The notes beneath the pieces were generated by a model. It saw only the letters and a list, made by a program, of their open reading frames with translations. It was not told where the DNA came from and searched no databases. A program made the position numbers and the translations under genes. Shown here piece by piece: positions 1 to 64,000 of a stretch of 64,000 nucleotides of DNA. Location: positions 12,218,529 to 12,282,528 of the forward strand of contig OZ038451.1 in NCBI GenBank assembly GCA_964036195.1, read 5' to 3'. Each line of letters opens with the position of its first letter. The first letter of the stretch is position 1. The stretch comes from Sphaerolaimus hirsutus (lineage: Eukaryota; Nematoda; Chromadorea; Monhysterida; Sphaerolaimidae).

Positions 1-245
1 CAGACTAAAAATGTCTAACAAATCAATACATGGACCATAGAATAGCTAAATAGGTGGATTAATCAAATTCTGCAAACAATTAATTGACAGTATTGCCAAA
101 ACGTACCTACGTATCTTGATTTACAAAAAATACGCAAGTACTTCGCGTATTTATAAACACTTAACCATCGACCTACATGAGTTTGAGTGGTAAAATATGA
201 GAAAACCACAGCGTACCTAAAATTCAAACACTGTGAATTGTTACC

Positions 246-710
246 TACCGTATTTCCTCGAAATACCCCCCGGGGGGTGATTGTTTCATAGTGGTCCCGA
301 GAGGGGGGGGGGTTAAACGAGCGGGGGGGGGGGGTATTTCGAGGGGGGGGGTTATTATTTCACAAGAAATTTTTTGAAAACCAAGTACGAAATTGTCGTC
401 TGAAACGTACGCAGACGTCGAAAAATGCAACAAAAACCGCCATTTATAAGGTTCTGTAGACTAATATTAGTATGTAGATGGTGTGTACACTGTTCTAACG
501 TGACACCGACATTGTTTTAACGTGTGTTCTGCAGTACACAGAACACAAACTACAGTTATTGTCATGTACGTTCCCTTTACACTCAATTTGGGTGGGGGGT
601 ATTTCGAGGGGGGGGGGGTGATTGTTTCATAGTGGTCTCGAGAGGGGGGGGGGTCAAACGAGGGGGGGGGGTATTTCAAGGGGGGGGGGGTATTTCGAGG
701 AAATACGGTA
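246..710. mobile_element. TACCGTATT-ended MITE (R2 family), copy 1
   Basis: The ends are TACCGTATTTCCTCGAAATA and its inverse, with a TA at each outer edge, which fits a Tc1/mariner-like 2-bp target. The interior alternates C-runs and G-runs. Its middle (about 440-600) is a block that recurs near 4.1, 35.1, 40.6, 44.1 and 44.95 kb. I see no coding potential. The superfamily assignment is inference from the TA target only. Bases 1-245 before it hold nothing I recognise. Confidence 0.75.
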
Positions 711-1169
711 AATATATTAATGCATTTCATTGAACATTACCTACCTATATTGAATGGATCTGGAGCATAATAAACATTTGATCTATAATACTCTCACATT
801 TCCTGAAATATTGTGAAAGTACAAATACACTTTGGTAAAAGAGCCAATAATTTGAAAGATTACCTATTTTCACTGATTTTTTCTTCAAAAATACTAGCAT
901 TTTAGCAACTTTTCCAGTCTTTCTACCGGTCTTTAGCACACCCACGATGACTCGTCGTAAATATTTATGTTATATGTTACACTACCTGGCCGCAAATTTG
1001 GCGCCACGAATCAAGTTTCAGTTCAAGAAATCGGCGAAATTTCATACCTAATTATCATCATACCTAGTCAAAAGTTACGAAATTGCTGGCTGTAATGTCT
1101 AATTCCGAAGCGGGGAGAGGCGATGCTTTATCGAGTTTTTTCCTGCTGGGGAACCAAAACTGTGTGAAC
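711..1169. other. Non-coding stretch, nothing recognised
   Basis: AT-rich sequence without a supported exon, RNA gene or repeat end. It leads into the duplicated target of the element at 1178. Confidence 0.5.
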
Positions 1170-1177
1170 GCAGTAAC

Positions 1178-1485
1178 TAGTGATGGAAAAAGCGCCTGGA
1201 CGCGCCAAAAACGACATGGCGCTTTTCAAACCCCAGCGCCAAGCGCCAATGGTGCCGGAGCAATATGGCGCCAAAAGCGCCATGGCGCTTTTTGCTTTGG
1301 CGCCAGCGCTAGGCGTTTTGTTCCTGGCGCCACGCAAAAATAGCGCCAAGCGTTAAAGCGCCATGGCGATTTTCCGAGCCCCAGCGCGAAGCGCCAATTG
1401 CCCCAGAGCAATATAGCGCCAAGCGCAAAAAGCGCCATGGCGCTTTTTGATTTGGCGCCAGCGCCATGGCGCTTTTCCATCACTA
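1178..1485. mobile_element. hAT-like MITE with GCGCC satellite core
   Basis: The inverted ends are TAGTGATGGAAAAAGCGCC. The flanks are GCAGTAAC (1170-1177) and GTAGTAAC (1486-1493), an 8-bp duplication with one mismatch. The interior is an array of GCGCCATGGCGC-type palindromic units. The 8-bp duplication and TAGTGATG end point to the hAT superfamily; no transposase is encoded. Confidence 0.85.
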
Positions 1486-1501
1486 GTAGTAACCAATTGG
1501 G

Positions 1502-1652
1502 CACTAGTTTACCAACATGACATGCTCGACCATTTTGGTAAACTGTTTCATAAAACAGTTCGAAACACTGTACAACTCTGAGCTGTATTTCATACTGTTT
1601 TGTTCAAACAATTTACCAAAATGGTCTAGCACTTATGTTGGTAAACTAGTGT
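1502..1652. repeat. CACTAGTTTACC inverted-repeat element
   Basis: About 45-bp arms begin CACTAGTTTACCAACATG and meet round a short centre. Copies of the same design lie at 3351-3512 and 7784-7940. The right end runs into a short GT repeat. No coding potential. Confidence 0.7.
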
Positions 1653-1757
1653 GTGTGTGTGTCTTGTCTGCCGTGATCAATGCGTTTGATAAATGTAATT
1701 GTATAAATACGATAGTAATTGTATAAATACGAGATCACACTATCACAACGCAAAAAT

Positions 1758-2028
1758 GTGCTGGTGATCGGCCGTGATCTGCGGTGAAGTGCCTTCACGC
1801 AGACGCTCGCAGGCACTTCAACGCACTTCACGAATTTCTGATTTGTGTAAACAATTTAGTAATAAAATGTGTGAAGTGTCGGTGAAGTGCATTCCATCAG
1901 TGATCAGGCGTGATCAGGCTCTGAAGTGTGATCACGAGTGGTGAAGTGCCTGGTGATCAGGCGTGATCAGGCTCCGAAGTGTGATCACAAGGGCCACTTC
2001 AGACCACTTCAGTGCACTTCACGAGCAC
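1758..2028. repeat. Repeat with GATC/CACTTC palindromic units
   Basis: It starts GTGCTGGTGATC, ends TTCACGAGCAC, and is built from units such as GTGATCAGGCGTGATCAGG and AAGTGCACTTCA. A second copy in inverse orientation is at 13140-13340, which fixes both ends. This is another case of fixed ends around an array-like core. The 830 bases after it (2029-2859) hold no feature I can support. Confidence 0.6.
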
Positions 2029-2859
2029 ATTATTTGCTGTGTGACGACAACCAAAATCCATGGCAGGAACGCCATGGTTTGGCATTTCTGCCATTACACT
2101 TCTGCCAAACACGCGCAATAAAACGAAACTAAATGATCACGCACACACAAGCCGCAAGAACCGCAATCAACTGCGGCAAAAATTAACGCAACTGCGATGA
2201 ACTTTACAGCGTATGTGAATCATTTAAAATCTCACCCAATTTTTAAACACTCGAATCATTGCGCAGAATTTTAGGGAATTTCAGATTGTTTGAAGATTTG
2301 AGTAAATCGAAATGGCAATGGCTTCAACAAGCAACTGTTGTCTGGTATAATTCATATTTTTTCCACTTGTGTTCTGTTTGTAAATATATTGTAGCCGAAA
2401 TGTCATCAGAATGCAATTCCAGGTATTCGCGGCACTTGGATTCATTGCAGTTGACGCGCAGCCAAAAACCACTGTGTTTGTTTTGAATATTTATTTATCA
2501 GACTTGTGAGAGTGCATTTATGTTGATCCTGAGTGGTCTGGTATTACAGGTATTTACATTCATGGTTATCCTTACCTTAAGAAGATATAAAAATTTATTA
2601 CATTGGAAACAGATGAAGATAGATATGACCCAGAAACCAATAATGACGAAAGTGCTAGCACTTAGTTTAACCGTGTTCAAGAATCAGTATGAAAAATACA
2701 CGTTTTCCAGAGATTTCGACTGAAGCTCGACGGAAACGAAAGTGCAACAAATAAAAGCTAATCGAAACGGATCAACCGTCTACTACACTTAAAAAAGTGC
2801 ATCAAAAATATTCACGCAACTAAATATATCTCGCCCACCCGCACACAACTTCACCGCAG

Positions 2860-5709
2860 GTCACCATCAGTGGCGCCGGGGGAGCGGGGCCAGTCGCCGC
2901 AGCAGCTGCTGTACGACCACGTGATGCGCGACTACAGCGGCGACGTAGCGCCCACCTTCGACGGCCGCCCCGTCGACGTCGTGCTCGACCCAACCCTAGA
3001 AACCATCCTCTGTGTGGTCGGTCGCTTTGTTGAAGTTTTCTACTTTGGTTAAAAAAATTCAGTTTGAATTTTGTCCAGCGACGATTACCTATTCATTGAT
3101 GCGATCTATTGCGGCTGCGCACACTACCTAGTTTACTAACAGAAGTAAACTCAATTTGGGTGCCCCTGCCCATACATCAGCTTTGAACGTATTTGAGTTT
3201 ACCAGAATACTTTATTTTACATGCTCGTCAACTGTAGTTTACAGACACCTCAGTCTAGTAAACTCAAGTGCGTTCAAAGCGTTTTTAAGAGCACCCAAAA
3301 TGAGTTTACTTCTGTTAGTAAACTAGTGTGTGCAGCGCTATTGCCAACGCACACACTGGTTTACCAACATGGAATGCTCGACCATTTTGGTAAACTGTTT
3401 TGACAAAACTGTACGAAACACTGTACAGATTCGTACGGTGTTTCGTACTGTTTTATCAAAGCAGTTTACCAAAATGGTCGAACATTTCATGTTGGTAAAC
3501 TGGTGTGTGTGGCCCCAATGCGCGTGCACACACTAGTTTACTGCCAGATCTTGGTAAACACATAAATCGGCTTTGAACGCATGTGAGTTTACTGAGTTTT
3601 CGTAATCCCAATCGACTGTAGTTGACAGACACCTCATTCTGGTAAACTAAAATGCGTTCAAAGTCGATTTATGAGTTTACCAAAATCTGGTGGTAAACTA
3701 GTGTGCGTAGCGCCAATAAGTTTGATCACCCGCGCAGGATCAGGAAAAAGGAACCGTGGAGTATATGCAATGGTACCTAATGGTGAGTAACTAATTAGTG
3801 ATGGAAAATGCATAAGAAATTTTGCCTCAGATGCTTCTTTCCGCAGTGGTGGATGGATGACCATTTCAAGTGGAACCCGGCACATTTCAGCAATCAAGAA
3901 GAGATCTGGCTGCACGCGTCCGACATTTGGCAGCCAGATATCGCCAGCTTTGAAACGTAAATTCCAGATTAATCCAAAACTAAATGGATCCTCGAATTGC
4001 CCCCCCCCTCCTCGAAGTACCCCCCTCAAACTGGACACTATGAGGTTATTAGCACCCCCCATGAAATATCCCCACCACACGCCCCACCCAAATTTAGTGT
4101 AAAGAGAATGTAAATGACAAAAGCTGCTGTTTGTGATCGGGGCGATGCAGAACTACATTAAAAACATCGACTGTGTTACGTTAGAACCTGTTTTATACCA
4201 TCTACATACTTATATAGGTTAGTGTATAGACTCTATACATGTTGCTGCTAGTTGCCTTTTTCTACATCTGCATAAGTTACAAACAACACATAAGTACTGG
4301 GAATTTAAAAAAATTCAGGCGAAATAATATGCCCCCTCGAAATACCCCCCACCTGGTTTAACCCCCCCCCCCCTCTAAATTCTCACTCTGAAGCAATCAC
4401 CCCCGGGGCCGGGGGTTATTTCGAGGAATACGGTAGATCGACAAGAATTTCCCGGTAAAATCAAAATCACGCAGTATTTCGTGCGAGTCGACGCAAGACG
4501 CCAGGAACACGATAGTGAAAGTGAAGTACGACGGCTGGGTGAGGTTCGCTATCCCGAAAAGATGCAAGATCCAGTGCAACATGCAGGTCGTGGTTCCATT
4601 TTTTCTATGCGATAGCACCATTAGATCATAACGCACCTGACGTCACTTGAGGGTGAATGTTGCATCTACCTATATAATTACATGTCTCCACGTACCTACA
4701 TCGGATGTAGGTGTCCACAAACCTTTTCCAAATCGAGTGAATAGACTGAAACATTCGGCAAAACACTTGCCACTCGTGGCGGGTTGAAACTCTTTTGAAA
4801 AATAGATTAATCGAATTAATCCCCTTTGAATAAACCCACCAAGCAGAAAAACTGGCAAGTCAGAGCGAGTGGGGAGAGAATATCCACCTCTAGAAATATA
4901 ACACCTTCCTCAGGTTAACACTACATTTTGCAGAATGTGTATTCATCGTTGATTTTGTGAAAATTCCAACAAAAAATAATCACCCTCCCCCACCATAGTT
5001 ACCCCCTAAAATTGCGCTGGCGAAAAAATATACCTACCTCCCTGGTTATGTCTAAGAAATATGGTAGCCACGAACCGGTGAACCTAGTTGAAAAACTTCC
5101 AGACTTTTCCTACAGATGGATAATTTCCCGATTGGCGAGCACAATTGCACCGTGCGCTATGTCAGCTGGATCCACCCAAACACAAAACTGACCCTGACGA
5201 ATTATGGTACTTTTGATATGAGTGAAGGATTAAATACGAGAAATCCCGGTTGGTAGCCAAGCCATTTTACGTTGGTATTTTATTTAGGTATTTTAATACA
5301 AACACAAAGAAAAAATCCAGTACACGTGGTGTTGGTAAAGATAGTTACCGTACTGGGAATTGTGTGCTCAATGTGCTCATTTAGAAATAGTGCAAAATTG
5401 CACTCGCCTCAGGCGGGAATCGAACCCGCACCTCTCGTATTGAACACGAGTGCCCTAACCGCTAGACCACACAGGCGGAGCAGCTCTGGTCAGTATTTGG
5501 GGCTCACATGCTGCGATGGCAGCAATTCCCTTAACAATATCTTCTCAAGTTTCTCAAAAATTGTTATTGTCAAAAAGAAAACATTATTTATAATAAAAAT
5601 GTGCAGAGTGGGATGTCACTGGTACAGCCGTAAAAGTGGAGTCCGTTGACTACAACATTGGATTTTTTGATGTTGTTCACTATACATTCACCATCAAAAG
5701 GGACTTCAG
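2860..5709 (+). CDS. Cys-loop ligand-gated ion channel subunit, extracellular domain only (six exons)
   Basis: Exons are 2860-3016, 3738-3782, 3847-3956, 4475-4586, 5116-5248 and 5607-5709; every junction has GT-AG and matching phase. The first supplies the N-terminal helix region ending in RPVDVVLDPTLETIL. The next two give QWYLM|WWMDDHFKWNP and DIWQPDIASF (loop A). Exon 4 carries the first Cys of the Cys-loop and exon 5 the second, exactly 13 residues apart with the usual FP pair, then YVSW (loop B). Exon 6 gives the last extracellular strands and ends in IKRDF just before where TM1 should start. Loop C has no vicinal Cys pair, so this would be a non-alpha-type subunit or a receptor for another ligand. 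No start exon and no TM1-TM4 exons are visible before the convergent vWA gene at 7.5 kb. It may be truncated, or its other exons may be missing or very diverged. About nine residues before exon 2 also seem absent. Introns 1 and 3 are full of repeats. Confidence 0.8.
3113..3336. mobile_element. CACTAG-type MITE in channel intron 1
   Basis: The ends are GGCTGCGCACAC and GTGTGTGCAGC. The flanks are TCTATTGC (3105-3112) and GCTATTGC (3337-3344), an 8-bp target duplication with one mismatch. The interior holds inverted segments of GTTTACT and CAAATTG type. Confidence 0.65.
3351..3711. repeat. Two more CACTAG-type inverted-repeat elements in tandem
   Basis: Element one (about 3351-3512) is a near-perfect hairpin beginning ACACACTGGTTTACC. 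Element two (about 3523-3711) begins GTGCACACACTAGTTTAC and ends GTAAACTAGTGTGCG. With the copy at 3113-3336 they fill almost all of channel intron 1. Confidence 0.6.
3983..4435. mobile_element. R2 element in channel intron 3
   Basis: The right end GAGGAATACGGTA is clear and the left end is degenerate (about 3983). C-runs and CTCGAAATACCCC blocks lie inside, with the block shared with other R2 copies. It occupies most of the intron between the exons ending 3956 and starting 4475. Confidence 0.6.
5406..5476 (-). other. tRNA-like sequence (SINE or tRNA pseudogene)
   Basis: On the minus strand it shows a D-arm (GGTCTAGCGGTTAG), an anticodon stem CTCGT/ACGAG with loop GTTCAAT, and a perfect T-arm GCGGGTTCGATTCCCGC. 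The loop would place TCA at 34-36. The acceptor stem has two mismatches and there is no T-run terminator. A 3' half-copy is at 37790-37840, which suggests a dispersed tRNA-derived element rather than a working tRNA. It lies in the intron between channel exons 5 and 6. Confidence 0.55.
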
Positions 5710-5782
5710 GTATTTTATTCATCGTTGACTTTTTTGTTTGGTTTGTATTGGTGAACCTACAATGAACCTTGCGAACAAAGCC

Positions 5783-6590
5783 CAGGGGCCAGTCCCGCAA
5801 GTTAAAAGAAGAGAGTAAAAATTGGAGAGTAGAGTAAAATGGCAAATGGCAAGTAAAGAGTAGAGTAAAAATTGAAGAGTAGAGTAAAAATTGAAGGGTA
5901 GAGTAAAAATTGAAAAGGAGAGTAAGAAAGTAAAGAGTAAAATAAAAAGCAAAGTAAAAATGGAAAAGTAGAGTAAAAATTGAAAAGTAGAGTAAAAAGG
6001 AAAGTAAATTGAAAATAATGATAAAATGTTTTAAAAAAATAAAAATAAAAAAGGAAAAATCTGTTCGGTTCGGACATATGCTGTCCGTGCATGGCCATTT
6101 TTCAAAGCTTTTTTCAAAATGGCAATTTTTTTTCTTTTTGAAGGATTTATTTTTTTGGATACATCTGTGTTAAACACATTATCGTTTCCAAAGTTGCAAC
6201 GCAAGTGGAAAATTGGTATGTTCCGCTCAAATTCCTCGGGATCCCCATTGGAAACTATACTTTCTAGATCCAAATCCATGTTTCCTTTTTTATTTTATTT
6301 TTTATCGTTCTTTTCATTTCATCTCTTTACTCTACTTTTTACTTTACTTTTTACTCTACTTATCAATTTTTACTCTCCTTTTCAATTTTTACTTTACTTT
6401 TTACTCTACTTTTTACTTTTTACTCTCCTTTTCAATTTTTACTTTACTCTCCAACTTTTACTCTACTTTTTACTTGCCATTTGTCATTTTATTCTACTCT
6501 CCAATTTTTACTCTACTCTTTACTCGCCATTTGTAATTTTACTCTACTCTCCAATTTTTACTTTCTTCTTTTAACTTGGGGGACTGGCCC
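5783..6590. mobile_element. Satellite-cored MITE with GGGGCCAGTCCCGCAAG ends
   Basis: The inverted ends are CAGGGGCCAGTCCCGCAAGT and ACTTGGGGGACTGGCCC. Inside are arrays of GAGTAGAGTAAAAATTGAA on the left and the reverse complement on the right, around a 250-bp unique middle. A relative with ends of the same kind and GAGTAAAGTTAA units is at 18161-18591. No clean target duplication was found. Confidence 0.65.
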
Positions 6591-6596
6591 AAGGTG

Positions 6597-6790
6597 ACAC
6601 TTGCAGACGTTGTAAAATGTCAAACATCATGCAAAGTGTCAAGTAAACCGTCAAAATTTATTTCATTATTTCGTTTACTGTCCATTGCCGGAAATTTTTC
6701 TTGACTCTTTACATTACTATTGACACTTTCCATGACATTTGACATTTTCAGAGCATTTTACAGGGTCTGGGGTGGCCCCCGCTAACTGCA
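6597..6790. repeat. TGTCAAATGTCA-unit repeat
   Basis: Units of AAATGTCAAACATCATG type and inverse lie between GTTGTAAAATGTC and GACATTTTACAGGG-like ends. Members of the family recur at 10.1, 16.7, 17.4, 18.8, 32.2 and 53.5 kb. From 6791 to 7325 I see nothing else to annotate. Confidence 0.5.
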
Positions 6791-7325
6791 CTTTTCAATG
6801 ACAAAAGTGCACATGCAAAAATTGTTGCTTATCAATAGTGCGAATGTATTATCACTGGTGATTCACTAAAAATATTCACTATTATCACTGGTAAAAAATG
6901 AATTCCGCCCAAAAATGCAGCTCGCCAGCGGCCGCCGTGAACAGAACCAAAAAGCACTAGCCACAAACTACATCGCGACTCAGGATTAGCGGCGATCAGC
7001 GACGTTTGATGCCGCTAAATGTTCAAGTATTTAGAATTTTAAGCAAAATTTTGATAGGTTTTTAGATATTTTCAAGTTACATTCCGAGAAATCTACCGAA
7101 TTGTTATACCGCAAAATTTCGCAATTAAAAAATAAAAGCTCCGCCTTTATTCCGCATCTGCCATTTGTTTGCTATGCCGTTTTCGTGAAAACATTTTCGG
7201 GATTGTACTTCTTTGTTTGCGTAGTCCGACCGACTCAGTCTTTGAAGAAGTACCATTAAATCATCTAAATTTTAGTTTGATAGTGTAAAATAAATATTCA
7301 TGATTGGATTGGATTTTCATATTTC

Positions 7326-7331
7326 TTTATT
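7326..7331 (-). terminator. Possible polyadenylation signal for vWA gene B
   Basis: AATAAA on the minus strand about 195 nt past the gene B stop codon. Position fits; no other evidence. Confidence 0.4.
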
Positions 7332-7522
7332 CCATTATCTTCCCGCTAACTGCAGGTTGGTCAAAATTTCCGTCTCATAGGAGATCTATTGTAAAAAAAA
7401 AACGAACATAGAAACTGCATGGAAATTTAACATTCGTCTGGATCACTCAGTCACTGGCAATAAGTCAATTCACTTCACTGAAGCATGTCTAGGCAATTGT
7501 AAATGAAAATTTCAAGCATTTT

Positions 7523-10500
7523 TCAATATCGGCAATTAGTGTTATATCTTTTAATATAATCAATGGCCGTGTCGACGTCCATCACGTCGAAGAACGCCTT
7601 GTCATTGCCGCCCACCAATGATCGCATGAGGTTTCTGTTCGCTGGCACCTTGCCAACCTGCCAGTTGGCTCCGCTAGTGTCAGGAGCGAGCACTTTCCTC
7701 ACTCGTCTGAAGGCCTGTTTTGGGGGGTTTAAATTGTGCTTTTTCGAGTATTTGTCAGCACAGACACTTTCATGTCCATTGGGCACACACACACACACAC
7801 ACACTAGTTAACCATTATGAAGTGCTCGACCATTTTGGCAAACTGTTTGCACAGAGTTGTACAGAATTTCATACTGTTTTGTGCAAACAGTTTACCAAAA
7901 TGGTCGAGCATTTCATAATGGTAACTTTGTGTGTGGACACATTACACCTCTAAATACCTGCGGGCTTCCCTTTTTGGGCGGCACGTGTCCGTCCCAGTCG
8001 ACGTCGCCGCCCACGACGAGCAGCTCGATGCCCGACTTGCGCAGGGCGGTCGCCACGGGCTCCGGGTCGGGGTAGCCGTTGCTCACGCGCCCGTCCGTGA
8101 ACAACATTGTCACCTGCTCGTTTGAAGAGATGTATTTTTCGTTTAGTATGGTGACGTTAACTTGCTGGCTCAATTGAAAGTGCTGCGTAGTTGATTCCGC
8201 AGACAAGTAAGGGACTAGAATAGTGGACTATGATACAAAAGTCATAGAGTGTTACGTCAAGTGGCAGGATACCTTATGTGATAAGTATTATTGTAAAATA
8301 ACTATAACTAGGTACATAACTATACTTATCACTAGTGATGTAAAGGCACCGGGGCACCGGTGCCCCGGTGCTGGGCACCGAAGGGCACCAGCACCGGTGC
8401 TGGTGCGGTGCCCTCACAATTTTCAGAGGTGCCCTGCCGGTGCCGGTGCTATTTTTTTCAGAATAGCACCAGTGCCGGTGCGGTGCGGTGCCCTTTTTTC
8501 GAGGGTGCCTTTAGGTGCTAGCACCGACCAGAAAAAGTGGGGCACCGGGAAAGGCACCGGCAGGGTTTCAAGGGCGTGAACTGCGGTTTATTCCAGGACA
8601 TGTGTGCTCATTTAAAAAGTGGCCAAAACAAATTCATGTTGATCATGTGCCCCTGGCCACTTTTTTATTGATTTTCTTTTGACAAACATAAAAACTAGCA
8701 CTTTTAAAGAAAACAATGATTGATTCTGAGTAGGATAAAAGTCATTCCGACGTGTCAGAAAGGTCGATGTTGTTAAAATCAAACATATACATCCTGGTCC
8801 TGGAGCCGAGTACTCCTGGCGCCGGCGAAAGCGCATGGAGTTGGTGCTCGCGCCAACACAAAAAGCGCCATGGCTCTTTTGGCTTCAGGTGCCATTTTGT
8901 TCGTGCTCAGTGCCATGGCGGTTAGCGCCATTCTGCCCTTGCGCCATAGATTTTGGTGCTGAGGGCTGGAAAAGTACCAGGGCGCTTTTGGCGCTTCCCG
9001 ACAAGGTCCTGGCACTTTGAATATCAATACGCAAAATGTTACCCGGTGCGGTGCCTTTCGGTGCTAGCACCGGCAACCCTCCGGTGCCCTTCGGTGCCGG
9101 TGCCATTTTTTTCAGCATGGCACCGGTGCCGGTGCGGTGCGGTGCCATTTTTTGGCCGGTGCCCCAGGGTGCCAGGTGCCCTTTTCACGCGATGGGAAAG
9201 GTGCTGGTGCGGTGCGGTGCCATTTTTCCCGGTGCCTTTAACATCACTACTTATCACTCTACTTATCGTAAATACTTGAATAAGCCCCCGCGAAAAAATA
9301 CCATTACTCAAATACTCGCATATTTTTTGAAGGTACGCGAATACAGAAAACGTAATTGAGACATTTTTGGGGTGCATAAAAACAAAAATTACTCAAAGGA
9401 ATTGAAACGACTGCAAAAATGGCAGCGGAAATGATAGAAGTTGCGATAGATAGGGAAAGCGACGACTCTCATTTTTACTTTTACTTTTACTTAGTTTTAA
9501 GTGTTTCTAAATGCAAATTCGAAAGCAATTCTTGCTTTTACGTTTTCCCATAGTAAAAATACTAATATTTACATTTACTCACCTTTTACGCAGCGTAAAA
9601 GGAAAAAATGTTTACTTTACGCTTTCTTTACTCAGGGTTGAATAAAAATGAAATACTTTACGTTTAAGTTTAGTTTGAAAAAAGTTCAACACTTTTAACA
9701 ACTCTGCCTACCTGTTTCGCTTTGCCCGGCCTACTACCATGCCACCAAGACTTGCTTGTGTTGAATTCGTCTCTCGCCAGCTCCAAACCGCCCGCTGTAA
9801 AATGTGAGTTTCCTAGATATCCTGTCTTTAATGATATGACCCCTGAACCGAACTAAGATCTTACCGATATCCGTCCATCCGCCGTAGTATGGCACGCTGT
9901 ACATTTCTCTGATTACGCTGTCAGCATCCTTGTGCTTCCGCAGATGGAAGTGACACTGTAAATAAATTTATGTTTATTTCGGTCATTTTTTGGCATTTGT
10001 GCATTGTTTTCCCATTGCAGTGTATTCCCTCAAATTACCCCCTTGAATTGACCCCCTCGAAATACTCCCAGTCCCCCAGGTGCCTGTCTCAAACCCTGTA
10101 AAACACCCTGTAAAATGTCATGTGTCATGTAAAAGACCCTGAAGTACCATCTGTATCCTAATCTTGTTCTATAGTATCTTAATCTTATGTGTTTTGTGTA
10201 CCGATATTTTGTTATTGTTATTTTAGGTACGGATTTGGATTTGGATTTCGAAGAAATACGGTAGTTTGAAATCTTATTCGCGCCAAGGATGCTGTTCAAC
10301 CAAAAAACTATGACAAACTAGCACACTTCCAATTGACCTGCGCAGTGACAAACAGATAACTGACCGTTGCGGCCCCCTTGGACGCGAACGTGATCATGGC
10401 GACCCGCGTGTGGAACGGAGACACGCGCAGCGCTCGCACCACCTTCTCGGCCATGGTCACGTATCGTTTGTGCTCGTGCTTGACGCTGCCCGAATAGTCG

Positions 10501-12853
10501 ATCACGAAGCACAGATCCAGCTCGCAGTCTACCGTATTGTTGGGAATGTGAGTGTTGAATGTGATACCGTATACTCTTGAATACGTCCAAGAGGAGTTCG
10601 TTTCTGGTTCGAGACTTTGGTTCGAGCTAGCCACCGCGGACTTTATTATTATTTTTTCTTCATGAATACAGCGACATTGTACAAGTGGGGGGGGGGGCTT
10701 ATTTCGAAGGGGTTATTTAGGCTTGTTCAAGAATCTGATAATTCTGACTAGTGATGTAGAAGCGCTATAGCGCTAGTGCCAAAGCAAAAAGGGCCATAAC
10801 GCCTCTGGCGCTAGGCGCCATTTTTCTCTGTCGCCATTGGCGCCTGGCGCTGGGGGTTGGAAAAGCGCCATGGCGCCAGTGTCCCGGCGCTTTTTACATC
10901 ACTAATTGTGTCACACAAATATCGATCTTCTATGTGAACTAGCTGCACTAGAGGAAAAAGCACTCGGCTGCATTGCAAGACTTTTATCGCACGCACCAGT
11001 TGTGGGGTCTTTTGTCGTCGTCGTTGTAGTTGTCGTTGTCGTAGTCGTAGTGGTCGTGGTCGGTTCTCTCGCCCGACAACCAATGTATTGTCTGAGAAAA
11101 CTTAAAGCTTCGCTCTGCGGGTTGGTCAGCACCAGTTCCGGGTCCCCGCCCGCCCATTCGATCAATTGCCGCCTGAATTGTCAACCGGTTTTTTTAGTTG
11201 ACTAACGGAAAATAAAGTCCGCGAACTCGCGCACCTGCCCCTATCGTTCAGAAAGTCGATGGCCGCCGCGGCGAATGTCAGCCCCTCTATCTGGTGCATC
11301 AACTTCGCAGCGGCATCGGCTCTAATCTCCTGATTGGGATCGGGCACGAGCCCGTCGCTGAGTAGAAACACGAATGTCTTGGCGGTTTTGCCCTCGAAGG
11401 TGCGCTCGCGCCTGTCCAAAAGCAGCTTTAACGCCGCTTCGAACGCGCTGCCGGTGGCCGTGCTGCCGCGCACGGCGCGCTGATTGTCGACGAACTTTAG
11501 GAACGCCTCATTTGTCTGCGTGGAGGTGTTGCTATGTTTGCGGTGCATTGCGTGACGTGTTTGATGCGGCCGCTCAGATGGGCGCCGGGTAGGGTGGCAG
11601 ACGGTACGGGCTTACGGTAAACCGTACGGTACGGTAAATCTTGTTAAATGCGATGCGCGGTACGGCACGGTAAATTTCTAAAAGTGCGGTTAACGGTACG
11701 GTACAGTAAATTTTCCAAAAATGCGGTACGGTACGGTGCGGTACGGTAAATTCTGCCACCCTAGCGCGGGTCGCGGCGCTTTGACAGCCGACCGAGAATT
11801 GCGCTCCTATATTTTTGCATAGACTTTTGGGAAGGCGACGCTGGAGTTTTTCGGCGGACCCATTCTCCGGATCCGTTGATCTCTGACTTTTCTGACTCTG
11901 GGCTCAATTTTCCGGTGCCTATCATCACCTGCCGAAATTGGCCTATGCACAGCGCAATCAATTGTGGCCACACCAGCTTGTTTCAATGGCCCTGCGCACA
12001 CTAGTTTTCACACGAAATTTCGAGAACTCAAGAATGAGCTTTGAACGTGTTTGAGTTTTTCACAATGGGTCATTTTTATCTCCGTCAACTGTATTTGATG
12101 GCCACCGTATTGTAGAAAACTCAAATGCGTTCTATGCTGCTCTGTGAGTTTTCGAAATTTAGTGTGAAAACTAGTGTGCGCAGGCACAATGGCTGATTCT
12201 CAATCATTCTTCAAACGGTCCAAAATTCAGTCCCACACAAACCTTAGCCTCATCGAAGCTGAGTGTATGGATAGGTCTGTTGATAGAGCCGTAATTTATG
12301 AGCGCCACCCGGTGCGCCCTGGGCCCAATGTTCAGCACGCTGGCTATGCTGTGGATGAAGGCACTTTTGCTGCTCCACGATTCCCCCGTGCTGCCGGACG
12401 TGTCCGCTGTGTGTATATAGGGTTACCGTATTTGATTGAATAATCCACCTGAAGAATTATTATTTCGTCAGACTTTTTCGAGGGCAAAAGTATTCAGTAT
12501 GATTTATTCAAGGGGTAGAATTATTATGTCCTCATAATTTTCAAGGATATTTACATCAAGTCATTTCATGAAATATGCTTTATTCACAAAATAACACACC
12601 ATTTTTGTTCAAATAGGACAAAACTACTTTATCCTAAGCCTTACGGGGGGAATGTTCAAGGGGGGTTATTTGTGCCTCACTCGTTTAACAGGGGGGGATT
12701 ATTCGAGTGGGGAAGCAAATGCAAGCAAATTCGGTGTGGCCCTGTTTGCGGACAGTTTGACGATTGTTTATGCTCACCGATGAATAGAATGTCGGTGAAG
12801 CAGCCGCGGTCTTTGTCGCCCGTTTGAGCCACAATTACCGCGAGCGTGGTTGC
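7523..12853 (-). CDS. Secreted protein with two vWA domains and a poly-Thr linker (gene B)
   Basis: Exons in transcript order: 12853-12778, 12406-12243, 11515-11235, 11172-10997, 10528-10365, 9955-9865, 9794-9712, 8113-7958 and 7714-7523 (stop). All junctions are GT-AG with matching phase. The first visible exon starts in frame with TTLAVIVAQTGDKDRGCFTDI, probably the end of a signal peptide; the Met exon was not found. Domain vWA1 has MIDAS residues DTSGS, Thr in STATG and SDG. Then comes a 16-Thr run followed by KDPTTG. Domain vWA2 starts DCELDLCFVIDYSGSV and has GGWTDIAGG and FTDG, so both metal sites look intact. The protein ends NTNCRY. It aligns along its whole length with gene A, its upstream neighbour on the same strand, so the two are tandem duplicates. 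It has one extra 70-bp intron (9795-9864) splitting the GG-LELA region that gene A keeps in one exon. vWA domains usually bind matrix or other protein ligands outside the cell; the partner here is unknown. Confidence 0.85.
7784..7940. repeat. CACACACTAGTTAACC hairpin element in gene B last intron
   Basis: The inverted arms match the copies at 1502 and 3351 (AAGTGCTCGACCATTTTGG and inverse). The left edge is extended by an AC microsatellite. Confidence 0.6.
8333..9249. mobile_element. hAT-like MITE with GGCACCGGTGCC core plus a GCGCC block
   Basis: The ends TAGTGATGTAAAGGCACCGG and GGTGCCTTTAACATCACTA are flanked by a perfect 8-bp duplication CTTATCAC (8325-8332, 9250-9257). Both outer arms are arrays of GGCACCGGTGCC. 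The middle has a unique segment and then a separate GCGCC array (about 8810-9015). It lies in the gene B intron between exons 9794-9712 and 8113-7958. Confidence 0.9.
9262..9707. repeat. CAGAGTTGTTAAAA-ended repeat, right part
   Basis: The end CACTTTTAACAACTCTG is at 9691-9707, four bases from the gene B splice donor at 9711. The interior is runs of GTAAA/TTTAC units. The same end appears at 19204, 31557-31573 and 53079. Confidence 0.5.
10020..10263. mobile_element. R2 element in gene B intron, with a CCCTGTAAAATGTC insert
   Basis: The right end GAAGAAATACGGTA is intact; the left end is degenerate (TATTCCCTCAAATTACCCC). A short block of the TGTCA-unit family sits inside. Confidence 0.55.
10749..10904. 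mobile_element. Short hAT-like MITE with GCGCC core
   Basis: It starts TAGTGATGTAGAAGCGC and ends GCGCTTTTTACATCACTA. The flanks ATTCTGAC and ATTGTGTC match at 6 of 8 positions, so this is an older copy. It lies in the gene B intron between the linker exon and vWA2. Confidence 0.75.
11590..11763. mobile_element. hAT-like MITE with CGGTACGGTA core
   Basis: The inverted ends TAGGGTGGCAGA enclose an array of ACGGTACGGTA. The flanks GCGCCGGG and GCGCGGGT match at 6 of 8. It is in gene B intron 2, 75 bp upstream of the exon starting at 11515. The end is close to that of the element at 23808, which has a different core. Confidence 0.75.
11992..12183. repeat. CTGCGCACACTAGTTTTC inverted-repeat element
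   Basis: About 35-bp arms with CTGCGCACACTAG ends; CAATGGC occurs just outside on each side, suggesting a target duplication. It lies in gene B intron 2. Confidence 0.6.
12424..12735. mobile_element. R2 element filling gene B intron 1
   Basis: The left end TACCGTATTTGATTGAATAA is clear and the right end is degenerate (GCAAATTCGGT). The intron runs 12407-12777, so the element is most of it. Confidence 0.6.
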
Positions 12854-12907
12854 CTGTTTTTGGAAAGCGTTTTTGTAGATTCAACAATCATGCAATTTAT
12901 CAAAGAG

Positions 12908-13023
12908 TGATGGAATGGCGCCACGGCGCCGCGCCATTTGAGGGCGCCATTGGCGCTTGGCCACCGGGCGTCAGGCGCTCTGTTTTTGAATGGCGCCATA
13001 AGGTCCTTCTTCCGTGGCGCCGT
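12908..13023. repeat. GCGCC-array fragment
   Basis: It starts GTGATGGAATGGCGCC, as in the element at 34147, but the right end is lost. Probably a truncated MITE. Confidence 0.5.
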
Positions 13024-13139
13024 TTGCCCCCCAGTTTACCCATTTATAGTAAACTCAAATGCGTTCAACGCTGATTTGTGAGTTTTCAAAATTTTCATTG
13101 AGATGTAGTGGGTGATAGCCATTGCATCACAGCAAAATG

Positions 13140-13340
13140 GTGCTCGTGAAGTTCACTGATGGGGAAGTACCCCTTGCGATCACACTTCAGAGCCTGATCA
13201 TGCCTGATCGCCAATGGAATGCACTTCACCAACACTTCACGGATTTCATTACAAAATTATTTACAGTTAAAGTGCTCGGAAGTGTGTTGAAGTGTCTGAG
13301 TGTAAACACTTCACCGCAGATCACGGCAGATCACCAGCAC
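13140..13340. repeat. Second copy of the GATC/CACTTC repeat
   Basis: The inverse of the copy at 1758-2028: starts GTGCTCGTGAAG, ends GATCACCAGCAC. Confidence 0.6.
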
Positions 13341-13524
13341 TGTTTTTGCGATGATTTAGAAATTCAGCTAACCACAATAGACAGTTGCAGCAAGCTAGTA
13401 GTGGACGGGCACATTTTCCTCGAATCCTCAAAACCGGGGACAATTTCACATGCTATTACTGAGTCATAGGGCGATCGACCGCTAGAAAATTAACGAGCAT
13501 ACCTTCACAAACACAAATGGAATT

Positions 13525-13825
13525 TACCGTATTTCTTCGATCATATTGACCGCCAATGTATTGTTTCATAAGCGGTTTTGGGGGGTCAATGTAAATGAGC
13601 ACGTCAATGTAAACGAGCACGGCAACATATTTTTCAGATCGTTTTCAATTAGTATTCATCATTTATGTGCATTTTTTAGGTAAATATTTATGCGCATTTG
13701 ATAACGTATGGAAACGTGTGGCAAAGCAAATGGGTTAAGTGCAAAACGCAAACGGACAGACAGTGTGCATACGGCGGCAAACATCAAATAATCGAACACG
13801 TCAATAAGGTCGAAGAAATACGGTA
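13525..13825. mobile_element. R2-like MITE, TACCGTATTTCTTCG ends
   Basis: Complete inverted ends TACCGTATTTCTTCGA and TCGAAGAAATACGGTA, 301 bp, with few G- or C-runs inside. Confidence 0.75.
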
Positions 13826-16054
13826 TTCGTAAATCACTCAATTTGTAAAATTACTGTGCGCGCGCGCCGGACCACCGCAACTGAGTAAGACGCATAAAAT
13901 ACCAACATTCTTTTGCAAAAATAAATCATGTTCGTTCCAGTAGATTCGTAATCGTGACGGGTAGTCGATTCGGGTATAGCGAAAATATGCACGTCATCAT
14001 GAACACAAATGCCGATTTTTGGCAAGGCGGCGTGGGAGACTACATTTCTCATTTATTAAGGATGATCATTTTGTCATCTGTCAATAATTATTCCAGTCAA
14101 GGGCCGCAACGATTTCACGTGAACTGACAACGCCCGCAGGGAAGAATTCCGTCTAAACACTACAAGGAAACCATCCATCGATCACTCTGTTTCGTGTGAC
14201 GCGATATGTTGATTTGATTAGGATTTCCTTCCTTTGAAACTTAGTTGCGGGCGAAATTTTCACTTTCCAGAACATTTAAACATCGTAATTATTTTACACG
14301 ACTTTTTCCATTAAAATGGAATTTTTCGCGCGAGGTTGGATTTGAAATATTCCATTTTCGGACTGTGGAAGTTGTGGATTGGGAAAGTTTGCAAAATGAG
14401 CAGTCTGCGCTAAGTAAAATAAATTTTTTCTCATTTTTTGAGATTTTGAGGTTTGAGGTTTTGAGGTAAATTGAAAAAAAGATTTTGTAAACCAGTTTGT
14501 CACTAGAAATGTATCGCCAATAATGTTTGCTATTCAGATTCACTCGCATCGCAATACGCGGCCGTTTTCAAATCATGTCTGCTTTTGTTCACAAGTTTTG
14601 CTCAGCATGAATGTAAATGTAAATGTCCGCTACTTGTTGGGTCGACTTGAAAGAAATACCTATGAGCTAACTGAACCACAATTTTGTAGGGAAAAGTCGT
14701 TGTTGACTGTTTTCTCGATGAGATCACCGGTTCGCCCATTATGTTTCTGCAAATTTTTAAAATCGGTTTCTGAAATGCCCACGAATCGTGATTGCTCATC
14801 AACATAATGATACCATAAACTGAAACGAGCGGGCGGCAGTTTGTGACGTCCTCCTGGACTTTCATGGGCGGAAACCTGCCCACGTATTTACTGTCTGCAC
14901 ATTTTTTGCCATATTTTTGATTATCTGATTCTGATCTTTTGGTTAAATACTAGATTTTTTGGGGCAGCGCGGCTCATTGTAGCATACGAGTGGAACGGTA
15001 ATTATTAGGACTGCCGAAAAACGGCCCTGTGCCATTACGCATGTAAACCCATCACGCATGTAGAACCGGCACGCATTTAACTATACCCGGCATACTGAAA
15101 ATATGCAATAAAACAGCTGACCTAGTGATTTTAAAGGTGAAAATGTATAAGAAGTATGAAAATTAGTGACTTTGGGTCAAAATTAGGGTAAAATTGCTCA
15201 AAAGCACTCTAGATAGCTAGGCAATTTGTGGGGGGGGGGTTGTTCAGGCGAAAGTAACTTAAAGAAGTGCCTCTGGTTTAGATAGATAGCTGGGCGGTTT
15301 GGGGTGGGGTTACCCGCCCTCCTCTCTTACCCTTGCAGGTATAATGTGTCTATAGTGGGTCTACATGTGTAATGGGTTTACATGCGTAACAGGCCTGGCC
15401 GCCTAAAAACTTGTCGGACTAATTTAATTTCGCGCTGTCAAAAAGATTTTCATCCCGTGGCGTCATTCTGTACTGATGTGATTGTGATATATTTATTGAG
15501 GATGCGACAAAATGTTATACCTATGCATTTACATGCATACAAATTTGTATTCCAAATATTTACGTGATGAGAACACCGCAAAAAAGGTGCGGTGGGTGGG
15601 ATTTGAATAGCATGACGTTTGCGTGACTATCACATGCTGTGACGATAATTACGCATAGGTACCTAAAGTCGTTTGTTCGGAATTCTTTCAAAATAATCAT
15701 TTCGACGTTTCACCTGCTGGTGTTTTTGTTTCATCCCCATTCCTCACACCACTTTTAGAATTGATACAAATATTTACAGAGACAACGATGGACGTAAAAC
15801 TGAAAGTTTGTCGACTGTGCGTACTTTCAAAAGTTTTATACACCTGGTTGGGGAAGCTATGCTATATATGCATATTATCACCGACATACATATTTTAAGG
15901 CGAAACTACGTTGTCAAAAAACACTAGGTTTTATCTACCGTAACCTAATAATGGTTCTGAATCTGTACAGCATGACGTCCGTATAAATGGGTAATTAAAT
16001 AAAAATGAGTTATCCCAAGTGACGTCACGACAGTCGTGTAAACGTGTAAATCAA
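13826..16054. other. Intergenic stretch between vWA genes B and A
   Basis: No supported gene. A foldback at 15034-15390 has ends ACGCATGTAAACCCATC and inverse. Its relatives near 39.7, 40.9 and 43.3 kb use CGCACATAAACCCATCACGCAC. The promoter and first exon of gene B should lie in 12.9-16.0 kb but I cannot place them. Confidence 0.5.
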
Positions 16055-19000
16055 TCAGTACCGACAATTCTCATTGTACACCTTGATTTTCTGGATGACC
16101 TTGTCGATTTCCGTCTGCGTGGTGACCACCTTCTGCGCGTCCTCGCCGGCGATGATCATCAGCGTTTGCTCGTCCACTGGCACCGTGCCAGCGAACTCGC
16201 CCAGGGATTCCTGCGGAGGTTGTAATTTCGTAACGTCCGGTTTTTTTGTGTTTGTGGGCTGATCATGGCACTTTCGATCGATTGTTAGGTGTCGTTTTGA
16301 ACTATTTTTTCTACCGTATTTGCTGGAATAAATCCCCAGGGGAATTTTTATTTCGCCAGACATTCTTGAGGACCGGGGAAATTATTCAAGGGGGGATTAT
16401 TTTTTCTAACTCGGCTGACAGGGGGGGGGTGAATTTTTCAAGAGGAGGGGTTATTCAAGCAAATACGGTATTTATTTACAACAACGTATAGCGGAATCGC
16501 CTTCGCACTCCTCGCCTGACCGCCAACGTTTCGTCCCACTTGCCGACAGTCCCTCACACGTTGGTCCCAAGAGCGTCCCCTCACTAACGTCCCAGGTGAT
16601 GTCAGTGCCGACGGCGTACACCTCCACGCCCATTTCCCTTAGCACTGCGGCCGCGTCGCCGGGGTCCTCGTACTGGGCGGACACGTGGCCGTCGGTGAAC
16701 ACGATGCACACCTGCGGGGCACTACCGGAAACTGTCAACTGCCCTGGGAAATGTCAAGTGTCATGCGAAGTGTCAAAAGGCATGTCAAATGTCCTGGAAA
16801 ATAGCAAAGGTTCGTTTGCTATTATACAGGGCTTAAGTATTTATTACATGACTTTTGACACATTAGCAGCCCGCGCACTAGTTGACACATGTGTGTCAAG
16901 TAGTCTGTGTCAACTCAGATTTCGGCTTCACGTGTCGCAGAGCGATCTCCAAATGCACATGCGGTAATGTTGAGAAATAATAATTACAGCAAGTGCATTG
17001 GAAGATCACTCTGCGATACGTGAAGCTGAAATCTTGAGTTGACACAGACCAGTTAGTTGACACACATGTGTTTTGCCTGCCATTGCATGACATTTCACAT
17101 GTATTTCCAGGACACTTTACAGTCTCCGAAAGTGGCACCTGCTTGGCCAGCTCGGGCCGGGCGCCGTACTCCTCCGCCAGGGACTTGTTGAATTCTTGCT
17201 GGGCCAACTCGAGTCCGCCAGTCGGGTCGGTCAGACCGCCGGTGAAGTACGCGCCGTCCATGTCGGCCTTGATTGCCTCCGCGTCGTTGTGCTTGTTGAA
17301 GTGGAAGATGTGCTGCGTGTTGTTTGTATGGGTTTTTACTGGGTGCGTGTGTAGTGTAGTGTGTCGTAGCCTGCACCCTGGGGCACTCACAAACCCTTTA
17401 ATGTGTAAAGTAAAGTATCAAATGTCATGTAAAATGTCATACAAAGTGTCAATTGTCATGACAAATGTAAAGTAAAGTGTCAATTGTCATGCAAAGTTTA
17501 GTAATAAAATTTTTATTGTATTGTTTTAGTTGACATTTTACATGACATTTGATACTTGACTTTACACTTTACACGGTCTGGGACTTCTCTTGGAGCATTC
17601 ATGAACCCTGTAAAATGTCAGATGTCATACACAAACTCGTTTGCCGTTTTACCGGGCATTTTACATAACTTTTGTAACATTTCATGACATTTAGCATTTT
17701 TCAGGGCATTTTCCAGCGTCTGAGAGTGGCACCCGCCCATCGACTCACATAGGCGTGTCCTTTGCCGGCGAACGTGATCATGGCGATGCGCGTGTGGTAC
17801 TTGCCGATGCGCAGCTCGTTGACCACCTGCTTCGCCATGGCCACGAACACCTCGTGCTCCAGGGTCACGCTGCCGGAAAAGTCCACTACGAACAGCAAGT
17901 CGAGCTCGCAATCTACACGGCAATTGGAAGGATTGAGGTTGCGAATGAAGTGAATAGATCATGGTAGATAAATAGGTACCTATTTATTTACCACATTTCC
18001 TCGAATAAGACCGAGGGGGTTATAGTTTCGGCAGACAATTTTGAGGGGTTTAATTTTAGGGGGCTCATTCGAGGGTTGTTTTTCAATTCGTCGAAATTTT
18101 TTGAAAGATTTTTCTTGGAGATTTAATTTTGACACTCTAATCTGGGCCTGGAATTTGAAGCCTGGGGCCAGTTCCGCAAGTGGAAAAGTTAAGGGTTAAA
18201 AGTGAAGAGTTGAGTAAAATGAGAAATGGAAGTTAAGAGTAAAGTTAAATGATAAATGATGAGTTAAGAGACAAGAGTAAATTTAAGAGTAAAGTTAAAT
18301 GACAAATGATTAGTTAAGAGATAAAAGTAAAGTTAAGAGTCAGACAAGTGTATCCAAATCTTTTTTTTTCGTATCCAGATCTTATGTTTTTGTATCCAAA
18401 TCTTATTTTTCGACATAAGATTTGGATACAAAAAATAAGATTTTGGATACACTTGCTTGACTCTTAACTTTACTCTTGTCTCTTAACTCATCATTTATCA
18501 TTTAACTTTACTCTTAACTTGCCATTTGTCATTTTACTCAACTCTTATGTTTTAACTCTTAACTTGTCCACTTGCGGAACCGGCACCTGGCGATGTGACC
18601 TGTGTTATTTTTGTGCAACCTAAGTATATTCAACATAATTTACATATCCAATAAAATTTCAATCTGTTTGGGCTTTGGGGGTATTTCGAGGTGGAGTCAT
18701 CTATCCAACAAATTACAGTCCATTATACAATATCCATTTCTCTCTGATTTCGTTCTTCTTTTTTTATTATATTTGTATTTTTAAACAATTTTTAACATTT
18801 TGCCAGACAGACCACATTTTACAGAGTTTTCGACATGGCTTTTTACATTTTACAGGGAATTTAACACTTTACAGTGTCTTTTACGGTGTCTGGTACTAGT
18901 ACCTGGGGGTACTTCGAGGGGGGGGGGGGTTAATTCAAGCGGGCATTTCTACGAATCGCGGTACCTGTGGTGGGATCAGTAGTTGTTGTGGTCGTAGTCG

Positions 19001-22000
19001 TGGTCGTGGTAGTTGTTGTGGTCGTGGTCTTGGGCGGCGTGCACTTGATGAAGTCGGGCAGACGGTTCAGGGCTTTTTCTGCCACGTTCGGCTCGGTGAG
19101 TATGTGTTCGCGGGCTTGCCGCCCACCGCCCAGCCATTTCTCGATGTTTTGTCTACGTTATTGGGATATGGATATCTCAGACGTGATACACGGTTCTGTA
19201 CAGCAGAGTTGTTAAAACTACCGAACTTTTTTCAAAGTAAGCGTATGCGTAAAGTATTTTTTACTAACTTGGCAAAGAAATGAAAGTTATTGACAAAAGT
19301 AAACAAATGAACAGCCATTGGCAGAGAATCATGTAGTCATTGGCAGGGACGAATAAACTTCCTAAAAATCAACAAATGAAGACTGTATGGCTGCTTAATC
19401 CGAGTACAGAAAGCATAAAGTAAAATTTTTTACTTTACTTGCGAGTATTTTCTCTCAGAAAGCGTAAATGCTAGTATGTTTTCCCAGAAACGCAGTGTTT
19501 TTTTTAATGGGATATCCACAATGTACTCAATCATTCAACCCGAGAGCACACATAACTCCTAGGCAGTGCCGTCACTTTTTATTTTCACACGTTGATGTTT
19601 GCTTTCTTTTACTCTTCTGTACACACAAAAATTACTCTACTGTACTTGAGTACTTCAAAAATTAAGCGTACAGGCGAGTACAGAGTACTTTTTCAAAGTA
19701 TATGTATGCGTATTTACTCAGTACTCGAGTATGCATACTTTTTGAGTAAACGTAAATACTCGATAACAACTGCGAGTACAGTTGGACGCACAGTTGTTAA
19801 AATGTTTTTACTTTTTCTCGATGAATACATATACTTGACTACAGTGTAAATACGTTTACATTTCATTTGAAAAAGTTCCTATACTTGCTTTCACATACGT
19901 ATGCTTTTCAAAGTACTTGAGTACAGAAAACATATTTCTGATAGCCATTTATAAAGGTTTTTAAAAGGCACGTGTTGATGATGAGAAGCGCACAAATATG
20001 TTATATCTTGAATTGTTGTTATTTAGATGATGTTATGTGGTGCAACGAGAGGTCCGAATAAAGATACGAAAACATAAAACCCTTGCCAATGCACTGCACT
20101 GCTTGGAATAAGCTTACACGTGCCAGCAGCCACGCCAGTGGATCTGCAAAAGTGGTGGACGTGCTGGGGACTAGCATTTGCCAAGCTGCTACCCAGGAGG
20201 GCAAGGAAAACCATTAGAAAATGTCGCTTTCTCAGTCGGAACCGCGGCGGCATACCCGTTCACACCCGGTGAACCAGGTTTCTCATTTACACTATGATTC
20301 TGCAGCAGTTCGTCAGATGCAAGCAGAGGCATTGCAGCAGGCATTCCAAAGGAATTCCTCGATGCCGTCAAATAGCAGGGAGTTTTGGCACCCGGCCATG
20401 AATGTCGTCCCAGACCAGTCTGCGTCAACTCTTGAAATTCCGTCTCATTCCCATCGCGTGTCGCGTCTGCCCATTCCAAGGTTTGTGTTGCCTCCGGTCA
20501 GGGTAGATCAGTCGGGAGTCCCGTTGTCTTTGGATTTTTCGACGCCCCCGCCGCATGTTTCCGCAGTCAGGTCCACAGTTGGACAGTTGTCAGGACAGTT
20601 TCTGAGGACTTTCAGGCAGGAAAATGTACCGTTCACGCTTCACAAAGTTTCACCGGTCATGCAGGTGTCGGAGTTGGCACCGCAGGTACGTACTTCGTTT
20701 TTGGTGGATTCCGCAGTTTTTCCAGCTGGAAAGTATTTGTCTGAAGTGGCGTTTGTGGATGGATTTTCCAAAAATCACTATGTAATGGAGGTTCCGCTTT
20801 TGCCATCCAATGAAGACAAGCTCAAGTCGCCAGTTGACAACCCCGACGCCGCTACCCAATTATCATTGCAGCATGTTGTAGAGCGTTTTGACAATAGAAT
20901 CTCGCAGGTGGAAAATTTGTTCCGTTTGACTTTGTCGGAAATTCGTCAAAATAAAACACCATCCTCCCATGAAGATAAGCTTGAAGCATTGGGCCGTGAC
21001 ATCGAGAAAAATGAGGAGGATGAAGCGCCACCATTATCCTCGAACAAACCATGGCATTTGCAGGATTTGTCGAGAGCTCACCAAGCTATGTCTAAAGATA
21101 CTGAGTTGGACATTCTCCATCAGTGGATGCTTATCAAATCTCATTTGCTCGATAAAATACCGATTTTCAAGGACAAAAACAATGTTGTGAAGTTTGCAGA
21201 GTGGAAAAGGCATGTTTTGAGCACGGCCAGTTCCATCACGAACCCCTCATTGACCACTCATTATTGGAAAGATGTTTTCGCGACCAAATTGGGGGGTGAA
21301 GCGTACAAAGTGTTTGTTACGTTGTTCAATATCGAATCAAATCCAACTCATGATGAAGTGTTGTCATCGTTGTCAGATGTTTTCAAAGACAGATCATCTA
21401 GCTATTCCATGGTCGAGTGGGATAACGCTTCAATGAACAGGGCGGAATCGTTGTCTGAATTTTACATCAGGTTGCTTTCGAAAATCCCCGTGGACTTGAA
21501 AAGTACAGTCGACCACTCTCGTGCATACGTGGAGGGTATTGTAGCAGCGAAATTTTGGTCGAGGTATGATGCTTCACGGTTTGATAAGTTTGTGATGGCT
21601 AACTTCAAAAAACAGTTTGCTTCTCAGAGCATTCCCATGGCCAGAATGATCCGCGATATAGAGGAATATTTCGCTGAGTTTTCGAGCAAAAATATAAATG
21701 CACCAGCTGCCCGAAATGTTGTGACACCACCTAGAACCGGTTTTCGTCAGTTTTTGCAGTCATCGAACGCGGATCCTTGGTGCCCCCGGCCAGGCCATTT
21801 TGGGCACAGAAAGAGCCAGTGTCGGGCCGATAAATTTCCGCAGCCAATGGCCATTCCGACCAAAACTCCGCCTACTTTCCCTCCAACTACTAAGTCAGAT
21901 GGGTACGGCCAAGTGAGGCGCTTTGGGCCACAGCAAACCCATGACGCCAGCATGCCGCATTCTGTGACAGCGGCTAAAGCAGCTTGTGATATGGAAAATA

Positions 22001-25000
22001 ATGGAAAAATTGAGTGTGATGATAACTTGAGTTTCGACGTCGAGCCTGGACAAGATCCAGTGCCAAATAGTGAATTGCCTATAAATGATCATGACCCTTG
22101 CCATGTGTATGTTACCGAATTTCACCACCGAATTTCACAGCTCTACAATGATAATCCCGGTGTGTTTGCTCGATGGCAGTCCAATTTTGTCCATGCATTA
22201 CCAATTCTCACACAGAGCTCTGCGAGACACGAGTGGGAGAGTTCTTCAACAATGTGTTTCAGCACTCCGAAGACTCCGAATCTAAATCAGAAATGTGATC
22301 ATTTGACAGAGATGGGATCAAAAGATTTTTTGGGTACTAGAGGTGGTGATATTATTTCTGGACTGTTGTGCTCGGGTCATTCCAATAATCATGAATTTGG
22401 CGGTTTTTCGGTGCAAAATGGAATTTCTGCCCACAGTTCAGTGGGCTCTAATCAGCAATTGTGTATTTCAATTAAGTCTAGCAATGGCCCACTAGTTTAT
22501 GCCACAATCAACATAGAAGGTGTTCCATGCAGGGTTTTGCTTGACAGCGGTTGCACTAGATCATTGTTACCTTTCCATTTGTTTGAAAAAATTGCAGCGC
22601 AGGCCAAAATCAACATGGAAAAGTCATTGGTGAAGTCCAAAATCGGCCCAAGTACAGTGAATGGCATGACTAAAGAAGGGGAATTGTCTGAGATATCGCT
22701 TTATGTGGATCATGTCAGCCCAGTGGTTCGAGTCCGACGAAAAGTCGTCGCAACTTTTCTTGTTAATCACAATCCGCTCGCTCTTTCTGAGATTTTGTTA
22801 GGAACTGACATAATGCCATTCCTCAAATTGACATGGTTGATTCCCTTGGTTTTAGATAAAAAATGCGATGCCAAAATACCTGTTGATCATCCTGAAGTGG
22901 TTCAGCAAGTAGTCCAGGATGAAAAGAAATTCAACTCACTTTTTTCTGAATTGGTCATGACTACGAAATCGATTTTTGTTCCAGCACATGGAGAGATGTC
23001 TTATTCTGTTTCTTTGCCACAGCGCCCGACCAATATTGACCCTGAAAAATGGGTGGAATCAACGCTGATATTTTCAAACACGGAAACGTCGTTTACAGGG
23101 TTGTCCATGTATAATACATCAGTGGCTATTCGGAGCCATCAGAAATGTACATTAAAATTATTCAATTCAAACCCTTTTCCAGTGAATCTACCCAAGAATA
23201 AAATTTTAGCTCAATTGGATGTTTATCCAAACTCGGCGTTCCATTCACCAGGCCCCAAATTCTCAGGAATTTTTGGTTCTCCTGCACACGCTGCAGCCTT
23301 TGGGATCTTTTCAGAGGGGGATGAAATCAACGAAGTTGTGGCTGCGTCATCGTTGACGTTGCCGACCCCTCCAGTTGATGAAACGGTAGACAAGCAAGAG
23401 ACCCAAAAAATTCCAACCACGCCCTCTGAGCGTGCTGAACATGTTTGGAATAAATTGAAAGATGACATTCAAATAAATTTGTCTGATAACGAGAAAGAGC
23501 AGTTTTTCAAATTAATTTCTGATTTCCATGACGTTTTCAGTTGTGCAGACTATGACGTCGGCAAAACTTCATTGCTATCTCACAAGATCATCACAGATCC
23601 ATCTCAGCCTCCCATTAAGCAGGCCGCCAGGTATGAGGCCAGACATAAAAGACCGTTTATCCATAAAACCATAGCTTCCATGCTCAAAGAAGGAATCATC
23701 GAACCGTCCAACGGAGCGTGGGCATCCCCCATACACATCACGCCTAAGGGAGTTACTGAGTGCAGATTTTGCGTCGACTTCAAATTAATCAATTTGATAA
23801 CCAAGATTAGGGTGTCAAAAAAATTTTTTGACGGGAAACGGAAACGGAAACGGAAAAAAACTTTCAGCGGCCGGAAAACGGAATGGAAAACGGAAAAAAA
23901 TTTGCACTTGGCGGAAAACGGAAACGGAAACGGAAAAAAAATTTCAGTGGCCGGAAAACGGAAAAAGGGGCCGGAAAAACGGAAACGGAAAAATGGAATT
24001 TGCATGGAAATGGAAAAATTTGCTGAAATTTTGCCAAAAAACATGATAAAATTCGCTGAAATTTTGCTGGAAACAGTATTTTTTTACATAATTGACAATC
24101 TGCACAACTGTTTACCAGTTTGGCTGGACCAGAAAACAGAAAGTTGAGCCAGAAAAGGGTAAAATAAGGCGGAAAGCAGAAAATTGAGGCGGAAAACGGA
24201 AAAAAGGCGGAAAAACTGGAAATTGAGCCAGAAAACGGAAAAAAGGCGGAAAAACGGAAAATTTAACCGGAAAACGGAAAATGAGCCGGAAAAACGGAAA
24301 TGGAAAAAAAGGTGGCCGGAAAACGGAACGGAAAACGGAAAAAAAATTTCAGCGGCCGGAAAACGGAACGGAAAACGGAAAAAATTTGCCTGCGGAAAAC
24401 GGAAACGGAAAACGGAAAACGGAAATTTGACACCCTAACCAAGATAGATTCATATCCACTTCCACGCATTTCAGAAATTTTATCTGAGTTTTCTGGCAGG
24501 AAAGTATTTTCAGCGTTAGACATTCGGCATGGATACTATAACGTGCCGCTGGCCGATGAAGACACATGCGAGCGCACTTCGTTTGTGTGCAGCCTGGGTC
24601 AGTTCAGGTATACTAGGCTTCCATTTGGTACAGTGAACGCGGGTGCGACTTTCATGCGTCTCATGCAGCTAATTTTGTCAGGATTGAATGATGATCCGAC
24701 CTCGCCTTGGGTGCGCGCATATATCGATGACATTTTGTGCAGTAGCTTCACCATTGAGGATCATTTTGTGCATTTGAGAAAGTTGTTTGATAGATTGAGA
24801 TGGGCCAACTTGAAAATCCAACCGGCCAAATGCAAATTTTTCGCATCCGAGCTGAAATACCTGGGACATCACATATCTTCTTCTGGCATTTCTCCAGCTC
24901 CGGCCAGATATAAGGCGGTGGTGGAACAGCCCAAAGTGCACTCAAAACAGGATCTGCGACGATTTTTAGGGAAATGTATATACTATTCACACTTCATTCC

Positions 25001-28000
25001 GAATTATTCTCGCATTTCAGCTCCTTTATACACTGTGCTTAAGGGACATGTCCCGAAAACTGGATTCACGCCTTTCGAGTGGAATGAGGAAATGTTGACC
25101 GCCTGGGACACCTTGAAACACTTGTTGTCGACATCCCCGGTTTTAGCCCATCCTGTATTTGATGACCCTAGGGGTTTTGTTCTGGAAACTGATGCTAGTG
25201 GGATCGGTTTGGGCGCCGTTTTGTCGCAATATGGGGATGATGGAAAATTGCATCCTGTTTCATATATTTCGAAAAGACTCTCACACCCACACACTACATA
25301 TTCCGCAGCATCACTTGAAGCCTTATGTATTTGCTGGGCATTGCGCAGGTTTGCAGACTACTTGGAGGGGCAAAAGGTTACTGTAATCACAGGTAACAGC
25401 GGGATACAACAGGTGTTTAGCAGTCCACATCATTTTAAGTTGGCCAGGTGGGCAATCTTCGTCCAGGACAAAGTGACTTCCTTCGTCCATCGACCAGGGG
25501 TGCAGAATGTCGTTGCAGATGCGTTATCTAGAAATCCGATTTCTGAAACCGAGTTCGGTGATGAATTGAAGAAACCCAGTGAACTTGTGACAGCTTGTGC
25601 CTCGATGGCTCGGAAGAAACAAATTTTGTCCGTCAATGCGGACATTGATTGGCGGACAATACAACAATCCGACGAGGAGTTGATGCGTGTGATTGTTCAG
25701 ATGCAAGCCGATGAGGAATCTGTTCCAGGGGCATATTTGATTGATGGAGTACTTTACTTTAGAGCCCTGGTTCACTCTCAGCATCTGTCCATATGGCTGC
25801 CTAAGTCATGGCAGCATGCTTGTCTTTTACAGGCTCATTTAGGAGTGTATGCCAGCCACGGGAGTCAAGCACGGACATTGGATCTCTTGTGCCAATACTT
25901 TGCATGGCCAGGGATGAAAAAAGATATTCTGGATTTTTGTCATCAGTGTTCTGAATGTTTGACCGTAAAATCTCATCGAGTTAATTCAAGCCCCTTAGGC
26001 GACGTGCAAACCCCGTCACAACCGTTTGATGTTTTTCATGTTGACACAATCCATTATGATAAAAGTTCTTCAAGAAAAATTTTCGTTGCAATCGATGCGC
26101 TTTCTCGGTATGTGATAACTGCAGTGGTTCGATCATTGACAGCTGTGTCGGTTTCCAAAGTGTTATATCATAGCCTCTTCATGTTTTGCGGTGCACCCAG
26201 AGTCATAATTACCAATCGTGGCACAGAATTCCTCAATTCGGAAGTCAGGACTCTATGTGAGCTATTTGGTGTCACGCATAGTACAATTTTGTCTCAGAAC
26301 CCTGCTGCCAATGGCATGGTTGAACGGGCAAACCGTTCAATTCGGGAAATTCTTTTATTTTGCACTCGAGAGTTCCCAAATCAAAAATGGTGGGATTTAG
26401 TGCCTTTGGCGACTTTGCGCTACAACATGGCCATGAATCGCATGACAGGTTGCTGTCCATTTTACATTGTTTTCGGCCATCTTCCGCATTGGAACCTATT
26501 CTTCTCTGCGGCTCGCAAAATTGACCCCCAGTCAGCCAGAGTAATGGCTAAAACGCAAAGCGATAAAAATAGAGCTCTTTACAAGCAACAGTTTGATAGT
26601 AAACATTCAGTGACATTTAGCCCGGGAGACAGAGTAATGGTGAAGATTTTATCTTTGGAGAAAAATGTTCCAAAGTTTTCAGGCCCATTTGTAGTATCTT
26701 CTGTTTCCGGAGCGACCCTATTATTATTTGATCAAGCAGGAGAAATGTTTTCTGTCGCTCAACGTTTCGTGTGGAAATTACCGTCAATTCAAACAGCTAA
26801 TGTAAATTGATGTTGAAATTTTGTCTCTAAAAAAAGCTGTTGTTGTCATGTGTGCAGTGTTTTCAATTTCCCATATTCAGCACTTTTTAAAAAACAATGC
26901 GAGCGCATAAACGGCGTGTGTCATTAAAACTTTATTTCCCACAAGTTGATCAATTGACACAAATAAAAAGAATGAATCCGCTGTCTCGCGATTCTTTGGG
27001 CCGCCCAATGGTCAACCAAGTGCCCGCCTTCAATTCTTACGGCAATGGTAATCAGTATCCACAACAGTTCCATCAACACAACCCTGTCGCACCACTGGCT
27101 CCTGTGGACTATGCTGCAAAGTTTTTTACCTTGAAAACGGAGTCTGGCCATGATAAAGACGTCTGTTGTTTTGAGCCGTTGTTTTTTCTAAGTTCGGATC
27201 GCTACTGGTTGTTGAAGGGGATTTTGATTTCGTCAGTTTGGAACCCAGCATGTGTGCGTATGAATGACATGTCGACATGAGTTTCTCACATCAACTTCTT
27301 CAGTTAATTACCCTTTATGAGCCTGACGAATTTTTTCAGTTTGAATTCACAGTTGTCTTCAGTTGACCGTTCATTTCATACCCAAATTTTAGTTCAGTAA
27401 AGTGGAATGGCAAAGTTTGGTCCAGTAAAGTGGAATGGCAAATTTTGGGAGTCGGCTCAACTTTCTCCATGATTCTCCACTTTCTCCACGCTATTCTCCG
27501 CAGAAAATCAATTCGCTCCGTCAACAGCTAGAAGTCTGCAGCAAAACCATCTCCCGGGTCAAAAGCGACAAGCTGTCGATTCAAGGAAAGTACAATGGCG
27601 CCAAAATCGATCGGCAGGCGGCGCTGGACGATTTGGAGGCTCTGCGCGCCAAGTACATGCACTTGAAGGATCGTTTCAAGGCTCGCAAGGCCGCTTCCAG
27701 GGCTGAGCGTCAGGCTGCCAGTGATGAAAGTGATGTGTTGGTGGTTGCTCAAGAAGAAATTGTTGGGTTAAAGGCCAAAGTGGCCGGTTTGGAAGAAAAA
27801 TTGCTCTATTGGGAAATCCACGGCACTATTGGGCCGAAAAAATTGGATTTTGTGTCTAAAAAATTTGATGTCACAATTGAAGACGCTTTCAATGAGAATG
27901 TTGAGGGAGGGGGCGTAGATTTTGATGATAGTGGCAGTTCGCACTCGCAGCCGCTTTTGAAGACCCCCGGTCAATCCCCTTAAGTGATATCTCCCTGAAA

Positions 28001-31000
28001 CAAAAAGGGGGAACTTGTTGATGATGAGAAGCGCACAAATATGTTATATCTTGAATTGTTGTTATTTAGATGATGTTATGTGGTGCAACGAGAGGTCCGA
28101 ATAAAGATACGAAAACATAAAACCCTTGCCAATGCACTGCACTGCTTGGAATAAGCTTACACGTGCCAGCAGCCACGCCAGTGGATCTGCAAAAGCACGG
28201 AGATGGAAGCAATTTGTTACTAAAAACTAAAAATAGCAAAAATTAGCCAAAAATGTGTATATCCTCGAATAATATCCCTATCGAATAACTCCCCCACTTG
28301 TCAGTGTGTGGAAAAAACAACTCCCCCCTCGAATAACTCCCGCCCCCTTTGATGGGTCACAACCATAGGGGATTTTGGGGTTAGCATTTTTTTTTTGGGG
28401 GGGGGGGGTTCGCCAGTCAGCACGTGTTAATAACTCGGGAACCGCTTGGCGAAAAATGTTGAAATTTGGATATATTATGGTTTCAGGTCGGGGCTCTTTC
28501 AGATTTCGACGATTTTTTTCTACGACCCCCCAGACCGGAGATAGGGGGGTCTATAAAAACACTGTCATTTGCGTTTTTTTGGGTGTCGCCGAGAACATGC
28601 AAACTTTGAACATCAATAGCTCAGTCATTTGTGAACCGATTTTAGTCATTAAAATGTAAATGATCACAAATGTTCGGAGAGTTCATTTCTGAGGTCAAGT
28701 CGGAATACACATTCGTTTATATATCGATTTAGCCCGATTTCGAAATGCAAAATTTCCGCAAAAGTTTGCCTTTGAACATGCTATCCTATTCTCCTGATCG
28801 AGAGAAACTCAATGAAACAAAAATGAGATCGATAGCTCTTTCCGATCAAAAGTTATGGCGTTTCAAACTTTTCCCTCCCATCCACATAAATAAGCACATG
28901 CATGCAACTTCAAAAATCCATATCTCGGCCATTTCTCAGCCGATTTTCACTGATGAACACTTAAAATGATCAGAATGACATGTAGATATCATTTTTATTC
29001 ACAGTTTATTTGTATGCATTTTCATTATGACAATTTAATTCAAGAGTTCGCATTAATTTCTTGTATGAGAAATCTGCTGCAATACAGGAATAATCTGGTC
29101 CTAAAAATGAAATTTCCATGTTATTCTGATCATTTTAAGTGTTCATCAGTGAAAATCGGCTGAGATATGGCCGAGATATGGAGTTTTGAAGTTGCATGCA
29201 TGTGCTTATTTATGTGGATGGGAGGGAAAAAATTGAAGCGCCAATACTTTTGATCGGAAAGAGATATCGATCTCATTTTTGTTTCATTGAGTTTCGCTCG
29301 ATCAGGAGAATAGGATAGCATGTTCAAAAAGCAAACTTTTGTGGAAACTTTGCTTTACGAAATCGGGCAAAATCGATAAATAAACAAATGTGTATCTCCG
29401 ATTTAACCTCAGAAATGAACTCTCCGAACATTTGTGATCATTTTAACATTTTAATGACTAAAATCGGTTCACAAATGACCGAGCTATTGATGTTCAAAGT
29501 TTGCATGTTCTCAGCGACACCCAAAAAAATGCAAATGACAGTGTTTTTACAGACCCCCCCTATCTCCGGTCTGGGGGGTCGTAGAAAAAAATCGTCGAAA
29601 TCTGAAAGAGCCCCGACCCGAAACCATAATATATCCAAATTTCAACACTTTGCGCCAAGCGGTTCCCGATTTATTCACACGTGCTGACTGGCGAACCCCC
29701 CCCCCCCAAAATGCTAACCCAAAATCCCCTATGGTCACAACTCACAACACCTCATATTTACAAAAAAACGTGTTATGTATTTTATTAAATATGTCAATAA
29801 ATATATACTTATATGTATTATCTTGCAGCTAGAGTTCACTAACATTGATTTCACTGCCTGAATTGTGAATTTTGTGGTCCTACAAATGATTTATGTTACC
29901 AAATTGAAACAACTTATGCAGTAAATAAATCGTACATTTTACTGAAAATTCTGATGAAAAAATAACTCTCCCTCTCGAATAACTCCCCCCTCAAAAACTT
30001 CTGATGAAACAAAAACTCCCCGGGGGGACTTATTCGAGGATATACGGTAAGGTCATATAAATATAGTCAAAAAAGCTGAAAAAAGGTGAAAATGTGTTAC
30101 TCAAGTTAACTCATGACTCATGTGTAAAAGAAAAAATGTATACTTTATGCTTATGTATAACTTTGAACTTTATGTAAACTGGGTGCACGCCAGGTCCGCC
30201 ACCCAAATTCTGAGTCGGTGCCGGACGCCATATCTCCAGTTGTAGTGGGGGGATTTATTCGAAATTTTGAGGGCATATACTCGAAACCCACCCACTACTA
30301 TATACGGGCTGGGGAAGGTCGGCGACCCACCTGAGTGTGGGTCGCCGTATAAATGAATTGTTTTTTTGAAAAAATCGCTGTCCACGCGAGGTCCGCCGCG
30401 CCACCCGTTGTTTTTTTGGTATAACGGGCTGCCAAACTAAAACTGTTGGGGGGAATTGATCGAAATTTTGAGGGGGTGTACACGACACTCCCCACTACTT
30501 TTCACGGAAGGTTGAGCCCCCTGGCGACCCCCCTGAGAGTGGACCACTGGAAAATAAAATGATATTTTTGAGAATTCGCTGTCCAGGTTTAGCACTGGAC
30601 AGCAAAAATAAAAATTACATTACAATGTCCCTTGGAGGACAATGTATACCACTGTAACAAGTGTGTATTCAAAAAGCAAATTTTAAAATGAAAATTTGAT
30701 CTGGTATGAAAGTGTATTTGACACCCATACACAAGTTCCAGATTAAATCTCGATTTAAGTCAAATCCTTAATACACACTATTAAAGCTGGTTTATGATGC
30801 CTTCTAGGAGATGATTTAAGGTAAAAATTCGCGTAAACAACATTGCCCCAAAAATCAACCATGGAGGAGATTTGATGGGGTCACTGTAATGATGTCATCG
30901 ATGACATCATTCCAGGAACAAAATTCGCCTTGTGGGACAGCTTTTGTGTTGACCCCCATCAAATCTCCTCTATGGTTGATTTTTGGGGTAATGTTGTTTA

Positions 31001-33968
31001 CGCGAATTTTTACCTTAAATCATCTCCTAGAAGTAACGATGGCAAACCTCCCAGAAAAAAGTAAATGTCTTCCAAAAAACGTTTCTGTGACTGCCCCCCG
31101 GAAGACCCGCGAGCGATTTTTTGAACTGGCATCTGTATCCGCGGAAGTAGTTCGCCGCGGTTCTTTCTAATTGTTTGGGCGGCTCTGTGCAGTGGGCACT
31201 CATAAACGGATTTGATGGGGTCCACCGCTGCGCCACGGACGCCATTTCAATGTTTTTTAAAGTGTTTTTTTCATTACATGAGCATTTTTCAGACCCACGG
31301 CATATCAATTGTCGCTTTATTTAGCACGCTGAACTTAAGACTGTTCTAACGTAACACAGTAAGTGTTTTGAACGTCTGTTATGCATTTCCTGGACCACAA
31401 ATTCATAGTGCCATTTTGAGGGGGGGGGGTATTTCGAGGAAATACGGTAAATCCCCCCACTACAACTGGAGATATGGCGTCCGGCACCGACTCAGAATTT
31501 GGGTGGCGGACCTGGCGTGCACCCTGTTTATGTATTACTTTGAAAAAAAGTTCAGTAATTTTAACAACTCTGGTTAGACGTTCCACTAACCGTCCATGCT
31601 TGGTCAGCGTGCCTTCCACAACCGCGTACACCACATCGGTATCCTTCAGTTTTGAAATCTTGGGCCCCCACTCGTTGGCCATGTCGATTTGGTCCGGCGA
31701 CGGGAGGCCGTCCGTCATGATAAAGGCCAACGTGCGTGAAGTGCGTCCTACTACCCGCTTGGGCCGTTCTGTCAGCATCTCGTAAGTTTTCTTGAACGCC
31801 CGCCCGAGGCCCGTGCCGCCGCTTATAGCTCGCATGCCCGCCAGTCTGAGTTTGGAACGGGCGGATTTGAATCGGGTTCTGTTATTTGTAGGGTGACGGC
31901 AGGGGGGGTGATAAAAAGTGTCTGCTATGAAGATAGGAAACAGCTAGAAGACAAGGTTTAAAAAATAATGAACGGTAGGCCGGTTGGGAACACGGCTCGA
32001 ATCGACCGACCCCGATGGCCGAACATTTTTGGAACCAACACCCGACTCTAGTGCTACCCGAACAAGAACCCGAAACAAGATACCAATACTCGAAACCGCA
32101 CACTAGATCTAAAAAATACCCACAAAAATTTCCCGCAGTTCAATCTTTCAAGCAGTTCAGAAGTGAGAAGTTGAGAATTCGTTGCCTGTCTGCTCCAACA
32201 GGTGGCAATCCCAAGCCCTGTAAAGTGTAAAGTAAAGTGTCAAGTGTAAAGTCAAATGCAAAGTGAAATGCCAATTGTCACGGAAACTGTCAAGTGTAAA
32301 GTCAAGTGTCAATTGGGCATCCAAATCTTATTTTCTGGATCCAAATCTTAGTTTTTTTCTGTCCAAATCTTATGTTGAAAAATAAGATTTAGAAACAAAA
32401 AAAAAACAAGAAAAAATTTGGATATGAAAAATAAGATTTGGATACACAATTCACACTTTACTTTACATTTGACTTCACATTTGACTCTTTGCATGACAAT
32501 TGACACATGACTTTGCATTTGACTTCACATTTGACACTTTACTTTACATTTGACACTTTGCATGACAATTGACACTTACCTTTGCATTTGACGTTACATC
32601 TGACACTTTACTTTCCACTTTACAGGGCTTGGGAGTTGGGACCCCTCCCCCAGGTGCACTTTTTGGCCTCCAATGAATGCCACTGGAATACTGCACCCTT
32701 AACAAAACTGTTTCAAGAACTGTTGTAATAAACAATTGGCCAATTCCGAAAGTGGACAAGTAAAGTCGGCGGACATTTCACCCTACAAAATCGGAGAGTT
32801 AGAATTCGCTCGTGAATAGAGCGAACAACAAAACTTGTGTCCCACGCGGACGCGAGGAATTGAAAAAAGAAAATCATATTTTAAAAAAATGGACGTTTCG
32901 CCGCGTGCGTGCGTGCCACGCCCTAGTTATCTACATTTTCAACGTTGCTCGTTGAAAGCGAACGAATTTGACAGTTTAAAACTACCGTTTTACCGTTTTT
33001 GTTTTTATTTTATTTTTTGTTTGTTGGCTCCGTTCCAACAGAAGAGAAATTGGCAGCTGGCCAAAATTTCAAAATCCGCTAAAAATATTAATAAAACAGG
33101 CTAACACTAGCTATAAAACCATGTATATAAATGAAAATAGCGATACTGAAGGTGGAAATTGGCAAAGTGGAGCAAATTTTAACGATTTTCAGCTAACTTT
33201 GAGATTTCACTCTCATTCGTATAATACGCAACTGGTAACTGGGATGAGGGTCAAGTTCTCATACGTGACCCGATCCATACCAATCGTTAAAATATTGCGA
33301 CGCAAAAAAAACGTCATGCACTCTCCACTGGAGAGACTGACGCAAATGTTTGTAGGGCGATACGTCTGCCGACTTTAACATGGAATAAAATTAGAAGTTA
33401 ATTAAAATTAGGAGGTAAGAACGTCGGATGATACTTGCTAAGTCACATGACAAGTATTTTCATCTAGACATTTACTTGCCAATGATAATTTCACTTGAAT
33501 TGCCACTTACAACTTTACTCACAACCTACAACCACTTTTCTTGTCACGTATTCACATGCCAAATTGGTGAGGGTCGTGTCGAGCTTATGAATAGCACGAG
33601 CGAGTGGCAAAAATAAACTTCACAAAACACAACAAACGTCAACTCAAAGCTAAAAACACCCACCTGTTGTAAAACGCCCCGTTCGACTGTACCTCGTCCC
33701 AATTGACGATGTTCATCCTTCTTTTAGGACTGCCAAAGTTGATCGCGGCCACCCTGTGCCCATAGGGGCTGATTTTGAGCAGGGGGCTCAGCTCCAGGAG
33801 GAAATAACTCATTGCGATCCAAATGTCCGTCGTGGAGGCGGACGTGTCGGCCACGATCATGATGTCCGTGAAGCAGCCCGGGTCGAACTGCGACGGGTCG
33901 AAGTCCTGCGCGCAGATGGGCCCGCTGCACAGCAGCAAGGCCGCTCCGAGCGACAATATGTAGTTCAT
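16055..33968 (-). CDS. Secreted protein with two vWA domains and a poly-Thr linker (gene A)
   Basis: Exons in order: 33968-33664, 31845-31591, 19152-18965, 17912-17749, 17312-17139, 16711-16589 and 16210-16055. They sum to 1,365 nt, a complete 454-residue protein with consistent phase. The start gives a good signal peptide (MNYILSLGAALLLCSGPICAQ). vWA1 has the MIDAS set DTSAS, Thr in GGTG and MTDG. A linker with 17 Thr encoded by mixed ACN codons, then DPTT, leads to vWA2 (DCELDLLFVVDFSGSV, GGLTDPTGG, FTDG). The end is NENCRY, as in gene B. The gene spans 17.9 kb because intron 2 (19153-31590) holds a nest of transposons. Mixed Thr codons argue that the tract is under protein-level selection and is not slippage alone. 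Ligand and tissue are unknown. Confidence 0.9.
16312..16470. mobile_element. Short R2 element in gene A intron 6
   Basis: Complete ends TACCGTATTTGCTGGAATAA and inverse, 159 bp, with C- and G-runs. Confidence 0.75.
16712..17138. mobile_element. Gene A intron 5, made almost wholly of one MITE (possible introner)
   Basis: In transcript direction the intron begins GTGCCACTTTCGGAGACTG and, four bases before its end, carries the inverse CAGTTTCCGGTAGTGCCCC. GCAGGTG lies across both splice junctions (within 17136-17143 and 16709-16716). Inside are TGTCA-type units and a nested GTTGACAC element (16872-17080). A sister element with GGTGCCACTCTCAGACGCTGG ends is in the next upstream intron. Confidence 0.6.
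16872..17080. repeat. CGCACTAGTTGACAC inverted-repeat element
   Basis: The arms contain GTGTCAACTCAGATTTCGG and inverse. A second copy is at 45682-45896, and related ends occur at 59601 and 62468. Confidence 0.6.
17335..17735. mobile_element. TGTCA-unit MITE in gene A intron 4
   Basis: The ends are GGTGCCACTCTCAGACG (minus strand, just 15 nt past the donor) and GTTTGTGAGTGCCCC. The core is AAGTGTCAATTGTCATG-type units in both orientations. Confidence 0.55.
17988..18963. mobile_element. R2 element with a nested satellite MITE, in gene A intron 3
   Basis: The left end is TACCACATTTCCTCGAATAA. The right end TACGAATCGCGGTA starts one base inside the splice donor at 18964. Nested inside is 18161-18591, with CTGGGGCCAGTTCCGCAAG ends and a GAGTAAAGTTAA array around a GGATACAAAAATAAGATTT hairpin. 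Together they are nearly all of the 1,052-bp intron. Confidence 0.6.
19204..19972. repeat. CAGAGTTGTTAAAA-ended repeat, left part
   Basis: It starts CAGAGTTGTTAAAACTACCG and continues as GTAAAGTATTTTACTC/GAGTACAG-type units until the LTR element begins at 19973. Its right end is not obvious after later insertions. Confidence 0.45.
19973..20152 (+). repeat. 5' LTR of Ty3/gypsy element
   Basis: 180 bp, TGTTGATGATG...GCAAAAG, with no difference from the 3' LTR that I can see. A 4-bp duplication CACG flanks the element (19969-19972 and 28196-28199; with the preceding G it may be 5 bp with the LTR one base shorter). A TGG primer-site start follows directly at 20153. AATAAA lies inside. Confidence 0.9.
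20221..23807 (+). CDS. Gag-Pol, first part (Gag, protease, start of RT), broken by a MITE
   Basis: One open frame from Met at 20221 runs into the MITE, where it stops at 24147. Gag ends with a degenerate zinc knuckle near residue 521 (Cys, GHFGH and Cys remain; the second Cys is gone). The protease active site is LLDSGCTRSLL at about residue 775. The RT start has GIIEPSNGAWASPIHI and RFCVDFKLIN just before the insertion at residue 1195. Gag and Pol are in one frame without a frameshift. Family: Ty3/gypsy by RT type and domain order. The break at 23808 would prevent a full Pol. Confidence 0.9.
23808..24437. mobile_element. hAT-like MITE with AAACGG core, inserted in RT
   Basis: Perfect 12-bp ends TAGGGTGTCAAA/TTTGACACCCTA and a perfect 8-bp duplication ACCAAGAT (23800-23807, 24438-24445). 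The core is dense in GGAAAACGG units, with a short AT-rich centre. Taking out the element and one target copy (638 nt) would put the two flanking frames in register. Confidence 0.95.
24446..26810 (+). CDS. Pol, second part (RT, RNase H, integrase)
   Basis: The frame is open from within the MITE (24300) to 26810; retroelement sequence begins at the second target copy. RT shows SALDIRHGYYNVPL, LPFGTVNAGATF and the catalytic YIDD (about 24719). RNase H starts ETDASGIGLGAVL and has SLEAL, but the usual third acidic motif reads ITGNSG. Integrase has the zinc HH-CC region (HLGVYASH, CHQCSEC), a first Asp in FHVDTIHY and a Glu in GMVERANRS, but the second catalytic Asp is replaced by Asn (ITNRGTEF). 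No chromodomain is seen. Confidence 0.9.
26897..27280 (+). CDS. Small ORF after Pol, uncertain
   Basis: 127 codons, rich in Asn, Gln and Pro in the middle (FNSYGNGNQYPQQFHQHNP). No family recognised. It may be a leader of the next ORF by splicing, or chance. Confidence 0.35.
   Translation: MRAHKRRVSLKLYFPQVDQLTQIKRMNPLSRDSLGRPMVNQVPAFNSYGNGNQYPQQFHQHNPVAPLAPVDYAAKFFTLKTESGHDKDVCCFEPLFFLSSDRYWLLKGILISSVWNPACVRMNDMST
27435..27983 (+). CDS. Third ORF of the LTR element: coiled-coil protein
   Basis: 182 residues. Residues about 30-130 are charged heptad-like coiled coil (LEVCSKTISRVKSDKL, LEALRAKYMHLKDRF, IVGLKAKVAGLEEKL), followed by an acidic Ser/Gly tail. No signal peptide or membrane segment, so it is not an envelope. 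It lies where env or accessory genes occur, between Pol and the polypurine tract. Confidence 0.6.
   Translation: MANFGSRLNFLHDSPLSPRYSPQKINSLRQQLEVCSKTISRVKSDKLSIQGKYNGAKIDRQAALDDLEALRAKYMHLKDRFKARKAASRAERQAASDESDVLVVAQEEIVGLKAKVAGLEEKLLYWEIHGTIGPKKLDFVSKKFDVTIEDAFNENVEGGGVDFDDSGSSHSQPLLKTPGQSP
28001..28013 (+). other. Polypurine tract
   Basis: CAAAAAGGGGGAA directly before the 3' LTR at 28016, as needed for plus-strand priming. Confidence 0.7.
28016..28195 (+). repeat. 3' LTR of Ty3/gypsy element
   Basis: Appears identical to the 5' LTR over 180 bp, so the insertion is young. CACG target copy at 28196-28199. Confidence 0.9.
28254..30049. mobile_element. R2-like element hosting the large palindrome
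   Basis: Ends TGTATATCCTCGAATAA and TTATTCGAGGATATACGGTA; its CTCGAATAACTCCCCC blocks lie on both sides of the element at 28364-29733. Confidence 0.65.
28364..29733. mobile_element. 1.37-kb near-perfect palindromic element
   Basis: The ends CATAGGGGATTTTGG and inverse are flanked by a perfect 8-bp duplication GTCACAAC (28356-28363, 29734-29741). The arms (about 28364-28982 and 29118-29733) are inverted copies of more than 600 bp with few differences; the loop is about 135 bp. Non-coding: the ORFs in it mirror each other. It lies in gene A intron 2, so the primary transcript would form a long hairpin. Confidence 0.9.
30179..31526. mobile_element. Element with 76-bp perfect inverted ends
   Basis: The arms 30181-30256 and 31449-31524 (GGGTGCACGCCAGGTCCGCC and inverse) match throughout. 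TTTATGTA occurs at 30169-30176 and 31527-31534. A second foldback inside has about 80-bp arms (30801-30882, 30951-31033). The end of an R2 element (GAGGAAATACGGTA) abuts the right arm. Confidence 0.7.
31557..31573. repeat. CAGAGTTG-family right terminus
   Basis: AATTTTAACAACTCTG, 18 nt from the donor of gene A exon 2 (31591). The 30179-31526 element splits this repeat from its GTAAACTTT-type body. Confidence 0.4.
32210..32633. mobile_element. TGTCA-unit MITE in gene A intron 1
   Basis: Ends CCCAAGCCCTGTAAAG and inverse. The core is AAGTGTCAAGTGTAAAGTC units on the left and inverse on the right, around a hairpin of CCAAATCTTATTTT units shared with 18.4 kb. The rest of intron 1 (32634-33663) holds no feature I recognise. 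Confidence 0.65.
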
Positions 33969-34019
33969 AGTGTTTAGTTCGCGAATGGCTGTATGTTTAG
34001 GTTGTATTTATTTTTTATG

Positions 34020-35403
34020 TACCGTATTACCTCGAATTATCCCCCCCTTGAATTAACCCCCCCCCCCCCCTCGAAATACCCCCCTAAATTTCGGCTGAGG
34101 AAATGATAAAGCCCCCCCTCCCCCTAAAATTGAGTGTAACGTGAACTAGTGATGGAATGGCGCCATGGCGCTGGCGCCATTTGAGGGCGCCAAAGGGCGC
34201 CGCGCCATGGCGCCATTGGCGCTTGGCGCCCTTTTTCTGTGGCGCCCTTGGCGCCTGGCGCCCACTTTCTGAAAGGCGCCATGGCGCCCTTGGCGCTTGG
34301 CGCCCTTTCTCCGTGGCGCCCTTGGCGCCTGGCGCCCTGCCCTAAAAGGGCGCCAAAATGGCGCCAGCATGGTTTCAAGGTGAGTGCTGCGTGTATGAAT
34401 AAAAAAGGAAAAACGGGTCTGTGAATGATCAAAATTCACTGGAAAATAGACAAAGTGGTGTGAGTGGATGTATATGTTTCATCCAATTTTAATCAGATGC
34501 GTGTAACGGATCAGAAGCTGAGCATGATAGACCGGTGAACTTGCAAACTCGTAAATCAACGGATTGAAATTATCGGAATTCCATTGTCGTCCGCTTCAAG
34601 AAAACATAAATTGGAAAATCTATTTGATGTGCATTCATTGTTTTGTCGAATGAGAATTTTCAAAGTGTTTGGATTGAATTTCACGTGTGAGTGCGGTTTT
34701 TGCACAAAAGTTTGTTGCTAGTCTCATTTTTGCTGATTACATCCTGGAGAACATGAATAAAGAAGTGAATGTGTGCACTACAGTGCTGGAGAAGCATTTT
34801 TAGCACACGCAGGGTATTCTACTCGCTTTTTTATCCTGGCGCCATTGGCGCCTGGCGCCCTTCTTTTCAATTGGCGCCATGGCGCCCTTGGCGCTTGGCG
34901 CCCTCTTTCCGTGGCGCCCTTGGCGCCTGGCACCCACTTTCCGAATGGCGCCATGGCGCCCTTGGCGCTTGGCGCCCTTTTTCTGTGGCGCCCTTGGCGC
35001 TTGGCGCCCAGTTTCCGAATGGCGCCATGGCGCCATTGGCGCCTGGCGCCCTTTTTTCTGGCGCTTTTCCATCACTAACGTGAACATACATGACAAATAC
35101 CGCAGTTTGTGATCTGTACAACGCAGAACACACGTTAAAACTGATGATAAAGTGACGTTACGGAAGGGTTTTTGTGTATATACAGTAACTCACAAATATA
35201 TATGTTCTAATATATGCCTAAAAAACACATACAAACCTATGTGATTGTTTGATTTTTCTACGTCTGCGTATGGGGAATTTCCGATAATTTCTGGCGAAAT
35301 AATAGACCCCCCTCGAATAACCCCCCCCCCCTCGAATTATCCCCCCTCAAAATTTACTGGCGATATAATACACCCCCTGGGGGTATTTCGAGGTAATACG
35401 GTA
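34020..35403. mobile_element. R2 element split by a GCGCC MITE
   Basis: Left TACCGTATTACCTCGAATTA, right GAGGTAATACGGTA. Without the MITE and one target copy the element is about 445 bp, close to copy 1. Confidence 0.8.
34147..35077. mobile_element. hAT-like MITE with GCGCC core
   Basis: Ends TAGTGATGGAATGGCGCC and GGCGCTTTTCCATCACTA, with a perfect 8-bp duplication ACGTGAAC (34139-34146, 35078-35085). GCGCC arrays at both sides flank a 450-bp unique AT-rich middle. The R2 copy at 40.6 kb shows the unoccupied site. Confidence 0.92.
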
Positions 35404-35423
35404 GATAGTATAAACCCTGTTCT

Positions 35424-36090
35424 AACTATGGATGGCAAAAATCTGTTTTTTTAACAACCCTGTTTTTTTAATAAAAAACGTTGTTTTTAAAATAAACGTT
35501 TTTTTAAATAAAACAGTTTTATTAAAAGCTCCCAGGTATGGTTATGGGTTTACACATACAGGTATATCAGTACTCTGTGATGTTAAATATAGCCATAGAA
35601 TAGCTGTGGAGCCATGGGATAGCATTATATGTGGTAATTTCTGTCAAAAATACCCATTTTTGTCAACTTGTTACATATATCGCCTTTTGTCGAATGTTTG
35701 TGACTTCAAGTCAATTTTTGCGTGGAATAGTGCTTAAATAAGGTTAAAAGAAAGGGCTAATACATTGACAGTGATTTTTCACACTGTAGAAGTAAGTGGG
35801 AGCACATTGGCTGGATATTTATATACTACACTAACATAAATATCACGGCTTATTATTACACAATAGCATAAACAAATGGAATCTTTCACACTAAAAATGC
35901 CTCAAAACCAACGAAAACAACCACCAATGGTAATGTGATGTGAAATTGCGCGCTCGCGCGCAAAAAAATTGCAAATTACCTAGTGCTTAGTACTAAAAAT
36001 TTTGGCTGCTTTTTTAAATAAAAACAACGGTTTCGATGCCTCTGTTTTTTCTAAAAAACGGTTAAAAAACCAACAGCCTACACAAGTACA
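35424..36090. repeat. Dispersed repeat R3 (TATGGATGGCAAAAATC end)
   Basis: It starts with TTTTTTAACAAC and AAAAACG runs and continues with GATAGCATTATATGTGG and related text. Diverged copies are at 49.9-50.1, 52.15-52.4 and 61.86-62.0 kb. It gives the empty site for the MITE at 51402. I found nothing else of note from 36091 to 37062 apart from a GCGCC fragment (36236-36320). Confidence 0.55.
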
Positions 36091-37062
36091 CTACTCTATA
36101 CAAAGAAGACACATGATAAATTAGTATGTCATTTTACAGGGTGCGCACTGACCCCGGGGCTTGGAGATGCGGCGGGACCAGAAAAATGGGCGCGACCACG
36201 TGACAATGGTTCCTTTCAAAAGATGGTGCCGGCACCAAACCAAGCGCTAATGGCGCCATGGCGAGGCGCCCTGTTGGCGCCCTTTAATGGCGCCAGCGCC
36301 AGCGGCGTGGCACCATTACAGTAGTGCTTATCTAAACTCACATGATAAAATGTTAACCGTGTGAGAAGGGATAGCTTCACACTAATCCACAAACATATTT
36401 TACTTTCAAACTTTCAAGATGAGCACTGGTAACAAATACGATTGAATCCTTTCACACCGGCTTTTTTATAATTTGTTCGTAAACACCCGGCGTACAACAG
36501 ATGAAATGAAACTGGTCAGGTGACAAAATGTTAAACCCAAGGTAATCGTGTTTTGTCGAATTTATTTTTTTGTAACCTTCTGCTGTCGCGCCGATGGAGA
36601 TCAAAGTGGGTGACAAACTATCCCTTCCATAATATGAAGTTTTGTCAGCGCCCTATGCCGTATTTTCTATATGCAAGTAAAAACAAACAATTTCGGCGCC
36701 TGCGTTTGCCAAAAATCGACTTTCATGAACTAATGGTTTACTGTCTATTTTTGAAATCAGCAGACGGCGGGAATGAACATTATAAATACAAATATTTATG
36801 TCTATAAATAAATGAGGCGTCGACCTCTCGAAGTCAATATGTCGTAAATTTGAGTGAAGTAATTGAGTAAACCACGGACATGGTGGTGACACCACTTGCT
36901 TATTTTGACAATTTTTAACAAATTGGCAAAAGCAGGCAAGAAGTTGACAGGTACAGTGAAAATTGGACAAGTAGTTGATAAGTACTGTGAAAATTTAAAT
37001 AAGAAGTCGATAAGTACAGTCGGAACTGGACAAGAACTCGATGAGTCCAGTCAAAATTGAAC

Positions 37063-37466
37063 TACCGTATTACCTCGAATTATCCCCCCCCCCTTGAATT
37101 ACCCCCCCCTCGAATTAACCCCCCCTCAAAATGGGCTGGGGAAATAATAAACCCCCCCCCTCGAAATACCCCCCCTCCGGAATGATGTACATCATGTATG
37201 CAATGTACATGATGTATTTAATACTACTTATTTGCATCGCAGCTACACTTATACGCTCATTTGTGTACAAATGTACATCGATAGCCCCAATATAACCTAT
37301 TTTCTCACATTTATTACCGTTGTTGTGTAGGAAAAAGCGTGATCTTTAGTATGAAATTCACGAAATTTTCTGGCGAAATAATAAGACCCCCCCTCGAATT
37401 AACCCCCCCTCAAATTTTGCTGGCGAAATAATAAACCCCCATGGGGGTATTTCGAGGTAATACGGT
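37063..37466. mobile_element. R2 element
   Basis: Complete ends TACCGTATTACCTCGAATTA and inverse, 404 bp, uninterrupted, with CCCCCTCGAATTA blocks. Confidence 0.8.
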
Positions 37467-37789
37467 AAATAGAAGTCGATAAGTACAATCAAAATTGGAC
37501 AAGAAAATTTGTTCAGAAGTAGATAAGTAAACTTATTTTGTATGATGCACATTTTCTGTGGAACAAATATAAAAAAAGTTGATAAATCCATAAATTCATT
37601 TAGGTAAATAAATTTCTCAGAGCTGAAAACAAAGATTTGATCACGGCAAAAGAAGTCGATGAGTCACTTCTTTACTTGACTTCTTCCACGATTTTTTGCT
37701 CCTGTCCAAATGCACTTTGTGGAGAAGCCATAGCTCCCATATTACTGTATTACATCCAATAAAAGGTACAGAACGACTGCAAATTTCCC

Positions 37790-37840
37790 TTGCCTCAGGT
37801 GGGAATCGAACCTGCACCGCTCGTATTGAACATCTACAAT
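37790..37840 (-). other. Half-copy of the tRNA-like element
   Basis: Matches the 3' half of 5406-5476 (T-arm and anticodon region), then diverges. Supports a retroposed family. Confidence 0.5.
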
Positions 37841-38350
37841 TTGAGATGATATAGTATTTATGTTGAGAGCAGAAGCAGAAAATTTTACACTTTATTATCA
37901 GCATCTGGAACTTCAGGATTTTCACTGAGCAAGCCAATTGCACATGCATATCAATGTCAGATAACTGGAAACGCAGCTAATAACACAATTGTCTCAAAAT
38001 CATTTTTTGGACTTATCGACTTTTAGAAACAGACGCTTCGAATACAAGTGCAGTATTTAAGAAACTTCGGTTGAGAAAGGTCTAAAGGTCGGTTAAATGA
38101 TAGCTGGCAACTTCGAATCAATTTCGGCTGTGATAAATTACTTGGAATGGCGAATGTGTTGTGCACGCGTGTGAAATTTACAAAACAGGTACCTAACCCA
38201 AATTCATATTGTGAAATCAGTTTTGTTACACCATGATTGCTGGTCGGTGCTCAGTTATATCAATTATTTTTTGCCCAAGTGTTGAACCTAAAAGTTGAAC
38301 CTGCTTGTGCCGTTGTAATAAATATATTGTATGCGTGGTGTATTGGCGAT
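37841..38350. other. Non-coding stretch, nothing recognised
   Basis: No exon with splice sites, RNA gene or repeat end that I can support. The same holds for 38560-39160, apart from similarity near 39010-39160 to the flank of the second tRNA-Thr gene. Confidence 0.4.
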
Positions 38351-38559
38351 GCGCACACTAGTTCACGGCCGGAAAACTACAAAATTTAGTTAACTCATAT
38401 ATCAGCTTCGAACGACAGTTGAGTTTACAGGGATTAGATGTTCGTCAACTACAGTTGACGGAGAAAATAATAACACATTCTGGTAAACTCAGATTTGCTC
38501 AGAAACTGATGCATGAGTTTACTGTGTTGTTAGTTTACCCGTAGTAAACTAGTGTGTGC
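38351..38559. repeat. CACTAG-type inverted-repeat element
   Basis: Ends GCGCACACTAGTTCACGG and CGTAGTAAACTAGTGTGTGC; internal inverted CAGCTTCGAACG-like segments match the 3.1-3.7 kb group. Confidence 0.55.
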
Positions 38560-39160
38560 TCTCCCATTTATAAATAAGAGGACGATATGCACGTGAATGA
38601 ATACATGGCCAATGCTGGTTAAAATGATAGATACATTTTTACCGATACCTGTCACACGACGCCGTTTTATTTTATCATTGAAATATGGAATATTTGATGC
38701 CTTGTGGAGCAGGTGCACCTCCACGGTGTTGACGTCTGGTTAGACAGATGCCGCTGACATCAAAGCAGAAAGTGAAGAAAAAAATACACTAGTTGACAAG
38801 CTAAAACAAGGTTAAAACACCATACTTTTTAGCTGTAATCGTGTGCTATACAGCACATCACCTGCCCCCATCTGCTTTCCCAAATACTTGGTTTATGTTC
38901 TTGACACCCATGGGCATTATTATCACCTAGTGTTAGCATCAAAACACATCACCGTAACAGCAGTGATTTACGATCTAACGGCAACGGATGTCTAACGAGT
39001 AACGACACTAAATATATGGCAGCGCCGCTTCGCAATGATTGTAACAACAAATCGGGAAATGAACTGCTGAATTTGAAACTCGGTTTTTCGAAAAAATCGG
39101 AAATTTCTCATCAATATCAGGTTCCGAAAAAAATTGTTATTGCGGGCCTCACCTTCGTGC

Positions 39161-39233
39161 GGCCGCATGGCTCAGGGGTTAGAGCGTCTGTCTCGTAAAC
39201 AGAAGGTCGAGGGTTCGAATCCCTCTGTGGCCT
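39161..39233 (+). tRNA. tRNA-Thr (anticodon CGT)
   Basis: 73 nt, full cloverleaf: acceptor GGCCGCA/TGTGGCC with one G-U, anticodon stem TCTGT/ACAGA with loop CTCGTAA, T-arm GAGGGTTCGAATCCCTC. No intron. A T-run follows within 10 nt, as for RNA polymerase III termination. Confidence 0.95.
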
Positions 39234-39699
39234 TTGCGCATTTTTGGACAATGTTGATGTTCTAAAAGACAAATCCATCAAAAAAATTTGTTCATTGTGC
39301 AGCTGATATTTTTAGTATTTGCCGTAATTCTTCCAATCTATTAGCGCCGTTCAATTTTTTTCGTCAACTTTTTTACCTGTCGTTCTCTTGGTGGTTTTAT
39401 AAGTGCCGTTCTATTGCAGGCTGCCATTTTATTTTTTCGTGTGTGAAAAACATGGCATTCAATTGAAGGTGCCGTTCTATTGGAGTATGCCATTCTAAAA
39501 GATACGGTATGGACTAGGTAAATAGTTAGTAATTTTTGTGTCCACTAATGTGAAATTTTACATAAACATAGACATTGGTGTCAATTGACATTGGCATTTT
39601 TAGTGACAAAGCGTAATAAATAGCTAACACTTGATAAATCAAATATATATAGGTGATACGGGTGTAAACAATTTTTTCACTAGTTTCAGTGATTCAGAA

Positions 39700-39850
39700 C
39701 CCATGGATGAAACCCATCACACACATGGATGAAACCCGTCATGCGCATAAACCCATCACGCACACAACTGAGCTGTATGTCGTGATGGGGCGTAAATATG
39801 TGCGTGACGGGTTTATGTGCATAATAACCTTATGTGCGTGTCGGGCAGTG
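39700..39850. repeat. Repeats of the ACCCATCACGCACATAA family
   Basis: Several direct and inverted copies of CATAAACCCATCACGCAC; related to 15034-15390, 40890-40955 and 43260-43300. The bases 39851-40376 hold no supported feature. Confidence 0.5.
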
Positions 39851-40376
39851 GATTAGTGAGGGGGGCAGGTACCTAGTCGTCGACCACAGGGAAACTGCAC
39901 AGCACTGGGTGTGGCAAACAGAATATGACTAAAGTGACTGGCATGTTATTTCACATGTCTTTGTGTTTGCCATAATGAAGGAGTGGGCTCCCCCCATACG
40001 GCTTGCGGTAACGGCAGAGCACTGTATAACTTTCATGTGGTGCTTCCACGATTCATTTACTGATTATGTGAGTTTTATTCAATTAAAGTATTTTAGAGCT
40101 GGCATATGGCATTTGGGTGAAATTGGCGCTGGCTGCAATAATTTTAATTGCCAGCCACAAACTGCCAGTGCAATAATCGCTTAATTATGGTCTATTATTG
40201 TGAATTTACATTGGGCTGGGGATGGGGGGGGAAATAATTGCTCACATGTATTTGCACCGCACTTACAAACAATTACACGTGATTGCACACAACGTGCACT
40301 AAAAAAAGTGAGATCTGTGGGGTGAGGGGGGAGTGGGTAATGTTGGGCGTACCCGGTCACAAGCCTGACACACACA

Positions 40377-40882
40377 TACCGTATTACCTCAAATTAACCC
40401 CCCTCGAAATACGGTATGAGCCCATCTTGGCCTCGCCATTGTGGCCGCGGCCTTCGTGTCCCGCGGCCAGAACGGCGCGGCCACAACGTCCGCGGCCACA
40501 ATGGTGCGGCCAGGATGGGTGTCAACCTCGAAATACCCCCCCTAAAACTCGGCTGAGGAAATAATAAACCCCCCCTCGAAATACCCCCCCCCCCTTAGAT
40601 TGAGTGTAAAGAGAACGTTCATGACAAATACCGCAGTTTGTGATCTGTACTATGCAGAACACACGTTAAAACTGATGATTGAGTGATGTTAGGGAAGGGT
40701 TTATGTATATAAACAGTTATATATGCCTATAAACACATCTACATCGATGTAATTGTTTGATTTTCCTATGGGGACCTTCCGAAAATTTATTGCGAAAAAA
40801 TAGACCCCCCTCGAATTATCCCCCCTCAAATTTTGCTGGCGAAATGATAAACCCCATGGGGGTATTTCGAGGTCATACAGTA
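40377..40882. mobile_element. R2 elements: a 40-bp mini copy and a longer copy
   Basis: 40377-40416 runs from TACCGTATTACCTC to CGAAATACGGTA in only 40 bp. After a GCGGCCACAATGG array (40417-40530) with CCCATCTTGGCC-type inverted ends, a longer R2 body runs to TCATACAGTA at 40882. Its middle keeps the empty site used by the MITE at 34147. Confidence 0.6.
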
Positions 40883-40954
40883 TGCCTATTACGCACATAA
40901 ACCCATCACGCACATATGCCCAACAAGCACACCTCTCAGTTGTGTGCGTAATGC

Positions 40955-41284
40955 TGTAAAAGCGCCATGGCGCTGGAGCTAGCACTAGAGCAAAAAGCGC
41001 CATGGTGCTTTTGGCGCTTGGCACCATTACGTTGTGGCGCTATTGGTGCTTGGCTCCATGCTCTTGAAAAGCGCCTTGGCGCTTGGCGTTATATTTGCCC
41101 GGTGCCAGGAACAAAATGCCTGCCGCTGGCGCTTTGTGCTAGCGCCAAGCAAAAAGCACCATGGCGCTTCTGGCGCTTGGCGCCATTTTGCTCTGGCGCC
41201 ATTGGCGCTTGGCGCTAGGAGTTAGAAAAGCGCCATGGCGCTTTTGGCGCTTAGCGCCACAGTCCTGGCGTTTTTCACATCACT
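40955..41284. mobile_element. MITE with GCGCC core
   Basis: The right end GTTTTTCACATCACTA is good; the left end TAATGCTGTAAAAGCGCC is mutated. No convincing target duplication. It sits within CGCAC-family repeats. Confidence 0.65.
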
Positions 41285-41289
41285 AGTGA

Positions 41290-43257
41290 TGGGCCTGTGC
41301 GAGGGGTTGTGCGTGAGGGGTCATCCATGTGCGTATGTGTAAGAGCGTTTTTACGATGGGAAAGACACCACCCCACAAAATTTTAGACAATCAAATGCAA
41401 TAATAATTCATGGAACGTAAACTACTATGTATTTTGTAAACTAAATTTGGGTAAACTTTCTCAGACATTGCGACGGCTTTTCGACGGCAACGGGGACTGC
41501 GCGGCATGCGCAGCCATGCAGTGGGCTGCACAGTACCCCGTCAGAGCACTGCATCGCAAGATCGACGCCACTACACGGGCCGACCGAGTTCACCATGTTT
41601 TCTAGTGGTTGTAGTGCTCTGCACAATTTCGTTCCCTTAACCCCCTAATTTTAATTACTATTTTGTGCGCTAAATCTATTTAAGCCAAGTTAGCTAAGTT
41701 ATGTCTAGCTTAAGTGCAACTACATTCCACGTGGCATAAGGTGAGAGGGGAATTTACATTTTTCACCTTGGAATGCCGCGGCGCAGCGTGTGGCCGCCTT
41801 TGGGCTCGCCGGCACACTGTTGTGACTTTCTGGGCGGTCTAAAGCACATTCTACCCTTTACTTATCTTTGGGCAGAGGCGGAGACTGACGACTGATAGGT
41901 AGGTGGCGACCGGAAGCCAGGAACAATGAACTTCACTCAAAAAATACAAAAACTCTGTTCCGTGTTCCTCCCCATGTTGACTAGATTGTCGTGCGTCATC
42001 TAGTATCGGTGGGTGGTAGGAACAGCTTCTGATAACGCCCCAAGTGACAAGTCGCAGTCCAAAAAATACTTTTCCGCCGCCCTAGCAAAAATATCTCCTC
42101 GCGCTCGGAAGGGTGTGGCCATCGGGCTGAAACCTTTCTCACGGGCGCTAGCTGACCGGATAGTCACAATAGTGGGTCGCGGGCTTGGAGGTGATAAGCA
42201 TTTCGCGCCCGCGAGCATTTTTCTAGCTACCGTAACTTATGAATATAAAACCCCCAAACAAAGTTTCCATGTGACATGTAGAAATCGTTGTACATATCGT
42301 TTCACGCCAATGCCTTTCATTCCCACGAGCTTAATTAATCGCCTTGTATCTTAATTAATTAACATTAGTTGTAAGCTTGTATTAGCTGTCTAATTACTTG
42401 TTAGCTTAAATTGCTGTGTTAGATTATGATGCCATGATTGCTTTTGTACATACTTTGTTCGTTCCATTTTTGTAAATATGCGTTGCACTGCATTGTTATC
42501 TGTTTTAAATCGCATTAGATTAAGTAGGGATTTGTAGGTAATTATGGAAGTGAGTAATTGTTGCACCAAGTAAATTTGTAAATTATAGATTAAGCCCCAT
42601 GTCGCATGAAGCTTTTGATTACCGTTGTTAGCTGATATTAATTAGTACTCTTTTCATACGCAGCTATGTGTTACGATTTTACTAAGTGCTTACATCAGAG
42701 CTTATGTGATTTGAAAGTGATTTTGTACCTTCGCAATTTTATGCCTTTTTTAGCTTTTTGTTCACGTCGATTATGGTAGTTTCAATTGCCTTATAAGTAG
42801 CTGAAATTGTTGTTTTTGACCCAACTTTTCGATTCAACGAAAATTGATTTTGCTTCTACTCTGCCGCTACTGTTCTTCCATCGCCCAAAAAATAAACTCT
42901 CTTCTCAACCCAACTTGGACCCCCTTTTGTATTAGCACTAAGTACTAACTGTTTTCCCTAAGTTAGCTAATTAACAACTGCTCTAATTGCCGCGCTGCTT
43001 GTGCTAAGTGTAAGTGCTGTGCGTGCTGCGGGAAACGGAACAGCGTGAGCCACCGAGTGGTTCATCGCACATTCTGAAAAACCTACCGTCTTTGGACACG
43101 TTTCCTTAAAATTTACAACACGCATTTATAACCTGGGCCCAGTGCAGTGCACTGCAGCGGCAAGCGGCCGGTGAAGTGGGAATAGAGGGAAAAGTGCGGT
43201 AAAAAACACTCGTGAATCGTGTAGACGAAAAACAGCTGAATACACGGATTCATGACA
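41290..43257. other. Longest stretch with little repeat content, no gene recognised
   Basis: An open frame at 42013-42354 (+, 113 codons) has no recognised domain and no splice context. AT-rich text with TTAATTAA and TTAGCTAA motifs dominates 42357-43010. It could hold unidentified exons or an old repeat. Confidence 0.35.
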
Positions 43258-43365
43258 TATGGTCCTATGTGCGTGATGGGTTTATGTGCGTAATAGTGTA
43301 CCCTCTCGCTCTCACCCCCCCCCCACCTCCTAACAACAATATTAATTTTTGTTAGAATGTTAATA

Positions 43366-45126
43366 TACCGTATTACCTCGAAATACCCCCAGGGGGTTTA
43401 TTATTTTGCCAGCAAAATTTGAGGGGAGGATAACTCGAGTGGGGGGGGGATTATTCGAGGGGGGGTCTATTATTTCGCCAGAAATTTTCGGAAATTCCCC
43501 ATACGCAGAAAACTCGAACAATCACATAGATTTATATGTGTTTATAGGCATATATTACTGTTAGTGATGGAAAAAGCGCCAGACTTTTGGCGCCAAGCGC
43601 CAAAAGCGCCATGGCGCTTTTCTGACCCCCAGCGCCAAGCGCCAATAGCGCCAGAGCAAAATAGCGCCAAGCGCCAAAAGCGCCATGGCGCTTTTCTGAA
43701 CCTCAGCGCCAAGCGCCAATGGCGCCAGACGGTAATGGCGCCAAGCGCCAATGGCGCCAGCGCCAAACTTTTTTTCTGCAATTCGTTTGTAGAATAATGA
43801 ATTCGTAACTGCGACATGCCGCTGATGTCATATTTAGTAGTCGATTTGACTTTTGCCATCAAAGTTCAATCAAGTACTTACAATGTTTTATACATTGTTA
43901 AAATCCCAAACGGGGGGTTAAACGAGGGGGGGGTATTTCGAGGGGGGGGGGGGTTAATTATTTCGCCAGAAATTTTTTGAAAACCAAGTACTAAATTGTC
44001 GTCTGAAACGTACGCAGACGTCGAAAATGCAACAAAAATCGCCATTTATAAGACTCTAAAGACTTGTATAAGTGTGTAGACGTATAATCACTGTTCTCAC
44101 ATAATAGAGTCATCGTTTTTAACGTGTGTATTGCATTACCCAGATGACAAACCGCAGCCTTTGTCATTTACGTTCTCTATACACTAAATTTGGGGGGGGG
44201 TATTTCGTGGGGGGGGGTTTATAAGTTCATAGTGTCCATTTTGAGGGGGGTATTTCGACGGGGGGGGGGTATTTCGAGGGGGGGGGTATTTCGAGGAAAT
44301 ACGGTAGATACCTATTTTTCAGCCAAACAGCCGTACATTGATAGGTCCTACTATATACCATTTACCTAGTCATGTTTGTTACCAGTTATGGGTATCTAAA
44401 TGCCTATTCTTTACATGATCCTATCCAAAAATTCGTGGAGAAAAAATAAACCCCTCCCTCGAAATACCCCCCTCAAAATTTGCACTCTGAAAAAATAAAC
44501 CCCCTGGGGGGATTTTGAGGAATTAGGGTACCTATATACATTTGCCCCAAATATTACCTAATCAATATTTAATAAATACCCCCTTACACCCTTATATTTA
44601 TCAATATTTATTCAGTTATTCTCAAACTTGATCAACTGGTTTGTCGATTTTCACCTAATGATAAGAATTTTATAATCACAGTTGGCGCTTTTTTGGCGCT
44701 TTTTTAAATGCCAGCGCCAGGCGCCAATAGCGCCACCAGGAAATGGCGCCTAGCGCCAAAAGCGCCACGGCGCTTTCTCAGATCCCGGCGCTAAGCGCCA
44801 ATGGCGCCAGAGCGTTTTAGCGCCAAGCGCCAAAAGCGCCATGGCGCTTTTTGCTTTGGCGCTAGCGCCAGGCGCCAGCGCCATGGCGCTTTTCCATCAC
44901 TAATTACTGTATATACACAAAAACCCTTCCCTAACGTCACTTGATCATCAGTTTTAACGTGTGTTCTGCATAGTAAAGATCACAAACTGCGGTATTTGTC
45001 ATGTACGTTCACGTTACACTCAATTTTAGGGGGGGGGGTTATTATTTCCTCAGCCGAAATTTAGGGGGGTATTTCGAGGGGGGGTTAATTCAAGGGGGGG
45101 GGGGGATAATTCGAGGTAATACGGTA
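43366..45126. mobile_element. R2 element split by a GCGCC MITE
   Basis: Left TACCGTATTACCTCGAAATA, right GAGGTAATACGGTA. The two outer parts add to about 420 bp, the normal size. Confidence 0.8.
43562..44902. mobile_element. hAT-like MITE with GCGCC arms and a nested R2
   Basis: Ends TAGTGATGGAAAAAGCGCC and GCGCTTTTCCATCACTA; perfect 8-bp duplication ATTACTGT (43554-43561, 44903-44910). Array arms at 43562-43780 and 44683-44902. The 900-bp centre includes another R2 copy ending at 44306. Confidence 0.9.
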
Positions 45127-45289
45127 AACATAAATTTATGATTTAGTGTCAACGGAATGCTGACGGCACTAATATATCGCACTGATTGCAAATAACAACA
45201 AATTGGGACCTGTGCTGAAAATGAAACTCGCTTTCTCATCAACCGCATGGCCCAAAAAAAAATTATCATTGGGGGCCCCACCTCCGTGC

Positions 45290-45362
45290 GGCCGCATGGC
45301 TCAGGGGTTAGAGCGTCTGTCTCGTAAACAGAAGGTCGGGGGTTCGAATCCCCCTGTGGCCT
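45290..45362 (+). tRNA. tRNA-Thr (anticodon CGT), second copy
   Basis: Same body as the gene at 39161 apart from the T-stem pair (GGGGG/CCCCC here), so pairing is kept. The upstream 150 bp also resemble those of the first copy, so a block wider than the tRNA was duplicated. TTTT follows at once. Confidence 0.95.
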
Positions 45363-45681
45363 TTTGCACCTTTTTGTCCAAATTGGATGCGATGCCTCAT
45401 AAATTGTGCCAAAAGTAAACTAGACGTTGTCTTCGGGAGCAGCGTTTTCATACCACTCATCTCAATCGACGAAACGATTATTCTGGTAACGATTTATCAT
45501 TATTTTTGCCTTTTTGATGTCGCAATCAGCAGGCAGCTTTTCGCTGCGTTTTTTCGGGGATGTACCTTATGATATCTTGGCAGCATGCCAAAAAATGTTT
45601 TTGGATACGATCACCAAAAACGAAACACCGTAAACCATCCTAAACGTACGATCAATAGGTATACTCCCCATTCATTGGCGA

Positions 45682-45896
45682 CCCGCACGCTAGTTGACAC
45701 TTGTGCGTCTACTGATCTGTGTCAACTCAGATTCAGTCACGTATCGCAAAAGGATCCCCAAATGCAGCATGTTGAAAAAGTAATATTAAGGTAAGTGCAT
45801 TGGAAGATTGCTCTGCTACACGTGAGGCCGAAATCTGGGTTGACACAAACCAGTTGACACAGACGAATTCAAATACATGTGTCAACTAGTCTGTCG
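45682..45896. repeat. GCTAGTTGACAC inverted-repeat element, second copy
   Basis: Arms match those at 16872-17080 (GTGTCAACTCAGATTC and inverse). Confidence 0.6.
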
Positions 45897-46278
45897 GCCG
45901 CCATTTGAGACCATTTCCGGTCGCTGATACTCTCGTTCTTACAATACGTAACTGTATCCAATAAAAAACTTGGTCGCAGGCCAGATCATAAATGACACGA
46001 TCGTAGTGTTAATTTATTCACTACAGGAAAAAGCCAAGCCAAGCCAAGCTATGGGCGGAGCTTGGGAACCTTTTGATTTTTGTGTGCCCGCTGTACTTTC
46101 TCTTGGAATGGTTTATGATGGCTGAATGTACATTTGCATTTGGGGGGTCAGAGCGGCACACATCAAAGGGCGCCCATGCACCGCCAACTTTATTTAATTT
46201 TGTTCGTTTTTTTTAATCGTTTTGCCGCATCAATTACTGTTTCCGCATTTTGTACTAGTCGCATTTATTATAATTAAG

Positions 46279-46440
46279 CCGCGCAGTAAGTGATAAATAA
46301 GTGCAAATTATAATTATGTTAACCATGTACTAATTAGTTACCCGCAATTAATTAAAATTAAGCCGCGCAGTAAGTGATAAATAAGTGCAAATTATAATTA
46401 TGTTAACCATGTACTAATTAGTTACCCGCAATTAATTATT
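46279..46440 (+). repeat. Tandem duplication of about 83 bp
   Basis: Two direct, nearly identical copies starting GCCGCGCAGTAAGTGATAAA, side by side. From 45897 to 46278 I see nothing else. Confidence 0.8.
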
Positions 46441-46510
46441 ATTTTGTTTTAAATAGTCACAAATTATTAAATTATTCAATTATTTACCACATGCCGCATG
46501 CACAACTACT

Positions 46511-47558
46511 CTAATTAAAGCTGCGGAGCAGATGCGCCATATGACGCAAATACGTCAACAATTGATCGCGCTGCGGCATTGTGTATACATGTAAGGGGGC
46601 GCCAGCAGCGGGCATCTGCATCTCAAAAGTTTGCCCGGCCGCCAGTAGTTCCATGTCGCGCTGAACGTGTTCGGGTTTGCGCGGTTTTGCCTGTGATTAG
46701 TATTTATCCTCAAAGACCGCAAAGTATGTGCAGAATCCTACCATCACTTAATGAATAAAATTTCACGATAAATTTTGTAATTAATTTTTCCATAGTAAAA
46801 ACGAAATATTATGAAGGAAAAAATGTGGAATTTTTGGTTCATTATTCCGGTGGGTTTCCAAACTAAGTGTGATGTCCAATGAGTATAACTACACTGTGCC
46901 AAAATGTTTATTTACCACATATTTACCTGCGTGCCATCTGCATCGAGAAAGTCGACCGCCTGTTGTACTGCAATTTCTTCATCCTGAAGCCATCGCAACG
47001 TGTAGGCAAATGCGCGCTTAGTCCCCCGGCCGTACGTTTGTTTATATGCGTTGTGCCGCCCTTCCTGCGGCATTTCATAAACATTGAAGTTCATCGAAAA
47101 TTGATTGATTGAAAGGTATTTGATAGAATTGAAGTGAAAACACATGGTAACACATAGCGCGGTAACACAGATGCACGGTAATAACTACAAAAAACGTGTG
47201 CCGCCTAGTAATTAAGTCTGAACAGAAGTGACACAAATGAATCATTCACTTTAATGCATTGCGGTAAATATTAGTGGGGCATCTGCTGCAGCAGCAAAAA
47301 AAACTGACCGATTTTGGCGGTGTGGCAGCCAACGCAGCGGTAAGAATGGCGCGACCCGCCCGGCCCAACACGCAAGTTGCCAACGCGTTCAAAGCGGCGC
47401 ACAGCTGTGCCGTCGGGAGTGGCGACAAGTGCCACAAAATTAGGCTGGCCGACGCCACCGCCAGCCATATCAGAAGTAATATTTTGGTGATATTTGCTAG
47501 GGTGGAATTTAGCAATAAGTGGATCGCCATTATCAAGCAAACAAGGCCGTGAAGCCAT
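46511..47558 (-). CDS. Unrecognised gene, at least three exons
   Basis: Three coding-looking exons: 47558-47309 (starts MASRPCLLDNGD, ends YRCVGCHTAKI before GTCAGT), 47064-46927 (EGRHNAYKQTYGRGTKRAF...) and 46690-46511 (AKPRKPEHVQRDMELL... ending LLRSFN and a stop). The last two join in phase 0 with good GT-AG. The first leaves one base, which does not fit the second, so an exon is missing or a boundary differs. The sequence just before the second exon reads VYEMPQ and the third exon has VYTMPQ, a small internal likeness. The YRCVGC pair of Cys could bind zinc. No family recognised. Its 5' end faces PGAP2 1.15 kb away, so the two may share a promoter region. Confidence 0.55.
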
Positions 47559-48713
47559 GTTTACAAATCTACATGACAAGTATTGACAATTTGTTTGACA
47601 TTTGTTTACAAACCAAAGGTACAAAATAGCAGTGTAATAAAACAATGATAAAACAATATTCATTACCTAGTGACAGATAACCATTTTTGATAACTGGCGT
47701 TTAAGTGCTAAATTCCACCCTTTTCACCCCCCCCCCCAGCCCGGAAACATGATTATCCTCATATCCGTCTGAAAATCGACCGATCATACACGCAGTGTGC
47801 AATTTCATTGTGCTGCAATGTTTATTTACACGTGCCCACACCCCACACTTCACATTTCGTTGTGTCAAATGAACAGATAATCTGTGCTGCGCAGTGACCA
47901 GGGATACCATGAGAGGGCAGTTCCGCCGGCCGAACTTTGAACAGGAAAAACGATAATTAATGCAGACGTTGGGGGGCTGAGTTATTTGCTGTGCTAGAGC
48001 ACGCGTCTGTTGTGTTGCGCAGGCGCCGAAAATCAGCGTGTAAAAAGAGTCACCCAAGCCACTTGAAAGCGTCTGCTGTATATGCGTTTGCTCTAGTGAA
48101 TAAATTAACCCATCCGACACGATCCCGTTTTTTACTTTTGATTATACAACGCAATGTACTTTTGACCCAATTTTGTCTGACATTTCCTTTAAACGTTCGT
48201 CCAATGATTTGCTTCCGAGATATTATATGTTTGGCACAGCATAAGGTTTCTTTGTGTGTATTTTTTGAGATTCAAAAAAGAAACCACCAAAAGAAAACCT
48301 GGTCCATCCTGGATGTAAATAATTTGTTCAACTCTATGTTTCACGTCAGGCGTGTACAATGTTTTTATTTTTATTTTTCTCGGAGGCTGTTCGACATTTT
48401 CGCTCCGAAAATTTGATTGACGAGCACGCCCTTCCGTCGCTTTTTTACCTGTACGGTGCCTGTCAGCAAAATTCGCAAGTCGCTGAAATAAATAGAAAAT
48501 CGTCATCGACCCTCTTCTCACACTTTCCCGACTCAAAAACACGACCACCAAAATTATCGTCGCACTAATGTCTATCCGCCGCGACACGATGGATTTTACC
48601 CGGCCAACGGCGGAAGTTCACGTGGTCGCGCGCCGTGTCGCCAGCGGCTGATGCGGCTGTCGCGTAGCTCGCATGGCGGCTCGGCGTGGACGCGCGGCAA
48701 CGACAACAACAAC
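47559..48713. promoter_or_regulatory. Region between two divergent genes, possible bidirectional promoter
   Basis: The gene at 46511-47558 starts leftward and PGAP2 rightward from this stretch. It is unusually free of the repeats seen elsewhere. No motif was identified; the label is from position only. Confidence 0.35.
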
Positions 48714-51700
48714 ATGCGCTACGCTCGTCGGTTTGAAGGGGCGGACTTCGGCGCGGATGGGGGGTCAGGTGAGCGAGTGTCGGGTGTCTTTTTGGGTCTT
48801 CTTCGATTGGTTTGTTTTTGTGCAGCCTAAGGGGTGTTCGTGGGGAGGATGACCCTCCAAATTGGCCAACCATTTATCCATCCCTAACCCCAACGATTTT
48901 TCATTTAACTAACCCCCGCAAGGGTCAAAATCCTGGAATCCCCTATGAGCAGGGACGTATTGAGGATTTTTGTGCGGGGGGGGGGTGCTTGTTTACGGGG
49001 GCCGGCGAGCGGGGGGGGGGGGGCTCAGCCCCCCCCCCCCTTAATTTTTTCCCTATATAGGGACAAATAGCGTTTTGGCGCTAGCGCCATACAAAGGCGT
49101 CATGCCATGGCGCTTTTGGCGTTGGCGCCAACGCCGGGAACCGCTTTATATGTATGTAAATATGCATACATATACAGCGAAATTCGCAAAAATGTGTTCA
49201 TTTCCATGGATTTTGGTTCACAGGGCCGATCCGCTTAAAATACAATGAATGGGGAAGAAATTGCGCGCTTGCGCGCAAAATTTTTAACAAACATCGAAAA
49301 ATATATAGAAAAAGTCGCATTTTCCTTGACTTTTTTGGTCTCACCCCGGGAAGGGGGAGGGGCTGCAGCCCCCCCCCGCCCCCCCCCTGGATACGTCCTT
49401 GCCTGTGAGGTAAAAGTGACAACGGTTTGACAGTTCCAATGAAATTCGAAGTATTTCATAATTGCATTGGTCGCATGCATTAAAAATATCGAACTACAGC
49501 CGTGTCACCCCTGGAATTCGTCGTGTAAATAGCAGGATCTTTCGCAGAATTTCTCGCTGCTATATCTATGTAATATCGGTAATGCCGATTCACGCACACA
49601 CACCCTTCACCGCGCAGAAACCGCGACCCTGATCCCGATCGAGCCGCCGTATGCGGACGTAGATGGTGAACGGAAACCAGCGCAGCAGACTTCCCAAGTG
49701 TCCAGTCTGGGCAGCGAGGTCGCGTTCAGCGTGCGCTTCTCCGCCGTGGTGACGTTCTGTTGCGCGCTGCCCGCCGTCGGCATGCTCGTGTGCGTGGCCA
49801 TCGCCGTCAGAGTACACTTTGCACGCAGCACGAGAACACATTGCGGGGTGTGTTTGGGTTAGGGTTAGAAAAAAGCAATTTTTTAAAGCCTTGATAAAAA
49901 ATCAATTTGAAAAAGATTTTTTTCAATTCAAATAAAGCTTTTTTCAAAATCATCCAAAATGGGTGTATAGAGAAAAAATATTTGTATGTTAAGTGTCAGA
50001 CAATGTGTTGTTATGTCTATTGTGGTCATATTAGGACTGTGTAGTTATGGGGTAGCATTATAAGCGGTTATTTCTTTCAAAAATGTCAAAACAAACCCTA
50101 CCCCGATCCAACAATAATTCCAGGTGCCCAACTACCTGCCATCTATCTCGGCGGCCATAAGCGATTTCTCGCCCGAACGCTACATCTGGCGGTTGGCTAT
50201 CGCCTTACACAGCCTGCCCCGTTTCGTGGTAGCTTTGATGTACCGCAGTCTTTACCACGGCCGCGCCGCGACGCTGCCGCTGCGCCGCGTGGGGTCCGCC
50301 TTTGTGTTCGGCTTGGCCGTGGACACGCTGGTCGTGTTGCATTTCGTCGAGAACTTCGCCCTGCTCACGCTGACGTTTGTCGGCTCGTCGGAGAATTTCC
50401 GTGGGTTTTTTTGTTGGCTTTTACCAGGAGTCTGCGATGTGGACTGGGAGCAGGGACGTATCCAGGATTTTTGAGCGGGGGGGGGCTGCTTGTTTACGGG
50501 GCCCGGCGAGGGGGGGGGGGCTCAGCCCCCCCCCCCCTAAAATTTTAGCTACATTCTGGCGGAATGGCGCCATGGCGCTGGCGCCATTAGTAGGCGCCAC
50601 GCCATGGCGCCTTCGGCGTTGGCGTCAGCGCCATGGAACGCTGTATATGTATGTAAATATACATACAAAACAGCAAAAAGCACAACATTTTTAATGATTT
50701 GCGGCCACATGGAGCAAATCTGATGATAATACCTTATATCTGGTGAAGAATGCGCGCTTGCGCGCAAAAAATTTTACGCTGACATTGAAAAAGTCGCATA
50801 TTCTGGTCACTTTCTGGTCTCGCCCCGGGAGGGGGGGGGGCTGCAGCCCCCCCCGCCCCCCCCTGGATACGGCCCTGACTGGGAGGGAGGCTGCCCCTCC
50901 CTAAATGTCCCAGCTTTTTATCTGTCTATTTGTTTATCTTGCGGTAAATGTTTGAACAATTTTGCTTTGCAATTTGATTTTGACCCGAAAACTATATTTT
51001 TTTTTACAAATAGATTATTATCGACTATTCTAAGCTACATATGTATTTCTTTAACTATCTTCTTTGCTACATTTCATGTAGTTTTGGTGATTTTTCTCCC
51101 TCCGAAAGGATATAAATTGAACCCCCCATTCAAATTTTCAACAAACTATTCCTCTGATGGAGCGATTTGCTATGTTTCTGAGCCACGCGAGGTTCGAGAA
51201 ATCCTGAAACCCATTGTCTTTACCTATCCATTGACCACTTGCCGCACTTTCAGCGGTGCATTCGAGCAGTTTTGGACTGTTCGTCGTGTGCAGCATGCTG
51301 TATATGGTGCTCAACACTTGTTTGTTCGACTATTCGGGTCTGAGACGGAAATGGATTTACAGGGTACGCTGTTTTTGTGTATAATACATAGTTACTTGAA
51401 GTAGGGTTCAAACGATATATCGTATCGAATATCGGATATCGACCATTTTTTAATATCAAATATCAATATCGAAAATTTTGAAAAAATATCGAATATCGAA
51501 TATCGATATCGAAAATTTTGAAAAAATATCGAATATCGATATTGAATATCGACCATTTTTTCGATATATCGAACCTGTATTGTGTCCCCAAATTTACTTT
51601 TCATTTTCATTTTGAGATGTTTATGGTTGATCTGATGTGCTTATAGTATTGTATTTGATGAGTAAAAGTACAGTATTTATAATGTCATTGTTGTTGGAGT

Positions 51701-52554
51701 GCTAAATTTTGAAGCCAGAAAACGCTGATATACTTTTTTTTGCAGCATGCCCTTAAGCAATTAGGTTAGGATGAACTGTAATATCTACCAATTGTTATTT
51801 GTCTGATACACTTTGATTCATCATGTTTTTTTTCTATTTTCTACCATTGAGTGATGTAAAGCTTGTTAAAATCACTTGCACCATTCAAATTTCAGTAAAG
51901 AGATGATTAAACATGTGTGCAACCACACGAAAATACAATATGCCACTTGAAATATGCCTTGCTATACCAAAAGTATATCGCAATATCGAATATCGAAAAT
52001 ATCGAAATATCGAATATCGAATATCGACCATTTTTCAATATCGAATATCGATATCGAGGTTCCATATCGTATCGATATCGAATATCGAGTTTCAGAAAAA
52101 AATATCGAATATTGATATCGAAAAGTCATATCGTTTGAACCCTAACTTGAAGTCACGAACATTTGACAAAAGGCGATGATTTATGTAACGAGTTGACATA
52201 AAAAGTTATTTTTGACAGAAATCACCACTTGTAATGCTATCCCGTGGCTCCACAGCCATTATGTGGCTATATTTAACATCACAAATGCTGAGACTTGTCC
52301 GATATACCTGTATATGTTGACACACAACCATATTTGGAAGCTTTTTAAAAACGTGTTTTTAAACAGGGTCGATAAAAACATTTTCTTCCATCCCTACTAT
52401 TTTATAACCACAGTATACGGAGCGCAAAACGTGGAAACTTTACAGGGCGAAAAATCGTTTCAGCACAAAATAATCTTCCTAGCTATCTGCATTGTGTGCA
52501 TTTTGCTCAGCGCGTATTTCTACTGGCGGCACAATGAATATTGTGAACCCGGAG
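48714..52554 (+). CDS. PGAP2: PGAP2 / FRAG1 family, GPI-anchor remodelling factor (3' end missing)
   Basis: Exons: 48714-48768, 49618-49847, 50124-50400, 51254-51363 and 52446-52554; phases agree. Met at 48714 gives an N-terminus like known PGAP2; an upstream in-frame Met near 48653 is possible. Recognisable stretches are VRFSAVVTFCCALPAVGMLV (first membrane segment), HCGVPNYLPSISAAI, ERYIWRLAIALHSLPRFVVA, VENFALLTLTFVGSSENF and YFYWRHNEYCEPG. The family works in the Golgi or ER on lipid remodelling of GPI-anchored proteins. The last exon (normally VYTxFA... with the final membrane segment) was not found. Reading on past 52554 meets a stop at once. Every intron carries at least one MITE. Confidence 0.88.
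48950..49401. mobile_element. CAGGGACGTA-ended MITE, PGAP2 intron 1
   Basis: Ends CAGGGACGTATTGAGG and CCTGGATACGTCCTTG; 8-bp duplication CCTATGAG/CCTGTGAG (7 of 8). G-run and C-run arms, a short GCGCC array near 49075-49130, then AT-rich text. hAT-like by end and target size. Confidence 0.85.
50451..50877. mobile_element. CAGGGACGTA-ended MITE, PGAP2 intron 2
   Basis: Perfect 8-bp duplication ACTGGGAG (50443-50450, 50878-50885). Same layout as the first copy, with a GCGCC array at 50565-50640. Confidence 0.92.
51402..52144. mobile_element. hAT-like MITE with ATATCGATATCGA core, PGAP2 intron 3
   Basis: Ends TAGGGTTCAAACGATAT and inverse; perfect 8-bp duplication ACTTGAAG (51394-51401, 52145-52152). 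Arrays of ATCGAATATCG at each side of a 370-bp AT-rich middle. It sits in an R3 repeat; the R3 copy at 35.7 kb reads through the same target without the element. Confidence 0.95.
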
Positions 52555-52603
52555 GTTAGCTCAGTTGAAAACTTTCAACATGGTAATTGAGTATACTCGG
52601 CGG

Positions 52604-52854
52604 CAGGGACGTATCAAGGATTTTTGAGCGGGGGGGGGGCTGCTTGGTTACGGAGGCTGGCGAGGGGGGGGGGGGGGGGGCTCAGCCTCCCCTAAAATTT
52701 TAGCTAAATAGTGGCGGAATGGCGCCAAGGCGCCATGGCGCCATTCCGCCACTATGGAGCTAAAATTTTAGGGGGGGGGGGCTGAGCCCCCCCCCCTCGC
52801 CGGCCTCCGTAAACAAGCAGCCCCCCCCGCTCAAAAATCCTGGATACGTCCCTG
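52604..52854. repeat. Palindromic inverted dimer of a CAGGGACG-element arm
   Basis: Both halves are the left arm (CAGGGACGTATC, GCGGGGGGGGGCTGCTTG, CTAAAATTTTAGC), meeting at a GGCGCCATGGCGCC centre. No target duplication is visible. It starts 50 bp past the last visible PGAP2 exon. Confidence 0.8.
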
Positions 52855-53181
52855 CTGAAAATAATACAGCATAATCTAGTCTTCCAAGTGATTTGTGCCT
52901 TGGTTACGATGTTTGAGCGACTGTTACGCGAATAAAATTAAATTTTGACGATTTTTCGATGATCTCGATGGCTAGCGGTAATTACAACCGTGGTCTTTTA
53001 TCTTTGCTATTTATTTAGCCAAAGTAACCGTATTTACTGCATTCTGCTTGTACGTAACACTTACCCAGAGTTTTTAAAAGTACCGAACGTTTTCAAAGTA
53101 TACGTAAGCGTAAAGTATTTATTTTTTACTCACCCCGAGTACAGAAAACGTTAATTTTTTACTTTCTTGAGTAAACGTGAG

Positions 53182-54487
53182 TAACGATGGCAAAAAAGAT
53201 TCGAAAATTCGAAAACATTTTCGAATTTTCGAATTTTTTCATAATTTTCGAATTTTTATTTCACCCCTAGAAAAAACACTTAAAAATCGATTTATTTTTC
53301 AAAAAATTCGAAAATTCAAAAATTCAAAAATACTTTTCAAATTTTTCAGGGGATTCAAGGCAACAAAACGTACTCTTTAGTTCAACGTGCTCAATAAATT
53401 GACAATTGGTACGCGGTGCGTATGAAAACGCGAAACAAAACAAAAAAACGTCCAAAAACGTTGAAATGTAAAATGCCCTGTAAAATGTGGAATGTCATGC
53501 AAGTGTCAAAGGTTATGAAAATGTCAGGGAAAATGGATAACATATTTGTAATTTTCCACAGCATTTCCATCACTTTAGACACTTTGCATAACATTTGACA
53601 TTTCACAGAGCATTTTACAGGTGTCTGGGACGGCCCACAGGAACTGCACATATTTATAAGTATACTTGGTGAACATGATACTCTGCCATCGTACTGATTT
53701 ATTGCTCATGTTGGAAGCGTGCCAATAATCATAAAGCATGCTATTTTTGTATAAAATATGAAAAAATCATTGTTGTGAATAAGTTAACGTATCACGTTAT
53801 AACTGAGATGAATTCTTTCAACTTTTTATAAAAATCACATGCGTAGAAAAATATTTGGCACGCTTCCAGCGGGGTCTAATGTTACTGGAGTATAAAAGAG
53901 ATGTGATCAAAGATATTATCAAAGAAGAGTGGTTTGAGAAGTACTTACCTGTATCTTGTGAAGTTAGCACTGTATGCACTGAGTGCTCTCAGTGCGCTAT
54001 ACTCAGGCGACATTACACTGTACATTTTTCTGGAGGTAACACTCCATCATGACATCATAACCGCAGTTGGCAGTGAACTTACGGCTCACTGAACCGGTTC
54101 AGAGTTGGGATGAAGTGGAGTGGAGTGGGGATCCGGTTCACAAGTTGTCGGTTGGCTGTCTGCCAGCCGAAGACATAATCATATCTATTTGTAGAGTATC
54201 ATATCTGCCACTTCTGAGTATAGCCACTTCCAAAACAGCCCAAATTCTTCATTTAAAACTTCAGATTCAATATTTTTACAAAAAAAATCGAAAATTATTT
54301 GAAAAAATTCGAAAAATAGCCAAAAAAATTCGAAAATTGCCAAAAAAGATTCGAAAATTCGAAAATTCAAAAATTAAATTCGAAATTCGAAAATTCATTT
54401 CAGGAAAAATTAGAAAATTCGAAAATTCATTTCGGAAAAAACACTTAAAAATTTAAATACTTTTTTTTGGAGGGTTTGCCATCGTTA
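53182..54487. mobile_element. hAT-like MITE with TTCGAAAATTCGAA core
   Basis: Ends TAACGATGGCAAA and TTTGCCATCGTTA; perfect 8-bp duplication AACGTGAG (53174-53181, 54488-54495). Arrays of TTCGAAAATTC at both sides. The middle holds a TGTCA-unit repeat (53460-53630) and a small foldback with GGAAGCGTGCCAA arms (53711, 53855). The surrounding CAGAGTTTTTAAAAG repeat starts at 53079. Confidence 0.92.
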
Positions 54488-54896
54488 AACGTGAGTAAAA
54501 TACTTCTTCCCCGTTAACGTTAACGTGAGTATTTGGCAAATTTTGCTCTATTTTTCACTCAAATAACCTTTTTAGGTATATATTTTGGCCCGTTTTCACC
54601 TTCAAATTCCAGCTTGTATATATTTATGACCATAAATACGCATTTTTAGTTTTCTCTCTCTATTTTTAACCGTTTGAAAAAAACCTATACAAACGCCGAT
54701 CAGAAATACGTTTTCTGTACACGAGTATGTACTTTCAAAAGTATATGTGAAAAGCGAGTACATGAACTTGTGTCAGACTTCAGAGGAAACTTCAATGTAT
54801 TCACTCTGTACCCTAGTAAACGTATTTATCGAGTAAAAGCAAATACGTTCCAACAACCATGCCCCTATCCACCCTGACTGTGGTTCAGCCAGCGCG

Positions 54897-57800
54897 ATGG
54901 TGGTGTTCTCGTGTGACGCGTGCGGCGAGGCGCTCAAGAAGCAGCAGGTGGACAAGCACCGCGCCAGGTGCAGGCACGCCAACGCCTTCTCCTGTCTCGA
55001 TTGCTCCACTGCCTTCCCGGTTGGTGAACTTATTCGTCACTCCGTGCGAAATGACCCTGGTTTGTGGCCGGCTGGAGCGAATTTTTAATGGTTTCCCCAA
55101 TTTTGACTCTAAATCTCCAATTTTTACCTTTACCCTGTCTTCAAAATCGCTATTTTCGGCTATATACATGGTCATATACCCTTTTAAAGCTATTTTTAAC
55201 CTATTTTGGCTATTTTTAGCGATTTCTTCCCTCTATAAATATTTACCTTGAAAATAGCTATATGTTGAACCCGGTTTACCTTCCCCCAACCCTCGATCCC
55301 ATAAAATGTTTTTCAGATGTTTATCCTTCCCGAGTGCGGTTTGCTTTCTATCGAGCCAACGCTAGGGATAGAAAAATCATGGAGACCCTGATTTGCACCA
55401 GGGCCGGATTTTTGACCCGTCAAATGCGTTGTGTTCGAAATTACGCATGCCAAAACTGCTCGATCGCGGAAAGAAATTTTCCGGCTTACCGTTTACTATT
55501 CCTGTGCGCAGGGCGACTCGTACAAGGAGCACATCAAGTGCATCACCGAGGCGCAGAAAGTGTCCGGCAAGCACTTCCAGCCGAAAGAGGCCAAGGGAGA
55601 AGTCAAGCAGCAGGCTTGGATCGATCAGGTTAGCTCCGCCTTCTTTTCGAGCCAGAGGTTTCAAAATTTTGACCCTCGTGGTGGTCGGATAGGGAGCAAA
55701 TCGCTCACCTGGCAGGATAGATAGTTTTTCGGGGGGGGGGGGTGGGGCTCGCGTGGGCAAAATATAAAGGCTTTTCCAAGATATAGAAGACAGAACGGGG
55801 AGAAAATCGCTAAAAATAGGTAAAAACAGGCAAAATATGTTATTAGGTATTTATTGTTTTTGCGAAAAATAGGTATTAAATGTTGCACGACACACTCGAA
55901 TTTTCAGTTGCAGTTCGAACACTTTTTCAAGGGCGGAATTCAAAAGATCGGAATTAAAAACGGGGGCGGAATCCAAAAATGTTCGAATAGCCCTCGATTT
56001 CAATTCCGCACATGAAACGTTCGAACACTTTGCACGATGGCGGAATTGCCCCGGATTGTGCATGGGCGGAATTATTTCAGACAGGTAGGAAAGTGCACAA
56101 TGTCTGAACCACCCTTGGAATTCCGCCTTGGCGGAACTCAAAAACGTCCGAACCGCCCTTGACAATTTTGAGTGTCAGTGCGCCATCTAGGCAAGAAAAC
56201 ATTCGGACACTTTCTAGAGGGTGGAATTCAGTTTCGGTTTTCACAAATATGCCACATGGTGAACTTCAATATCTTTTAAACAAGTGGATATTACAAAAAA
56301 ATTTCTCTATTCATTTTTGAAGACAAAGCCCAGATCTACCTATAAAATTTTTTTTCACAAATATGTTTGGTAAGATAAATAAGATGTGTTTCCCATAACA
56401 ACCTTCTCTAAAGGGCGTATCTCTTAAATCAAGGGCGGAATTAAAAGTGTCCCAATGTTTTTGAAACGTTTTGTTATGATATGCAAATGGACAAAAACTG
56501 TGTGAATTCATCCGGATTCGTGTGAACTTCATCCGAATGTCCCAAAAATGCCACATTTTTCCTAAATAAAAATGTTCGAACCGCCCTTGGAGTTCTGCCT
56601 TGGCGGAACTCAAAAACGTTCGAACCGCCCTTGAAAATTTTGAGTGTGCGGTGCGCCAATATGTATTTAGCCGAAAATAGCCATTTCGAAGGTCAATCAA
56701 AATTGCGATTTTCGGTGAAACTTGGGGAAAATCGCTCAAAATTTCCTCCACATAGATAGATAGCTGAGCGATTTAGGGGGTATCCAAAAGGGATAGTATC
56801 CAAAAATTTATTCGGGTGTAGTAGTAGCCGATTTGTGGGGGGAAGCCCCCCCCCCATTGGAGCCCTTTTTCGAGCTTTTACCTTGATTTCTACGTCTCAA
56901 TTGTCTGCACGTTTTCAGGTTCAAGCAGCGTTAGGCGACGTCGGATCTAACGACCGCGACCTGTGCCAACTCCTCGAGAAAATGAAAGGCTACTCGAATA
57001 TACCTCGCAAGCAGCCAAAATTCCTCAATTTTCTCAGTAAGCCGCAATAATTGAGTCTAATTCTAAAGGTCGACAAGTCCAGAAAATCCAATTTTGGTTT
57101 AAATCGCATTTTTAATTTCAGACCCAATTCACTGTCCGTGGTGCGTGTCCAATTTGGCTCTCTCATTCTTTCCATTAAGTTCTATTTACATGTTGACGAC
57201 GAGGCTGCCCTATGGACAATTTTATGGTCTTGTCGACTTTCAGAAATCGGTGTCCACTGTGAACTTATCACATTTATTGCTTTTTCAACAAAAAGAACGC
57301 GGACGATTGACTTGTCGACTCTCAGTCCAAAACTAAGTGAACTTGTCGACTTCTTGCCCAATTGTTTTTGCATTTTTCCGCAAATGTAAAAATTTAAAAA
57401 TTTTGACACTTTCGTACATTTGACATTTTCGACTTGTCGACTTTTAGAATTGGACGCCTCAATTGTTTCTTTCTCAACGAATGTGTTCAGGTTTTGGATA
57501 ATTTCCAAATTCCAGAAGCGTCTTTGAACGTGCGCGACCAAAAATTGGCCAGAAAAGCGTGGGATGCGATGGCGAGCGCCGCTGAGAAATTCAAAAAAGA
57601 ACAGCAGGAGAAATTGGCCGCTTTTGAAGCTGATCGGAAGGCCAAAAAGCAACAAAATGGCGCCGCTCAGAATGGCAGCGCTGCAGAGGAGAAAGCCACT
57701 ACGTGTGTAAAAACCTGATCACTTTGTATGCAAGTCGTGTGCGCGGGGTGTGGGAATATTTAGGCGTTTTTATACAGGTAACGACCTGTGACGACTCGTC

Positions 57801-59327
57801 ACATGGCGTCAACTTTCCGTTTTTCGTTTTCCGTAGGACAAATTTTTACCTTTCCGGTTTCCGGCAGCTGAAACATGGTTTGGACAAACACACAAAATTT
57901 GGACGACATGGGGACTTCCGTTCCAAAAGTTCACAAGCGCCAAATCCAGAAAAATCGAGTGAGCTGTGGATTCGACATCCACGTATAATTCTGCCCATTT
58001 TGGTAAAAAAATCAGTGTTATAGTCAATTTCGTTCCCGAGATACAGTGGTACCGTTTTTCAGAAAAATCACAATTTTCATATCGAAAGTGCACATACCAT
58101 CTCAGATCCCCTATGAAAAACAGGACTTTCATTTCGTAAGTGCACATATCCATGTCGGACCACCGGAGTTTCATTTCATAAGTGCACATATCCGAAAAAT
58201 AATTTCATTTCCAAAAGTATTTCCGGCCGGATTTCCCATACAAAATAAAAGTTTCATTTCCAAATGTGCATACGTGAATTTCCAAATTTATTTTGCTCTA
58301 TAAATCGAGTACGGGTATAAATATAGATCTGAAAATTTAGGTTTGTGTACTTCTCGAAAAGGGCTTCTCATTGGTGTAATTGGTTTTGCCCTGCGATGCA
58401 CCGTTAGGAAGTTATTTACATTTCAATTTCAAATTTACTCCTTATTTTGGGTGGTTTACAAAATATGACATAACTCCCAAAATATTTACCAGCCGACAAA
58501 ATTTAGGGACACAAAAATTGTAGACAAATGTCCGAGATATCTGAAAAGTGCAGGGCAAGCTTTGTCGCCCAAACATGGCGCTGCCGGGCCAGCGCCAAAC
58601 TTTAAAATGCGATTTTGAAAAATCGAAAAATCTGGATATGTTAACTTTTGGAATGAAAGTCCCCACATATTGGCAACCAAGTCTTTGATTTTTTAACCAT
58701 TTTTTGGGATGAGAATGAAATGTTTGATATGTGTGACGGCTTGATAAATCGTGCTTTTATCAGCCTTATAACCTAGACAACCTGTGACGACACGAAAAAG
58801 GTATATCTAGTGTACACGATTGTGAAATTTGTGATTTTTTTTGTTTTTCCCAGGTTGTGGGCTTGTCAAATCGTGATGTATCGAGCCTGTCATATGTTTC
58901 ATTCTCATCTCAGAAATGTTTGAAAAACTTGTAACGACCATTTTTTACTCTTTTCAGCTCAGCTGACGAGCAGCCCACCGATAAGAAGTCTAAAAGAAAG
59001 CGGCAGTCCAGCGCGGGCAGCGACTGCAACAAGGAGCTAAAGTGCGCAAAAAATGACATTTCAGCGGCGGAAAAAAATGCCACGGCTGCCGACGACAGTC
59101 AAGTGTCAACTACCGACTTCAAATGGAAATCAAACATAAAATCTGCATTGAAAAAATTGTTGAATGGAGGTGAAAAAGTCAAAATAAAGAGACTGAAGCA
59201 GGATGTAAAGAGTGCCTATGTGTCTAATTGTGCCGTCGATATTGCCGATTTTGATGATGTTTTTGTTAAGAAGCTTAATTCGATGAAAAATATCGTCGTG
59301 GAGGGTAAATTTGTTTCGTTGAATTGA
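54897..59327 (+). CDS. LYAR: LYAR, cell growth-regulating nucleolar protein
   Basis: Exons 54897-55019, 55512-55628, 56919-57036, 57516-57702 and 58958-59327 sum to 915 nt: 304 residues and a stop. Two C2HC zinc fingers of the LYAR type: C6, C9, H21, C25 and C33, C36, H48, C51. Then KGEVKQQAWIDQ, a conserved NIPRKQPKFLNFL block, a Lys/Glu-rich coiled coil (EKFKKEQQEKLAAFEADRK), a basic stretch KKSKRKRQ, and the C-terminal FKWKSNIKSALKKLL...LKQDVKSAYV domain. Family role: nucleolar, in ribosome biogenesis and gene regulation by nucleic acid binding. The acceptor at 57516 was preferred over 57491 because only it keeps the frame. It is shorter than the human protein mainly in the basic middle. 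Confidence 0.95.
55884..56654. repeat. GCACGACACACTC-ended repeat in LYAR intron 2
   Basis: Units of AAGGGCGGAATTC and TTCGAACCGCCCTTG. The end TTTTGAGTGTNNGTGC occurs at 56170-56186 and 56641-56654, so there are probably two elements side by side. Confidence 0.5.
58040..58310. repeat. Short tandem units in LYAR intron 4
   Basis: Four or five spaced copies of TTTCATTTCNNAAGTGCACATA. Upstream (57815-57870) are TTTCCGTTTTCCG units like the core of the MITE at 23808. Confidence 0.5.
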
Positions 59328-59387
59328 TTTTTGGTGTTTATTATAGGTTTGTATCCTGTCGTTGCACACTGGAAATGTGGAATACTA

Positions 59388-59393
59388 AATAAA
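59388..59393 (+). terminator. LYAR polyadenylation signal
   Basis: AATAAA 60 nt past the stop codon. Confidence 0.75.
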
Positions 59394-59600
59394 GATTTCC
59401 AGTGTGCTGCGCACTGAACTGTGTCATCTCAGTCTGTTATCGAATCCGACACTTGTTGTGTTTTAAGCGAAATTCGGGTATTTGCGCTCGTTTTGGAAAG
59501 TTGTTAAATGAACAATACCTTCTCACTCATAAATACGCTTATCGTACATCACATAAATACTACGTGTGTCGTCTACGTGTCGCACAGTTCCATCACAGGC

Positions 59601-59834
59601 CCACACACGCTTGTTGTCATCGCAAATTCGTGTCAACTAAATGACAAAAAAACTTTTGAAAGCATCATCACACTTAACAGAAGCAATGAAAATTACGTGT
59701 CATGATGTTCTAACTGAACGAAATAGTGTCTCCTTGTGTCGTGAAATTAACTATGCTCTATCATATAGGAAAGTTGAAATCAGAATTCACAACAATTTAG
59801 TTGACACTAATTTAGTTGACATTCAGCGTGTGTG
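59601..59834. repeat. CCCACACACGCT inverted-repeat element
   Basis: Ends CCCACACACGCTTGTTGTC and TTGACATTCAGCGTGTGTG; same type as 62468-62612. Lies between LYAR and TM2D1. Confidence 0.55.
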
Positions 59835-60041
59835 ACGCCATCAATTCGGAACATTATTTCAACTTTATAACTTATATATTATATAACTTGTATATAACTA
59901 TATATTTTAACTATAACATTTATATACCATACAGCACTTCCCCCCAGTCAGTCGCCCCTCAGCCGGCCTACCTCCTCGCCAGTGCAAGCCGCCGCTGCAC
60001 GACTGCGGCAAAGTGCTCGTGTCGTTCGGCCGGCGGCCCGG

Positions 60042-62288
60042 ATGCGGCCGTACCTGTTGGTCGCGCTCATGACCGCAGCTGCAGCCGTGCGCGCCCAGCA
60101 GCGTCGCAGCCGCGGTGACGGCGACGCGGCGGAGGCGCGCCGAGTTGGCGCGCTGCCAAAGTGCTCAGATCTGAGACCCGGCCAGTTGGTTATGGTGTGA
60201 ATACTGTGTTTTGGCGCAGTTGGCATTCGTGAAAAGAAAAACACTTTGGAGTAAGGCTGACGTACGCCAGTGTGTATGTCTTCGAACTAGGGATGAAAAA
60301 AACGATTTTTCAACGATTTAAAAAACTTTTCTTGAAGGGTGTTTTAAAGTAGGTATTTGGGGAGTATCATTCTAAAAATGCATATATCCAAGTTTTTCGA
60401 TTTTTCAAAATCGCATTTTAAAGTTTGACGCTGGCCCGACGACGCAATTTGGGAATGTCTGCACATTTTTTGAAAACAAAAAACAAAAAAGCGCTTTTTA
60501 AATAAAACTTGATCATTGAAAAAAGCGCTTTTTTCCTCTCTACAGACAACTCATTCTAGAAAACTCAAATCTGTTGAAAAATAGACAGACAGGCACAAGG
60601 ACCCACAAACCGCCCATTCCCCGCGCAGGTACTTCTGTCCCGAGTTATCGCTACCTTCGTACCAGCGCACAAGTCGGTGCGGCGCGGACGGTCTGACCAG
60701 AATACGCTGCCTCGCCGCGCCCGGCATCAAGTGCGACGGCCTCCAGCGGCCGGCTAACGAAACTGAGTTCTTCGAGCGGCTGCTCGGCTGCACGCCGGTG
60801 GGCGACAAGGACTGGCACGTGGCGCTCATGTTGTCTGTGTCCGGCGGCTGGCTCGGGCTTGATAGGTTCTATTTGGGCTACTTTGCCAGTGGTTGGTGAG
60901 GGGGTGCCGTGTTTGGTCGTTTTGGTCGGTGTGTGGGGTTCAAACGGGGTTGACGTTTCGGGATCGGGATTGTTTTTCTGGATCGGGATCGTGATTAGGG
61001 TTCAAACGGGATTGACTTTTAGGGTTCAAACGGGAACGGGATTGAATCGGGATCGGGATTGGCCGGGATTGGGGGCACGGGATCGGGATCGGGATTGGCA
61101 TTTTTTCGGGAACGGGATTGAATCGGGATCGGGATTGGCCGGGATTGGGGGCACGGGATCGGGATCGGGATTGGCATTTTTTCGGGATCGGGATTGGGGT
61201 CTGGGGATAGAGATTTTGGCCAATGTTCTGGCATCCACAGTTGTTCATAAAGGTCTCAAAACACTTTTGGATGCCGGAAAATTGGCAAAAATGTCATTTT
61301 TTCACTTTTTATTATTTCCACTAATTTTTAAGGGATCGGGATCCCGGACTGTGGAGTTTCTCGGGATCGGAATTTAAAAATTTTCTGGATCGGGACTGCT
61401 AAATCCCGGAATTTCACGGGATCCGGGATCGGGATCCCGTTTGAACCCTAGTCTTTTCGTGATTGACCTTTCTGGATCGGGATCGTGATTGTTTTTTTTT
61501 TGAGATTTCGGGACGGGATTGGGATTTTTAACATTTCGGGATCGAGATTGCGATTTTCAAATTTCGGGATCGTGATCGAGATTGAGCTTTCGGAATGGGG
61601 ATCTTGACCACAAAATCCCGCAATCGGAATCGGGATCCTATCGGTGCGTTGAGCTGCGATGCTGCATAATTTATACCCGTCTCTCATTTGCAGGCCTGTT
61701 TAAAATGCTCACATTCGGTTGCTTTCTTTTGTGGCACCTAGTCGACATCGTGCTCATAGCGTTACAGGTCGGTGTTGAAGTGAACTCTTCTGTTCAAAAT
61801 AATTTTTTGTGAATAATTGACTGTAGAATGTGGCTTTGCTGCTGGTGCTGGCAAAAACGTATTTTTTACAAATAAAACTGTCAGATATGGTTGTGTCAAC
61901 ACGTGATGTTGACGCGTGATCAGACAAGTGATGTTATAAATAGCTTTACATTGCATGTTGGTCCATGATATGGCATTATAAGTGGTGATTTCTGCCAAAT
62001 GGAGCTTTTACACTACAAGACCAATGAATATATCCACCAATACTAATTTGTGTGTGAAAATGCAGATTGAACAAAAAAATAAGCGAAATTTAATACTTGA
62101 TTAATATTTATAAATATGAAAAATGCATTAAGTGGTCACTTTTATACCAAGTACCGATCAGCATTTAATCGCACACGTATCCGCAAATGTAGATCCTGCA
62201 ACCGGCGGACGGTAGCGCCTACGCAATGAACGACATGGCGCCGAGACACTTGCCAGTGCACCTGACAAATCACACGTATTTCAGTTAG
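60042..62288 (+). CDS. TM2D1: TM2 domain-containing protein 1
   Basis: Exons 60042-60184, 60629-60891, 61694-61767 and 62193-62288 sum to 576 nt, 191 residues and a stop; phases all agree. Met at 60042 opens a signal peptide (MRPYLLVALMTAAAAVRAQ). The luminal part has KCSDLRPGQYFCP and further Cys, then the TM2 domain: VALMLSVSGGWLGLDRFYLGYFASG and LFKMLTFGCFLLWHLVDIVL, with the DRF motif between the two membrane segments. The tail ILQPADGSAYAMNDMAPRHL matches the TM2D1 C-terminus rather than TM2D2 or TM2D3. The family (fly bisc, amrt, amx) acts on intracellular membranes; the exact role is unsettled. Intron 2 is filled with a GGGATCGGGATTG satellite element. Confidence 0.95.
60290..60542. 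repeat. TAGGGATGAAAAAAACG repeat in TM2D1 intron 1
   Basis: It starts TAGGGATGAAAAAAACG, like the end of maize Ac, and ends AGCGCTTTTTTCCTCTCTA. No clean target duplication. Part of the R3 group. Confidence 0.45.
60934..61660. mobile_element. GGGATCGGGATTG satellite element(s) in TM2D1 intron 2
   Basis: Starts of type TAGGGTTCAAACGGG at 60934 (TGGGG variant), 60996 and 61020, and one inverse end CCCGTTTGAACCCTA at 61450. The array is GATCGGGATTGG. The 13-base end TAGGGTTCAAACG is the same as in the element at 51402, whose core is ATATCGA. Several starts and one end suggest nested or rearranged copies. Confidence 0.75.
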
Positions 62289-62467
62289 CGACTTTCGGTC
62301 TCTGAACTGTGGGCATTGTGCCAACTGCTCAAATTTCACCACTGGAAGTCCCTTTGGCGGCACGCTCAGTCGATTTTACGGGTATTTCTCGCGGCCTTGC
62401 GTCCAATTTTGTCGTGTTTTATGACGCCGTTCTCCGTGAATCAAGATGCTGTTTGTGATCATTGGGC

Positions 62468-62612
62468 CCACACACGCTAATTGACATTCGTTTTGATGTA
62501 TCGATAATGTCAATTCAGAGTCAACTGCCAATTTCGTGATTGACGCGGAGACACTTTTAGTTGAAAACGTGCGCAAAAATTTTGTGTCAACTAGCAGTAG
62601 ACATTTTGTGTG
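62468..62612. repeat. CCCACACACGCTAATTGACA inverted-repeat element
   Basis: The right end TTGTGTCAACTAGCAG pairs with the left loosely. It overlaps the TM2D1 3' region. Confidence 0.45.
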
Positions 62613-62627
62613 GTAGTGTTTGAGTCA

Positions 62628-62633
62628 AATAAA
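62628..62633 (+). terminator. Possible TM2D1 polyadenylation signal
   Basis: AATAAA 340 nt past the stop. GCGTACGCGT-type palindromes follow at 62637-62705. Confidence 0.4.
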
Positions 62634-62709
62634 GTGTACGCGTGCGTTTTACTGCGCACGCGTTCGCGAAAAAGCGGACGCGTCCGTTTTCCTGCGTACG
62701 CGTTTGTTT

Positions 62710-63883
62710 CTGAGCAGTATGCGATTTTAATTGCTAAATGTAACTCGTTGAAAAAGTTAATTAGATTTTATGTTTTTAAGTACATATTTAAGTATTTTAC
62801 AAGTGAAATATGTGTTTTTTTTGTGATATTTATCATGTATTTTTATTTTTGTTGATATTTACATATATATATTTCAAAGTCATTTTAATTACATTTTTTA
62901 TATCAGTTTACGAATTTTCAAGATGAAATAAAGTGAAATTTTATGAAATTTAAATGGATCATGAGATCAAGTGACATTTTAAAATGCAAAATATGTAAAT
63001 TATGTAATATTTTTCAAGGGAAATAACACACAGTAAGTAAAACAATTGCTGTTCTATTTCATGACAGCAAAAATAAAGTTCAACGATTTTAGCAAAAAAG
63101 TAACAAAAACGAGTAACAAAAACAAGACTCGTTGATTGACAAGATTTGAATTTTGTAAACTAGAAAAACACAGTACCATTTTCATGAGATTGCCTTTTGC
63201 AGTATCATTTTGCCTTTTAAGTTGACATTGTCTGTTTTCAAGAATGCATAAGAATTGTAAAGTGTATCAAAACATGTCATAATTTGTCATAATAAATGTC
63301 AACTTAAGCAAAGTTGACAACAGAAACATTGTTTAAAAAGTTATAATTTAATTGACATTTTTGTGTGTGGTGTCAATTGCAGTTGAAATGCTTGAAGAAG
63401 GGTAAATGTCTACTGAGGGTATCAAAAATGTCAATTGACTGAAAAGTGTACGCGGCGAACGTTTTTTTTCCCAAATTTTGCATGCAGTTGATGCAAGTTT
63501 GTTGCGAACTATCTCAAATGCTGAAAACGTTTGAAAATATGCGAATTTTCAGCAGTTGACGCTGCGCTCGCCGACTTACTAAAAGTAACTTAATTAATGC
63601 AGTTTGTGTTATATTTTTATGAAATTTAAGGTGATGTAAGAGAAAAATATGACACACATTTTTCTGTAGAGAAGTTTTTGTGCGGAAACACTTCAAAATC
63701 AAATTAGAATTTTTTTGTGAAATTTAAAAACTTCAATTGACATCAGGATTTTGTATGGAATGGATGCGAACGCATAGTTGACACACATTAAATATTAATT
63801 TTTTCAACTGCAAAATTGTTTTAGCAATAAATGTCTATAGAAAACTAATCGTATGCATGCAAATTCGGTGTTTCCATGCGCAG
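62710..63883. other. AT-rich stretch upstream of the DDE exon
   Basis: Many TTGACA/TGTCAA words (63220-63430, 63740-63790) but no element with both ends. No exon recognised. Confidence 0.4.
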
Positions 63884-64000
63884 GCAGCGGGGCTAGATAC
63901 TTCAATTACAAAGGACATTATTCCATCATAATGTTTATTTCTGCATCAGCTGATTTGAAGGTGCAGTACGTGGATTCTGGTGCTCAGTCCAATTCTGGTG
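63884..64000 (+). CDS. Harbinger-type DDE nuclease exon, partial
   Basis: After a clear acceptor (GCGCAG) the frame reads ARYFNYKGHYSIIM, then LKVQYVDSGAQSNSG, up to the window edge. This is the F(N)YKG-S...VDxG region of the DDE_Tnp_4 / HARBI1 family that holds a catalytic Asp. It may be a transposon gene or a host gene derived from one; the rest is outside the window. No stop or frameshift so far. Confidence 0.65.

Follow-up and report, generated by a model that had tools for sequence, protein, structure and literature searches.

Tandem-array cores of probable hAT-type MITEs in the nematode Sphaerolaimus hirsutus as candidate transposase-binding arrays

Introduction

Models for the origin of short satellites mainly involve capture, slippage, and recombination. 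A 64,000-nt stretch of the Sphaerolaimus hirsutus genome (assembly GCA_964036195.1, contig OZ038451.1; hereafter 'the window') contains short MITE-like elements in which one type of end encloses different tandem arrays and one array word occurs under two types of end, which raises the question of whether ends capture satellites and combine freely with cores, as a first-pass annotation of this DNA had proposed, or whether the cores are parts of the elements that contain them.

Results

Elements in the window

The ends and cores described in the first-pass annotation were found where it had placed them. The additions are a new family (53182-54487), two further copies of which one is decayed and the other truncated, another CAGGGACGTA copy (the third), and an element class with inverted AAGT arrays (F1-F3). 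The elements have TIRs and are 156-1341 bp long. The features are as follows (strand unassigned except where given; flank values are matching positions out of 8):

E1, 1178..1485: TAGTGATGG ends, GCGCC array; flanks 7/8
E2, 8333..9249: TAGTGATGT ends, GGTGCC/GGCACC arrays on both sides; flanks CTTATCAC, 8/8
E3, 10749..10904: TAGTGATGT ends, GCGCC array; flanks 6/8
E4, 11590..11763: TAGGGTGGCAGA ends, CGGTA array of period 36; flanks 6/8
12905..13017, + strand: truncated left end of TAGTGATG type, GAGTGATGGAATGGCGCC, followed by GCGCC words
E5, 23808..24437: TAGGGTGTCAAA ends, CGGAAA array of period 40; flanks ACCAAGAT, 8/8
E6, 34147..35077: TAGTGATGG ends, GCGCC arrays of period 74 on both sides; flanks ACGTGAAC, 8/8
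E7, 40949..41285: decayed element of TAGTGATG type, GCGCC array; flanks 3/8
E8, 43562..44902: TAGTGATGG ends, GCGCC arrays of period 74 on both sides; flanks ATTACTGT, 8/8
E9, 48950..49401: CAGGGACGTA ends, short GCGCC cassette; flanks 7/8
E10, 50451..50877: CAGGGACGTA ends, GCGCC cassette; flanks ACTGGGAG, 8/8
E11, 51402..52144: TAGGGTTCAAACG ends, ATATCG arrays; flanks ACTTGAAG, 8/8
E12, 52604..52854: palindromic CAGGGACGTA element with GCGCC centre; flanks 2/8
E13, 53182..54487: TAACGATGGCAA ends, AATTCG arrays; flanks AACGTGAG, 8/8; absent from the earlier list
E15, 60935..61640: probable older copy hosting E14, with TAGGGTTCAAACG-like left ends at 60936 and 60998 and GGGATC array
E14, 61020..61450: TAGGGTTCAAACG ends, GGGATC array of period 76; flanks 3/8

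E2 also contains a decayed GCGCC stretch (8805-9005), which corrects the earlier description, and has array lags of 75/43/32. The right end of E9, at 49401, completes its TIR. E5 splits a gypsy-like pol frame, with the duplicated ACCAAGAT forming TKI codons on either side. Because the GGGATC array and TAGGGTTCAAACG-like left ends run on outside E14, E14 seems to be nested in the older copy, E15, for which a right end was sought and not found; the E14 flanks match at 6/8 positions once both ends are shifted one base inward.

Target duplications and tips are of hAT type

Flanking sequences match at no fewer than 6/8 positions in 11 of 14 elements and at 8/8 in seven, the misses being E7 (3/8), E12 (2/8), and E14 (3/8). 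Most elements had been credited with 8-bp target duplications, and 10/11 of the elements concerned indeed match at 6/8 or better; among random 8-mer pairs drawn from the window, 0.58% match as well as 6/8 and 0.009% match at 8/8. In a set of ten elements (the eleven of the first-pass annotation less 48950 and 61020, with 53182 added), each of the eight duplicated positions agrees in 9-10/10 and the six positions on each side agree in 0-6/10, and a duplication length of 8 matches best among lengths 4 to 12. The hAT tip consensus is YARNG, and the left tips (TAGTG, TAATG, TAGGG, TAACG, and CAGGG) fit it in 14/14 elements. The hAT target consensus is nTnnnnAn; the duplicated target in the same ten elements has A at position 7 in 8/10 and, at position 2, T in 3/10 and C in 6/10. 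No transposase was seen among the 14 ORFs scanned of the 44 ORFs of at least 120 aa in the window. We conclude that the 8-bp duplications and hAT-like tips support the earlier assignment of these insertions to the hAT type.

E-class TIRs are short, E-class tips fit YARNG, and E-class arrays, read by eye, run head to tail and lack the long inverted repeats of tandem units characteristic of Foldback, Galileo, and Tetris, which argues against membership in another superfamily with duplications of about 8 bp (P/Galileo, Foldback, or MULE type) in which the arrays would be foldback-end structure. That alternative, which we regard as very improbable, draws on the inverted arrays of F1-F3, with arms of 118-145 bp, on the long, internally repetitive TIRs of Galileo, reported to contain several THAP sites (PMC3688188), and on Tetris, reported to combine 8-10 bp duplications with repeats in its TIRs (PMC4079207).

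Words hold position in a 74-bp frame in several TAGTGATG elements

In TAGTGATG elements, seven GGCGC words hold position in a 74-bp frame. Relative to a reference frame fitted post hoc (the consensus of the E6 array at 34147, a TRF unit and no exact copy), words are 94-97% identical in three E8 units and one E7 unit, with spacers at 44-62%; in E3, words are 80% and spacers 46% identical, and in E1 words are 63% identical. Since units were picked by best ungapped fit, which favours aligned words, we added a control in which the order of words and spacers was shuffled. None of 1000 order-shuffles was as good for the E8 left array, the E8 right array, E7, E3, or the 12.9-kb fragment on the + strand (76 when reversed), and 1 was as good for the E2 right array (by word identity alone the fit is weaker, at 40). 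The fit was not significant for the E2 left array (97 of 1000), E1 (188), the E2 middle array (865), E10 (394), and the 36-kb cluster (963). E2 keeps ends of the TAGTGATG group; the frame persists in its right array alone, where GGTGCC stands in place of GGCGCC. Read by eye, 11 of the 12 TAGTGATG ends have a GC(G/A)C word that starts 14-15 bp in from the tip. The first CGG of E4 and E5 has no such set distance (about 13, 18, 25, and 16 bp, also by eye), and the E13 right end contains no AATTCG in its outermost 45 bp.

These results bear on the possibility that the arrays are hitch-hiking satellites, arisen by slippage and unequal exchange inside MITEs with no role in transposition, as has been proposed for Xstir in Xenopus, in which word change is neutral homogenisation. 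Homogenisation of 74-bp units would affect words and spacers alike, and the contrast between conserved words and diverged spacers in E8 and E7 therefore counts against it, as does the near-constant place of the first word at TAGTGATG ends. In its favour, tandem duplication typically gives higher-order units such as those of 36-76 bp here, the frame is lost in E1, and tandem repeats in MITEs are well documented (PMC12628747, PMC9659126). We consider hitch-hiking unlikely.

Array spacing tracks end type, mainly in the TAGTGATG group

Free combination of ends and cores is not supported by array spacing, which tracks end type. For 12 elements, compared by end type, the mean lag-profile correlation is 0.33 within types, 15 of the 19 within-type pairs being TAGTGATG pairs, vs. 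0.00 between types, and 3 of 10,000 label permutations gave a difference as large (E15 was placed in the TAGGGTTCAAACG group; neither the CAGGGACGTA elements nor the F, G, and H arrays entered the permutation). The correlation of E2 with the five GCGCC elements is just 0.10-0.28; that its core, in the right array (1 of 1000 shuffles) and not in the left (97 of 1000), has a different word set in the inherited 74-bp frame also speaks against free combination.

One part of the earlier proposal that stands is that a shared end can enclose different words. The pairs 11590/23808 (E4/E5, with similar TIRs) and 51402/61020 (E11/E14, with 13 bp of TIR in common) are distinct in word and period and have no array spacing in common (r -0.13 and r -0.03, respectively). 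Since word and period both differ, capture or full replacement may account for these pairs, and word switching in a kept frame is seen in one case only. In a comparison of spacers across families (8 arrays, 28 pairs), no homology was detected for 11590/23808 (27 of 60 shuffles as good). For 51402/61020 0 of 60 shuffles were as good; the same holds for six other pairs, all with different ends, and AT-runs in common therefore suffice to explain this match. Derivation of spacers from the TIR was rejected, the match of the TIR to its own array being no better than shuffles in 10/10 elements (60 to 299 of 300; E3 and CAGGGACGTA elements left out). TTTCAG/TTTCTG is 2-3 times denser in spacers than elsewhere; it is missing in several families and was noticed post hoc, and we therefore make no claim for it.

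A GCGCC cassette in CAGGGACGTA elements

As had been reported, the GCGCC word occurs under two end types, in TAGTGATG and in CAGGGACGTA elements; in the latter it is present as a short cassette, central in the element, and forms no long array. The E10 cassette has 28 bases identical to the head of the E6 array, and the E9 and E10 cassettes align to each other (33 cassette-array comparisons in all, of which 4 reached 0 of 200 shuffles). These alignments, of E9 with E10 and of E10 with the E6 array head, are as one ancestral transfer would leave them, and in this respect too argue against free combination. The CAGGGACGTA cassette is best read as the product of a single old event, in which the head of a TAGTGATG-type array was nested or transferred.

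Arrays outside elements

Within the window, free arrays of the same units occur outside elements for GCGCC and CGGAAA; for GGTGCC, CGGTA, ATATCG, ATTCGAA, and GGGATC, no clusters of at least three words were found there (60935-61640 counted as element). GCGCC forms six clusters outside elements, one of which (12917-13017) is the truncated element with left end GAGTGATGGAATGGCGCC, and CGGAAA forms one (57814-57858). The window shows no long free head-to-tail satellite arrays; its arrays are short and nearly all within elements.

According to the capture model of the first-pass annotation, hAT-type ends repeatedly take up pre-existing satellites, each subfamily being an end plus a private satellite. 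The like TIRs and unrelated words and periods of E11/E14 and E4/E5 and the GCGCC cassette under two end types favour capture, and such a model has been proposed for miDNA4 in Xenopus (PMC12628747). We nevertheless hold it to be quite improbable: six of seven words have few or no arrays outside elements in the window, and one frame is common to the TAGTGATG arrays, E2 included by its right array.

Candidate relatives elsewhere

Candidates in viral contigs were judged to be chance matches: one contig with the TAGTGATG pattern, in which the downstream stretch reads as a resolvase-type gene; at least 120 stretches with TAGGGTTCAAACG and a loose tail, of which 58 of 60 contexts are one recurrent gene-like sequence; and 2 matches to the GGGATC pattern, one of which itself contains a short array. 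The ATATCGA and GCGCC array patterns gave 0 matches in viral contigs, and a homologue sought for the ORF at 31335-31943 was not found.

Discussion

We think it probable, with considerable room for doubt, that these elements are non-autonomous MITEs of hAT type, with cores that arose by amplification of subterminal repeats and are predicted to consist of binding words for a BED-finger transposase. The observed basis is the 8-bp duplications and hAT-like tips and, in the TAGTGATG group, the place of the first word, the kept words with drifting spacers, and the spacing by end type. The array word would be the putative site of an N-terminal BED-type finger of the mobilising transposase, presumably encoded in the same genome, and arrays would grow by local tandem duplication, in units of 36-76 bp in most families. 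When finger specificity changed, the word would be replaced through the array, for example GGCGCC by GGTGCC in E2 at 8333, and the tip, being read by another part of the enzyme, would stay unchanged; different cores under one end would then be sister lineages diverged in word specificity.

CGG density is 58-98 per kb in E2, E4, E5, and E14 vs. 21 in the window, and the five GCGCC elements have a GCGC density of 30-71 per kb vs. 5.4 in the window. The measured repertoire of hAT BED/CGGBP-type proteins is reported to comprise CGG or CGC, some GCGC, and some AT-rich words (PMC8097297), and the array words fall within it. The BED domain of Hermes is reported to read AAGT and to require an AT-rich neighbour and exact phasing (PMC10368747), and repeated transposase sites in repetitive ends are reported for Galileo (PMC3688188). 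Against a reading of the cores as transposase-binding arrays, arrays of the E class, read by eye, continue head to tail across the whole element and are not confined to ends; E1 and the E2 left and middle arrays fail the frame test; the first word has no fixed place in E4, E5, and the E13 right end; E4/E5 and E11/E14 have no array spacing in common; the frame itself was fitted post hoc; and the CAGGGACGTA cassette is central.

More tentatively, it is possible that word switching occurs in a fixed frame, such that a lineage keeps its tip and array spacing and replaces the word, the core recording past transposase specificity. If so, the several cores found under one end would preserve, as fossils, a succession of changes in BED-finger specificity, and short satellites would originate as arrays of binding sites. 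If the cores are transposase-binding arrays, they would be working parts of the element and no stray repeats picked up, and each core would predict which word is bound by an enzyme of that genome. They would also provide a DNA-side record of the pace at which transposase-finger specificity changes, a question that arises from the diversity of hAT-derived proteins that bind CGG, GCGC, or AT sequences.

Among the literature matches listed (titles and abstract openings, with subscription papers mostly outside), hAT MITEs that combine a single end with several arrays resembling binding sites are undescribed. Xstir, miDNA4, and Tetris likewise have tandem repeats in TIR-ended non-autonomous elements, but miDNA4 is Tc1/mariner, Tetris has units of ~220 bp in long TIRs, and for none of the three does the accessible text of these reports describe one end that goes with several words in a conserved frame (PMC12628747, PMC4079207). 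Galileo, of the P superfamily and foldback-like, resembles the present elements in having several THAP transposase sites in repetitive ends, but differs in its P-type transposase and in TIRs of up to 1.2 kb (PMC3688188). Proteins of the CGGBP type and related hAT elements have binding words that include CGG, CGC/GCGC, and AT-rich words, and for four hAT-encoded proteins these are reported to correspond to subterminal sequence of the element that encodes the protein (PMC8097297); those are proteins, and no such protein was identified among the ORFs scanned here. With Hermes, Tol2, Ac, and Herves, hAT elements with subterminal repeats, the present elements share 8-bp duplications, short TIRs, words repeated near ends, and, at most TAGTGATG ends, a set distance of the first word from the tip, but here the words extend through the element in long tandem arrays, and no coding part was recognised among the ORFs scanned. 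E-class words differ from the AAGT of Hermes and from the C(G/A)ATTCAT of Herves (PMC3143072), whereas the F class resembles Hermes and Tol2 in its AAGT words (PMC10368747), which in the inverted arrays of F1-F3 face inward at 57 of 57 sites.

Element inventory and target duplications

Scanning for 8-bp repeats that flank inverted ends, together with reading of the sequence, recovered the elements named in the first-pass annotation and added the following (elements are cited by left coordinate).

53182-54487, element with TAACGATGGCAA ends and AATTCG arrays; flanks AACGTGAG, 8/8
40949-41285, decayed element of TAGTGATG type
52604-52854, third CAGGGACGTA copy
about 12905-13017, truncated copy
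around 61020-61450, probable older copy

These short inverted-end elements (E class) comprise six elements and one fragment with TAGTGATG-type ends, three elements with CAGGGACGTA ends, two with TAGGGTG(G/T)CA ends, two plus a probable host copy with TAGGGTTCAAACG ends, and one with TAACGATGG ends. Their cores are words of 5-8 bp (GCGCC, GGTGCC, CGGTA, CGGAAA, ATATCG, AATTCG, GGGATC) alternating with A/T-rich spacers; in most families these combine into larger repeats 36-76 bp long. A 90-bp stretch holds three TAGGGTTCAAACG-like left ends (60936, 60998, 61022), which are separated and flanked by GGGATC words and appear to be nested or tandemly duplicated.

The 8-bp target duplications claimed for most elements were borne out: flanks match at 6/8 or better in 11 of 14 elements (seven of these at 8/8), a level reached by 0.58% of random pairs, and among lengths 4 to 12, 8 bp is the best-matching duplication (ten clear cases). 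The other three are 40949 (3/8), 52604 (2/8), and 61020 (3/8, rising to 6/8 once both ends shift by one base). One insertion interrupts sequence encoding reverse transcriptase, RNase H, and integrase domains:

20218-26810, gypsy-like retroelement, split by the 23808 element

The element breaks the pol frame: the upstream ORF (20218-24147) reads LINLITKI and continues into the element, the downstream ORF (24285-26810) reads TKIDSYPLP at the element exit, and the duplicated 8 bp encode TKI at either side. Target duplication and tip, rather than a transposase, suggest that E elements belong to hAT. By eye, TA precedes the 8-bp target in 5 of 10 E elements, a possible target preference.

Conservation of words and spacing

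All results come from one 64-kb window with few elements per end type, and several comparisons were chosen post hoc, once the data had been inspected. We compared TAGTGATG arrays with a frame, the 74-bp consensus unit of the 34147 array, which carries seven GGCGC words. In three 43562 units and one 40949 unit the words match at 94-97% and the spacers at 44-62%; the values are 80% and 46% for 10749, and 63% and 49% for 1178. Order shuffles of the same words and spacers reached the observed fit in 0/1000 cases each for both 43562 arrays, 40949, and 10749; 1178 fell short (188/1000 shuffles as good). At 11 of 12 TAGTGATG ends, by eye, the first GC(G/A)C begins 14 or 15 bp in from the tip (in 8333 as part of GGCACC at either end), and the twelfth carries ACGC at 15. 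Frame fit and first-word place together indicate that in the TAGTGATG group word and spacing are kept and intervening DNA is not, which is not what neutral homogenisation predicts.

Lag profiles show clear lags of 74, 42, 32, and 16 bp in 34147 and 43562, weaker lags of 74 and 32 in 1178, 10749, and 40949 (in 1178, 73 and 75 exceed 74), and lags of 75, 43, and 32 in 8333. Across 12 elements, profile likeness is 0.33 within end types vs. 0.00 between (3/10,000 permutations as large), a comparison dominated by TAGTGATG pairs (15 of 19). Profiles are unlike despite shared or similar ends for 11590/23808 (−0.13) and 51402/61020 (−0.03).

Mismatches between ends and cores

End/core mismatches fall into three kinds. 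In 8333, the word differs from GGCGCC by one transition; a right-array unit matches the frame at 39/74 positions, with GGTGCC or GGCACC replacing GGCGCC (1/1000 shuffles as good; 40/1000 by word identity alone), and the left array shows no frame fit (97/1000). In 51402/61020 and 11590/23808, inverted ends are shared or similar and word and period differ. These two pairs may reflect either capture or full replacement of the array. Free combination of ends and cores as a general proposal is not supported, the 8333 right array fitting the 74-bp frame with another word. The reverse arrangement, a GCGCC cassette under a second end type, was confirmed in 48950 and 50451, whose cassettes align together. 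The 50451 cassette and the 34147 array head share 28 identical bases, including GGAAT outside the repeated word, and score 39 (best of 200 block shuffles, 38); of 33 cassette comparisons in all, four gave 0/200 shuffles. The centre of 52604 reads TAGTGGCGGAATGGCGCC...GGCGCCATTCCGCCACTA, resembling a TAGTGATGG end; because 52604 is a palindrome, the symmetry of this copy proves nothing.

Arrays carried on MITEs have been described (Xstir, miDNA4; review PMC12628747), as have binding sites inside repetitive TIRs for Galileo (PMC3688188) and, as a proposal, for Tetris (PMC4079207). Our literature search, judged on titles and abstract openings, found no set of hAT-like MITEs sharing one end in which the array word changes and the spacing frame is retained.

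Words and transposase binding

Published accounts report that the N-terminal BED finger of hAT transposases reads short subterminal repeats, the Hermes word being AAGT followed by AT-rich DNA, with phasing mattering (PMC10368747); that most BED/CGGBP-type hAT proteins have their own specificity, usually preferring CGG or CGC, some GCGC and some AT-rich words (PMC8097297); and that Herves transposase binds C(G/A)ATTCAT (PMC3143072). CGG occurs at 58-98 per kb in 8333, 11590, 23808, and 61020 (window, 21), GCGC at 30-71 per kb in five GCGCC elements (window, 5.4), and the ATATCG and AATTCG words are AT-rich. E words thus fall within the repertoire of these proteins. A putative second class carries inverted AAGT-containing arrays that follow a common additive spacing (7, 12, 19, 31, 50, 69 bp) and are reminiscent of Hermes/Tol2 subterminal repeats.

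5785-6590, F1, putative element, inverted arrays
18165-18590, F2, putative element, inverted arrays
32205-32640, F3, putative element, inverted arrays
16725-17583, further putative element, inverted AAGT-containing arrays

AAGT points inward at 57/57 sites in F1-F3 (25 left, 32 right) and occurs at 46 per kb over all F and G arrays vs. 10 elsewhere. F1-F3 have one additive spacing grammar (7, 12, 19, 31, 38, 50, 69 bp; r 0.81-0.91) with differing words (AGAGTAAA, GTTAAGAGTAAA, GTGTAAAGTCAAATG).

Given the repertoire match of E words and AAGT in the F class, we take E cores to be predicted binding arrays, which would have arisen by amplification of putative transposase-binding words; that the resemblance reflects actual binding is our inference. 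Against this reading, no transposase was seen in the 14 of 44 window ORFs scanned, neither 1178 nor the 8333 left array passes the frame test, E-class arrays extend head to tail across the element, and, by eye, the first word has no fixed place in 11590 and 23808 and the first 45 bp of the 53182 right end lack words.

Other features of the window

With its gypsy-like pol and a vWA domain, the window appears to be eukaryotic. GC content is about 43%, and CpG observed/expected is 1.04, indicating no depletion. ORFs with vWA-domain matches (one above the Pfam cutoff, 10308-10712, and two below) are:

10308-11611, vWA-domain ORF matches
33639-34007 (minus strand), vWA-domain ORF match

An element with long inverted repeats at 28364-29733 has CATAGGGGATTT ends and 8-bp flanks GTCACAAC (8/8); no word array was noticed in it. 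An 84-bp tandem repeat at 46263-46438 (2.1 copies, 97%) has no relation to E words, and a short GGGATC-type array in a public viral contig (L122:5815-5995) was judged unrelated. Runs of CCCCCCCTCGAATTA / GGGGGGTATTTCGAGG recur across the window, for example at 34030-34084, 37073-37127, 44245-44296, and 45064-45101.
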